42,219 nt of DNA from a virus (IMGVR_UViG_3300047201_000036:1-42219); one strand, 5' to 3'. Shown: positions 1-42,219, numbered from the stretch's first letter. Notes: generated by a model not told the origin, from the sequence alone. Program-made: numbers and translations.

Positions 1-753
1 GGTACAATGACCGGAAATGCAGTTACATGGCCAAAGGAAACGGCCTACACTGACGGTTCAGGAATTACCGCGGAAAGTACCGCAGCTGGTGAAACTACTT
101 TTACGATCACTTCACAGACCAATTTACCGGCTGTGATTGATAGTTACGTAGAGATGTCAAACCTGATGTTGGAAGATTTCCCGGCCCTGGTAAGTTACTT
201 GAATACCCAACTCCCCGCAAATCTTCTGGAAACTGAAGATAATGAGATTCTTAATGGAACAGGGAACATAAAGGGACTTATTGCAAATTGCACAGCCTTT
301 TCAGCTGCAAGTGCAACCGTTACAGCTCCTCAATATTATGATGTCATTACGATGGCAGCCAAACAGATCTCTCTTTGCGAGATGTGGCCTACTGCAATCA
401 TAATGAACCCGACTGATGTTGCCCTGATGAAACTCTCTAAAGATCAGAACAATCAGTATGTGTTTCCATTTATTTTTATGCAGGGTTCAAGGGTTGTCGT
501 AAATGGAGTTCCGGTTATTGAGAATACAGCAATGACAGCAGGGACTTATCTGATTGGTGACTTTGCTCGCGGATGCCAGTTATGGGTTCGCAGAGGTTTA
601 ACCCTGAAGTTCTATGATAGTGCTGCTGCTGGTGATGTAAATAAACATCAGACTACAGTGGTTATTGACGAAAGGGTGGCACTGAGTATGTTTCGCACCC
701 TGGCATTTGTAACTGACACATTTGCTGCAAGTATCACAGAATTAACCCCATAA
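1..753 (+). CDS. Major capsid protein, HK97 type (C-terminal part, 5' truncated)
   Basis: Open from base 1 to the TAA at 751-753, 250 residues. It forms the shell of the icosahedral head. The first residues (GTMTGNAVTWPKE) and the later stretch with NPTDVALMKL, GVPVIEN and a hydrophobic R-G-L-T-L-K-F-Y segment are typical of the A/P domains of HK97-fold major capsid proteins. The missing N-terminal part is the partial gene at 41738-42219. The ATG at base 7 is an internal Met, not a start, because the frame is open upstream and the homologous fold continues across the window edge. It is followed by exported beta-proteins and preceded on the circle by the prohead protease, the normal head-gene order. 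Confidence 0.9.
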   Translation, partial: GTMTGNAVTWPKETAYTDGSGITAESTAAGETTFTITSQTNLPAVIDSYVEMSNLMLEDFPALVSYLNTQLPANLLETEDNEILNGTGNIKGLIANCTAFSAASATVTAPQYYDVITMAAKQISLCEMWPTAIIMNPTDVALMKLSKDQNNQYVFPFIFMQGSRVVVNGVPVIENTAMTAGTYLIGDFARGCQLWVRRGLTLKFYDSAAAGDVNKHQTTVVIDERVALSMFRTLAFVTDTFAASITELTP

Positions 754-769
754 AAGAAAGGAGAGGGCT

Positions 770-1201
770 ATGAAAAAGCTGATTTTCTTCTTTCTGCTTA
801 TGGCTTTTGCCTTTGTGGTAAATGCGCAGGATTATACTATCACCTCAGTTGGTGTAACCAGGATAGTAACTAATGATACCCTGACAGACACCGGAAGCGA
901 TACTGTTACTATTCTATTAAAGCCGCCAAAGGATTATGTTTATAATCTTTCGTGCCAGTTTATCGGTGCTGCTGTTTCAGGGACATTAAGTGTAACCGCA
1001 ACCTATTCTCAAAGTCTTGACGGTACTAACTTTGAATTGATTGCGGCCGATACTGAGATAACATCTGCAAACCTTGTAGAGAACTGGACTGATGAAGCAG
1101 GATTTTATGGCAGATACCTTAGGATCATTTATGCAGGAGCCGGAACAGAGGTTTGTAAGGTGAACGCTTATTTATATGCTGTACCATTTAAAAACTATTA
1201 G
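770..1201 (+). CDS. Small exported beta-sandwich protein, possible capsid decoration protein
   Basis: 143 residues. Residues 1-20 form a classic signal peptide: Lys-Lys, a run of Phe/Leu, then N-A-Q with likely cleavage around residue 19-20. The mature part is rich in Thr, Val and Ser and looks all-beta, ending in a G-R-Y-L-R-I-I-Y segment. A good ribosome binding site (AAGGAGAG) lies just upstream of the ATG at 770. It sits directly after the capsid gene, where HK97-like phages often encode decoration proteins, and the next gene is a paralogue. The signal peptide is odd for a virion protein. Function is not recognised; decoration or a secreted surface protein are both possible. Confidence 0.7.
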   Translation: MKKLIFFFLLMAFAFVVNAQDYTITSVGVTRIVTNDTLTDTGSDTVTILLKPPKDYVYNLSCQFIGAAVSGTLSVTATYSQSLDGTNFELIAADTEITSANLVENWTDEAGFYGRYLRIIYAGAGTEVCKVNAYLYAVPFKNY

Positions 1202-1202
1202 G

Positions 1203-1640
1203 ATGAAAAGATTATTTCTATTATGCTTATTTGTAGTAGCAGCTATTACTTTAAGCGCTCAGAACTATACCTTAGCAGCTCCAGGAGTTACTAATATCGT
1301 AGATGATACGGTTGCAAGTGCAGGAACAGATAGTCGTTATGTTCTTTTGAAGATACCCGATGGAAACGTCTGGAATTTTCAGCTTATGTTGTATTATACC
1401 CAGCTCTCAGGAACATCTGAGGTCTGGATTGATACCTATTGTTCAAATGACGGCTCAAACTGGGAATTAGCCGTTGCAAGGGCAGCGGGTGACACATTAA
1501 AGAACGGAAATACGGTTTGTCTGCATGAAGACAACGACGGATTTCCTTATCGCTATTTTAAAGTATTATACACAGCTAAAACAGCAACACAATCAACAAG
1601 GGTTAGGGGTTACTTATACTTAACGCCTTATCGCTATTAA
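1203..1640 (+). CDS. Small exported beta-sandwich protein, paralogue of the preceding gene
   Basis: 145 residues from the ATG at 1203, one base after the preceding stop. An upstream in-frame start at 1176 is unlikely because it would bury the signal peptide. Residues 1-20 are a signal peptide ending L-S-A-Q. The mature part aligns with the previous protein: a G-V-T-x-I-V start, a D-G-S/T-N-W/F-E-L centre, and R-Y-F-K-V-L-Y-T followed by G-Y-L-Y. The pair arose by tandem duplication. A strong terminator follows directly, so this gene ends the head transcript. The role is unknown, probably the same as its twin. Confidence 0.7.
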   Translation: MKRLFLLCLFVVAAITLSAQNYTLAAPGVTNIVDDTVASAGTDSRYVLLKIPDGNVWNFQLMLYYTQLSGTSEVWIDTYCSNDGSNWELAVARAAGDTLKNGNTVCLHEDNDGFPYRYFKVLYTAKTATQSTRVRGYLYLTPYRY

Positions 1641-1648
1641 TCATAGAT

Positions 1649-1674
1649 GGGGTGGGGAAACCCGCCCCTCTTTT
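1649..1674 (+). terminator. Intrinsic terminator after the capsid operon
   Basis: GGGGTGGG (1649-1656) pairs with CCCGCCCC (1661-1668), with one G-U pair, across a GAAA loop. TCTTTT follows directly. This is a compact GNRA-capped rho-independent terminator nine bases after the stop of the upstream gene. Confidence 0.85.
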
Positions 1675-1694
1675 AAAAAAAGGAGAAGAAACAA

Positions 1695-2009
1695 ATGAAA
1701 AACATTAAAAAGATTCAGGTCGAAAAAGAGACCAAGACAATTAAGCACCCCGTAACGGGAAAAACTCTCTATAATGAGAGTATTGAATTTCAGGAACCGG
1801 TCAGGGTCAGGTTTACACATGGGGTCTTTGCGGGAGTTGTTCAGGATCTTCCTGAGCTGAGGGCAAAGAGACTTATTAAAGCCAAAAAGGCAGAACTCGC
1901 TAAAGATGCGGATATTACCCCCTCTCATGAAATTCAAAGATTGTCAACAGCATTAGCCCCGAAAAAAGATGAAACAGGAAAAGACGAAAAGAAAAACAAA
2001 GGAGCATAA
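1695..2009 (+). CDS. Hypothetical protein with charged C-terminus
   Basis: 104 residues, with a clear AAAGGAG ribosome binding site 8-10 bases before the ATG at 1695. The N-terminal 70 residues alternate charged and beta-prone stretches. The last 25 residues are almost all Lys, Glu, Asp and Ala (ending DEKKNKGA) and are probably disordered. It lies between the capsid and connector genes, so a head-completion or decoration role is possible, but no family is recognised. Confidence 0.7.
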   Translation: MKNIKKIQVEKETKTIKHPVTGKTLYNESIEFQEPVRVRFTHGVFAGVVQDLPELRAKRLIKAKKAELAKDADITPSHEIQRLSTALAPKKDETGKDEKKNKGA

Positions 2010-2029
2010 GTTTAAAAGAAAGACTAAAG

Positions 2030-2638
2030 ATGCCATTACAACTGAAACTGATAGAGGATGTAACGACAGAGATATTCACACGCGATGCAGTGAAGATTTA
2101 TCTGAGGAACACTTTTTCGGCCGGTACTGACTCTAATCTTATGATGGAAGATACTCTTCTTGACCTCTTACAAAAGTCAGCAAGAGAAGTATGTGAGGAT
2201 TTCTGCTGGTCTACATTCCAGGCAAAGACATGGGATTTCTGGACTGATGAGATTCCATCGAATAATACAATCTATTTACCCAGGGGGCCTCATAAAAGTA
2301 TTACCGGAGTGTATAGACAGGATTCAGAAGAGGTTGAAACTGAACTAACACTTAACTCCGGTTATTACAAGCGGGGACTGACAGACTTCGCGATTGTGAT
2401 AAATACAGGGGTATCAGTCCCCATCATTGTAACCAACGCAAGCGGAGAGGGCATTTACCCGGTAAGAGTGCGCTTTGTAGCAGGATATTCTATTATCCCC
2501 TCTAATGTGAAAGAGGCTATTTTGCAAACAATAAAACATAATTTTCTTCAAAGGGAAAAACTGGCATTGTCGGGATTTTCTGAACTGCCAGGATCAGCAA
2601 GGGCACTATTAAAAAGTGAAACCCGGAGGACAATATAA
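2030..2638 (+). CDS. Head-tail connector (adaptor) protein, gp6-like
   Basis: 202 residues. The helical N-terminal half (D-A-V-K-I-Y-L-R near residue 20, then D-T-L-L-D-L-L-Q-K-S-A-R-E-V-C-E) and the beta insertion with L-P-R-G-P-H-K-S-I-T-G-V match the HK97 gp6 / SPP1 gp15 adaptor family. These proteins form a ring under the portal vertex and start the neck. The C-terminus (V-K-E-A-I-L-Q-T-I-K-H-N) is the usual final helix. Its position after the capsid gene is standard. Its partner neck genes (gp10-like, terminator) are displaced about 8 kb downstream, at 10789. Confidence 0.8.
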   Translation: MPLQLKLIEDVTTEIFTRDAVKIYLRNTFSAGTDSNLMMEDTLLDLLQKSAREVCEDFCWSTFQAKTWDFWTDEIPSNNTIYLPRGPHKSITGVYRQDSEEVETELTLNSGYYKRGLTDFAIVINTGVSVPIIVTNASGEGIYPVRVRFVAGYSIIPSNVKEAILQTIKHNFLQREKLALSGFSELPGSARALLKSETRRTI

Positions 2639-2994
2639 TGGCAGCAGTAGATAAATACAGGGGTCAGGACATAACATTAACCATTACCTGTTCAGTATCC
2701 ATAGATGATCTTGCAGAACTCTATGTATTTCTAATTCATAGGGAAAGCAGGACGGTTGCTGCTCAGTTTAATAAAGCAGGAACAGGAACATATACTGCCC
2801 TCACGAAAGTAACTGAATACATTTATAAAGCAATTTGGGGACATTCAGATACAGCAGATGCAGATTTGGGAATGTATGATATGGATGTTGCTGTAATACA
2901 AACCGATGCAGATTATGAAGATTCGGAAAAGCATACAAAGAAAATTGAGGAAATATTTGATCTGAAAGAATCTTATTCAAAGATTATAATTTAA
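2638..2994 (+). CDS. Hypothetical beta-rich structural protein
   Basis: 118 residues. The start overlaps the stop of the connector gene (TAATG). The pattern Y-R-G-Q-D-I-T-L-T-I-T-C near the start, followed by alternating beta strands, resembles the small Ig-like adaptor domains found before fibre modules, such as baseplate upper-protein N-termini. That resemblance is loose. The gene ends one base into the next start (TTAATGG), so it is co-translated with the fibre gene at 2994. Confidence 0.65.
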   Translation: MAAVDKYRGQDITLTITCSVSIDDLAELYVFLIHRESRTVAAQFNKAGTGTYTALTKVTEYIYKAIWGHSDTADADLGMYDMDVAVIQTDADYEDSEKHTKKIEEIFDLKESYSKIII

Positions 2995-3632
2995 TGGCTG
3001 ACATTAATATAACAGTAAGCATTGATGCCGCGATAAGCATAACTATTGATACCAATGCGGTACCCTCTCTTATTACACAGGCGGAGGCGGAGGCGGGTAC
3101 GAGTACGGGTGAGCGAGTAGTAACTGCTGAAAGATTATCCCAGGCCATTGCAGCCTTAGAATCGGCAGATGCAACCCCTGGCGGTTCGGATACTCAATTA
3201 CAGTTTAATGACGGGGGTGTGTTTGGTGCTGAAGCTTCATTGACTTATACTAAAGCAACTAATAAACTTTGTTTAGGAACATCAGGCAATAGTTTACTCG
3301 AAGAGCACAGAGGAAAGATTTACCAGATAATGCAGGATGTAGGTAGTAAAAATGGTACTTATCAAATAAATGTTGGTGGATATAATGACACTATTGTAAC
3401 AGCTGATGGGAATCTTATTTTGCAGATGACAGGTCATGCAGCTGGAATGAGTGGAGTGATTATTCTTAAAATTACAGGTGCAGGTGGTTACACGATTTCA
3501 CTTGATCCGACATATTTTACAACCGAACTTAGCGGAAGTGATGATATTGATACGGTAACGGGGAAAAAGAATTTCATCAGTTATTATTATGACGGGACAT
3601 TTCTTTATTATACAAACACAAAAGAGGCATGA
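2994..3632 (+). CDS. Tail-fibre-like structural protein
   Basis: 212 residues. Residues 28-52 carry T-Q-A-E-A-E-A-G-T-S-T-G-E-R-V-V-T-A-E, an element seen in many phage fibre proteins. Around residue 63 comes G-G-S-D-T-Q-L-Q-F-N-D-G-G, a linker common in virion fibre and head-fibre proteins. The rest is beta-rich. The DNA near 3080 is locally GC-rich (GGCGGAGGCGGAGG), unlike its neighbours, which suggests an exchanged module. It overlaps the start of the next gene by four bases. Receptor binding or host attachment is likely; the target is unknown. Confidence 0.7.
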   Translation: MADINITVSIDAAISITIDTNAVPSLITQAEAEAGTSTGERVVTAERLSQAIAALESADATPGGSDTQLQFNDGGVFGAEASLTYTKATNKLCLGTSGNSLLEEHRGKIYQIMQDVGSKNGTYQINVGGYNDTIVTADGNLILQMTGHAAGMSGVIILKITGAGGYTISLDPTYFTTELSGSDDIDTVTGKKNFISYYYDGTFLYYTNTKEA

Positions 3633-4423
3633 GTTTTCCGCATAAAATGGGATTTATGAAGCCGAAAGGACCCGGTTATTGTGCCGAATACTTAGCAGTC
3701 TATAACGCATTCCCCAACAAACCCTCTGCCGCTGATGCAGTTATTCAGAATGCCAAAATGCTGGCTATTGTTGCCAGTGGTCGTTATGCAAAAGGTGAAA
3801 GGCATTGGGAGTTTTCAGCTCATTCAAATTCGGCAGGAGAATCACAACTTGACTGGATTGACCCGGTTAATCATTTACCCGTTACGAATGTGAATGGCTG
3901 TGCGTGGGATGCTTATAACGGGTTCACGGGAAACAATGCAGGAAGCAAATATTTAAGAAGCAATTTCATTCCCTCAGTTGATGGGACTTTAATCGGACAA
4001 AATAATATTTGTGCGATAATAGGGATAGGGACTGATTTATTAGAAGCAACTGGAGATTTTGGAAATACTGCGGGAACTCCTTATTTGCGAATATATACAA
4101 GATTTACGGGCAATTTAACTTATACGAGATGTAATTGCTCAACGAATAAAAGTGTTGCTTGCACAAATTCAAAAGCATATTTTGCAATATCAAGAGGGGT
4201 TGCGGCAAATTACGATTCATATAGAAATTTAGTTAAAACAAATTTAATAGATGAGTCAACTGGATTGCCGGATGGTGAAATATTAATAGGTTATGTAAAT
4301 ATTGCTTGCAATAAACAACTTCGTTGCGCTGAAATTCTCTCTTATCTCACAGAAGGCGAAGTTCAATCAGCCATTGGGGATGAAAATATTTATTTAACCA
4401 ATTATAGTACAAACTTATACTAA
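3629..4423 (+). CDS. LamG-like phage surface/fibre protein
   Basis: 264 residues, starting in an ATGA overlap. The pattern Y-L-A-V-Y-N-A-F-P-N-K-P-S-A-A-D-A, then 'GESQLDWIDPVNHLPVTNVNG', then Y-N-G-F-T-G-N-N-A-G-S-K-Y-L, is a family I recognise from phages of the Bacteroidota. It looks like a concanavalin-type beta-sandwich. It lacks a signal peptide, unlike several neighbours. It probably sits on a fibre or the virion surface and binds glycans. The exact role is inferred from context. Confidence 0.65.
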   Translation: MSFPHKMGFMKPKGPGYCAEYLAVYNAFPNKPSAADAVIQNAKMLAIVASGRYAKGERHWEFSAHSNSAGESQLDWIDPVNHLPVTNVNGCAWDAYNGFTGNNAGSKYLRSNFIPSVDGTLIGQNNICAIIGIGTDLLEATGDFGNTAGTPYLRIYTRFTGNLTYTRCNCSTNKSVACTNSKAYFAISRGVAANYDSYRNLVKTNLIDESTGLPDGEILIGYVNIACNKQLRCAEILSYLTEGEVQSAIGDENIYLTNYSTNLY

Positions 4424-4966
4424 ATGAAAGCATATAATATCACGGGAAAGCAATTTCAATACATAAAGACAATCAATGCCTTCGATGCCATTTGTCCAGT
4501 TCTCCTGAAAGATGGAAGGTGGGTTATCTCAAAAGATACTGTTGATTATTTAGAGCAGCATTACATAACCGATTTTGCCATATCCGGCGCAACGGAGGAC
4601 TTAAAGGATTCATTGCAGATATTACTTGGTGCTGTCAGGAAATTCCCTGAGATTAATTATGAAGCAAAAGACCTGCATCCGGCTCAACAGGTTCGCAGAT
4701 TTGAAGCAGTTCTTGAGGAAAAGAAAATAGTTGAAATATTCCTTAAAGAATCAATCGGAACCTCCCTGAATGAATCAATGACGGTTCAGGATGTATATGA
4801 TTTTGTTGAAGCCAAGCCCTCACAGCAGTATAATCCCATTGCGCAGAAAGAATTTATAAAGCTGGAATTGGAATCCATAATGGGAACGGATTATAATGAG
4901 AACTTAACTGTCAAACAGGTACTGGATAAGATTGCTTTAAAAGCAGAACAAATAATAGAACAATAA
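4424..4966 (+). CDS. Hypothetical protein in the fibre block
   Basis: 180 residues, with the ATG directly after the preceding stop. Mostly helical: an N-terminal mixed domain, then helices with E-E-K-K-I-V-E-I-F-L-K. There are two related motifs, S-I-G-T-S-L-N-E-S-M-T-V-Q-D-V near residue 110 and S-I-M-G-T-D-Y-N-E-N-L-T-V-K-Q-V near residue 151. This internal duplication suggests two copies of a small helical unit. No family is recognised. It may be a chaperone or linker for the flanking fibre proteins. Confidence 0.65.
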   Translation: MKAYNITGKQFQYIKTINAFDAICPVLLKDGRWVISKDTVDYLEQHYITDFAISGATEDLKDSLQILLGAVRKFPEINYEAKDLHPAQQVRRFEAVLEEKKIVEIFLKESIGTSLNESMTVQDVYDFVEAKPSQQYNPIAQKEFIKLELESIMGTDYNENLTVKQVLDKIALKAEQIIEQ

Positions 4967-4977
4967 ATAAAAATAAG

Positions 4978-5370
4978 ATGAAAAAGTTAATAATTGTTTT
5001 ACTGGCACTGATGCCATTTATGGCTTTCGGGCAGAGAGTTTATACTCATGGAAGTATCTCAGCCACTGCAGGGCGTGGAGTTTCGACTACCACAAATATA
5101 AAGATGTTTACCGGATCGGGGTGGAGCCTTGAACTGAGGTTTAAAAAGTTCGATGCGGATTCAACGGTCATCGATCTTGGACAATGTGCAGACCCAGATA
5201 GTCTTATCTTCAACCGGATAGATGATTCGAGGATTCCATATAACATGGTATCTGATAGTTCGGTGGTATTCCAGGGAGATAATTTTCTTTGCCGTTATTT
5301 AAGGATTAAACTGACAACTTACGGCGTAACATCCGGAAAGAAGTGTTACTATACTATTACAAAAGAATAA
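4978..5370 (+). CDS. Small exported beta-protein, distant relative of the proteins at 770 and 1203
   Basis: 130 residues. Signal peptide at residues 1-19 (Lys-Lys, hydrophobic core, F-G-Q). The mature part is all-beta and ends with C-R-Y-L-R-I-K-L-T-T-Y-G, matching the R-Y-L/F-R/K-I/V segment of the two exported proteins after the capsid gene. This suggests a third, diverged family member. It is followed one base later by another exported protein. Function unknown. Confidence 0.65.
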   Translation: MKKLIIVLLALMPFMAFGQRVYTHGSISATAGRGVSTTTNIKMFTGSGWSLELRFKKFDADSTVIDLGQCADPDSLIFNRIDDSRIPYNMVSDSSVVFQGDNFLCRYLRIKLTTYGVTSGKKCYYTITKE

Positions 5371-5371
5371 G

Positions 5372-6490
5372 ATGAAAAAGATATTATTTCTTTTTGCCCT
5401 CTTGCCAGTATTGGCTTATGGACAAAAGACCGTTAATTTGAACAAGGATTATATTGACAGTACCTGGGTAATGGTCACACTTGGCAGGATAAATGCTGAT
5501 TATGCTGCTAATACTGCTGCTGTTGACGGTACAAGGTATTGGGATTTCTTAACAACAGGAACGGTTGACCCGGCCAGTTTAGCAGAGGTCAACTCAGGTT
5601 ATTTTGCCTACGATAAGACAGCCGGGAGCAACGGAGTGTATACTATTAACGCTCTTGAAGGAGTGGCCCGGAGTTCTTATGCTGATGAAGCTGGTACATT
5701 CAGGGGAGTCTATGGAAGGATATATATAGCCGCCGGCACAACCGCTACTATGCGCACGGGCGTAGGCGGGGAGTTTTCTGCAAGAGCAGGATACTCAGGT
5801 GGGACTAATTGCGTAGCCGAAAATGGAACAGCTTTTGTCGGTGCAAGAATATGGATGGCTCCTTACTTTACTTCAGGTTCATTGACAAACATTACCAACT
5901 TTCACGGACTATGGATATTCAATGAACATACTTCCAATAAAGTAACAGACGGGATATTCATAAATGATGCCGGTGGGACGGGTGGATGGACTTATGGGAT
6001 AAGTATGAATGGAGCTACAATAGGAACGGCAGATTTAAGATTACATAACGGCGCATTGTTAAATAATATAAGAGCTGCAAATCTAATGGTCACAGAAGAT
6101 ACGGTTGAAGTTGCCGGGGTTTTGCTTGCAACAGGGACACTTTCAGGGGCGATAAGCGTGACTTTGGATACCGACCCAGCAATAGTTCTTACAGTCGCAA
6201 TGTGTAAGAACAGGGTTAGAATTAATAATGATGCGGACGCAATAGATTATTCACTTCCAACAGCATCAGCGGGGCTTATCGTTCTTTTTTACGATGTAGC
6301 CGGTGGAGTTATAACTGTTGACGCGGCCAGTGGCGATGCTATCCTTTTAAACGGAGTTAGTGTAGGTACAGCCGATGCAATAGACTCACCCGGAGCGATA
6401 GGAAACTTTATCTGTTTAATGGCTATTGATGATACCCGGTGGGTGTCACTTGGACAAAGTGGTACATGGATCGACGGCGGTGCTGATTAA
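5372..6490 (+). CDS. Exported fibre-type structural protein
   Basis: 372 residues. Residues 1-18 are a signal peptide (M-K-K-I-L-F-L-F..A-Y-G-Q). The middle is a long beta-rich, Gly/Ala/Thr-rich region. The last 110 residues carry a module I recognise from many phage fibre and virion proteins: G-A-I-S-V-T-L, then V-I-T-V-D-A-A-S-G-D-A-I-L-L-N-G, D-S-P-G-A-I-G, and W-V-S-L-G-Q-S-G-T-W ending D-G-G-A-D. That module argues for a virion fibre, while the N-terminus argues for export. Confidence 0.7.
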   Translation: MKKILFLFALLPVLAYGQKTVNLNKDYIDSTWVMVTLGRINADYAANTAAVDGTRYWDFLTTGTVDPASLAEVNSGYFAYDKTAGSNGVYTINALEGVARSSYADEAGTFRGVYGRIYIAAGTTATMRTGVGGEFSARAGYSGGTNCVAENGTAFVGARIWMAPYFTSGSLTNITNFHGLWIFNEHTSNKVTDGIFINDAGGTGGWTYGISMNGATIGTADLRLHNGALLNNIRAANLMVTEDTVEVAGVLLATGTLSGAISVTLDTDPAIVLTVAMCKNRVRINNDADAIDYSLPTASAGLIVLFYDVAGGVITVDAASGDAILLNGVSVGTADAIDSPGAIGNFICLMAIDDTRWVSLGQSGTWIDGGAD

Positions 6491-6499
6491 ACTAAGAAT

Positions 6500-9097
6500 A
6501 TGAAAAGATTACTATTATATCTTTTATTACTGATTCCCCTTAACGTGTTTCCCCAAGGGTTATTTGTTCCCGCTGGAGGGATAACTAATCTCGACACAAC
6601 GGATTATCCAGGTGATTATTTTGTCGATCCTAATCTGGGCAATGATGCTAATTCGGGAACTTCTTACGATCAACCTTGGAAAACTATCGCTAAAGTCAAC
6701 GGATTCACCTTTGCCCCAATGGACACTATCTCTTTTAGGAAAGAAGGTGCTTGGCGTGAAACCCTTACCGTCCCTCATGATTCACTTACATTTATGAGTT
6801 ATGGAACGGGGAATAAACCGAAGATATTAGGGAGTGAACAGGCTTTAAATTTTGCAGATTGTGGAGGCAATGTCTGGAAGTCTGCAACGTCTTTACTTGA
6901 TCCTTATAATATTGGTGCTTCTGACATGGAGATATGGTTTGAAGAACCTGACGATTCGATAAAATGGGGAACACATCAAACAGATACGGCAAGTTTAACG
7001 GCTGAATATCATTGGACATGGTTGGCGAATTATATTTATGTATATGCTATTACCGATCCCGATACGAGATATTCCGTCGTTGAATGCGGACAGAGATATT
7101 CTACTATTGATTTAAATAGTAAACAAGATATTGAAATTAATAGTTTGGATTTATTTTATAGTGTTGCCGGAATTGATGAAGATTACCCAACAGAAGATTT
7201 AATAGGATTGACTATTAGAAATTGCGAGATTGGATATCTGGGCGGATGGACGGGATGGGGATACGGAATCCATGCTGTTTATAATAATTCTTTATTTGAA
7301 GATAATGAAATTCATGATTGTGGTAGACGCGGAATATCTCTTGTTAATTATGGGACTCACGATATCACAAATATAGTAGTTCAAGATAACACAATCTATA
7401 ATTGTTATCATACAACAGGAGTTGATATTGAAACGGGAACAGAGGCGGATGATACAGGTGATATTGATAGTATAATTATAAGAAATAATTATTTTTTCCA
7501 TGATTCACGAAATTATAATACAAGAAGTGGTGGAGTTTTCCTTCAAGAAAATACTGGTAGTACGGGGAAAATCACGAGTACTTATATTTATAATAATATT
7601 TTCGTTTGTTCAAATGGCAACTGGGTTGGGGCAGAAAATGTAGATAGCGTTTACGTATATAACAATATATTTTATGGATTAAATCAAGTTTTATCAGATA
7701 ATTTATTTCATATAGCAATTCAAGATCCTGTTGATGATTGCTTGGAATGGAAAATAAAGAATAATATTTTTTATAACAATAGAGATTTGAATTGGGGGAC
7801 TGCCATTATTTTAGAAAATACACAAGATTATACTGAAATTGATGCAGATTATAATTTATACTACACCTCTTATTCGGCAAGACCAATAATTTATGCGAAT
7901 AGTACTGCTTATACTATGGCTCAATGGTCTACGATGAAAATGGGTTTAAATTGGGAGGCAAATAGCCCAATACCATCTGATCTTCTTTTATATACGGATA
8001 GTTTTAATGTCCGTTATGGATCTTCGGCAATAGACTCAGGTTTGACGATTGCCCTCATTGCAGACGATTATTATGATATAGCAAGGGGAACACCGCCGAC
8101 AATAGGGGCCGTTGAAATATTTACTTACGGCGATACTATTATAAACTTCGAGGCAAGTTCAACTAAAAAAGATACCATTCTGATTGCAACATTAGGTTAT
8201 ATCTCACAACCGGATTCATTAAGATTAGTTGCCGATATGGGCAATGATTCAATAGGAATTGGAGGAGGGACCTTGCTTTATGCCGGACATGATACTACGA
8301 TAATAGAAGGACAGTATAAATACGAACCCTTAACTGATACAATTGTAAGAGTAGAATTATGGCAGGAATATTTTGGAGTTTGGTCATATTATGCAAACCA
8401 TGATACGACTTTTGTTGATTCAACGGCTTCCAATTCAACTCTTTTAACCGGACTTATTTCTTATTATAAATTAGATGAAACCAGTGGAAATACAATAGAT
8501 ATTGCACCTACATCCCCTCATGACGGAACCGTAACGGGAGCAACTCAGAATGTAACAGGTAAAATTAATAAGGCATATTCTTTTGACGGGACTAACGATT
8601 ATATAGATTTTGGGAGTGTTGCCGATTTTAGATTTACAACCGCAATGTCTATTTCATTTTGGGTTACAAGTGATGCTTATTACGGGTTGATTATTGGGAA
8701 TCATAATGAAGATGATTATCAGGGTTGGCAGATAGATTGTAATGGTTCAGGAGGTGTAGTAAGATTTACCTGTAATACTTCCGGTGCTGATGCATCAATT
8801 ACCTCAACTAATGTTGTTTATGGTGTTGGATGGGTTCATATTGTAGCTACTTATGATGGGGCACATTTAAAATTATATTACAATGGAGTTTCCGATGCTA
8901 CTGAGGTTGATTTTACGGCAACAATAGATTATGGTTCAGTATCTCCAAATACTATCATAGGCGTGAACGACCAGTTGGGTAATGATTTCACCGGGGATAT
9001 AGATGGAGTTGGATTATGGAATAAAACATTGATACCAACAGAGGTAACGGAATTATATACTAAAGAAAATTCGGGGGCAACATTCCCTTGGAAATAA
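6500..9097 (+). CDS. Exported beta-helix and LamG protein, possible glycan-degrading tailspike
   Basis: 865 residues, the longest gene. Signal peptide at residues 1-19 (ending V-F-P-Q). From residue 41 the pattern Y-F-V-D-P-N-L-G-N-D-A-N-S-G-T, then Q-P-W-K-T-I, marks the entry of a right-handed beta-helix, as in pectate-lyase-like enzymes. Repeated N-N-x-I-F/Y strands fill residues 210-480. A middle beta domain follows. The C-terminus from about residue 655 (L-I-S-Y-Y-K-L-D-E-T-S-G-N, A-Y-S-F-D-G-T-N-D-Y-I-D) is a LamG/concanavalin domain. It could be a tailspike depolymerase or a secreted surface protein. Catalytic residues cannot be assigned by eye. Confidence 0.75.
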   Translation: MKRLLLYLLLLIPLNVFPQGLFVPAGGITNLDTTDYPGDYFVDPNLGNDANSGTSYDQPWKTIAKVNGFTFAPMDTISFRKEGAWRETLTVPHDSLTFMSYGTGNKPKILGSEQALNFADCGGNVWKSATSLLDPYNIGASDMEIWFEEPDDSIKWGTHQTDTASLTAEYHWTWLANYIYVYAITDPDTRYSVVECGQRYSTIDLNSKQDIEINSLDLFYSVAGIDEDYPTEDLIGLTIRNCEIGYLGGWTGWGYGIHAVYNNSLFEDNEIHDCGRRGISLVNYGTHDITNIVVQDNTIYNCYHTTGVDIETGTEADDTGDIDSIIIRNNYFFHDSRNYNTRSGGVFLQENTGSTGKITSTYIYNNIFVCSNGNWVGAENVDSVYVYNNIFYGLNQVLSDNLFHIAIQDPVDDCLEWKIKNNIFYNNRDLNWGTAIILENTQDYTEIDADYNLYYTSYSARPIIYANSTAYTMAQWSTMKMGLNWEANSPIPSDLLLYTDSFNVRYGSSAIDSGLTIALIADDYYDIARGTPPTIGAVEIFTYGDTIINFEASSTKKDTILIATLGYISQPDSLRLVADMGNDSIGIGGGTLLYAGHDTTIIEGQYKYEPLTDTIVRVELWQEYFGVWSYYANHDTTFVDSTASNSTLLTGLISYYKLDETSGNTIDIAPTSPHDGTVTGATQNVTGKINKAYSFDGTNDYIDFGSVADFRFTTAMSISFWVTSDAYYGLIIGNHNEDDYQGWQIDCNGSGGVVRFTCNTSGADASITSTNVVYGVGWVHIVATYDGAHLKLYYNGVSDATEVDFTATIDYGSVSPNTIIGVNDQLGNDFTGDIDGVGLWNKTLIPTEVTELYTKENSGATFPWK

Positions 9098-9147
9098 TAA
9101 CCAAACAGGGAAGTTATTTAAAATAGTAAAATATAATCCTTAATAAA

Positions 9148-9531
9148 ATGGAAAAATATAATTATTTACTTGGCTTTGTTAGTTTACAACTATTCTTAAC
9201 AATGGTTTTTTTCGCAACAATAGGAATCACATTGTCTCTATTATGGGATGGACACAAAAGAAATCCAGATAGTCCCAATACACCCCAAAAATTCTCTTTT
9301 TGGTTTTTGCTAAAAGATAACTGGCGAACCATTATTGCTACAATATTATTAGTACTTGTAACAATAAGATTTGCGACATCATTTTTCCCCAATCAATTCA
9401 AGGGTGATGAAGTGGTAACACCTGAAGGAATAGAAAAATGGCTTTTTGGAAGTCTATTGATAGGGCTTGCATGGAATCAACTCGCACAGTTTCTAAAGAA
9501 AAAAATACCTATTCTAAATGTAGAAAGATGA
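9148..9531 (+). CDS. Small membrane protein, holin candidate
   Basis: 127 residues with about three hydrophobic segments, near residues 8-30, 58-80 and 96-112, and a charged tail (K-K-K-I-P..E-R). No signal peptide cleavage site is seen. It is the first of four small membrane proteins placed before a peptidoglycan peptidase, which makes a holin role likely. No sequence family is recognised. Its stop overlaps the next start (ATGA). Confidence 0.65.
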   Translation: MEKYNYLLGFVSLQLFLTMVFFATIGITLSLLWDGHKRNPDSPNTPQKFSFWFLLKDNWRTIIATILLVLVTIRFATSFFPNQFKGDEVVTPEGIEKWLFGSLLIGLAWNQLAQFLKKKIPILNVER

Positions 9532-9941
9532 TCGGATGGAAAAAAATACTGGAAGGGGTTAAATATTTCGGTATCATTGCCGGGGCGGTAACGACTATCG
9601 GTGGTATGGCATTATTCTTTGATGCCGTCAGGGATGATATGAATCAAAATATTAATGCTGTAATGGATACCCTTTCAGAATTTCGGAGGGTTATAATTGA
9701 TTACCAGATTGAGACAAAAACGGGTTTTGAGGCAAAGACGGGACAAATAAATGAATTGATCGGTCTGATAAAAACGCTTAACAGGAATCAGAAGATCATC
9801 ATTCTGAAAAGCGATGAGTCACAGCAGATTATTGAAGAAATAAGAAATCAGCAACTAATAGAAGGGATTGTTAATATAGATTATCTACCAAGTAGAGATG
9901 TCCATGTCATACAGCTTAAAAAAAAAGAATTGGAATTGTAA
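9528..9941 (+). CDS. Membrane-anchored coiled-coil protein of the lysis cassette
   Basis: 137 residues from the ATG at 9528, which overlaps the preceding stop. A longer reading from 9438 is possible but would duplicate the end of the upstream gene. One hydrophobic segment at about residues 13-33 (Y-F-G-I-I-A-G-A-V-T-T-I-G-G) is followed by a long helical, coiled-coil-prone region with N-Q, E-E-I and K-T repeats. It might be a lysis accessory or spanin-like factor; this is inference from position. Confidence 0.6.
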   Translation: MIGWKKILEGVKYFGIIAGAVTTIGGMALFFDAVRDDMNQNINAVMDTLSEFRRVIIDYQIETKTGFEAKTGQINELIGLIKTLNRNQKIIILKSDESQQIIEEIRNQQLIEGIVNIDYLPSRDVHVIQLKKKELEL

Positions 9942-9953
9942 AACATAACAGTG

Positions 9954-10205
9954 ATGGAACAAGGGACACAATCAGAAGATAGAAAAGAACACAAGATAAG
10001 CGAGCTGGAACAAATCATAACAACAGCAGAAATTTGGTTCGATAATCTTGTATTGCCAAAGATGGAAAAGGCAATAGACGAGAAGTTTAAGACTTATATG
10101 GTTCCCTTAACTCAACAATATAAAAGTATTAATATAAGACTTTTTATTAAGACTGTGGTTATTACTTTGATATTGGCAATGGTTATTTTTTTATCTGCAT
10201 CATAA
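9954..10205 (+). CDS. Small tail-anchored membrane protein
   Basis: 83 residues from the ATG at 9954; a GTG at 9951 would add one residue. The soluble helical N-terminus is followed by a single hydrophobic segment at the C-terminus (V-V-I-T-L-I-L-A-M-V-I-F-L), giving a tail-anchored topology. The stop touches the next ATG. It is probably a lysis-cassette member (antiholin or accessory), by context only. Confidence 0.6.
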   Translation: MEQGTQSEDRKEHKISELEQIITTAEIWFDNLVLPKMEKAIDEKFKTYMVPLTQQYKSINIRLFIKTVVITLILAMVIFLSAS

Positions 10206-10342
10206 TGAGTGATTTTATTAGAAATTTTAAGTGGGCTTTTGCCCCGATATTTGCTTTAGTCTTTTTTATGCTATTAATTATGGGATGGGAAGTATTGAAG
10301 TTTATAGCATTTGTTTTTGAGATTAAAATAAGAAAAAAATGA
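10205..10342 (+). CDS. 45-residue single-pass membrane peptide
   Basis: ATG at 10205, in the final base of the previous stop, and TGA at 10340-10342 overlapping the next ATG (ATGA). The peptide has a positive N-terminal stretch, a hydrophobic core (F-A-L-V-F-F-M-L-L-I-M) and a basic end (I-R-K-K). The tight overlap on both sides and its membrane character support a real gene. Small holin-like peptides of this size are known in phages. Confidence 0.6.
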   Translation: MSDFIRNFKWAFAPIFALVFFMLLIMGWEVLKFIAFVFEIKIRKK

Positions 10343-10788
10343 AAACAATCCTGCTCATACCACGTCTTGCGATGTTCCTTGAAGCTATGAAGTTTTACGG
10401 ACTGACAGAGATTGCAGGAAAAGAAAACAATCCACAGATACTTCAGTTCTTTAGTGATGTTGGGAAAACATGGGTACAGGATGACGAAACGGCCTGGTGT
10501 TCAGCTTTTATTAACTGGCTGGCATGGACTTGTAATTGTGAGCATTCAGGTAAACTTGATGCACGCAGCTGGCTGAATACCGGACGGGAAATAAAATATC
10601 CTCAACTTGGCAATGTAGTTATCTTTTGGCGTGAAAGCAGAGATTCATGGAAAGGACATGTAGGATTATTCATTGCACAAAATGATTCGGTTATCTATTG
10701 TTTTGGAGGCAATCAGGATAATCAGGTAAACATAAAACCTTATCCCAGAGGTCAATTACTTGGATATAGGGAATTGAATTATATATAA
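10339..10788 (+). CDS. Endolysin, TIGR02594-type NlpC/P60-CHAP-like peptidase
   Basis: 149 residues. The family pattern is clear: E-I-A-G-K-E-N-N-P-Q-I-L-Q-F-F, W-V-Q-D-D-E-T-A-W-C-S-A-F-I-N-W (catalytic Cys54), A-R-S-W-L, G-H-V-G-L-F-I (His107), and G-G-N-Q near residue 125 as the third polar residue. Proteins of this family cut peptide bonds in peptidoglycan. There is no signal peptide, so it needs a holin, and candidates lie directly upstream. The length is normal for the family. Confidence 0.85.
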   Translation: MKTILLIPRLAMFLEAMKFYGLTEIAGKENNPQILQFFSDVGKTWVQDDETAWCSAFINWLAWTCNCEHSGKLDARSWLNTGREIKYPQLGNVVIFWRESRDSWKGHVGLFIAQNDSVIYCFGGNQDNQVNIKPYPRGQLLGYRELNYI

Positions 10789-11139
10789 ATGGAACTAAAA
10801 TTTCACATACCAGAATCAGAATTTCAATATTTCAGGCAAAGGATAAAACTTGCAGATAAGATCGTCCAGGATAGGGCGCGCAAACAAGTTGAGACCTCTG
10901 CTTATAGGATTAATTTTTATGCAAAGAGGGCTTGTCCTGTTGTAACAGGTAGGCTAAGGGGTTCGATAAGGGTTGACTTTACACCAGATCATCTTAATGC
11001 TTCAATAGGATCGAATGTAAGATACGGCCCTCACGCGCACGAGCACGCAAGAGATCCGGACAGGAGATATTTTTTAGAGAGGGCTTTTAAAATGGAGTTA
11101 CCAAAATTCATTTCAAACATGAAATTACTATTACAATGA
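10789..11139 (+). CDS. HK97 gp10-like neck / head-closure protein
   Basis: 116 residues, ATG directly after the endolysin stop. An N-terminal helix with repeated Arg/Lys leads to A-C-P-V-V-T-G-R-L-R-G-S-I, the signature of the HK97-gp10 family, then a beta region with S-N-V-R-Y-G-P-H-A-H. These proteins close the neck between connector and tail. It overlaps the next gene by four bases. Confidence 0.85.
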   Translation: MELKFHIPESEFQYFRQRIKLADKIVQDRARKQVETSAYRINFYAKRACPVVTGRLRGSIRVDFTPDHLNASIGSNVRYGPHAHEHARDPDRRYFLERAFKMELPKFISNMKLLLQ

Positions 11140-11585
11140 GCGAACTGAGTGCATCATATAATCTAAGAAATGCCTATTATACTTTAATGAATGGGTTAGT
11201 GGTAGTATCAACTGAAAAAGTTCCGGTTTACCGATATGCAGGACTTGGAAAAGATAATACAAGGGTTGATATTCTCAGGATTGTAGAGGGATTGCCAGAA
11301 GCAGATGCCTGCGATTCTTACAATAAAGAAGTAATTACCGAAATCGATATTGTTTGTAACCTTAGTATATTAAGGCAGAGTGAAGGACAGAAGAAAGTCG
11401 ATGACGTGGCAAATGCTGTTATAAGTTTACTTGTTCCCTCATTAGGATATACAATGACAGTAACGGACTTTGATAATGACGTTCATCATTTTTTAAGAAG
11501 CGAAGAAATAACAGAGATTTTTGAAGGACAGCTTTATTTACATAAGATATTAACTTATAGGGATATATTAACACAAACAACATAA
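11136..11585 (+). CDS. Tail terminator / tail completion protein
   Basis: 149 residues. The mixed alpha/beta layout (N-terminal helix with A-Y-Y-T-L-M-N-G, central strands with I-T-E-I-D-I-V, helix D-V-A-N-A-V-I-S-L-L, then strands ending H-K-I-L-T-Y) fits the tail-terminator family of DUF3168/gp17 type. It lies between the gp10-like gene and the tail-tube genes, the normal place. The assignment rests more on position than on a diagnostic motif. Confidence 0.7.
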   Translation: MSELSASYNLRNAYYTLMNGLVVVSTEKVPVYRYAGLGKDNTRVDILRIVEGLPEADACDSYNKEVITEIDIVCNLSILRQSEGQKKVDDVANAVISLLVPSLGYTMTVTDFDNDVHHFLRSEEITEIFEGQLYLHKILTYRDILTQTT

Positions 11586-11589
11586 TACA

Positions 11590-12006
11590 ATGGGTAAAAT
11601 TAGAGGTTTATTAATGATCGTAAAGATCGAAACAGTAGTATTGACAGGGAGGCTTAATGCCAATCTGAACATTACTAAAGACATGATCGATGCAACAAGT
11701 GTCGATTCAGCAGGGATCAAGGCTTATGAGTCGGGAGAGTACGGAGCAACTTTTGACTTTAATTCGCTTTATGATCCAAGTGGGACAATGTCGTTTTCGG
11801 AGATTCTGGCAGCCTTAAAGCTGACAACTTCAGCGACTATTTATTTTGGTGAAACGGCCTGGTCAACAACTGGAAGTTCTTATTTTTCAGCAGAAGCACA
11901 TTTTAATGCTGCTTCGCTAAGTGCTGATAAGAATGACGTTGCTAAGGTGGCCGGATCACTTACAATTACCGGGGATATTTCAGAAACAGCTTTAACTTCA
12001 TCTTAA
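11590..12006 (+). CDS. Major tail tube protein, copy 1
   Basis: 138 residues. K-I-R-G-L-L-M-I-V-K-I, then G-R-L-N-A-N-L-N-I-T-K-D-M-I-D-A-T-S-x-D-S-A-G, and the late A-K-V-A-G-S-L-T-I-T-G-D-I are the pattern of TP901-1-like major tail proteins, which polymerise around the tape measure. The following gene is a close paralogue. Five bases separate the two genes. Confidence 0.85.
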   Translation: MGKIRGLLMIVKIETVVLTGRLNANLNITKDMIDATSVDSAGIKAYESGEYGATFDFNSLYDPSGTMSFSEILAALKLTTSATIYFGETAWSTTGSSYFSAEAHFNAASLSADKNDVAKVAGSLTITGDISETALTSS

Positions 12007-12011
12007 ATACT

Positions 12012-12419
12012 ATGGCAAAAATTAGAGGACTTTTAATGATTGTTAAGATCGGTGGGACGGCTCTCACCGGACAGCTTAACGCAACACTGAATGCTGTAAA
12101 GGATATGATTGACGCTACGAGTGCCGATTCAGCAGGGGTAAAGGCTTACGAAGCAGGAGAATATGGATTTACGTTTGATTTCAACTCCCTGTATGATCCT
12201 GCTGGCAGTATGTCCTTTGGCGAAATTCTTACAGCACTAAAGTCGACAACAGCAACTACGATCTACTTTGGTGGGATCGTTACAAATGATCCTTATTTCT
12301 CTGCTTCGGCTCATTTTAACAGTGCGAGTTTAAGTGCTGACAAGAATGATGTGGCAAAAGTATCAGGATCACTTACGATAACGGGTGATGTCACCGAAGG
12401 ATCGGCTACTACGGTTTAA
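12012..12419 (+). CDS. Major tail tube protein, copy 2
   Basis: 135 residues. It shares the start (K-I-R-G-L-L-M-I-V-K-I), the centre (K-D-M-I-D-A-T-S-A-D-S-A-G) and the end (K-V-S-G-S-L-T-I-T-G-D-V) with copy 1. It differs by a shortened loop before Y-F-S-A-S-A-H-F-N. Copies have drifted at the DNA level, so the duplication is not recent. One copy may form the tube and the other a tip, collar or decorated variant. Confidence 0.85.
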   Translation: MAKIRGLLMIVKIGGTALTGQLNATLNAVKDMIDATSADSAGVKAYEAGEYGFTFDFNSLYDPAGSMSFGEILTALKSTTATTIYFGGIVTNDPYFSASAHFNSASLSADKNDVAKVSGSLTITGDVTEGSATTV

Positions 12420-12437
12420 AATTAACGGGGAGGAAAT

Positions 12438-12800
12438 ATGAATAATTTCAGAGGTTATACAACGATCAATCTGGGCGGGAAAATACGCCCTATAAAGTTC
12501 GGAGCTAACCAGACAATTCTTTTTTGTCAACTCCGAAAGTGCAATCTAAAGGATTATACAGAACTCTTTAAAAAGGAGAAACTTGACGCTTATGATCTTG
12601 ACGGAAGTGAAAGCCGGGATCTTATCTGGTCGGCACTGAAAGACGGTGCAAGATACCAGAAGGAAGAGTTTGATTTTTTACCCGAAGATATTGGTGATTG
12701 GTTGGATGATTCCAATGACGGGGAAGTGAAAAAAATGTTTGAAGACCTTGTACTTCCAACTATCAAAGAAGATAAAAAAAAAGTGAGCAAGAGGAAATAG
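12438..12800 (+). CDS. Tail assembly chaperone G (zero-frame product)
   Basis: 120 residues, with a strong ribosome binding site (GGGGAGGAAAT) before the ATG. Acidic helical protein between the tail-tube and tape-measure genes, the standard place of the gpG chaperone that coats the tape measure during assembly. The last codons are K-K-K on a nine-A run (12774-12782) and a TAG at 12798. A fraction of ribosomes is expected to shift to the -1 frame there and make the longer GT product. Confidence 0.8.
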   Translation: MNNFRGYTTINLGGKIRPIKFGANQTILFCQLRKCNLKDYTELFKKEKLDAYDLDGSESRDLIWSALKDGARYQKEEFDFLPEDIGDWLDDSNDGEVKKMFEDLVLPTIKEDKKKVSKRK

Positions 12801-13111
12801 ATGTTTCTATTGCACGTTGTATTCAATTTGTTTGTGGGAACCTGGGATTTTCTTTAGAGTCATTCTACGATCTAAGTTGGTTTGAGTACGATTGTTTGAT
12901 TGAAGGATATAATCAAAGGATTAAGTTACAATGGCAGCAGACTTTATATCATATTTATTCTGATATTATGGGAAACCCGGCAATACCTTCATATCAGAAG
13001 CCCTGGAGTTTTCAGGAGTTCTATGAAGAGATGATCGAAGGCAAGAAAAATGACTGGATGATAGATATGGATGAATTTGAAAGAGTTAAAAATGTTTGGG
13101 GGGTAAAATAA
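12438..13111 (+). CDS. Tail assembly chaperone GT (-1 frameshift product)
   Basis: Predicted join 12438..12782 and 12782..13111, 224 residues. After a -1 slip on the A run the new frame reads S-E-Q-E-E-I-D-V-S-I-A-R without a stop until 13109. The T part holds C-G-N-L-G-F-S-L-E-S-F-Y, L-S-W-F-E-Y-D and L-I-E-G-Y-N-Q-R, the hallmark pattern of the gpT-like domain. No ATG starts this frame before the conserved part, which supports frameshifting rather than a separate gene. It ends one base into the tape-measure start. Confidence 0.8.
12776..12782 (+). promoter_or_regulatory. Programmed -1 ribosomal frameshift site (A_AAA_AAA)
   Basis: A nine-A run spans 12774-12782. The heptamer A-AAA-AAA in the zero frame fits the X_XXY_YYZ slippery rule. 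It is 16 bases before the zero-frame stop. The -1 frame upstream and downstream is open only where needed for a G-T fusion. Confidence 0.8.
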
Positions 13112-14832
13112 TGGATGCAGGAAAATTAGTTGCATATCTGGGACTCAATACCCAAGAGTTTGATGCTAAATTGGGATCATCTGTGGGTAGGGTTCGAGAA
13201 TTTGGAGCTCAGGCTATTGGGGCTATTGCGTTAGCATCAGGTATTATTGCTACTGCAATAATAGGCTGGGGTAAGGCATTTGTAGAAGCCTATAATAAAT
13301 CGGCAGAGGCAGTAGCAAAATTAACTACAGCTCTTGACGGTCAAAAAACAGTAACGGAAAGTTTGGTAAAATATGCAGGAGAACTTCAGGATAAAACACT
13401 CTTTGATGATGAAACTACAATACGGGCAATGTCTCTTGTAGCTGCATTTACAAAAGAAGAAGAAAAAATAAAGACCCTCTTACCTATCATTCAGGATTTA
13501 GCAACAGCCAAGAATATGGATCTGGCTTCAGCTACTGATATAGTAACAAAGAGCATCTTTACCAATGTAAATGCACTTGGCAGGTATATTGGAAAAATGG
13601 AATTATCTTCTGACACTAATCAGAGATTTATTACAATCACAGAGCGTTTAAATGAATTATACAAAGGGCAGGCAGAGGCAGCACGGCAGGCAAATATCAG
13701 CGCTATCCCATTAAAAGATACTATCAGTGATTTAATGGAAGTATTCGGTAAAGCAATCGTTGAAGGTACGGCATTAAGGAGAGTTCTGGATAATCTTAAT
13801 GAATCATTAAAAAAGATCAAGTCAGGTTTACCGCATAATGAAGCCATTGAATTTATAGAGGATTTTAAAAAGTTTGAACTTGCAGGGAAAGATGTAACAG
13901 AACAGATCGCATTACTCACCAAGGCACAAAGTGAGTATAATGAAAAGATGCAACAATACATGGAGTTTGACGTCTGGACGAAGGGGCAAGTTAAAACCTA
14001 CGGCATGATGGTTGATTTGTATAAAGAGATTGCAAGTGCATTAGGTCAATATGCAAAGGAACTCAGGGAGGCGGCAGAAGTTGAAGAAATCACCCCTGGA
14101 TTGATTGATAATATTAATACAAAAATAAAAGACCTACAAGATACTCTTGGAGGACTTACTTCTAAATCAGATATTAAACAAACTCTTATTGCGATATATG
14201 ATTATCAACAGGAATTAAAAGATCTTACTGATCTGACTCCTGAAATTGAAGCACTTACAACCGTTCAGAGTAAAAATGCTCTTGTCGTAGTTGATGGATT
14301 AAGACAGGTTGATACCTCGCTTAAGAAAAATTCTGCGGGTTGGGCAAGTTACAAAGAGAATATCTGGGAAACTATTCAGCAAACGGAGAATTTCTCTGAA
14401 ATTGCCGTTCCGCTGATAACTAATGCCGTTGAATCTATTGCTGAAAGTATTGCAGGTTTAATATCGCAAACCGATAGTATAGAAGGATTTTTTAGAAATA
14501 TAGCCTTAATGGTAGCTGAAGTTGCGATCCAGATAGGAAAGATAATAGCTGCTATGGGTGCGGCTCTATTGATCTCTAAAACTACAAGGAAAGAGGGTAT
14601 AAAACTAATTGCTGAAAGTGGTGCATTAATGACAGCCGGTTATATAGCGAAGGGATATGTTAACAAGGGAAGTAGTTCATATTCATCAGTCAGTCCGGGA
14701 AATTCCAGTTACGGATCACCAAATTCCCTGAATGCAACGAGGATAGCAGTAGCAGTTACCGGCGAACTGGACGGAAGAAAATTGTCTATTGTTGGTGTAA
14801 GGGGAACTAAAATGTTATCTCAGGTTACATGA
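13111..14832 (+). CDS. Tail tape measure protein
   Basis: 573 residues from the ATG at 13111, which overlaps the stop of the T frame; an earlier in-frame TTG at 13096 is less likely. The opening A-G-K-L-V-A-Y-L-G-L-N-T-Q-E-F-D-A-K-L is typical of tape measures. Then come long helices, and two hydrophobic segments near residues 440-510 (S-I-A-E-S-I-A-G-L-I and I-I-A-A-M-G-A-A-L-L-I). It sets tail length and is ejected with the DNA. At about 1.5 angstrom per residue this predicts a tail near 85 nm. Confidence 0.85.
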   Translation: MDAGKLVAYLGLNTQEFDAKLGSSVGRVREFGAQAIGAIALASGIIATAIIGWGKAFVEAYNKSAEAVAKLTTALDGQKTVTESLVKYAGELQDKTLFDDETTIRAMSLVAAFTKEEEKIKTLLPIIQDLATAKNMDLASATDIVTKSIFTNVNALGRYIGKMELSSDTNQRFITITERLNELYKGQAEAARQANISAIPLKDTISDLMEVFGKAIVEGTALRRVLDNLNESLKKIKSGLPHNEAIEFIEDFKKFELAGKDVTEQIALLTKAQSEYNEKMQQYMEFDVWTKGQVKTYGMMVDLYKEIASALGQYAKELREAAEVEEITPGLIDNINTKIKDLQDTLGGLTSKSDIKQTLIAIYDYQQELKDLTDLTPEIEALTTVQSKNALVVVDGLRQVDTSLKKNSAGWASYKENIWETIQQTENFSEIAVPLITNAVESIAESIAGLISQTDSIEGFFRNIALMVAEVAIQIGKIIAAMGAALLISKTTRKEGIKLIAESGALMTAGYIAKGYVNKGSSSYSSVSPGNSSYGSPNSLNATRIAVAVTGELDGRKLSIVGVRGTKMLSQVT

Positions 14833-16733
14833 GTTATGGCACTAAATATCAATTATCTTATACTGATAATTCTTCTCAGGCTGTTATTATTGACCTTAAA
14901 AAAGATGGTTACTCAGGTGCAGTAACAGCACTGATTGGAGCAGGGGAACCGCTTGTCATCAACCACGACAACTCTTCTGATTTTCTTTTTGAACCTATTC
15001 TTGGAACCTGGGTTTCACTAAGGATAATTGTTAAGACAGTTTTTGGTTATGGCGATCTTTTTACTACAGACGCGCGTGAGTGGCAGATGATAGTATCAAT
15101 AGCTGGTGCTACTTATTTCACGGGATATATTATGCCATTTCTCTTTAATCATGACTATAAAAGCGAACCTTATGTTTTAGAGATCGTTGCAAGCGATCAA
15201 CTGGGATTATTGAGAAAAATAAGCTACCCTGATTTTATCGGTGGAGAAAGCAAGATGCCGTTAGAAATTATTCATGCCGTCCTCTCATTTACGGGGCTTT
15301 CTCTTGATATGAAAGAGGGAATAAATGTCTATGAGGATTCAATGACAACCGGGGCTGCATATTCTCCGCTTAATCAATGTTATATACCACTTGAAAGTTA
15401 TGAAGACGAAGAGGGGAATCCCTGGGATTGTTATTCTGTTCTAAAAGATATTCTTTTAAGATATGGCGCTGTGATTCGCCAGGTTAAGAATCAATGGCAC
15501 ATCTGGAGACCTTCAGAATCTACGGCAACTTATAATAGAAGATACTGGGTAAACAGGCCGGAGGGTGGAGGTTATTTTTATTATACATCAACCGAAGCCC
15601 ACGACCCAACGGTTGTAACAACGGCAAGTGGGGTATCACGTGCAACCCTTGTCAGGACTCTTACCAACGGAACCCTTTCAATGATGGAGGCATGGAGGGA
15701 TTATACTTTAGTACAAAAATATAATCTTAGGAAATCATTCTTGTATAATTCAGGTTTCATGGATTGGATAGATGCTAATAATCCTTATTATTGGAATAAG
15801 ACGGCAAATGCAGAAATATGCAGGATGAAAAAGGGGGTATGTTATTTTGCTGATTGGCCAACCTTTGGGGAATATATTTACCAGACTATTGACAATATTG
15901 AAGATACATCCGGCCAGGTTATAAGATTCAGATTGAAATTTCAGTCATTTGTTCCCGATGATGAATCAGCAGTTCTTTCTGTTCAGATAAGGGTAACTCA
16001 CGAAACTACAATATACTACTGGGATTTTACAAATAATACATGGATAGCTCATCCTATGATAACTAATCTTGATGTTTCGTGTGCTGAAGGTGTTTGGGAA
16101 CACGACTTTGAACTTGTTTCTGATGATCTTGCTGGGATCACCGGGGAACTTGAGATTCGTATTTATGCACTTGTAAACATACTCTCCTCAAATAGTTGGA
16201 TATATGTAAATAATTGCGAATTACAAATATTAAAAAAAGTTGGTACGGGAACGATTGAATATGATGAGGATTTAACAGAACTTGTCCCGATAAATGCAGA
16301 CAATAGTTTAGAGGGTGAAGAGGTATCAGTCCTGACCGACGAACTGCCAGATGTTGCAAACATTTCTCACATCTGGGGTGCTGGCATATTTAGGGATTCA
16401 GCACTACTGACTAAAACAACCCACTGGCATGACTCAGGATCAACAGAAGAGTTAACACTAATTGAACTTTTAAAAAGTCTTATTGCAAAACAATACGGTG
16501 CTTCTGCTGAGATGATTTCTGTTAATATAATGACAAAACTTCTTTCGGGTGATGATACCATTCAACTTGCGCAGCACAGCAATAAAAAATATTTTCCCCG
16601 CAGAATTGAATGGAGTCAAAAAGCCGGGATAATGAAATACGAAATGATTGAGATTATTTGTGTAACGGGATTCTTGCTTCAGGAAACAGGTGATTATATC
16701 TTACAGGAAACAGGTGATAAAATTATAATATAA
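14829..16733 (+). CDS. Distal tail / tail-tip protein
   Basis: 634 residues, starting in an ATGA overlap with the tape measure. Position directly after the tape measure and a beta-rich N-terminal 130 residues with Y-F-T-G-Y-I-M-P and V-L-E-I-V-A-S-D fit a distal-tail / hub protein of phages of the Bacteroidota. The middle (I-L-L-R-Y-G-A-V-I-R-Q..Q-W-H-I-W) recalls tail-associated proteins. A later segment looks like a carbohydrate-binding beta-sandwich. The end has the short repeat L-Q-E-T-G-D-Y-I-L-Q-E-T-G-D. No lytic domain is seen. Confidence 0.75.
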   Translation: MSYGTKYQLSYTDNSSQAVIIDLKKDGYSGAVTALIGAGEPLVINHDNSSDFLFEPILGTWVSLRIIVKTVFGYGDLFTTDAREWQMIVSIAGATYFTGYIMPFLFNHDYKSEPYVLEIVASDQLGLLRKISYPDFIGGESKMPLEIIHAVLSFTGLSLDMKEGINVYEDSMTTGAAYSPLNQCYIPLESYEDEEGNPWDCYSVLKDILLRYGAVIRQVKNQWHIWRPSESTATYNRRYWVNRPEGGGYFYYTSTEAHDPTVVTTASGVSRATLVRTLTNGTLSMMEAWRDYTLVQKYNLRKSFLYNSGFMDWIDANNPYYWNKTANAEICRMKKGVCYFADWPTFGEYIYQTIDNIEDTSGQVIRFRLKFQSFVPDDESAVLSVQIRVTHETTIYYWDFTNNTWIAHPMITNLDVSCAEGVWEHDFELVSDDLAGITGELEIRIYALVNILSSNSWIYVNNCELQILKKVGTGTIEYDEDLTELVPINADNSLEGEEVSVLTDELPDVANISHIWGAGIFRDSALLTKTTHWHDSGSTEELTLIELLKSLIAKQYGASAEMISVNIMTKLLSGDDTIQLAQHSNKKYFPRRIEWSQKAGIMKYEMIEIICVTGFLLQETGDYILQETGDKIII

Positions 16734-17197
16734 TGTTTATAAATCTCACATTGGAAGATATTGAGAACATACTTACTGGATATGGATTTGAAATTTATAT
16801 GAATGGCCCCTTTAAATATGCCAGAAAAGATACTATTGATTTCTCTTTATTAAAGGCTTTTAAAGAACATTTAAAACAGAAACTTTCCTTATCTGATACT
16901 GGCGGAAATCATTCTCATGACAATAAGACAATTCTGGATGCAATAGAGCAAAGTTTTACCACTACCTTAAAATCAACTTATGATGGGTATGCCTCAGGGA
17001 AAGAGCCAGCAAATACAAATATACAGACTCACGTTACTTCTGCACACGCTCCAAGCAATGCACAAAAGAACAGCGATATTACTAAAGCAGAAATAGAAGC
17101 GAAATTAACAGGTGAAATCAGCACACACACACACGCAGGAGGCGGAGGCGGATTAACTCAACCTCAAGTTATGTCACGAATATCTTTAAGTATATGA
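16733..17197 (+). CDS. Short tail-fibre-like protein
   Basis: 154 residues, overlapping the previous stop by one base. Residues 60-64 have H-S-H-D-N-K, then a helix, Y-D-G-Y-A, H-V-T-S-A-H-A-P-S-N-A, and T-H-T-H-A-G-G-G-G-G. Such His-Ser-His and A-H-A-P-S-N-A elements recur in phage fibre and baseplate proteins and can bind metal in trimeric fibres. It is probably a linker joining the tail tip to the fibre proteins downstream. Confidence 0.7.
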   Translation: MFINLTLEDIENILTGYGFEIYMNGPFKYARKDTIDFSLLKAFKEHLKQKLSLSDTGGNHSHDNKTILDAIEQSFTTTLKSTYDGYASGKEPANTNIQTHVTSAHAPSNAQKNSDITKAEIEAKLTGEISTHTHAGGGGGLTQPQVMSRISLSI

Positions 17198-18093
17198 ACA
17201 TATTAGATACAGTAAATAAAAGTATAAGGGCTTACATGGGGGCCGTGGCCGCTACAAATCAACCAATATTTGTTTGCAGTTATGCAGATCATACGTCCTC
17301 AACTTTCGTACCAGGTGCAAATGACGGTACTCTTAATGGGGTAACTCCAGTAGTTTTAGTTGCTGCACCGGTTGGTAGTACACAAAGACAAGTAAAATAT
17401 ATCAACATCTGGAATAATGATACGGTTTCTCAATCGGTTACGGTTGAACTTTTAAGTACATCAGCACAAAGGACTCTTTTTAGAGCCACACTCGATCCGG
17501 GAAGTGCATTAACTTTTACGGAAGGCATAGGATGGGTAGTATTTAATAATCAGGGTGTTCCACGTTCGGGAGGTATTGTAGTAAATACAGGTAGGCTTAT
17601 GGCGCCTCCGATAGTTGATGTGACGGCAAACATAACAGGTGTTAAAGCTATCACTACTACACAAACGGCACTTGTCTATGTTGGTGTAGCCGGCAGAGCT
17701 GCTTCATCTGTTACTTTAAGATATAATGTGACAGTAGCGGCGGTGACTATTACGTGGGCGGAGATAGGAATTTTCAAAGGCATCCCGCTTGTGGCCGCAA
17801 ACCCTTCACTTTCACTATTGGGGTGGGCGGATATGGCAGGAATTGTGAATAGTACCGGAAGAAAAAGTACAAATATTACACTCACATCGAACATATCCAT
17901 TGGGGATGAACTTTGGATCGGAATTGGATGCCAGGCTACCACAACAGTAACTATAAGAGCCTACTCGCTTGTTGAGGATTGCCAGATAGGAACAGTTGTA
18001 ATGATGGTGGCCAGACCTTCAACGGTTGCCAGTCCTGCTTCGTGGACTGTAAATAACGCGGTTGCTCCCTGGATGTATTGTTATTTAAATTAA
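17194..18093 (+). CDS. Hypothetical tail-tip/fibre protein
   Basis: 299 residues, all-beta by composition, starting four bases before the previous stop. A central stretch (V-K-Y-I-N-I-W-N-N-D-T-V-S-Q-S-V-T-V) followed by P-G-S-A-L-T-F-T-E-G-I-G-W resembles small beta-sandwich domains in phage structural proteins. It has no signal peptide. It lies between the linker-like protein and the S74 fibre, so it is likely part of the same receptor-binding apparatus. Confidence 0.6.
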   Translation: MNILDTVNKSIRAYMGAVAATNQPIFVCSYADHTSSTFVPGANDGTLNGVTPVVLVAAPVGSTQRQVKYINIWNNDTVSQSVTVELLSTSAQRTLFRATLDPGSALTFTEGIGWVVFNNQGVPRSGGIVVNTGRLMAPPIVDVTANITGVKAITTTQTALVYVGVAGRAASSVTLRYNVTVAAVTITWAEIGIFKGIPLVAANPSLSLLGWADMAGIVNSTGRKSTNITLTSNISIGDELWIGIGCQATTTVTIRAYSLVEDCQIGTVVMMVARPSTVASPASWTVNNAVAPWMYCYLN

Positions 18094-18098
18094 ATATT

Positions 18099-19160
18099 AT
18101 GAAAAAATTAATTCTATTTATTGCGTTATTTGGAATAATTCTAAATAGCACAGCGCAGGACAAAAAGATCAGTGAACTCAATTTAGCATCAACTCCTGTT
18201 GGTGATAGTGCTCTTTATATTGCAGTTCAAAGTGCCACAACTAAGAAACAATACTTCATCGATTTGCAAAAAAGTATGTGGTACGGAGGTGCTGCCACAG
18301 CAACGGGAATAGGAACGAGCTCTCTTAATAGTAATACCGGAGCGTATAATACTGCTATGGGTTATCAAAGTCTTTATACAAATTCATCGGCAACAAGCAG
18401 TACGGCATTTGGATATAAAAGTCTTTACACTAATAATGGAACCTGCAATTCGGCCTTTGGCTATGGAGCGTTAGAAGATAATACTTCAGGTACTTATCAA
18501 ACCGCATTTGGTGTAAATGCCTTGGCTAATAGTACGATAGGAGATTATAACACGGCAGTTGGGGCCAGTGCCCTTGTAAATGTAACACTTGGAAGTATGA
18601 ATACAGCCGTTGGATATAGGGCGGGTTATTCGAATAGTGTTACAGGTTGTGTTTATTTGGGATTTGAAGCAGGATATAATAATACCGAAGGAAGTGTTTT
18701 ATTTATTGATAATAGTAATGATGCAACTCCACTGATCTGGGGTGACTTCACTGCAGATTCAGTTATCATAAACGGAGACTTGCGTGCTACCGGGTACGCG
18801 GGTGGAGCAACCGCATGGACAAATGAAAGTGACTCTACGCAAAAAAAGAATATTGTAACTATTGATAATGCACTAATAAAAGTATCAAGATTAAGGGGCG
18901 TGGAATTTGAATGGAAAGACGGAAGGGAACCAGGACAACGGATAGGATTCTTAGCACAAGAGGTTAAAGAAGTAATGCCTGAAGTTGTAAGTGGTGAAGA
19001 GGGTTCAATGTCTATTCAATATGCCCCTGTCGTGGCTTTACTTACTCAAGCTATTCAGGAACAGCAAAAGCATATTCAATGGCTTTATGTTTTTTGTGGT
19101 GCTCTTTCATTATTTTCTATAATCTTATTAGTATTATTTGTTATTGGAAAAAATGAATAA
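18099..19160 (+). CDS. Exported fibre with YadA-like head repeats, S74 autocleavage domain and C-terminal membrane segment
   Basis: 353 residues from the ATG at 18099, so that the signal peptide (residues 1-20, ending S-T-A-Q) is at the N-terminus. From residue 80 there are repeats of the type N-T-A-x-G-Y-x-S/A-L, as in the trimeric head of YadA-like adhesins. Residues 243-300 form a peptidase S74 / intramolecular chaperone domain: S-D-S-T-Q-K with Ser244 and Lys249 as the likely catalytic dyad, then V-E-F-E-W and R-I-G-F-L-A-Q-E-V. A hydrophobic segment (residues 328-349) ends the protein. The combination with a signal peptide and a membrane tail is unusual for a phage fibre. Confidence 0.8.
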   Translation: MKKLILFIALFGIILNSTAQDKKISELNLASTPVGDSALYIAVQSATTKKQYFIDLQKSMWYGGAATATGIGTSSLNSNTGAYNTAMGYQSLYTNSSATSSTAFGYKSLYTNNGTCNSAFGYGALEDNTSGTYQTAFGVNALANSTIGDYNTAVGASALVNVTLGSMNTAVGYRAGYSNSVTGCVYLGFEAGYNNTEGSVLFIDNSNDATPLIWGDFTADSVIINGDLRATGYAGGATAWTNESDSTQKKNIVTIDNALIKVSRLRGVEFEWKDGREPGQRIGFLAQEVKEVMPEVVSGEEGSMSIQYAPVVALLTQAIQEQQKHIQWLYVFCGALSLFSIILLVLFVIGKNE

Positions 19161-20529
19161 AATTCTTTTAATCGGTAATGGTGGCTCTCTGCTTAAAAGA
19201 AGACTCGGAGTTTTCATTGACGAGTTCGATGGAGAAGTTGCAAGGTTCAATGACTTTGAGATAAAAGGTTATGAGCAATATATAGGAACCAGAACTGACC
19301 TATGGATTATAAGTGAAAAATATAAGAATAAAGAAAGATTGGATATTAATAAATTGGTGATCCCTGAGAAATTTACTCAAAAATTAAGGAAAAAATCTTT
19401 CACTGCCAGCCCTACTCTTGGAGCAAGAGCGGCCCAGTGGTTTATCGAAAAAGATTATGAGGTATGGATCATTGGTATAGATCATTTTCAGGGCGAACTT
19501 TCACATTATTTCGGTTCTTGCATTACAAGTATAATGGATCACAGTGCCCAGGAAGATAAGGCGTTCTTTGACAGGCTTATTTTAGAGGGCAAAGTTAAAC
19601 GATTTTGTGAATACAGTGATCCTGTCATGACGGTAATAATTCCTTTCTACGATGAAGGAGACGAACCGTATAAGACTGTTATGAGTTGTATTGAGAATAC
19701 ACCAAAGAATGCAATTAAATTTATTCTTATCGATGATCATTCCACAAAATACAGAGATGCTAAGTTTGATAATATTCCTAATCTTAAATATTACCGGAAC
19801 AAGCAGATTATGGGAGTTGACTATTGCCGGACTCTTGGCGGATATATGGCAGATACTCCCTACCTTCTTTTAGTCGATGCACACATGAGATTTAATCCGG
19901 GCTGGTTTGATAGGTATATTTTTGTCTTACGGTTAAATTCTGAAGCAATAGTTTATTGTAAGACGGATTATGTAACTGATTATCCTGACAATGAAAATAT
20001 ACGTAAACCTACCGGGGTGCAAAGATATTTTGCCGATCTGAAATTGGAAAGAAATGGTGAGGTTCTTTCCTCCAAATGGACAAATGATGAACCTCCCGAA
20101 ATCTTTACAGAAGTAACGGGACTCATGGGGGCAAATTATGGAATTAGTAAGCAATGGTTTAAATACATCCGGGGAATGGAAGGGCTTAGACAATATGGAA
20201 TCAGTGAACAGTTTCTTGCTTTAAAGAATCTTTATTTCGGGGGTAAGATAATTTATATTAAGGATGTACGGATAGCACATCTTTATAGATATATAGCAAC
20301 ATTCCCGGCCACAAAAACACATTTTATTTATAATCAGATGTTTACTTTAAGGACTCTCCTACCCTGGAAAGAAGTTAAAAAACTTGAAGCGAAAATCCCG
20401 GAAAGTAAATATAAGGAACAGGCAAAAGAAATGATTAAAAGAAACAATGGAATCGAACTATTAAGGAAAGACTTTACAAAAAAGAAAGTCATGTCATTTG
20501 AAAAACTTGTAAAGACTTATAATTTGTAA
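19153..20529 (+). CDS. Two-domain glycosyltransferase: GT29-like plus GT2
   Basis: 458 residues from the ATG at 19153, overlapping the fibre gene by eight bases. Residues 1-155 resemble sialyltransferase-like (GT29) proteins: L-L-I-G-N-G-G-S-L, V-A-R-F-N-D-F-E-I, G-T-R-T-D-L-W, and V-W-I-I-G-I-D-H-F. Residues 160-400 form a GT2/GT-A fold: V-I-I-P-F-Y-D-E-G, L-I-D-D-H-S, and V-D-A-H-M-R-F (metal-binding Asp near residue 242). It may glycosylate virion fibres or host surface glycan. Translational coupling to the fibre gene favours the fibre. Confidence 0.75.
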   Translation: MNKILLIGNGGSLLKRRLGVFIDEFDGEVARFNDFEIKGYEQYIGTRTDLWIISEKYKNKERLDINKLVIPEKFTQKLRKKSFTASPTLGARAAQWFIEKDYEVWIIGIDHFQGELSHYFGSCITSIMDHSAQEDKAFFDRLILEGKVKRFCEYSDPVMTVIIPFYDEGDEPYKTVMSCIENTPKNAIKFILIDDHSTKYRDAKFDNIPNLKYYRNKQIMGVDYCRTLGGYMADTPYLLLVDAHMRFNPGWFDRYIFVLRLNSEAIVYCKTDYVTDYPDNENIRKPTGVQRYFADLKLERNGEVLSSKWTNDEPPEIFTEVTGLMGANYGISKQWFKYIRGMEGLRQYGISEQFLALKNLYFGGKIIYIKDVRIAHLYRYIATFPATKTHFIYNQMFTLRTLLPWKEVKKLEAKIPESKYKEQAKEMIKRNNGIELLRKDFTKKKVMSFEKLVKTYNL

Positions 20530-20575
20530 CCATTTACGATTTTCCTATTTTTTAGGTACAATCGGAAATAAATAT

Positions 20576-21589
20576 ATGAGTGGTAAAACAACAATTAAAG
20601 GAGAAACGATTATTGATTATTTAGAAAAATTCCCTAATACGGCAACACAAACATTAGCCAAAAAGATTAAAGCCGAAACGGGATTGCTCTTTGATACATG
20701 GGAGCAAGCACGGAATTTAGTAAGAATGTATAAAGGTGAACATGGGAAGCATAATCGGAATACTTTAGCTTGTACCCGGTTTTACAGGGACGAAACAGTT
20801 AAATCAAAAGAAAATCCCTACGATATACCCGAAAGTGACGCCTTAGTTTATTATCCGTTTGTAATACCAAAGGCACAAAATAAAATCCTGGTAGTGCCGG
20901 ACGCTCACATTCCCTATCATTGCGTTGATACAATGACAGCAACAATTAACTGGGGTAAGGATCATGACATAAATACGGTATTGATGTTAGGGGACTGGTT
21001 AGACTGTCATCTACTTTCGGATTTTGTTAAAGATCCAAATAAGAAAAATTTTAAAGAAGAAAGAGAAGTTTTCTGGAGGGTTATGGATCGCTGGCAAAAC
21101 GCTTTTCCTGATGCGGTGTTTTATTATCTTCTTTCTAATCATGAACGAAGATATGAAACATATATGATGGTTCACGCCCCTGAAATTTTTGATACAGAGG
21201 AGTTTCGTATTGATATAACCCTGAGATTAGGGGAGCGGTCTATAATTCCCATAATGGATAAGTTAAAGATTAAGGCCGGTAAATTAACATTGATACACGG
21301 AGATGAATACAAAGGTGGATCGGCTAATATTGTTTCACCTGCCAGGTGGTTATGGTTAAAGGCTCGTGCTAATGCAATGTGTGGACATTTTCATAAATCT
21401 TCATTTCATCCGGCTGTTAATATCAATGAAGAAATGATGGGAGATTGGAGCGTGGGTTGTCAATGTAATTTACATCCAGAATGGAATCCGAATAATGACT
21501 GGCAAAATGGATTTGCAAGAATATTGGTTGAACCGAATGGGGACTTTAAGGTAACTAACCTAATGGTATTAAATGGGAAGGTACAATAA
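20576..21589 (+). CDS. Calcineurin-like metallophosphoesterase
   Basis: 337 residues. The metal-binding motifs are complete and in order: D-A-H (Asp109, His111), G-D-W-L-D (about 139-143), S-N-H-E (about 187), I-H-G-D-E, and G-H-F-H. The first 85 residues form an added N-terminal domain with helical character (T-L-A-K-K-I-K-A-E-T-G), possibly DNA-binding. Such phage enzymes cleave phosphodiesters in nucleic acids or nucleotides; the substrate is unknown. Its stop overlaps the next start. Confidence 0.8.
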   Translation: MSGKTTIKGETIIDYLEKFPNTATQTLAKKIKAETGLLFDTWEQARNLVRMYKGEHGKHNRNTLACTRFYRDETVKSKENPYDIPESDALVYYPFVIPKAQNKILVVPDAHIPYHCVDTMTATINWGKDHDINTVLMLGDWLDCHLLSDFVKDPNKKNFKEEREVFWRVMDRWQNAFPDAVFYYLLSNHERRYETYMMVHAPEIFDTEEFRIDITLRLGERSIIPIMDKLKIKAGKLTLIHGDEYKGGSANIVSPARWLWLKARANAMCGHFHKSSFHPAVNINEEMMGDWSVGCQCNLHPEWNPNNDWQNGFARILVEPNGDFKVTNLMVLNGKVQ

Positions 21590-21819
21590 TGGATACCTAT
21601 TTAATTAAATGGTACGATGCCTTTTCGGTTGAAGGTTGGAAATCTGAAAAAGATATGGAAAGGGAATTTGAAGCAGGATTAACTATTGAGAGTAAGGGAA
21701 CTTTTTTCAGGGAAAATGAAAAATATATCTCTTTGATACAAAATTCAGCTGATAGTGGCATTGTTTCCGGTATAATATGTATTCCTAAAAGCTGTATAAT
21801 CGAAACAAAAATATACTAA
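21589..21819 (+). CDS. Hypothetical small protein
   Basis: 76 residues, translationally coupled to the phosphoesterase (TAATG). It has mixed composition, with W-Y-D-A-F near the start and a hydrophobic end (G-I-I-C-I-P). No family recognised. It may be an accessory of the upstream enzyme. Confidence 0.6.
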   Translation: MDTYLIKWYDAFSVEGWKSEKDMEREFEAGLTIESKGTFFRENEKYISLIQNSADSGIVSGIICIPKSCIIETKIY

Positions 21820-21821
21820 TT

Positions 21822-22098
21822 GGTATTATACTAATAGGATATGAAAACACAAAAAGAAATTGAGGGTAATATTGCTGGAAGTTTATGGAAGTTAATGGAA
21901 TTAGATGAAAATAAAGAAAAAAATTCATCTGTATTTACTCAATCAACATGGGAAAATTATATTAAAACAAGAACATATATTCTCGGATGGATTTGGGCAC
22001 TTAGGGCTAATTCTTTGGGTAAAAATGATTCTCAAGAATTTAAAATGGGATATAAAAATGCTCAAAATTGGGTAAATGAAAAATAGGTATTATACTAA
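21822..22098 (+). repeat. Short direct repeat pair GGTATTATACTAA
   Basis: GGTATTATACTAA occurs at 21822-21834 and again at 22086-22098, each just before a small gene start. A shorter ATATACTAATTGG variant precedes the first copy. It may be a repeated translation or regulatory leader, or the trace of a small duplication. Confidence 0.5.
21841..22086 (+). CDS. Hypothetical small protein
   Basis: 81 residues. Helical, with W-K-L-M-E-L-D-E-N-K and Y-I-L-G-W-I-W-A-L-R-A-N; the pattern G-Y-K-N-A-Q-N-W-V near the end is typical of small helical phage proteins of unknown role. No family recognised. Confidence 0.6.
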   Translation: MKTQKEIEGNIAGSLWKLMELDENKEKNSSVFTQSTWENYIKTRTYILGWIWALRANSLGKNDSQEFKMGYKNAQNWVNEK

Positions 22099-22126
22099 CT
22101 GGTATTACAATAATAATTATTACGCT

Positions 22127-22831
22127 ATGAAAATCAATTTTAAACAAATAGGCAAAACTGCACTATATATTATTAGCATCGCAGTCCTGATTATATTAGT
22201 CCTGAAGGTCAGGCATAAGATTAGTAATTTAAAAGCCCAAGTAGAACAAATTACAACCGCTCATAATGTGATATCCAATCAGAATGAACAATTGCAAATA
22301 ATGATAAACCGTCAGGGGGATTCACTAAAAGTTGCAAATCAGATTATTCTTTCCCAGAAGCAGGCTATCGAAATGGGCGTCCTGAATGAAAAAGAACTTA
22401 GGGACAAATACCTGAAAGAAGTCACCAATGTTGTTAAGTTATCTGAAGAGGTTAGAATATTAAAGCAAAAGGGTAAATTTGTTGATACGGTTTATATCGA
22501 TAATTTCAATTCTTACGAGTGGATTCGTTTGCCGTTTGATGTGGCCTTTGGTGATAAATGGTATAACTTAAATATAACTGTCAATGAAACACCTCTGCTT
22601 AACTCTTTGGTAACTTACTCAGAACCTACCATTACAATAGGTACAATTAAAAAAGGATTATTCAAAAAGCCTGAAAAGGTAACAATTTACGAAAATGCTA
22701 ATCCTTATATTAAGTTGAAATCAATTGAGAGTATAACAATAAAGGAACAAACCAAATGGTATCAAACAACTTGGTTTAAAGTTGGTGCTGGGTTCGTTGG
22801 GGGTGCATTAGTTGTGGGTGTTGTACAATAA
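22127..22831 (+). CDS. Membrane-anchored coiled-coil protein, spanin-like candidate
   Basis: 234 residues from the ATG at 22127; an upstream ATG at 22076 would add a Tyr/Asn-rich leader made of the GGTATTATACTAA repeat and is less likely. One membrane segment at residues 9-28, then a coiled coil with N-L-K-A-Q-V-E-Q and Q-N-E-Q-L-Q (about 30-115), a beta-rich domain, and a glycine-rich hydrophobic end (G-A-G-F-V-G-G-A-L-V-V). This layout fits envelope-spanning lysis proteins of phages in the Bacteroidota, though none is directly recognised. Confidence 0.6.
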   Translation: MKINFKQIGKTALYIISIAVLIILVLKVRHKISNLKAQVEQITTAHNVISNQNEQLQIMINRQGDSLKVANQIILSQKQAIEMGVLNEKELRDKYLKEVTNVVKLSEEVRILKQKGKFVDTVYIDNFNSYEWIRLPFDVAFGDKWYNLNITVNETPLLNSLVTYSEPTITIGTIKKGLFKKPEKVTIYENANPYIKLKSIESITIKEQTKWYQTTWFKVGAGFVGGALVVGVVQ

Positions 22832-22833
22832 AT

Positions 22834-22905
22834 TGCGGGGTATCAGAATTGGTAACTGACCGGCCCCATAAGCCGTGTATGTAGGTTCGATTCCTATTCC
22901 CGCTA
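22834..22905 (+). tRNA. tRNA-like sequence, anticodon CAT (Met/Ile2 type), divergent
   Basis: 72 bases fold as a cloverleaf. Acceptor TGCGGGG pairs with TCCCGCT except for a T-T mismatch at 1-72. D arm TCAG/CTGA has a GG-containing loop; anticodon stem CCGGC/GCCGT has four pairs; T arm GTAGG/CCTAT closes the loop TTCGATT. The anticodon loop CCCATAA puts CAT at 22867-22869. Odd points: C instead of U at position 33, no base 26, and no encoded CCA (ACAA follows). It could be a divergent functional tRNA, a tRNA mimic or a decaying gene. Confidence 0.6.
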
Positions 22906-23028
22906 CAATCGGGTGAGCTCACAGGATAGTACCTGTTTCTTCCCCGGCCCCCCGGATCGCTAAGCGTGAAGGGGGGTTCAAATTGGGTTTAGTGGTTAGA
23001 AGTCCCTGAGATAGTATCAATGGGATGG
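22906..23028 (+). other. Structured non-coding segment downstream of the tRNA-like sequence
   Basis: No gene. Several hairpins are visible: ACAGG (22921-22925) with CCTGT (22932-22936), and CCCCCC (22948-22953) with GGGGGG (22971-22976), enclosing CGC-TAA-GCG. Two similar elements, GGATAGTACC and GAGATAGTATC, recur about 85 bases apart. Pieces such as TTCAAAT and TAGTGGTTAG recall tRNA T and D loops, but no full second cloverleaf can be built. It runs into the terminator at 23029. Confidence 0.5.
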
Positions 23029-23056
23029 AGCCCGGCTGGTTACCGGGCTTTCTTTG
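23029..23056 (+). terminator. Intrinsic terminator
   Basis: AGCCCGG (23029-23035) and CCGGGCT (23043-23049) form a perfect 7-bp stem with a 7-base loop, followed by TTCTTTG. It closes the late/tRNA transcript. Confidence 0.85.
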
Positions 23057-23102
23057 TTAATAATTATTGCCAGTAAACTAATAAAGGTGCCGATAATTTG
23101 AT

Positions 23103-23110
23103 TATCTTTG
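23103..23110 (+). promoter_or_regulatory. Bacteroidota -7 box without a clear -33 box
   Basis: TATCTTTG, followed by TATTTAG, matches the TAnnTTTG element and the context of the promoter at 23685, but no TTTG lies 19 bases upstream. It could drive the short terminated transcript at 23116-23199, perhaps with a phage activator. Confidence 0.4.
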
Positions 23111-23115
23111 TATTT

Positions 23116-23199
23116 AGCAGTCGACTATTTTCAATCCATTTAACTTCGGAAAATGTACCCGTTTTGCATACCATAAGAACTGCAAGCGGGTCTTTTTTT
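23116..23199 (+). ncRNA. Candidate small RNA 1
   Basis: About 84 bases between a -7-like box and an intrinsic terminator, with no plausible gene. The 5' GCAGT (23117-23121) can pair with ACTGC (23179-23183) in the terminator hairpin, giving two alternative folds. The existence of the transcript is inferred. Confidence 0.4.
23157..23199 (+). terminator. Intrinsic terminator
   Basis: ACCCG (23157-23161) pairs with CGGGT (23187-23191), and TTGCA (23164-23168) with TGCAA (23181-23185). The tail is C followed by seven T. Confidence 0.75.
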
Positions 23200-23231
23200 A
23201 CAGTACACACGTAACGTAATATCCGTAATTA
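23195..23231 (+). repeat. 37-bp interspersed repeat, copy 1
   Basis: The segment from the terminator T run through ACAGTACACACGTAACG to ATCCGTAATTA recurs at 23500-23536 with three mismatches. Both copies begin inside the T run of a terminator. Contains ACGTAACGT. It could be an operator or an exchange point. Confidence 0.75.
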
Positions 23232-23262
23232 TTTGTAAATTCAAATAATATTATTATCTTTG
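23232..23262 (+). promoter_or_regulatory. Bacteroidota-type promoter (TTTG-N19-TATCTTTG)
   Basis: TTTG at 23232-23235 and TATCTTTG at 23255-23262, 19 bases apart, fit the sigma-ABfr consensus of the phylum. The ATG of the next gene is at 23267, about where transcription should begin, so the mRNA would be nearly leaderless. Confidence 0.8.
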
Positions 23263-23266
23263 CATT

Positions 23267-23455
23267 ATGAAAAAGATATTTAAAAATGACATACTGAAAG
23301 TAAAAATCGGAAACGAAAAGCTTTACTGTTTCCCGCCCCAGGAGGGTTCCTTCTTGAGACAAGAAGGAGATAAATGTTTATTATGGATACCGGGTCGTTT
23401 AGATCTTGATATTGTTGATGTAAAAGATATTGAAATTCTTAATAGACCTTTCTGA
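23267..23455 (+). CDS. Hypothetical 62-residue protein from a nearly leaderless transcript
   Basis: 62 residues, beta-rich (D-I-L-K-V-K-I-G-N-E-K-L-Y-C-F, then L-L-W-I-P-G-R-L-D-L-D-I-V). It has its own consensus promoter ending five bases before the ATG and its own terminator 15 bases after the stop, so it is a stand-alone unit. No family recognised. Such isolated early units in phages often encode host-takeover or regulatory proteins; that is inference. Confidence 0.7.
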   Translation: MKKIFKNDILKVKIGNEKLYCFPPQEGSFLRQEGDKCLLWIPGRLDLDIVDVKDIEILNRPF

Positions 23456-23470
23456 AATTAAAAAATGGCC

Positions 23471-23504
23471 CCCCAGGAGTTATGATTCATGGGGTTTTCT
23501 TTTT
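23471..23504 (+). terminator. Intrinsic terminator
   Basis: CCCCA (23471-23475) pairs with TGGGG (23490-23494), extended by an upstream A run facing the downstream T run; TTTTCTTTTT follows. Confidence 0.75.
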
Positions 23505-23536
23505 ACAATACACACGTAACGAAATATCCGCAATTA
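23500..23536 (+). repeat. 37-bp interspersed repeat, copy 2
   Basis: TTTTTACAATACACACGTAA (first 20 bases) and the following CGAAATATCCGCAATTA match copy 1 at 23195 with three differences. Like copy 1 it overlaps the T tail of a terminator. No promoter box follows directly here. Confidence 0.75.
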
Positions 23537-23570
23537 CTAGCATAGTTATATTCCCGTCGGGAGTGCCTGA

Positions 23571-23600
23571 AGGTCAGCTAATTACTGGCCTTTTTCTTTT
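23571..23600 (+). terminator. Intrinsic terminator
   Basis: AGGTCAG (23571-23577) pairs with CTGGCCT (23585-23591), with one G-U pair, across a 7-base loop; TTTTCTTTT follows. The 35 bases upstream hold no gene, so it may end an unseen short RNA or back up the preceding terminator. Confidence 0.8.
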
Positions 23601-23684
23601 GTATGGCGTGAGTTTGCTAAGTACTTAAATATGTTCATGACCGTTCACAACTTGTTAAATTTTGCTATTTATTTTGTTTTTTAT

Positions 23685-23715
23685 TTTGTAAATTCAAATA
23701 TTATTTTTATCTTTG
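23685..23715 (+). promoter_or_regulatory. Bacteroidota-type promoter (TTTG-N19-TATCTTTG), second copy
   Basis: TTTG at 23685-23688 and TATCTTTG at 23708-23715, spacing 19. The first 16 bases (TTTGTAAATTCAAATA) are identical to the promoter at 23232, so the two promoters are duplicates. Transcription should begin near 23720. Confidence 0.8.
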
Positions 23716-23720
23716 TATTA

Positions 23721-23827
23721 GGTAACCAACTTCAAACAATGCAACTAAACATTAAAAAACAAAGCCTGAGTAAGCAAATTCCGACGCATTGCGGAGGGTT
23801 ACCGATTTGCTGAAAGGGCTTTTTTAT
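23721..23827 (+). ncRNA. Structured small RNA or attenuating leader upstream of the GIY-YIG/HTH gene
   Basis: It lies between a consensus promoter and a U run. AAAGCC (23761-23766) pairs with GGCTTT (23817-23822), AGCAAAT (23773-23779) with ATTTGCT (23805-23811), and TCCG (23780-23783) with CGGA (23792-23795). The 5' end GGTAACC (23721-23727) is fully complementary to GGTTACC (23797-23803), left unpaired inside this fold, giving a possible pseudoknot. A 24-codon reading frame (ATG 23739) ends within it. The next gene starts 11 bases later. It may be a small RNA, riboswitch-like leader or attenuator. Confidence 0.6.
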
Positions 23828-23837
23828 AAATAATAAA

Positions 23838-24416
23838 ATGTTAGTATATTTAATGAGAATGGGGAGAACAAGATTCTATAAAATTGGAATCACTAAAGAT
23901 ATACAAAAACGGATGATGGGTTCTCAGGTTAATTGTCCTTTAAAATTGAAATTAATATCGAGTTTTGAAGGTGGTAAATATGCGCCTTTGATTGAATTAA
24001 AATTACAGAAAAAATATAAATTATTTCTCTATCAGGGAGAATGGTTTAAATTTAATTGGTTTGTATTAAGATATATTTTGAGGGAATTTAAAAAATATAA
24101 TGATAGAATAAAATCTAATGAAGAAATTAAAATTGTAGATTCTTATGAATTAGGAGAAATAGAAACTTATGATAATTTATATGATGTAAATACGTTATCA
24201 AAATTGTTACCATTTTCTACTGCAAAAATCAGAGTTCTGTATAGAAAAGGAATATTACCCATGAAAAAAATAAATAATAAATTCCTAATTTCAAAAGAAG
24301 ATTTAGAAAAATGGATTGATAATGTAAAGGAACCATTTATTATATATAGAAATTCAAGAAAAAGTACTAAAGAAAGATTAATTAATTGGAAAGAATCAAA
24401 AATAAATGCTAAATAA
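23838..24416 (+). CDS. T5orf172/GIY-YIG-like domain fused to an excisionase-type HTH
   Basis: 192 residues. The N-terminal 80 residues have the T5orf172 (GIY-YIG superfamily) pattern: L-V-Y-L-M-R..R-F-Y-K-I-G-I-T, K-R, L-I-S-S-F-E, and E-W-F near residue 68. Residues 114-157 form a MerR/excisionase-like HTH_17 (Y-D-V-N-T-L-S-K-L-L, R-K-G-I-L-P, F-L-I-S-K-E-D-L-E-K-W-I). The same HTH type occurs in two of the next three genes. The leader with terminator upstream suggests attenuation control. It could be a nuclease or a regulator using a dead nuclease fold. Confidence 0.7.
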   Translation: MLVYLMRMGRTRFYKIGITKDIQKRMMGSQVNCPLKLKLISSFEGGKYAPLIELKLQKKYKLFLYQGEWFKFNWFVLRYILREFKKYNDRIKSNEEIKIVDSYELGEIETYDNLYDVNTLSKLLPFSTAKIRVLYRKGILPMKKINNKFLISKEDLEKWIDNVKEPFIIYRNSRKSTKERLINWKESKINAK

Positions 24417-24434
24417 TTTTGTTATTACAAAATT
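24415..24434 (+). promoter_or_regulatory. Perfect AT-rich palindrome, operator candidate
   Basis: AATTTTGT (24415-24422) and ACAAAATT (24427-24434) are exact inverted repeats around TATT. It overlaps the stop of the nuclease/HTH gene and precedes an HTH gene by about 45 bases, so it may be an autoregulatory operator. Confidence 0.45.
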
Positions 24435-24479
24435 TATTCTTAATATTGAATATTAATTTATATAAAATAAAATAAATAT

Positions 24480-24713
24480 ATGTTATTCTTTAGAAGAAAA
24501 AAACAGGAAAAATATACAAATATACCCGAAGATAAATTGCTTTATAACATAAAAGAAGTTTCAATGATTACGGGTATCTCAGTTGGCCAGGTGCGAATGA
24601 TGATACGTGAAAAAACCTTACCGATGTGGCAAGTTAATAATAAGGGAAAATGGTATATTACAAGTGATAGTTTAAGAAAATGTATCAATGATTTTGAACA
24701 TCAAACCACATAA
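24480..24713 (+). CDS. Excisionase-family HTH DNA-binding protein
   Basis: 77 residues. A basic N-terminal tail, then N-I-K-E-V-S-M-I-T-G-I-S-V-G-Q-V-R-M-M-I, followed by P-M-W-Q-V..W-Y-I-T-S-D-S-L-R, the HTH_17/MerR-like winged helix used by excisionases and phage regulators. No integrase is present, so regulation is more likely than excision. Confidence 0.75.
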   Translation: MLFFRRKKQEKYTNIPEDKLLYNIKEVSMITGISVGQVRMMIREKTLPMWQVNNKGKWYITSDSLRKCINDFEHQTT

Positions 24714-24723
24714 ACATGAGCTT

Positions 24724-24867
24724 ATGATAAAAGATCTTTCAGATAAAATGATAGCCGACATAATGGGAATCAGCATTAATACTGTAAAGGCTCAGAAAAA
24801 CATCGCTTACAAGACCCTTGACGTTCACACGGGACCGGGAACGGTATATAAATATTTAATCTCATGA
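24724..24867 (+). CDS. 47-residue HTH-like microprotein
   Basis: ATG at 24724, TGA at 24865-24867 overlapping the next start (ATGA). I-A-D-I-M-G-I-S-I-N-T-V-K-A-Q-K resembles the recognition helix of LuxR/sigma-type HTHs. It is flanked by HTH_17 genes, so a small regulator is likely. Confidence 0.6.
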   Translation: MIKDLSDKMIADIMGISINTVKAQKNIAYKTLDVHTGPGTVYKYLIS

Positions 24868-25058
24868 ACAAATACCTGCACGACATAGATTCCATGAGCC
24901 AGCTTTTATCAATGAGCAAACGTGAGGTTTGGGTTCTTATAAGACAAGGGATATTACCTGCATACAGGATTAAACAAAGGGGAAAGAAGTGGTTCATGAG
25001 TGATGACAAGCTTAGAAAGTGGGTTAATGAAACTGAATATTCAAATCAAATAATATGA
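24864..25058 (+). CDS. Excisionase-family HTH DNA-binding protein
   Basis: 64 residues. D-S-M-S-Q-L-L-S-M-S-K-R-E-V-W-V-L-I-R-Q-G-I-L-P-A-Y-R-I and W-F-M-S-D-D-K-L-R-K-W form the HTH_17 pattern, similar to 24480 and to the C-terminus of 23838. Overlaps both neighbours by four bases, so it is part of one translationally coupled string. Confidence 0.75.
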   Translation: MNKYLHDIDSMSQLLSMSKREVWVLIRQGILPAYRIKQRGKKWFMSDDKLRKWVNETEYSNQII

Positions 25059-25213
25059 AAGTTGAATATTTAAAAAAAGAAGGCAATTCTTATATCTGTC
25101 CTAATTGCGGAAGTGCCTTACACAAAGAAAATAATAACTGGCCTGGCGAACCAGAAGACAATTCTTATCAGGAATGGTATGAATGCTTTTGTGGGTTTAG
25201 GGCAAATAAATAA
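25055..25213 (+). CDS. 52-residue zinc-ribbon-like microprotein
   Basis: ATG at 25055 in an ATGA overlap. C-P-N-C-G near residue 15 and C-F-C-G near residue 47 make a four-cysteine zinc-ribbon pattern. Function unknown; nucleic-acid or protein binding is plausible. Confidence 0.6.
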   Translation: MKVEYLKKEGNSYICPNCGSALHKENNNWPGEPEDNSYQEWYECFCGFRANK

Positions 25214-25223
25214 ACCAAATAAT

Positions 25224-25391
25224 ATGAGTTACGAAACAACTGAGCACGTACTTTGGCCCTATAAAGGCGAAGTCGAAGAGCATATTTTCTGTTCCGAATG
25301 CGGAGAGAAAATAGAAGATTTTCACCCCCTGATTCATTACGGATGTTATATCTGTTCTAAATGTTCGGAATACATAAATGATGAAATATGA
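25224..25391 (+). CDS. 55-residue zinc-ribbon microprotein
   Basis: Start chosen at the ATG at 25224, ten bases after the preceding stop; an upstream in-frame start at 25113 would overlap the zinc-ribbon gene. C-S-E-C-G-E-K and C-Y-I-C-S-K-C form a zinc-binding pair of knuckles. Stop overlaps the next ATG. Confidence 0.65.
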   Translation: MSYETTEHVLWPYKGEVEEHIFCSECGEKIEDFHPLIHYGCYICSKCSEYINDEI

Positions 25392-25528
25392 TACTAACTA
25401 AAATCACCATCGCAATACTTATTATCGCATTTATTACTGCATGCTTATTAACAAGGCGTGACATCAAACGTAATAAAAAAGAAGGAAGATTTAATTTTCC
25501 CGGCGATCCAGAAAATAAAACACTATGA
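25388..25528 (+). CDS. 46-residue single-pass membrane peptide
   Basis: ATGA overlap at both ends. Residues 5-20 are hydrophobic (I-T-I-A-I-L-I-I-A-F-I-T-A-C-L-L), followed by a basic cytoplasmic-type tail (T-R-R-D-I-K-R-N-K-K). Possible lipobox-like T-A-C, but no consensus. Role unknown. Confidence 0.55.
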   Translation: MILTKITIAILIIAFITACLLTRRDIKRNKKEGRFNFPGDPENKTL

Positions 25529-25677
25529 TACGAATAAAACGAATTGAGAAAATAGACGAGTTCATAATCGTACAAAAAGAAGAAATGGACTTGTTTGAAA
25601 AACTGGCAGATATATGTAATCCTGCAAACAAAAAAGTTGAAGTCAGGTTGTTTAAAGAAAGGATCAGTGCTTCATGA
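25525..25677 (+). CDS. 50-residue hypothetical protein
   Basis: Starts and stops in ATGA overlaps. Highly charged and helical (R-I-K-R-I-E-K-I-D-E-F-I-I-V, then L-F-E-K-L-A-D-I). No family recognised. Confidence 0.5.
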   Translation: MIRIKRIEKIDEFIIVQKEEMDLFEKLADICNPANKKVEVRLFKERISAS

Positions 25678-25847
25678 AAAAATTAAAATCTGAACCGAAT
25701 CAAAAAAATGTCGATGAAGTTTTAAGGCGCGTTGATTGTCTTGAAAGATATGCCAAATTGATAAAAGATATTAAAGATGAGGATGCAGAATATAAAATCA
25801 AATCAATGCTTGTTGACTTTTATCATGAATTTAAAATGAGATTATGA
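25674..25847 (+). CDS. 57-residue hypothetical protein, tandem paralogue 1
   Basis: Helical, in an ATGA-coupled string. R-R-V-D-C-L-E-R-Y-A-K-L-I-K and L-L/V-D-F-Y-H-E-F match R-K-V-E-C-F-N-K-Y-A-E-L-M-K and L-L-V-H-F-Y-Y-E-F in the next gene, so the two are tandem paralogues. No known family. Confidence 0.6.
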   Translation: MKKLKSEPNQKNVDEVLRRVDCLERYAKLIKDIKDEDAEYKIKSMLVDFYHEFKMRL

Positions 25848-25990
25848 AAACAGAAATCGACGAAAAAGAAGTCATTCGTAAAGTTGAATGCTTCAATAAA
25901 TATGCTGAACTAATGAAGAAATCAGTAAATGACATTAAAACATTGCTTGTTCATTTTTATTATGAATTTCAGAATTTACCTAAGTCATGA
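25844..25990 (+). CDS. 48-residue hypothetical protein, tandem paralogue 2
   Basis: ATGA overlap at both ends. Paralogue of the preceding gene over most of its length. The retained Cys and the F-Y-x-E-F end suggest a conserved small helical hairpin, perhaps forming a heterodimer with its neighbour. Confidence 0.6.
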   Translation: MKTEIDEKEVIRKVECFNKYAELMKKSVNDIKTLLVHFYYEFQNLPKS

Positions 25991-26187
25991 CACCAGGACA
26001 AATCATAATGATTTATTGCTCTCCTTATAGATGCGAACATCCTGAGGGCAGAGCTAAACTAATAAGACACATTAACGATGTCGATTTATGCAGATCTGAG
26101 AATAGTGGTGAACTCGAATTGTGGGAGGTAGAGTTTGAAGATTTATCAGGGAATACTTACCAACGCCTAATAAAATCTAACCAATAA
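25987..26187 (+). CDS. 66-residue hypothetical protein
   Basis: Starts in an ATGA overlap. Beta-rich (P-G-Q-I-I-M-I-Y-C-S-P, then L-E-L-W-E-V-E-F-E-D-L-S-G), suggestive of a small SH3-like barrel. It lies seven bases before the exonuclease gene and may be co-expressed with it. Confidence 0.55.
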   Translation: MTPGQIIMIYCSPYRCEHPEGRAKLIRHINDVDLCRSENSGELELWEVEFEDLSGNTYQRLIKSNQ

Positions 26188-26194
26188 AAACCAA

Positions 26195-27061
26195 ATGGAA
26201 ATAGAAACTATTGTAAAACCGTTTACCGTGATCCAGGATTCTCACGAAGTTTATCATTCACACAAAGAATATATCGGATCGGGCGGGCTTAAAGAAATAA
26301 AACGTTCCCCGCTTCATTATCTTACTGACATTATAACTGAAAAAGAGCCTACTGATGTTCAAAAGTTTGGATCAGCCTACCATTCATTTATCCTGACACC
26401 GGAACTTTTCAAAGATGAGTATTTCATTTTCAATTCAGAAGACAGACCGGAAAAAGATAAGACAATGGCCTCCAATATGAATAAAGCATGGAAGGCTGAA
26501 ATTGAGGTTGGCCATGACAAGATTATTTCGACAAAGGATATGACTATTCTGCACGAAATGAAAGAAGTACTTTTTTCCGATAGCTATATAAAGACATTAC
26601 TTTCTAAAGGCCAGCCGGAACTCAGTCATTACGTTGAAAATTTTGAGGGTGCAAGAGTAAAAATCAGGCCGGACTATATGAAGGATAATGTAATTACTGA
26701 CATTAAAACTTGTACGGATGCGAGTACAGAAGATTGTACTAAGAATATAGCCAGTTATGACTACCATATCCAGGCAGCTTTATATGTTGATGTAGCTGAA
26801 AAGTGCGATGGCAAAAAGAGAAGGTTTATCTGGATATTCCAGGAGAAAGAACCCCCCTATGATACGAACATTATTAAAGCTTCAGAACAGATGCTGGCTG
26901 TTGGAAGATTTGAATATGAAATTCTTATCAGGCAATGGCTTAAAAGCCAAGAGGAAAACCGTTACAGGGGCTATTCAATTTTTGCCGATAATGAATATGG
27001 AATTACTGAGGTTGATTTACCCGCTTATAAGATAAAGGATTTACAATTTTACGATAAATAA
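26195..27061 (+). CDS. RecE-type PDDEXK exonuclease
   Basis: 288 residues. Motifs of the exodeoxyribonuclease VIII / Cas4-like PDDEXK group: F-G-S-A-Y-H-S-F-I-L (His near residue 63), R-P-D-Y-M (about 157) followed by I-T-D-I-K-T-C (Asp..Lys, about 169), and Y-H-I-Q-A-A-L-Y. It degrades one strand of double-stranded DNA ends to load the annealing protein encoded next. The length is typical of the phage form. Confidence 0.85.
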   Translation: MEIETIVKPFTVIQDSHEVYHSHKEYIGSGGLKEIKRSPLHYLTDIITEKEPTDVQKFGSAYHSFILTPELFKDEYFIFNSEDRPEKDKTMASNMNKAWKAEIEVGHDKIISTKDMTILHEMKEVLFSDSYIKTLLSKGQPELSHYVENFEGARVKIRPDYMKDNVITDIKTCTDASTEDCTKNIASYDYHIQAALYVDVAEKCDGKKRRFIWIFQEKEPPYDTNIIKASEQMLAVGRFEYEILIRQWLKSQEENRYRGYSIFADNEYGITEVDLPAYKIKDLQFYDK

Positions 27062-27070
27062 ACCAAACTT

Positions 27071-27904
27071 ATGACAACTCAATCAATTGCAACTAAAAAT
27101 CCTATCAGGGATTTAATCAAAAAAGCCGAACCTAAGTTTAAGATGGTATCTTCTGAATTAGACTGGGTAAAAGAGGCTTTTTATGCGAATCAGATAATCC
27201 AGGGAAACCAGATGCTTCAGTCTTTTATAAGCAAGTCTACTGATTCGCTTGTGAATTCTATTGTCAATGTAGCCACTGTTGGATTGACTTTAAATCCTGC
27301 TCTTGGTTATGCCTACCTAGTTCCACGTGACGGTAAGTGCAAACTGGATATTTCTTACCGGGGGTTTATTAAGATCCTTACCGATTCAGGAACCGTACGA
27401 AATATTGATGCTGAAGATGTTTATGAGAATGATCACTTTGAGTGTTCTAAGGGGACTGATTCATTCTTGAAGCATTCCCCGGCCTTCAGAAATAGAGGCG
27501 AATATGTAGGCACTTTTGCGATTGCTTTTTTCCATGACGGAGGCAATCAATGGCTCTTTATGAATGCCGATGAAATCAATGCCTGCGAAAAGGTATCTGT
27601 AAACAAGAGCGAAAAATTCAGTCCTTGGAAGGGTGATTTCCGGCCTGAAATGAGAAAGAAAACGGTCATCCGCCGGCTGTTTAAATATCTGCCAAAATCA
27701 AAAATTAAAGATAATGTCATTTCGGCTTTGGGAATTGATGATGATACTAACCAGGTAAATTTTAAAAAAGAAAAGCAGGATTCAATAAGTGATATTTTTC
27801 AGGAGGCTGAAATTGTTCAAGAAAATGAAAAGAAAGAAGTAAAGAAAGAATCCATAAAGGAACCTGAATTAAAAGCTGAATCCTTACAGATGAAAACTGA
27901 ATGA
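27071..27904 (+). CDS. recT: RecT-family single-strand annealing protein
   Basis: 277 residues. A-T-V-G-L-T-L-N-P-A-L-G-Y-A-Y-L-V-P and I-S-Y-R-G-F-I-K-I are hallmark RecT segments, with the core extending to about residue 215. The C-terminus is a charged tail (E-K-K-E-V-K-K-E). Together with the upstream exonuclease it forms a RecET recombination pair used for repair, concatemer formation or genetic exchange. Stop overlaps the next ATG. Confidence 0.9.
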   Translation: MTTQSIATKNPIRDLIKKAEPKFKMVSSELDWVKEAFYANQIIQGNQMLQSFISKSTDSLVNSIVNVATVGLTLNPALGYAYLVPRDGKCKLDISYRGFIKILTDSGTVRNIDAEDVYENDHFECSKGTDSFLKHSPAFRNRGEYVGTFAIAFFHDGGNQWLFMNADEINACEKVSVNKSEKFSPWKGDFRPEMRKKTVIRRLFKYLPKSKIKDNVISALGIDDDTNQVNFKKEKQDSISDIFQEAEIVQENEKKEVKKESIKEPELKAESLQMKTE

Positions 27905-28374
27905 TCAGGATTGAAACATATTGCCGGGTTAAAAAGGGTGAACTGAAGATTATTAATTCCCGTCTGTTTAAGGAGAATATTAAAGGACTCCCGGACGGGA
28001 ATTATACTATCTCGATTGAGAAACGATACAACAAGCGTAGCAATCCCCAGAATGCCTATCTCTGGGGAGTTGTTTATCCTATTGTAAAAGAGGGCTTGAT
28101 TGATGCCGGATTTGATGAATTTAAGCAGGATTATGAACTTGAAATGACTCATGAGTTATGCAAATTAAGATTCTTAAAAAAAGAATTAATAGCAAACAAT
28201 CCGATACCTCAATTAGCAACAAGTCTTCAGATTCTTGGTAGTACAAAAGAACTCACGACAACAGACTTCATGGAATACCTGGCTAATATCCAGAAATGGT
28301 CTTCTGAATACTTAGGAGTTTATATACCTGAACCCGATACGAATTATGAACGAATTGAAATGTCTGAACTGTAA
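27901..28374 (+). CDS. NinB/Orf-like recombination mediator (tentative)
   Basis: 157 residues. Y-N-K-R-S-N-P-Q-N-A-Y-L-W-G-V-V-Y-P-I-V, followed by G-L-I-D-A-G-F, resembles the R-S-x-x-Q-N-A-x-L-W core of lambda NinB/Orf. That family assists RecA or annealing proteins at SSB-coated DNA. Location directly after recT and the ATGA overlap support a recombination role. The family call is by pattern only. Confidence 0.6.
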   Translation: MIRIETYCRVKKGELKIINSRLFKENIKGLPDGNYTISIEKRYNKRSNPQNAYLWGVVYPIVKEGLIDAGFDEFKQDYELEMTHELCKLRFLKKELIANNPIPQLATSLQILGSTKELTTTDFMEYLANIQKWSSEYLGVYIPEPDTNYERIEMSEL

Positions 28375-28534
28375 ACACCCGGCAAAGCATTCAGTAAAAA
28401 TTGAAGGGATTGAAGAAATCCCACTTTGCCGGTCCTGCTTTAATGCAGTTCATAATGGAATTATTAACGCAAGTGATTTGAGATATATGCACAAAGTTTT
28501 TATGAATAGACAAACTAACCTTTTAATAAAATGA
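28346..28534 (+). CDS. 62-residue zinc-finger-like protein
   Basis: Overlaps the preceding gene by 29 bases. L-K-C-L-N-C-K-H and L-C-R-S-C-F-N-A-V-H form a Cys/His zinc site. Overlap with the next start is ATGA type. Unknown role, possibly a recombination or transcription accessory. Confidence 0.6.
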   Translation: MNELKCLNCKHPAKHSVKIEGIEEIPLCRSCFNAVHNGIINASDLRYMHKVFMNRQTNLLIK

Positions 28535-28701
28535 CACCAGAAGAATTTGCTGATAAAATAGAGCAATTATATTGGAAGTTTGACAGAAGGGAAGATTTAA
28601 TCAAATTAATATTATCAGCAAAAATTCAATGGGAAGGAGAGGCTTATAATGAAGGTTATTTAGAAAATTACGATCCAGATGAAGATAATAAAAAATCATG
28701 A
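28531..28701 (+). CDS. 56-residue hypothetical acidic protein
   Basis: ATGA-coupled on both sides. T-P-E-E-F-A-D-K-I-E near the start, then a helical stretch and an acidic end (D-P-D-E-D-N). No family recognised. Confidence 0.55.
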   Translation: MTPEEFADKIEQLYWKFDRREDLIKLILSAKIQWEGEAYNEGYLENYDPDEDNKKS

Positions 28702-28877
28702 GTAAAAAATCATTCAAATATTTACATAAAGGAGATGGCTATAGTAATGCAATATTTTTTGTAGAAAATGAGATTGCCCCATTTGTTGAGTCTGGCGGAG
28801 AGCCTGGTAACTCCGGTGATGAATTATGGATAATTAATAAGAAAATCAGAATAACAATTGAAGTTTATGAAGACTAA
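28698..28877 (+). CDS. 59-residue hypothetical protein
   Basis: ATGA overlap with the upstream gene. Mixed composition with a Gly-rich turn (E-S-G-G-E-P-G-N-S-G) and strand-like end. No family recognised. Confidence 0.5.
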   Translation: MSKKSFKYLHKGDGYSNAIFFVENEIAPFVESGGEPGNSGDELWIINKKIRITIEVYED

Positions 28878-29073
28878 AGCGCAAATAGTGATGCAACTTA
28901 GGGCTGAATTAATAAAAACCCAAAATGATTTAATTCTATTCTTCGATTCACAATGTCTAAAGATAGAATTTAATCCAGAAGAAATGGATATATGGATAGG
29001 TCTGAAAAACAAAATATCATATTACGAAAAAGCATTATTGTCATATTATGAGAATGAACTTAAAAATATTTAA
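28867..29073 (+). CDS. 68-residue hypothetical helical protein
   Basis: Start taken at the ATG at 28867, overlapping the previous gene by 11 bases; a TTG at 28858 is also in frame. Almost all helix (L-R-A-E-L-I-K-T-Q-N-D-L, K-I-S-Y-Y-E-K-A-L-L). No family recognised. Confidence 0.5.
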   Translation: MKTKAQIVMQLRAELIKTQNDLILFFDSQCLKIEFNPEEMDIWIGLKNKISYYEKALLSYYENELKNI

Positions 29074-29076
29074 ATC

Positions 29077-29268
29077 ATGGGGCGTGAAAACTGTATGATG
29101 TGTGAAGAATTAAGTGGTAAAATTTATTGCGGATATTATGATTTTGCTGTCATGTTATGCGAAGAAAATTTAGATTGTCCTGAAAAATTGGATGAAGATG
29201 ATGAAGATGAAATAACAGAAGAAGATATTGAAAATTGGTTAGAAGATCAAAAAGAAAAAGGACTATGA
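29077..29268 (+). CDS. 63-residue Cys-rich protein with very acidic tail
   Basis: N-terminal half has five Cys residues (C-M-M-C-E near residue 6, C-G-Y, L-C, D-C-P). The second half is strongly acidic (D-E-D-D-E-D-E-I-T-E-E-D). Acidic small proteins of phages sometimes mimic DNA to block host nucleases or polymerase; nothing here proves that. Confidence 0.55.
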   Translation: MGRENCMMCEELSGKIYCGYYDFAVMLCEENLDCPEKLDEDDEDEITEEDIENWLEDQKEKGL

Positions 29269-29313
29269 TATGCACAAATTATTCATGAATTCTGAGAGGA
29301 GAAAATTTAAAGT

Positions 29314-29997
29314 ATGATTGAAAGGTATCTAAATATTGACGGTGAATTAAAACTTATAAAGATTCCTCAAACACACAAGGGATTATTTAAGAAGAATGGC
29401 AAAAAAAAGTACCTAAATAATCAAGAAATAATACGGCTTATTGAACTTTACCCAATTCATTTCAACTATCAATTAGCACAAATATTCAACTGTTCTGAAG
29501 CTTGCATACTAAGTAAAAAGCGAAAATTCAATCTTGGAAAATCCCCTGAGATAATGAATGAAATGAGATTTAAGCCGGGACATATTCCCTGGAATAAAAA
29601 CACTCCACACCCCAATAAGAACTCAGGGCAATTCCAGAAGGGGCACACTCCAAAAAATCACTTCCCGATAGGTACAATCCATTTAAGAAGTCATTCGGAA
29701 AGGAATGAAAAATACTTTTATATAAAGATTGCAGAGCCGCGCAAATGGGAATTGCTTCATAGGCATTTATGGAAAGAAAAATTCGGAGAAATACCACCCG
29801 GGAAATTGATAGTTTTTAAAGATCGGAATATTCATAATTGGCAAATTGAGAACCTTGAAATGATTGACCGGAAAGAGAATTTAAGACGAAATGTTAATCG
29901 TAAAAAGGCATCTGAATCAATGAGGCAAACATGGCGAAAGGAAAAGATCAGGGTGAAATATGGATTAAAAAGGCGAACCAAACTTCAAATATCATGA
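29314..29997 (+). CDS. HNH homing-type endonuclease
   Basis: 227 residues. An N-terminal HTH-like region (L-A-Q-I-F-N-C-S-E-A-C-I), then F-K-P-G-H-I-P-W-N-K-N-T and F-Q-K-G-H-T-P (a linker typical of phage HNH nucleases), then the HNH core L-L-H-R-H-L-W..F-K-D-R-N..N-W-Q-I-E-N-L. A basic C-terminal tail follows. Such genes are often selfish and insert next to their targets. It sits between a microprotein and a second HNH gene. Confidence 0.75.
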   Translation: MIERYLNIDGELKLIKIPQTHKGLFKKNGKKKYLNNQEIIRLIELYPIHFNYQLAQIFNCSEACILSKKRKFNLGKSPEIMNEMRFKPGHIPWNKNTPHPNKNSGQFQKGHTPKNHFPIGTIHLRSHSERNEKYFYIKIAEPRKWELLHRHLWKEKFGEIPPGKLIVFKDRNIHNWQIENLEMIDRKENLRRNVNRKKASESMRQTWRKEKIRVKYGLKRRTKLQIS

Positions 29998-30001
29998 GAA
30001 A

Positions 30002-30415
30002 ATGAATAAGACAGATTATTTCGAGAAACTTAAAGATCCACGCTGGCAAAAGAAGCGATTGGAAATATTTGAAAGAGATAATTTTAAATGTGTTTATTGT
30101 GAAGATTCAGAAAGTACGCTATCCGTTCATCATTTAATATATCTAAAGAACACAGAACCCTGGGATTATCCCAATGAACTCTTATATACACTTTGCCCCC
30201 TTTGTCACGAAATCGTAAAGGATGTTGATTTCGCCGGTGAGTTGGTGAAATATATTCTTGATAAACCTGATCCCAAATGTTTAAAAATGATAATAGAAAA
30301 TCCAATGGAATGGGCTTTAAATTTTGCCAATAATGGATATTCTTCATTCAGGGAAAATTATGAAGAATATTTGGAGTGGTGTAATTGGATGGAAAAAAAT
30401 CATAAAAATGGCTAA
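30002..30415 (+). CDS. HNH nuclease with zinc-binding Cys pairs
   Basis: 137 residues. F-K-C-V-Y-C-E near residue 30, L-S-V-H-H-L-I-Y near residue 41, and C-P-L-C-H-E near residue 65 give a zinc-stabilised HNH motif. It overlaps the start of the replication gene by eight bases, which argues that it is a resident operon member rather than a recent insertion. It could help packaging or act on host DNA. Confidence 0.75.
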   Translation: MNKTDYFEKLKDPRWQKKRLEIFERDNFKCVYCEDSESTLSVHHLIYLKNTEPWDYPNELLYTLCPLCHEIVKDVDFAGELVKYILDKPDPKCLKMIIENPMEWALNFANNGYSSFRENYEEYLEWCNWMEKNHKNG

Positions 30416-31208
30416 ACGATTCACTGATACCCAGAAATATCATAAAACCTTTATAAGGGGCTTACAAGGGGCTTATAAGCTCCTTTGGGATTTTCTTTAT
30501 TGCGAATGCGATCATGCAGGAATATGGATAGTTGACTTTGAGATCGCTCAGATATTATTGGGTAAAGATATGCCTATTGATAAGGAAAACGCCCTTAAAT
30601 ATTTTAACGAAAAAGAGCAAAAGGTTGTTGAAATCGATTCTGGCAAAAAATGGTTTATCCCCTCTTTTATTGAGTTCCAATATGGGGAACTTAATCCTGA
30701 AAATCGTGCCCATAAGTCTGTTATTTTAATCTTAAAAAAATATAATCTCTATAATGACAAGAAGGGGCTTACAAGCCCCTTACAAGGGTATAAGGATAAA
30801 GATATGGATATGGATAAAGATAAGGTTAAGGATAAAGACAAAGATAAAGACCGGGAAAAAGAAAAAAATCCACTTCATACAAAATTAAAAATTCAATTCC
30901 TGGAATTTTATGAAAAGAAGAAAAATCTGCCTTATTCCTGGAGTGGTATTGATGGGAAACATCTTAATGAAATAATCAAGAAAATAAAGTTTGTGGGTAA
31001 AACTGAAGATTCACAACAAATAAGTGATACTTGGATTATTATTCTTGAAAAGAACCAGGATAAATGGATTAATGATAATCTCAGTGTGTCATTAATCAAT
31101 AGTAAGTTTAATGAGATAGTGGCAAAAATCAAAAAACAAGATAATTCAGATCTCAAATCCTATGCCCAACAATTAATAAAAGAAATGACAAATGAACAAA
31201 TTAGTTAA
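30408..31208 (+). CDS. Replication initiator / replisome organiser (DnaD- or lambda-O-like)
   Basis: 266 residues from the ATG at 30408. N-terminal residues 1-112 carry W-D-F-L-Y-C-E-C-D-H-A-G-I-W, V-D-F-E-I-A, K-W-F-I-P-S-F-I-E-F-Q-Y-G and L-N-P-E-N-R-A-H-K-S, the winged-helix pattern of phage replisome organisers. A linker of alternating Lys/Asp (about 129-150) follows, then a helical C-terminal domain. DNA repeats and an A-rich tract lie inside the gene at this linker. It probably binds the origin and recruits host helicase. Confidence 0.75.
   Translation: MAKRFTDTQKYHKTFIRGLQGAYKLLWDFLYCECDHAGIWIVDFEIAQILLGKDMPIDKENALKYFNEKEQKVVEIDSGKKWFIPSFIEFQYGELNPENRAHKSVILILKKYNLYNDKKGLTSPLQGYKDKDMDMDKDKVKDKDKDKDREKEKNPLHTKLKIQFLEFYEKKKNLPYSWSGIDGKHLNEIIKKIKFVGKTEDSQQISDTWIIILEKNQDKWINDNLSVSLINSKFNEIVAKIKKQDNSDLKSYAQQLIKEMTNEQIS
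30455..30480 (+). repeat. Initiator-gene repeats, cluster A (possible origin sites)
   Basis: AAGGGGCTTA occurs at 30455-30464 and 30466-30475, 11 bases apart. The second runs into the perfect palindrome GCTTATAAGC (30471-30480). The same 10-mer recurs at 30762 inside the same gene. Confidence 0.6.
30762..30855 (+). other. Candidate replication origin: inverted repeat plus A-rich tract
   Basis: AAGGGGCTTACAAGCCCCTT (30762-30781) is a perfect 9-bp inverted repeat around AC. It holds a third copy of the 10-mer found at 30455. From 30793 to about 30851 comes a run of GATAAAGA-type units, strongly A-rich on this strand. Repeats followed by an A+T-rich tract within the initiator gene resemble the lambda O origin arrangement. 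Confidence 0.6.
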
Positions 31209-31686
31209 AATCACATCAGAAGATGAATTTTTAAGTAAATACTCAATGAAAAACTGTTACCTGATTTTCAAAGATTGTGTAACCATTGAGCGTTGCATAC
31301 GTTCTGAATCTCCAAAATTAAGTTCAATGTATCGGGATTATTCAAGGGATTTTGTAGTTAAATATATCCAACTCTGGATTATCGGACTCAATGAGTTCCT
31401 GAATATTTCACGAAAAATGAACAGGCTTCAGATTGAGGAAACCGCCGAAATGATCTATGACTGTTTCTTCTTCCTGAACATTGCCGATCTGAATTTCTTC
31501 TTTCGTCAAATCAAATTGGGTAAATATGACCTGTATGAAAGCCTTGATGGGATTAAGTTGATGAACTGGATGAGCGAATATGCAAATGAACGTATGGAAA
31601 CCTCACTGAGTATCGGAGGCAGGAATAAAAGCGAATATATCGATCTGACTGAAACTTTACCGGAATCAAAAATGATAGGAAAATAA
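31192..31686 (+). CDS. Hypothetical replication-associated protein
   Basis: 164 residues, overlapping the initiator gene by 17 bases. Helical; Y-S-R-D-F-V-V-K-Y-I-Q-L-W-I, D-L-N-F-F-F-R-Q-I-K-L-G-K-Y-D-L-Y and L-M-N-W-M-S-E-Y-A-N-E-R recall small proteins that follow replication initiators in phages of the Bacteroidota. It may be a helicase loader partner, but no loader motif is visible. Confidence 0.6.
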   Translation: MNKLVKITSEDEFLSKYSMKNCYLIFKDCVTIERCIRSESPKLSSMYRDYSRDFVVKYIQLWIIGLNEFLNISRKMNRLQIEETAEMIYDCFFFLNIADLNFFFRQIKLGKYDLYESLDGIKLMNWMSEYANERMETSLSIGGRNKSEYIDLTETLPESKMIGK

Positions 31687-31693
31687 TAACCCA

Positions 31694-31948
31694 ATGGAAA
31701 AACACGAGCACGAAGTAGCCGATGAAATCCTGAACTCCCTTGTGGAGATGTGGAATGACAACAATCCAAAAAGCAAACTAAACGGTGACCTTTTGCCACT
31801 GATAAGAAATCATATCAGATACGCTTACGTTGCTGGCTGGGAAAAGCTAAGAAGACAAGTTGAAGATGTTCTGAAAGGCCAGAAGGCCACTAAGATTTCA
31901 CGTTACTATTTTTTAGCACGAATGGAATTTTTAGAACTAAAATCATGA
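31694..31948 (+). CDS. Hypothetical 84-residue protein
   Basis: Helical, with L-V-E-M-W-N-D-N-N-P and I-R-Y-A-Y-V-A-G-W-E-K-L-R-R. Its stop overlaps the next ATG. No family recognised. Confidence 0.55.
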   Translation: MEKHEHEVADEILNSLVEMWNDNNPKSKLNGDLLPLIRNHIRYAYVAGWEKLRRQVEDVLKGQKATKISRYYFLARMEFLELKS

Positions 31949-32115
31949 AACGAAGAAGAAAAAATCCACAAGAAGTAAATCCTTACGATTTAAGCGAACA
32001 TGGAGGATTTAGAAGGAGATGTCCTCATTGTGGAAAAGAAAAATATCCAAATAATCCAAATCCTTATGATGCCTCTCAATGGGGAGCAAGGCAATATTGT
32101 CATTGTTTTGATTAA
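31945..32115 (+). CDS. 56-residue zinc-ribbon microprotein
   Basis: ATGA overlap start. A basic N-terminus (K-R-R-R-K-N), C-P-H-C-G-K-E near residue 27 and Y-C-H-C-F at the end form a four-cysteine zinc site. Two similar N-P-Y-D segments repeat (residues 12 and 41). Role unknown. Confidence 0.6.
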   Translation: MKRRRKNPQEVNPYDLSEHGGFRRRCPHCGKEKYPNNPNPYDASQWGARQYCHCFD

Positions 32116-32132
32116 TTCTAAAATCTGAATCT

Positions 32133-32279
32133 ATGAGAACAATCCGCATTGACCCCAAAACAGTTCTTTTGATTCCTGACAGTAAGGAGCCAGAAGAAAC
32201 AAAGCAGAAGTTCCTGGAAAAGCTGAATGAGTCCAGGGAAAAGAGAATGAGAAGCAGGGTACCTTATTTAGCTGAATAA
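32133..32279 (+). CDS. 48-residue hypothetical protein
   Basis: ATG at 32133. Short beta start (I-R-I-D-P-K-T-V-L-L-I-P), then a charged helix (E-E-T-K-Q-K-F-L-E-K-L-N). No family recognised. Supported by open frame and spacing only. Confidence 0.5.
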   Translation: MRTIRIDPKTVLLIPDSKEPEETKQKFLEKLNESREKRMRSRVPYLAE

Positions 32280-32283
32280 TCTT

Positions 32284-32300
32284 CTCAGGAAACGCCTGAG
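32284..32300 (+). promoter_or_regulatory. Hairpin upstream of the exported lysin gene
   Basis: CTCAGG (32284-32289) and CCTGAG (32295-32300) form a perfect 6-bp stem around AAACG. No T run follows, so it is not an intrinsic terminator. It lies 25 bases before the lysin start and may affect mRNA stability or translation. Confidence 0.45.
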
Positions 32301-32324
32301 TCGTAATGTCAAACTGAAATTAAG

Positions 32325-32828
32325 ATGATGAAGAAAATGATAACAATTATCCTGTTGATATTGAGTTGTTTTATTTTGCAGGCTCCTGTTGAGGTGCAAG
32401 ATAAAATAAAATTGTACAATGACTTCCAGGATAGGAAATTTATAGAGAATATTTCAAATACAGAGTTCAGTTCAAAGAACCTACAAAGATTAATCAACAT
32501 ACTCTGCAAACATCCTGAGATAGTTTATAACCAGGCACGACTGGAAAGTAATGAATTTAAAAGCAGGCTATTTCTGGATTATAATAATCTATTCGGGATG
32601 AAAGTACCTTCAGTAAGGCAAACAACGGCAATAGGCGAGGCAATGGGACACGCTCAATACAGACATTGGAGCGAAAGTGTTTATGATTATATGCTTTACC
32701 AGCAATACTATGAGTCTTTAATTGGAGTGGATTTTAACTACATAGATTATTATTATTTTCTGAAGATGTATGGATATGCTCGCGATAAGCAATATGTTAA
32801 AAAACTAAAGAACTATGACAACAAATGA
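32325..32828 (+). CDS. Exported glucosaminidase-like peptidoglycan hydrolase
   Basis: 167 residues. Hydrophobic signal at residues 5-20 (I-T-I-I-L-L-I-L-S-C-F-I-L); Cys15 could be a lipidation site but the lipobox is imperfect. Then V-Y-N-Q-A-R-L-E-S-N-E-F-K-S (Glu74 as likely catalytic acid), Y-N-N-L-F-G-M-K and H-W-S-E-S-V-Y-D-Y, the pattern of bacterial glucosaminidases. It cleaves glycan strands after export, without a holin. It is far from the other lysis genes. Confidence 0.75.
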   Translation: MMKKMITIILLILSCFILQAPVEVQDKIKLYNDFQDRKFIENISNTEFSSKNLQRLINILCKHPEIVYNQARLESNEFKSRLFLDYNNLFGMKVPSVRQTTAIGEAMGHAQYRHWSESVYDYMLYQQYYESLIGVDFNYIDYYYFLKMYGYARDKQYVKKLKNYDNK

Positions 32829-33192
32829 AAAAATAGCTAACAAAAAAATTTCCAAATGGCTTGGGTATGAAACTTTTGAAATTAATGAAAATAATTCCTC
32901 ATTAAGTGTGATTCAAAACATTGGAACTGGTTTGTGTGCAAGAAGACCAGATGGGATATCGGTTAAACTTGATTTTCTCCATGACCGCAACCAGCAGAAA
33001 TGGATAATTGACGAACTGATAAAAAGAGGATATAGGATTCAAATAATCCACACCGAATATGGGACATCAGTTAATATCTGGCACAATGACGATCTGACGG
33101 AATATCATAAAACAAATGAAATGATTGATAATTCTGCATTTATTTCAGCCGTTGAACAATTAATTGATAAAGAAAATAAGGAGGAGAAATGA
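32815..33192 (+). CDS. Hypothetical protein, duplicated gene copy 1
   Basis: 125 residues, overlapping the lysin gene by 14 bases. Starts M-T-T-N-E, holds K-L-D-F-L-H-D-R-N-Q-Q-K-W-I-I-D in the centre and ends A-V-E-Q-L-I-D-K-E-N-K-E-E-K. All three segments recur in the gene at 33362. Between them the sequences differ. No family recognised. Confidence 0.65.
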   Translation: MTTNEKIANKKISKWLGYETFEINENNSSLSVIQNIGTGLCARRPDGISVKLDFLHDRNQQKWIIDELIKRGYRIQIIHTEYGTSVNIWHNDDLTEYHKTNEMIDNSAFISAVEQLIDKENKEEK

Positions 33193-33538
33193 AAACAATA
33201 AAACAGGCATTTGAAGCCGGCAAAGATTGTGGAATAAATGGAGCAAATACAGAAAATTGTGACTTTCGTTATTTCGCTACATGGGAATTAATCAATGCTC
33301 ATTCGGAAGGAGTAAAAGAGGGTAAGAAGATTGCATCTGATAGATTTAAAGAATAAAGACTATGACAACAAATGAAACAAAATCAATCGCAGAATGGTTG
33401 AAATTAGAGATATTCGAAGAGGAGCGATATATCTACAAAGTTGAAAGATATGACACTCACGAAAGGTTTGCAAAAACTAAAAAACTCATAAAACTTGACT
33501 TTCTCCATGACCGTAACCAGCAGAAATGGATAATTGAC
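32965..33538 (+). repeat. Near-identical DNA segments of the duplicated gene pair
   Basis: 32965-33012 and 33491-33538 match over 48 bases with two differences; 33151-33194 and 33680-33723 match over 44 bases with one difference. The intervening parts are much less similar. This patchwork suggests a duplication of about 530 bp followed by gene conversion or strong local constraint. Confidence 0.75.
33189..33356 (+). CDS. 55-residue hypothetical protein between the duplicated genes
   Basis: Starts in an ATGA overlap with copy 1. A-F-E-A-G-K-D-C-G-I-N-G-A-N near the start and G-V-K-E-G-K-K-I-A-S-D-R near the end. Helical. No family recognised. Confidence 0.55.
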   Translation: MKTIKQAFEAGKDCGINGANTENCDFRYFATWELINAHSEGVKEGKKIASDRFKE

Positions 33539-33721
33539 AAATTAAAAGAATTAGGATATACCATTGAAACAAATGAAAATAAAATAAGTAGTTATGTGGC
33601 TATATTTAATACTTATGTATCAATATATGAACATTATACTGGACATAAAGAATATGGAGGCGAGGCCCTCATCCAAGCAGTTGAACAATTAATTGATAAG
33701 GAAAATAAGGAGGAGAAATGA
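33362..33721 (+). CDS. Hypothetical protein, duplicated gene copy 2
   Basis: 119 residues. Shares the start (M-T-T-N-E), the central L-D-F-L-H-D-R-N-Q-Q-K-W-I-I-D and the last 14 residues with copy 1. The rest, including residues 18-35 and 65-95, is divergent. ATGA overlap with the next gene. Confidence 0.65.
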   Translation: MTTNETKSIAEWLKLEIFEEERYIYKVERYDTHERFAKTKKLIKLDFLHDRNQQKWIIDKLKELGYTIETNENKISSYVAIFNTYVSIYEHYTGHKEYGGEALIQAVEQLIDKENKEEK

Positions 33722-33996
33722 AACCAGAAGAACTTTATAAAAATCTAAAAGACCGGATAGTATTTTCTTGTCTGGCTAAAATTGTAGATGAGAATACTTT
33801 AAATGATAAGGAAAATGTTGAACTCATCCAGCAAGCCAAAAGCGAATGGTGCAAATTCCCCACTGAAAAGGAAATTGATAAAAAAAGAAAGGAGAAAATG
33901 GATATTTATTCTAATGATAGTTGGAATAGATATTCTGATGGATTCATGGATGCTATTTGTTGGATGAGAAATTATCTTAACACCCCCGAACCATGA
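33718..33996 (+). CDS. Hypothetical 92-residue protein
   Basis: Helical, with a G-F-M-D-A-I-C-W-M-R motif near the end. Similar in style to the small genes around it. Stop overlaps the next start. No family recognised. Confidence 0.55.
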   Translation: MKPEELYKNLKDRIVFSCLAKIVDENTLNDKENVELIQQAKSEWCKFPTEKEIDKKRKEKMDIYSNDSWNRYSDGFMDAICWMRNYLNTPEP

Positions 33997-34283
33997 TCCC
34001 CGCAAAAATAACAAATCTTAATCCGGTACAGGTGAGTTATACCAATATATTAAAACCAGATAAAAGTAAATGTTTTAGTAATGCTGAATATAGGAGAATG
34101 GTACATCATTATGAATTTTCTAAAGTAATTGCAGATGTGGAGAATGTAGGAAGGATACGGTTAGTTAAAGGATATTATTGGATTCAAACACCTGAGAAAT
34201 TATTATTTAAAGAATTATCACTCAATCAACAGGTATTTATCGAACCAACAACAGAAGGTAAATGCAGGATAATTAAATTATAA
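33993..34283 (+). CDS. Hypothetical 96-residue protein
   Basis: ATGA overlap start. Beta-rich second half (R-I-R-L-V-K-G-Y-Y-W-I-Q-T), first half with Y-R-R-M-V-H-H-Y. No family recognised. Confidence 0.55.
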   Translation: MIPAKITNLNPVQVSYTNILKPDKSKCFSNAEYRRMVHHYEFSKVIADVENVGRIRLVKGYYWIQTPEKLLFKELSLNQQVFIEPTTEGKCRIIKL

Positions 34284-34294
34284 TAATTAATAAA

Positions 34295-34384
34295 ATGAAA
34301 ATAATAATCGGAATGTTCATTGTCTTAATAGCAATATCAATAGCAATTGCAGTAATTGAATTCATTTATAAAAAATTGAGATGA
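34295..34384 (+). CDS. 29-residue membrane peptide
   Basis: ATG at 34295, TGA at 34382-34384 overlapping the next ATG. Almost wholly hydrophobic (I-I-I-G-M-F-I-V-L-I-A-I-S-I-A-I-A-V) with a basic end (Y-K-K-L-R). The overlap with the next gene supports translation. Role unknown. Confidence 0.5.
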   Translation: MKIIIGMFIVLIAISIAIAVIEFIYKKLR

Positions 34385-34602
34385 GACGTGAATTTGAACA
34401 ATTCATGAAGCAAAGAGGTGCATGGGATTTATTTACTGGGAACCTGAGGAAAGATATTGACACATTTTTCAATGAAAACGACCCATGTGATTACCTGGCG
34501 GCGGCATTTGTCTGGAAATATTCTCCTGAAGGTCCTGATTTCTGGATCAGATTGCAAGATAAGTGGGATGAAGAAATAAGAAATGATTCGCAAAGAAATT
34601 GA
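34381..34602 (+). CDS. Hypothetical 73-residue protein
   Basis: ATGA overlap start. F-E-Q-F-M-K-Q-R-G-A-W-D-L-F and A-A-A-F-V-W..F-W-I-R-L-Q-D-K-W are patterns I have seen in small phage proteins of unknown role. It overlaps the following gene by 20 bases. Confidence 0.55.
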   Translation: MRREFEQFMKQRGAWDLFTGNLRKDIDTFFNENDPCDYLAAAFVWKYSPEGPDFWIRLQDKWDEEIRNDSQRN

Positions 34603-34789
34603 ACAATATATCGGCCAGACGGTGAAGGTCCAGTATATAAACCTGGCAGGCAAAACAAATGAGCAGATAATGATATTGGAAACAATCTCATTAAAGAAGG
34701 CGCATTTTCTGCTATACGATGCAGAGGAGGACATTGAGGTCAGCATACGATTTGAGAATATGATTAAGATTGAATATAACTTAGAATGA
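34583..34789 (+). CDS. Hypothetical 68-residue protein
   Basis: Beta-rich small protein (I-G-Q-T-V-K-V-Q-Y-I-N, then I-E-V-S-I-R-F-E-N-M-I-K-I-E-Y). The stop lies inside the palindrome at 34781-34795. No family recognised. Confidence 0.55.
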   Translation: MIRKEIEQYIGQTVKVQYINLAGKTNEQIMILETISLKKAHFLLYDAEEDIEVSIRFENMIKIEYNLE

Positions 34790-34795
34790 TTCTAA
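34781..34795 (+). promoter_or_regulatory. 15-bp palindrome TTAGAATGATTCTAA, operator candidate
   Basis: Perfect 7-1-7 palindrome directly before the methyltransferase start at 34796. The same 15-mer, in the other orientation, lies at 36509-36523 in the leader of the packaging genes. Two copies in functional places suggest a shared regulator. Confidence 0.5.
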
Positions 34796-35638
34796 ATGGA
34801 CAAAATTGTTTTATTAGATACCGACCTTCTGCAGAAAAAAGAACTATTTAAAGAGGTCACTTATTGGAAAAACCTTTTGGGATTAAAGATTGGGTGGCAT
34901 TATATTCTTGATCTTATCTGGCAACTTGAGAGGATAGAGGCTTTAAATTTGCCCAAAGGAGCGCTTATACTTGACGCAGGGGCGGGATATGGACTTCTAC
35001 AATACATCTTGGCAGCAAGAGGATTTAATGTTATCTCAGTTGATTTCAGGCCCCGCAAACTTCCCTGGCCGATGAAGTGGATATTTCCCATGTTTTTAGA
35101 ACACGCTGAATTTAAAGATCCCTATATTGAGTTTATCAAAAAAAACGGGGCTAAATGGTATATGAAAATCCCCTTTGAGATTAAAAGGATTCTCTTTAAT
35201 TATAATGTCAGGATAATACCCCACTTCTTTAAGAGATACAACAGTATATTATTCTACCAAGCGAATTTTAAAGATATGGACTTGATTGATGACGGCTTTA
35301 TTGATGCTATTGTTTCAACGTCGGCAATAGAACATATCAGGGATATTGAAGATATTAAGATCGCATTAAAAGAATTTAAGCGGGTACTGAAACCAGGAAG
35401 GCCAATGATTATAACTACAAGCGCCGCTAAGGAAACTTTTTATATGGAATCAACCCATGGGTGGTGCTTTTCACGGGATGAAATCAGAAGACTTTTTGAT
35501 ATTAAATGGTATATAACCAATTTCGATAGTTATGTTCAGATTTATTTGAATGTGACTAAAGAGTTTGCGAAGGAAATTAAAAAGCGTTTCGGCAATCCAA
35601 CACCGGGATATATTGCAGTAGGAGTTGAAAAATGGTAA
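34796..35638 (+). CDS. Class I SAM-dependent methyltransferase
   Basis: 280 residues. Motif I L-I-L-D-A-G-A-G-Y-G-L-L (about 57-68), motif II V-I-S-V-D-F-R (about 78), and a late I-D-A-I-V-S-T-S-A-I-E-H-I (Methyltransf_11 style). An insertion between motifs II and IV is long and aromatic. There is no DNA-methylase N/DPPY motif, so the substrate is more likely a small molecule, glycan or lipid. It could act with the glycosyltransferase on a surface or virion glycan. Confidence 0.8.
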   Translation: MDKIVLLDTDLLQKKELFKEVTYWKNLLGLKIGWHYILDLIWQLERIEALNLPKGALILDAGAGYGLLQYILAARGFNVISVDFRPRKLPWPMKWIFPMFLEHAEFKDPYIEFIKKNGAKWYMKIPFEIKRILFNYNVRIIPHFFKRYNSILFYQANFKDMDLIDDGFIDAIVSTSAIEHIRDIEDIKIALKEFKRVLKPGRPMIITTSAAKETFYMESTHGWCFSRDEIRRLFDIKWYITNFDSYVQIYLNVTKEFAKEIKKRFGNPTPGYIAVGVEKW

Positions 35639-35739
35639 TGATAATATTACAGATTGCAACATGGATATTTATTTGTTTATTAATAGATCAGAATGAAAAT
35701 ACGCATCTGGACAGCCTTGAAATGGGCAATAAAAAGTAA
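35638..35739 (+). CDS. 33-residue membrane peptide
   Basis: ATG at 35638 (TAATG junction; an in-frame ATG at 35632 is also possible). Hydrophobic start (I-I-L-Q-I-A-T-W-I-F-I-C-L-L-I), polar end. It runs into the 68-bp repeat. Support is modest. Confidence 0.4.
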   Translation: MIILQIATWIFICLLIDQNENTHLDSLEMGNKK

Positions 35740-35799
35740 GTGGAATTATATAAAATATCTGCTTAAAATTAAGTAACTTTATAAGAAAAATTATGAAAA
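35732..35799 (+). repeat. 68-bp exact direct repeat, copy 1
   Basis: Identical to 35975-36042, 243 bases downstream. It runs from AAAAGTAAGTGGAATTATAT to TTATGAAAA, so it carries the leader and start codon of the gene at 35793. Confidence 0.9.
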
Positions 35800-35933
35800 C
35801 CAAAAAAGAAGAATTGATTGAACGCATAAAAGCATTTAATACTGGTAGAATTAATTACTTGAATAGCGTGGGTAAAAAAATGCCTAAGTTTTATATAGTA
35901 TTTGAAGATGAATTTAATGAACTAATAAAATGA
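35793..35933 (+). CDS. 46-residue hypothetical protein within the repeat unit
   Basis: Start codon is inside repeat copy 1. K-T-K-K-E-E-L-I-E-R-I-K, then F-Y-I-V-F-E-D-E-F-N. A 13-codon frame (35930-35971) follows in an ATGA overlap and may be a truncated gene. No family recognised. Confidence 0.55.
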   Translation: MKTKKEELIERIKAFNTGRINYLNSVGKKMPKFYIVFEDEFNELIK

Positions 35934-35974
35934 AAGCAAAAGAAATAAAAAAGATCATCCTAAAAAATTAAAAT

Positions 35975-36042
35975 AAAAGTAAGTGGAATTATATAAAATA
36001 TCTGCTTAAAATTAAGTAACTTTATAAGAAAAATTATGAAAA
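35975..36042 (+). repeat. 68-bp exact direct repeat, copy 2
   Basis: Identical to 35732-35799. It supplies the leader and the first codons of the gene at 36036, so two different small genes now share one 5' region. This fits a recent duplication or module insertion. Confidence 0.9.
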
Positions 36043-36212
36043 GATTAGTAATGAAAATTGAGATCATAATAGATACCAAAGATGGAATTAATTCATCAAT
36101 AATAAAAGAATTTAAAAAAGATAGACATATATTGATAAAAACAAAAAGTGGGCAAACGATTTTAGCTGGAGTTATTGACGCCCATTTGGATAGTTATTCT
36201 CCAAATCTATAA
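36036..36212 (+). CDS. 58-residue hypothetical protein
   Basis: Start lies in repeat copy 2. I-E-I-I-I-D-T-K-D-G, then F-K-K-D-R-H-I-L-I-K-T-K-S-G. Alpha/beta. No family recognised. Confidence 0.55.
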   Translation: MKRLVMKIEIIIDTKDGINSSIIKEFKKDRHILIKTKSGQTILAGVIDAHLDSYSPNL

Positions 36213-36213
36213 T

Positions 36214-36405
36214 ATGATACGCAAATATAAACGACTAAAAAAGGAAACGTTTCTCAAATTATTATCCATACTTCATTGTAACGTGAAGTATTATGGGGGA
36301 TTTATTAATAAAATTGATCCTGAGAAATTAGACGAGAATGGATATTATAATGTTAAAATTGAAACATTACCACATCCCAGATATATTAAAATAATCACTC
36401 TTTAA
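36214..36405 (+). CDS. 63-residue hypothetical protein
   Basis: Start at the ATG at 36214, just after the previous stop. Basic start (M-I-R-K-Y-K-R-L-K-K), then Y-Y-G-G-F-I-N-K-I-D. Last gene before the packaging-module leader. No family recognised. Confidence 0.55.
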   Translation: MIRKYKRLKKETFLKLLSILHCNVKYYGGFINKIDPEKLDENGYYNVKIETLPHPRYIKIITL

Positions 36406-36507
36406 TCCTCCTATTCTTATTCAGTCTAAATCTTGTTAATAACTTTCTATTCGGAATTATTCTAATTTAAGATTAATTTAGTATTATTACATCTACTTTT
36501 AGAGTAA

Positions 36508-36524
36508 TTTAGAATCATTCTAAA
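36508..36524 (+). promoter_or_regulatory. 17-bp palindrome TTTAGAATCATTCTAAA, operator candidate
   Basis: Perfect 8-1-8 palindrome in the non-coding leader between the early and packaging genes. Its 15-base core is the reverse complement of the site at 34781. Half-sites (ATTCTAA near 36460, TTAGAG near 36499) flank it, as in multi-site operators. Confidence 0.55.
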
Positions 36525-36532
36525 TAGTTGTT

Positions 36533-36563
36533 CCCGCCTACTATAAAAAGGCAAGGGTTTTTT
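36533..36563 (+). terminator. Intrinsic terminator
   Basis: CCC-GCCT (36533-36539) pairs with AGGC-AA-GGG (36549-36557), with a two-base bulge, followed by six T. Ends the transcript of the small-gene region. A partial copy of the 37-bp repeat (ACAGTAC-GAAATAT) starts right after the T run. Confidence 0.7.
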
Positions 36564-36858
36564 GACAGTACGAAATATGAAGAAACAAGTGCAGATAGTT
36601 TCCAGTTTGTATTCTGTGACCAGGATAATTTTTTGTCTGAAAAATCTTCATCCGTTATGGGTGCGGCCGTTTCTGATGTCTGAATTACTATTTCTTTAAT
36701 TTAAGATTAGTGATTAACCCAATATCCTGGGATGTAAACTGAGGATCAAAATACATGCAATTATCTAACTATGAATTTATCTAATTATATAAATAGTTTC
36801 ATATGTTCATATGTAGATTCTTGCATATGTTAAAACATCAGAGATAAAACAGAGAAAA
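36564..36858 (+). other. Non-coding leader before the terminase genes with iterated motifs
   Basis: About 295 bases without a gene. TTATCTAACTAT (36761-36772) and TTATCTAATTAT (36777-36788) repeat 16 bases apart. CATATGT occurs at 36800, 36808 and 36824, spaced by 8 and 16 bases. ATGTT-AA-AACAT forms an inverted repeat from 36827. Such iterated sites next to the small terminase gene are good candidates for the packaging start (pac or cos). No clear promoter box is seen. Confidence 0.5.
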
Positions 36859-37233
36859 ATGCCAAGAAAGGGTGGAGTAATAGAGAATCTAAAACCATTC
36901 GTAAAAGGTGTATCCGGCAATCCTAAAGGCCGTCCAGTTATACCCGATCTTAAAGAGGCATTAGCCAAAGCCCTTGCAGAAAAAAAAGACGGCAAGATTA
37001 CACTTGAAAAGATAATTCTGGCATTAATAAGCAAGGCAATTAAAGGGGATGTCAGGGCAGCCCAGGAACTTCTTGATCGTGCCTTTGGTAAATCACAGCA
37101 ATTCATAGACTTTACTACAAAAGGGGATGCACTTAACAGAATAGAAATATCTGTTGATGAAAAGAAAACTAAGGATTCATTTGAAAAATTAATCAATGAA
37201 GCCGAAACTCACAAAAGTATATGCACAAATTAA
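36859..37233 (+). CDS. Small terminase-like DNA-binding protein (GNPKGRP family)
   Basis: 124 residues. F-V-K-G-V-S-G-N-P-K-G-R-P-V-I is the DUF5681-type N-terminal motif, found in proteins encoded beside phage large terminases. A helical part (L-I-S-K-A-I-K-G-D-V-R-A-A-Q-E-L-L-D-R-A-F-G-K) follows. It overlaps the large terminase gene by 38 bases. A packaging-site recognition role is likely from context. Confidence 0.7.
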   Translation: MPRKGGVIENLKPFVKGVSGNPKGRPVIPDLKEALAKALAEKKDGKITLEKIILALISKAIKGDVRAAQELLDRAFGKSQQFIDFTTKGDALNRIEISVDEKKTKDSFEKLINEAETHKSICTN

Positions 37234-38359
37234 TGATGCATGGCTTGAAAAAAATGATCTCATTGTCTGTTGTGGAGGGACCGGGTCATCAAAGACCTGG
37301 TCTATTTTGCAACTGCTTTATTTTATAGCGAAGTTCTTTGACAAAGAGAGGATAATCACCATTTGCAGTTATGCATTGCCTCATTTAAAGACGGGTGCAA
37401 TCCGGGATTTTGATTTAATACTTCAATCCTTTGGGGAAAATTCCGATCTATTGAAAAACAAAACGGATAATTACTATACGATAAACAAGTCAATAGTCGA
37501 ATTTTTCGGGATTGAGGGTAATCTGGCAAAGGTACATGGCCCACGCCGGGATATACTTTTTGTTAATGAGGCTAATCATAAGATAACATGGGATGTATTC
37601 GATCAACTTTATACCAGAACAAGGGAATGCACTTTTATAGATTTCAACCCCACCCAGGAATTTTGGTATCATGAGAAAATACAGAACAAATTTAAGCACA
37701 AGTTTATCCATTCTACATTTCGAGATAATATATACCTGAGTGAAAATGAATTAAGAAGGATAATGGATAAAAAAGACAAGGTGGGTTTTGAGAATTGGTG
37801 GAAGGTTTACGGTGAGGGCCAACTTGGAAGATTAGAAGGCGCAGTATTCCCAAATTGGGAACTTGGAGTATGGGACGAATCACTTCCATTTGGTTATGGT
37901 TTGGATTTTGGATTTTATCCCGATCCTGATGCTATGACACGTGAGGCAATAGATCATAAAAGGATGATCATTTATATAGAAGAGTGCATTTACAAAACAA
38001 GTAATAAGGTTCAGGATTTGAAATTACAGATAGGGAACTTCTGCAAAAATGAACATTTGATAATGGCCGATTGTGCAGATCCAAGGATGATAGCAGAATT
38101 GAGTTTACTTTTTAATATAAGGCCGGTTTCAAAGGTTGGGACAGTAAGTGAATGGTTAAGATTGATGCAAGATTACCGGATCGTTGTTTGTGGTGATAGT
38201 CCAAATTTGATAAAAGAAATGAATAATTATATATGGAATGATCAAAAGGCAGGCATCCCAATTGACGCCTTTAATCATTTGATTGATGCTGGTAGGTATT
38301 ACTTTATGAGTCAAGTTAAAATTGGTAAACAACTGTTTGTTGATAGTATAGAATGGTAA
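37196..38359 (+). CDS. terL: Terminase large subunit
   Basis: 387 residues. Walker A-type G-G-T-G-S-S-K-T at 27-34; Walker B-type I-L-F-V-N-E at 120-125, with Asn-Glu as in Terminase_3; T-F-I-D-F-N-P motif near 146. The nuclease domain has G-L-D-F-G-F (Asp237), A-D-C-A-D-P, and a final D-A-F-N-H-L-I-D-A-G-R-Y. It pumps DNA into the prohead and cuts it. It is somewhat short for the family but all motifs are present. Confidence 0.92.
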   Translation: MKPKLTKVYAQINDAWLEKNDLIVCCGGTGSSKTWSILQLLYFIAKFFDKERIITICSYALPHLKTGAIRDFDLILQSFGENSDLLKNKTDNYYTINKSIVEFFGIEGNLAKVHGPRRDILFVNEANHKITWDVFDQLYTRTRECTFIDFNPTQEFWYHEKIQNKFKHKFIHSTFRDNIYLSENELRRIMDKKDKVGFENWWKVYGEGQLGRLEGAVFPNWELGVWDESLPFGYGLDFGFYPDPDAMTREAIDHKRMIIYIEECIYKTSNKVQDLKLQIGNFCKNEHLIMADCADPRMIAELSLLFNIRPVSKVGTVSEWLRLMQDYRIVVCGDSPNLIKEMNNYIWNDQKAGIPIDAFNHLIDAGRYYFMSQVKIGKQLFVDSIEW

Positions 38360-38360
38360 C

Positions 38361-39734
38361 ATGGGAATAATCCAAGATGTTAAGGTTTTCAGGGGATTAA
38401 TGAAACAGGCAAAACTGAGTGGTTTTACTCAGTCACTTAGTATAAATCAGATCACTCAGGCTTTATACGGGCTTATGTATCCGGGGTCTATTGCTGTTAT
38501 GCCGGACAACCCACAGGTGTATATTGATGAGGCCTATGGTAAGAATGCCTGGTTATCGGCGGTTATTGATTATATCTCAGTAGAGGGGGCAAACTGTCCT
38601 ATTAATCTTTATGAATATGCTCCAAATGGTGACAAAGTGCAAGTATTAGAGCATGAGCTGCTCGAAATCATAAAGCAGCCAAACAGATTGATGAATAAGA
38701 ATGAATATTTCGAACTTCAGATAAAGTTTGACTGTCTTACCGGGAATCAATATCACTACAGTCCACGTCCCGATACGGGAAATAATAAGGGACGCATCCC
38801 ACTGGACGAAGAGGGTTATTATCAGCTTTATCTTATTCCGCCACACTTGGTAAACATTGTTTCAGGTGGGCCGCTTGATCCTATTGACTCATACCAGCTC
38901 CTCGGAACTTTTCTTATCAAAGTACCTGAATGGGACGTTTTGCATATTCGCAGAGGAAACACGAACTGGGGAGCTGGTGCAGAACTATATGGCGAAAGTC
39001 CTATAAAGCACCTTCGCACAACGATAGCAACATCAAACGCTGCACAGACAGCACAATGGGCCTCATTTAAGAATGGTGGTGTTAATGCGATATTGAATCT
39101 TGAAGATATTAATAACGAGGGACCCATTGCTAATCTAAAACGACAATTCAGGGATGAAGCCGAAGGACCAGATAAAGTAAATAAGGTTCACATTACAGGA
39201 GGCCCCAAAATGTCCGTTCACCAACTTGGGCGCACTAACGTAGAACTGGCTGTTCTTGAAAGCGAACTACAATCATTGCGAAAAGTATGCGCAACCTTCC
39301 GTATAAGTTCTGTTCTCTTTGGGGATACAGCAGCATCGACTTATAATAATGTACGTGAGGCAAAAAAGGCAGCTTATATCGATGCAGTTATCCCAACAGT
39401 AAACAGGATATTGAATGGATTGAATAAATGGATTTGTCCTTACTATATGGTAAGTAACAAACAACTAAGGTTTGAGGTCGATATTGACAAGATACCAGTT
39501 ATGCAACAAGATCAGGGTGAAAAGTGGGCATGGCTTAAAACTGTCAATGAACTGACTCCAAATGAGAGACTAAGGATTGCGGGGCTTCCCGAAAGTGAAT
39601 CACCCGAAATGGATATGCACTGGTTCCCGTCTTCACTGCTTCCAGTAGAGGGTTCGCAGGAGGAGCAAATAACAGAAGAGGAGAAAGCATTAGATAAATT
39701 TTATGCTTTACATAAGATAAAGGATTATGAATAA
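38361..39734 (+). CDS. Portal protein, HK97 gp3-like
   Basis: 457 residues. Y-G-K-N-A-W-L-S-A-V-I-D-Y-I-S, H-E-L-L-E-I-I-K-Q-P-N, G-N-Q-Y-H-Y, W-D-V-L-H-I-R, G-E-S-P-I-K and F-R-I-S-S-V-L-F-G-D follow the Phage_portal family order. It forms the dodecameric vertex for DNA entry and exit. It overlaps the MuF gene by eight bases. Confidence 0.9.
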   Translation: MGIIQDVKVFRGLMKQAKLSGFTQSLSINQITQALYGLMYPGSIAVMPDNPQVYIDEAYGKNAWLSAVIDYISVEGANCPINLYEYAPNGDKVQVLEHELLEIIKQPNRLMNKNEYFELQIKFDCLTGNQYHYSPRPDTGNNKGRIPLDEEGYYQLYLIPPHLVNIVSGGPLDPIDSYQLLGTFLIKVPEWDVLHIRRGNTNWGAGAELYGESPIKHLRTTIATSNAAQTAQWASFKNGGVNAILNLEDINNEGPIANLKRQFRDEAEGPDKVNKVHITGGPKMSVHQLGRTNVELAVLESELQSLRKVCATFRISSVLFGDTAASTYNNVREAKKAAYIDAVIPTVNRILNGLNKWICPYYMVSNKQLRFEVDIDKIPVMQQDQGEKWAWLKTVNELTPNERLRIAGLPESESPEMDMHWFPSSLLPVEGSQEEQITEEEKALDKFYALHKIKDYE

Positions 39735-40566
39735 CCGTAAATGGAAACGGGTTAATAAGTTAAGACAAAGATATATCCCTTTATTTGAAAAGAGGTTAAA
39801 AAGGATTTTTGCCCAACAGGGAAGGACTATTATTGACGCATTAAAGAATTACAGGCCTGAGGATGTTATCGCAATGGTAAGTACCCTGATAAGCGAAGAT
39901 CCGATACAGAAGTTCTTTAAAAGTCTGTATGAAAACGTAGGTGTTGCATTTGCAAAAAGTTCACACAGGGATTTAAAGAGTGATGCGGGGATAATCTCCA
40001 CAAAGCAAGATGAAGACGAACTTGAAAGTACTTGGATGAATGAAATGCACCGTTATGCTTCACAGGATGCAGGGAAACGAATAGTGTCAATAACCGGGAG
40101 TTCAAAAACTATTGCAAAAAATATTTTATCAGAAGAGTTCGCAAGGGGAATCGAGGAGGGATTAAGTATTGAAGAGATGACCGCAAAGATAACTACTGAG
40201 TTTCGTATGCAATGGGGAAAGTTTGCAATGTTTCGCACACGCAGGATAGTAGAGACTGAGATATTATCAGCTTCAAACTTAGGGGCAATGGAGGGGGCGC
40301 GAAGTGTAGATATACCGATGTTCAAGGTCTGGATGGCAGGAGGTGAAAATATACGGGACTATGATAATGGTTCGCCATTTTCCCATGTGGCAGCAGACGG
40401 GGAAGAGGTGGAAATGGATGAAGACTTTATTAAGTCAGGTGAACCGATGGATTGTCCGGGTGATCCAAAAGGAAGCCCCGGCAATGTGATTAACTGTAAA
40501 TGTGTGGTAGGTCATTTTCCAAAACCTCAATATTTTGAGGTAGAAGGAGTGATGCATCAATATTAA
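39727..40566 (+). CDS. Minor head protein, MuF/SPP1 gp7-like
   Basis: 279 residues. Helical N-terminus, then R-R-I-V-E-T-E-I-L-S-A-S-N-L-G-A and, in the last 70 residues, the MuF-type end: F-S-H-V-A-A-D-G-E-E-V, then C-P-G-D-P-K-G-S-P-G-N-V-I-N-C-K-C. It is a head morphogenesis protein that sits inside near the portal. No toxin domain is fused. Confidence 0.85.
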   Translation: MNNRKWKRVNKLRQRYIPLFEKRLKRIFAQQGRTIIDALKNYRPEDVIAMVSTLISEDPIQKFFKSLYENVGVAFAKSSHRDLKSDAGIISTKQDEDELESTWMNEMHRYASQDAGKRIVSITGSSKTIAKNILSEEFARGIEEGLSIEEMTAKITTEFRMQWGKFAMFRTRRIVETEILSASNLGAMEGARSVDIPMFKVWMAGGENIRDYDNGSPFSHVAADGEEVEMDEDFIKSGEPMDCPGDPKGSPGNVINCKCVVGHFPKPQYFEVEGVMHQY

Positions 40567-40569
40567 ACT

Positions 40570-40911
40570 ATGATAGGAATAATCAAAATAACAAACAACG
40601 CCTGGAATACTAAGTCTATTCGCAGGGCGCTGCTTAAAGTCATTAAACCCCTGAAGATTGAAGAAGATCTTTATTATGATTTGATGACAATAAAGGCAGA
40701 GAGTAAGTTCTTTACTGAGAAAGGTATTGAGAATTCAATGCTCCCTATGTATGACATGGTTTTTAAAAGTGTTCCTAAGAAATTCCTGTTCTGGAAATAC
40801 AAAAGAGTTGAGTTTGTAAAATGTACGGTTGTTAAACAAAGTAAAATAATCCCGGCAACTCCTGTAATGAATCTGAAACAGCAACGGGATAAATTTTTAA
40901 AAAGAAATTAA
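40570..40911 (+). CDS. Hypothetical protein in the head operon
   Basis: 113 residues. Basic, mixed alpha/beta; ends L-K-Q-Q-R-D-K-F-L-K-R-N. Located between the MuF and protease genes, so it may be a head accessory. No family recognised. Confidence 0.6.
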   Translation: MIGIIKITNNAWNTKSIRRALLKVIKPLKIEEDLYYDLMTIKAESKFFTEKGIENSMLPMYDMVFKSVPKKFLFWKYKRVEFVKCTVVKQSKIIPATPVMNLKQQRDKFLKRN

Positions 40912-40912
40912 G

Positions 40913-41734
40913 ATGAAAGGTTTTAGAACAAAAAATTTCAGTGGGTACACCCCCAACGAAATTATAAAAGCAGCAAATAAAGAAGAATCCACGCTAAATA
41001 TATTAGTTGCTGCCATGAGTGTTAAAGATTCAAGTGGCGACTTTATCGGCATAATAGACTCTGACGGTGATATGGTCATGCCGGGATCTTTTAATAAGAC
41101 GTTAAAAGAGCGTGGACCCAATTCAGCTAAGAATAGAGTTAAGCACCTTTGGCAGCATGATAGAAAGGTTCCCATTGGTATACCCATAGAAATGGGAGAG
41201 AAAGAAATTAAAATTGGAGGACAGGAATATTACGGTCTTGTTGCATTAACAAAGTTTGACAGTTCAACCTTTTCGCAGGATAAATATATTCAACATATAG
41301 AGGGTATAATTACTGAGTTTTCATTTGGCTACGAAACAATAGATAGTGAAAAGGCAAAAAAAGAAATTGATGGGGGAGTAATTGAGTATAATAAACTTAC
41401 TGAGTTAAAACTATGGGAAGATTCATCAGTCACCTGGGGAGCAAATGAATATACCTCCCTGATAAAAGGATTAAAGGATGGGAAGCAGGAATGTATTGCC
41501 GAACTGGAAGAAAGGTTTAAGATATTAACCGGTGCAATGAAGTCAAGCCGGTATAATGATGATGACAAAGAACAATTCGAGCTGGAGCTATTACAAATAA
41601 AGGAAATGGTTTTTTCCCTTTTAAGCGGGCCGGGGGGACCCACTCGCAATGATCCGCCGGGAGGCAATCAGAAGGATGAGGTTAAGGAGGCTCTGGAATT
41701 GATAAATAGTTTTCGTAAACAATTAAAATTTTAA
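40913..41734 (+). CDS. HK97-type prohead protease with C-terminal extension
   Basis: 273 residues. I-D-S-D-G-D-M-V-M-P-G-S-F (about 48-60), H-L-W-Q-H-D (catalytic His near 82) and E-F-S-F-G-Y-E (Ser137) are the U35 family signature. It cleaves scaffold and the capsid N-terminus. After residue 185 comes an extension with helices, then G-P-G-G-P-T-R-N-D-P-P-G-G and a final helix, which may act as scaffold. Confidence 0.88.
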   Translation: MKGFRTKNFSGYTPNEIIKAANKEESTLNILVAAMSVKDSSGDFIGIIDSDGDMVMPGSFNKTLKERGPNSAKNRVKHLWQHDRKVPIGIPIEMGEKEIKIGGQEYYGLVALTKFDSSTFSQDKYIQHIEGIITEFSFGYETIDSEKAKKEIDGGVIEYNKLTELKLWEDSSVTWGANEYTSLIKGLKDGKQECIAELEERFKILTGAMKSSRYNDDDKEQFELELLQIKEMVFSLLSGPGGPTRNDPPGGNQKDEVKEALELINSFRKQLKF

Positions 41735-41737
41735 GAA

Positions 41738-42219
41738 ATGGACAATGAAGTTCAAGTGAAACTCTCTGAACTTGGCAAAGAAATAAACACCAAGTTAGAC
41801 GAGTTCAAAAAGGGAATAATCAGCAAAGAGGACATGGATCGGACTATTGGGGAAAAATTGTCCGGTCTGGAAGCCGGTCTGAAGGTTGATGGCAAGCCAG
41901 TGATGGATTATGTCAAGACTTTACAGACACAGGTTGACACACTCGGAGCTGATCTGAAGAAACAGAAATCTATCGTAAACGATAGTAAAGGTGAACCTTT
42001 CGGGAAGGTCATCTTTGACACATTGAAGGACGATGTGGAGTTTAAGGAATATTGCAGGAATCACGGTGAAAATAAACAATTCACTAAGTTCTTGGAAAAA
42101 GCCTTGACAAGTGCAACGAACCTGGTTAATGACACGACAAATGACATTCACCTTGTACCACCGGAAAGACTGAGTGAGATTGTGATTGATACTTACGCAA
42201 CCCGCAAGGTTCACGTGAG
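41738..42219 (+). CDS. Major capsid protein, HK97 type (N-terminal part, 3' truncated)
   Basis: 160 complete codons, open to the window end. Residues 1-105 are charged and helical (V-K-L-S-E-L-G-K-E-I-N-T-K, K-K-G-I-I-S-K-E-D), the expected delta/scaffold domain removed by the protease. From about residue 115 the mature N-arm begins (L-T-S-A-T-N-L-V-N-D), followed by V-P-P-E-R-L-S-E-I-V-I-D-T-Y-A. The gene continues at base 1. Joined directly, the frame would reach a stop after a few codons, so bases are missing at the join. Confidence 0.9.
   Translation, partial: MDNEVQVKLSELGKEINTKLDEFKKGIISKEDMDRTIGEKLSGLEAGLKVDGKPVMDYVKTLQTQVDTLGADLKKQKSIVNDSKGEPFGKVIFDTLKDDVEFKEYCRNHGENKQFTKFLEKALTSATNLVNDTTNDIHLVPPERLSEIVIDTYATRKVHV

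Follow-up and report, generated by a model that had tools for sequence, protein, structure and literature searches.

Our findings suggest that Bacteroidota phages export virion-like proteins from the cytoplasm. In the window, by which we mean the whole 42,219-base stretch of DNA that was analysed (an IMG/VR virus record without an end repeat), six genes with putative signal peptides, hereafter called tagged genes, would encode late-operon proteins that are exported by the Sec/signal peptidase I (SPI) route and most likely join virions at lysis, a reading to which we assign a probability of about 0.45. In the mechanism that we propose, the tagged genes would be expressed late in infection, along with those for capsid and tail. 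The host Sec translocase would export their products and SPI would cleave them, and the N-terminal Gln exposed by cleavage would then be converted to pyroglutamate by the host glutaminyl cyclase. The mature parts resemble virion-style modules: small beta-sandwiches encoded after the capsid gene, and fibre, lectin and S74-chaperone proteins. Once exported, these proteins would meet the particles assembled in the cytoplasm only when the envelope ruptures, and their most likely fate at lysis would be to bind to the capsid and the tail, where they would serve as decoration and adhesins. A more specific version, in which a subset of the virion components passes through Sec, SPI and glutaminyl cyclase, possibly with O-glycosylation in the periplasm, and is added to finished particles at lysis, we consider rather unlikely.

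Joining at lysis is supported by the occurrence of signal peptides above chance, the conserved Gln at +1, the fixed place after the gene of the major capsid protein (MCP), the cement-like fold, and the tagged proteins of Cellulophaga phages that are annotated as virion components. Against it stand the C-terminal hydrophobic helix of the 18099 product, which suits a membrane role, the sub-threshold link to the cement protein Bbp16, and the depletion of a glycosylation motif in the Cellulophaga proteins. Assembly of tailed phages is taught as cytoplasmic, and we know of no tailed phage that adds exported proteins after lysis. If true, our proposal would imply that tailed phages can be decorated outside the cytoplasm, a step for which no precedent is known among them, and would bear on host binding, glycan acquisition, and the annotation and expression of structural genes in Bacteroidota phages. 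The post-capsid tagged family and the tagged, virion-annotated fibres make periplasmic passage and lysis-time addition directly testable.

Signal peptides in the structural region

Essentially all genes of the window lie on the + strand. Since the terminase, portal and capsid genes are of the tailed-phage type, and the terminase is closest to those of Bacteroides phages, we take the host, with high probability, to be a member of the Bacteroidota. The record ends fall within the MCP gene: its N-terminal part lies at 41738-42219, ending at the last base, and its C-terminal part at 1-753 (7..753 as a feature, + strand), directly upstream of the gene at 770. Comparison with the related locus L098 suggests that little of the MCP is missing, and that the record is an opened, nearly complete genome.

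The initial annotation had assigned host-style signal peptides to six structural-region genes, and this was confirmed, with a clear cleavage site in five of the six and a Pro at -1 in the remaining one, 6500. All six ORFs exist and have an ATG at 770, 1203, 4978, 5372, 6500 and 18099, respectively; the ORF lister also gave longer versions of two of them, starting at 1176 for the 1203 gene and at a TTG at 18078 for the 18099 gene. With a home-made scorer based on the Bacteroidota SPI pattern (basic n-region, hydrophobic core, small residues at -3 and -1, Gln at +1), the products of 770, 1203, 4978, 5372 and 18099 scored as "Q-rule" Sec/SPI signal peptides, and no other +1 Gln signal peptide was found on either strand of the window. 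The N-terminus of the 6500 product, MKRLLLYLLLLIPLNVFP^QGLF, has the layout of the other five, but the Pro at -1 makes its cleavage less certain. Judged from these N-termini, the former five are predicted Sec/SPI substrates with high confidence, and 6500 probably is one. Among the 53 forward ORFs of at least 80 aa in the window, five have a +1 Gln signal peptide, against 0.20 expected from 8 such cases in 2078 forward ORFs of 157 related viral loci (Poisson P 2.5e-6); shuffled N-termini yielded 0.043 per genome.

All six genes lie on the + strand. Those directly after the MCP gene encode two exported-type proteins, the first (770..1201) with a 19-aa signal peptide (VNA^Q) and a 124-aa predicted beta-sandwich, the second (1203..1640) with a 19-aa signal peptide (LSA^Q) and a 126-aa domain. 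They are paralogues with 35% identity, and each has an orthologue in the related locus L013 that keeps the signal peptide (68% identity for 770, 74% for 1203). After them, at 1695..2638 (+), come a short Lys/Glu-rich gene and a head-tail connector-type gene, the latter assigned from its position and a match in L013. The gene at 4978..5370 encodes an exported-type protein of 130 aa (AFG^Q), and that at 5372..6490 a fibre-like exported-type protein of 372 aa (AYG^Q). Pfam, PHROGs and NCBIfam named no family above threshold for 770, 1203, 4978 or 5372. The 865-aa product of 6500..9097 combines its signal-like N-terminal region (VFP^Q) with a LamG-type lectin domain at the C-terminus. Finally, 18099..19160 encodes a repeat fibre of 353 aa with a signal peptide (STA^Q), an S74 chaperone domain (Peptidase_S74, PF13884, 55.3 bits; Ser-Asp site near residue 244) and a hydrophobic helix at the C-terminus, from about residue 328. 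The usual S74 fibres are not known to have a signal peptide or a C-terminal helix.

The gaps between the tagged genes and their preceding genes measure 1-16 nt, leaving no space for a promoter of their own, and the description of a phage moron with its own promoter and terminator was rejected on these gaps. Beyond the structural region, a Bax-like glucosaminidase of the endolysin type (32325-32828) has a lipoprotein-like or SPI-like N-terminus (ILS^C) and represents a seventh exported-type protein.

Conservation of the tagged genes in relatives

The terminase of L013 is 80% identical to that of the window and its MCP just 31%, yet both post-capsid tagged genes are present. L098, the MCP of which is 60% identical to that of the window, carries four tagged genes arranged as in the window: two after the MCP gene, followed by the counterparts of 4978 and 5372. 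A third locus, L106, has a tagged gene after the MCP gene plus tagged counterparts of 4978 and 5372; in both loci the 5372 counterparts were assigned from position and N-terminus only. The MCP reading frame of L098 is broken by a frameshift (992-2157), which may be an assembly error or real.

For an unbiased test, the MCP alone was used as bait, and 79 relatives were recovered. The forward +1 Gln signal peptides in them all lay 25-49 nt downstream of the MCP match, barring the two extra genes of L106, and a tagged post-MCP gene was present in L106, L163/L164, L166, L167 and L172. In many other relatives, the MCP gene is followed by a short gene and then the connector gene, without a tagged gene, and the tagged gene is therefore an insertion at a fixed place. 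The arrangement varies in further loci: in L099 a single signal peptide precedes two domains in tandem, and in G001/L094 the tagged gene stands at the contig start and the MCP gene (Phage_capsid) is the last gene at the contig end. In L186, a prophage of a Bacteroidota genome with a contractile tail (MCP phrog_267, tail sheath), a 770-type gene directly follows the MCP gene. Hydrophobic segments stand at the start of the MCP of this prophage (L186:8695-9780, - strand), which would fit a head that begins to assemble at the membrane. A 770-type tagged gene also lies directly 3' of the MCP gene in L105, a phage record labelled 'Rhodobacteraceae'. The signal peptide of this gene (OP947161.1, L105:11869-12282) is of the Bacteroidota Q-rule style, and the record may thus carry an incorrect host label.

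All homologues found, down to about 25-30% identity, retain the small-x-small^Gln site, among them those recovered with the mature domain or the MCP alone as query. When a mature-domain HMM was run against 9516 ORFs, it retrieved tagged members only, until the Bbp16 proteins that had been added for comparison. The 770 family occurred in one of 395 Bacteroidota genomes, and there within a prophage, and S74/repeat proteins related to 18099 were found in 41 of 296, some with Q-rule signal peptides. Viral contigs scanned with single sequences (1203 and the window MCP) gave no matches, nor did tblastn of 1203, 5372 and 6500 against INPHARED. For a second class of post-MCP proteins, class B (L106, L163, L167, L172), homology to the 770 family (14%) or to Bbp16 was considered, and neither was demonstrable.

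Fold and glycosylation motif of the exported-type proteins

The AlphaFold2 model of the 770 product is a confident beta-sandwich (mean pLDDT 80), with a poorly ordered N-terminal helix apart from the domain (pLDDT about 55 over residues 1-20). Fold searches with 770 returned various beta-sandwiches, including CUB, Cry toxin domains, carbohydrate-binding modules (CBMs) and XepA; a CBM/F5-8C assignment was discarded, its matches being marginal. The relative from L166 was likewise modelled as a beta-sandwich (pLDDT 71.5), and its search listed the BPP-1 cement protein 3j4u_H at rank 31 (TM 0.56). The same relative gave the best score with the Bbp16 profile PF21190, 17.9 bits against a cut-off of 27.1; the profile did not match the window 770 protein, and hhalign against Bbp16 gave P 2e-4 and a probability of 46%. 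These comparisons point to a weak resemblance, below family thresholds, of the predicted 770 mature domain to Bbp16, the capsid cement protein of BPP-1. Like Bbp16 and epsilon15 gp8 (PF21190, 3j4u), the 770 protein is a predicted small beta-sandwich encoded immediately 3' of the MCP gene; unlike the 770 family, those proteins lack a signal peptide and belong to phages of Proteobacteria. PBSX XepA and YomS are also late phage beta-sandwich proteins exported during development, but they are encoded in a Bacillus prophage lysis cassette and are reported absent from particles, and only their fold is similar.

The sequence D[S/T][AILMVT] was reportedly described as the Bacteroidota O-glycosylation motif by Fletcher in 2009 and Coyne in 2013. 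Taken together, the mature parts of the tagged proteins in the window and in its relatives contain 70 copies, against 24.9 +/- 4.7 in shuffled sequences and 24 of the reversed motif, in a post hoc count that was prompted by a conserved Asp-Thr column and that includes homologous, hence non-independent, sequences. The tagged proteins of the window alone have 26 copies against 10.0 expected; enrichment was not significant in its non-tagged beta-rich proteins (10 vs 7.9) or in Bbp16 homologues (4 vs 8.9). All 12 members of the 770 family share one invariant copy, and all four class B proteins share another. Among host proteins, the motif is mildly enriched in tagged ones (77 vs 56) and hardly in those without a hydrophobic N-terminus (128 vs 117). 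The enrichment may represent a second export signature of window-type proteins; however, it is suggestive only, because the homologues are not independent and beta-strand geometry could explain the motif instead.

Virion association and competing explanations

The initial annotation had noted that export would conflict with cytoplasmic assembly, and this conflict is real, since tagged fibres of Cellulophaga phages are annotated as virion proteins detected by MS/MS. In three of these phages, nine of the 11 tagged structural-region genes are so annotated in database entries that hold no N-termini: gp091-094 of phi10:1, gp101-103 of phi19:1 and gp25-26 of phi39:1, the signal peptide of phi39:1 gp25 being called only with a relaxed scorer. 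Thus, proteins of isolated phages can have a Q-rule signal peptide and also be detected in virion preparations, although vesicle contamination of the preparations is possible. The tail fibres and 'pectate lyases' concerned (phi10:1 gp091-094 and relatives) are like the window proteins in their Q-rule signal peptides, and it is for the former that virion detection is annotated. They are unlike the window proteins in that their genes close the operon, on its tail side, and in the depletion of the glycosylation motif (7 vs 19.9), so they are perhaps a poor proxy for the window proteins and the fates of the two may differ. We know of no homology between them and 770, 1203 or 4978. No signal peptide was found on fibres of the corresponding head-tail interval in Helsingorvirus (phi18:1 gp52, phi12:1 gp50, phi17:1 gp52).

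The initial annotation had named exported fibres joined after lysis and an envelope role as options, and both keep an appreciable probability here. In the latter, the proteins are exported but act in the envelope or at the surface of the infected cell, outside the virion. There they would mask receptors, which would stop progeny from re-adsorbing to debris or superinfecting, remodel the surface or help lysis. This is a serious possibility, if short of an even chance: the signal peptides are genuine, the LamG and S74/repeat domains are adhesin domains, the 18099 product has its C-terminal helix, the motif is strongly enriched as in exported Bacteroidota glycoproteins, and the fold matches include CBMs and XepA, an exported, non-virion protein. 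The Q-rule genes of Porphyromonas gingivalis phages have also been proposed to act at the outer membrane (PMC10367356). A place in the virion is favoured instead by the close linkage with the MCP gene, by a position and a fold like those of a cement protein, and by the tagged fibres in Cellulophaga virion preparations. The same fixed place directly after the MCP gene, in different capsid lineages, makes it quite improbable that the tagged genes are moron-like cargo, acquired by chance from host secreted-protein genes and without a role in the structural operon. The frequency of 18099-related proteins in Bacteroidota chromosomes, some of them Q-rule-tagged, is what would be expected of such cargo; the lack of promoter space and the single, prophage-borne occurrence of the 770 family in Bacteroidota genomes are not.

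The initial annotation had also raised an assembly role of the hydrophobic N-termini. They would then serve assembly or membrane-tethered morphogenesis rather than export, and be retained or removed by a phage protease. The MCP of prophage L186, with its own hydrophobic start, is in keeping with this, as are MCPs of P. gingivalis phages that have a signal-like N-terminus, for which trimming by the prohead protease has been suggested (PMC10367356). However, small-x-small^Gln is the signature of host signal peptidase, and the N-terminus of the 770 model is poorly ordered and separate from the domain. We therefore consider an assembly role very improbable, and a purely structural function of uncleaved N-termini is disfavoured because every homologue found keeps the site.

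The statement that no described system explains the set needs qualification: in the open-licence papers searched we found no description of the set as a whole, but some of its elements are described. Q-rule SPI substrates of Bacteroidetes are known as host secreted proteins, in a paper that does not mention phage (Bochtler 2018, PMC5837995). They share with the window proteins the basic n-region, hydrophobic core, small residues at -3 and -1 and Gln at +1, and differ in being host proteins and from 6500 in its Pro at -1. Q-rule genes encoded by phages are known from P. gingivalis, with function unknown and outer-membrane effects presumed (Matrishin 2023, PMC10367356); in contrast to our set, the available text of that paper does not mention a post-capsid family, a fold like that of a cement protein or a connection with virions for them. 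Neither a post-capsid tagged family nor signal peptides on Bacteroidota phage virion proteins were found in the open-licence papers searched.

Some further features were observed in the window and in other contigs. A pair of neighbouring tail-tube-like genes (11590-12419) shows 72% identity. In another viral contig, the terminase gene is immediately followed by one that encodes a Q-rule-tagged protein of 482 aa (L043:5068-6516). Immediately 3' of the 18099 fibre gene lies a gene for a glycosyltransferase-domain protein (19153-20529), and L013 has a related glycosyltransferase within its tail region (10541-11416).
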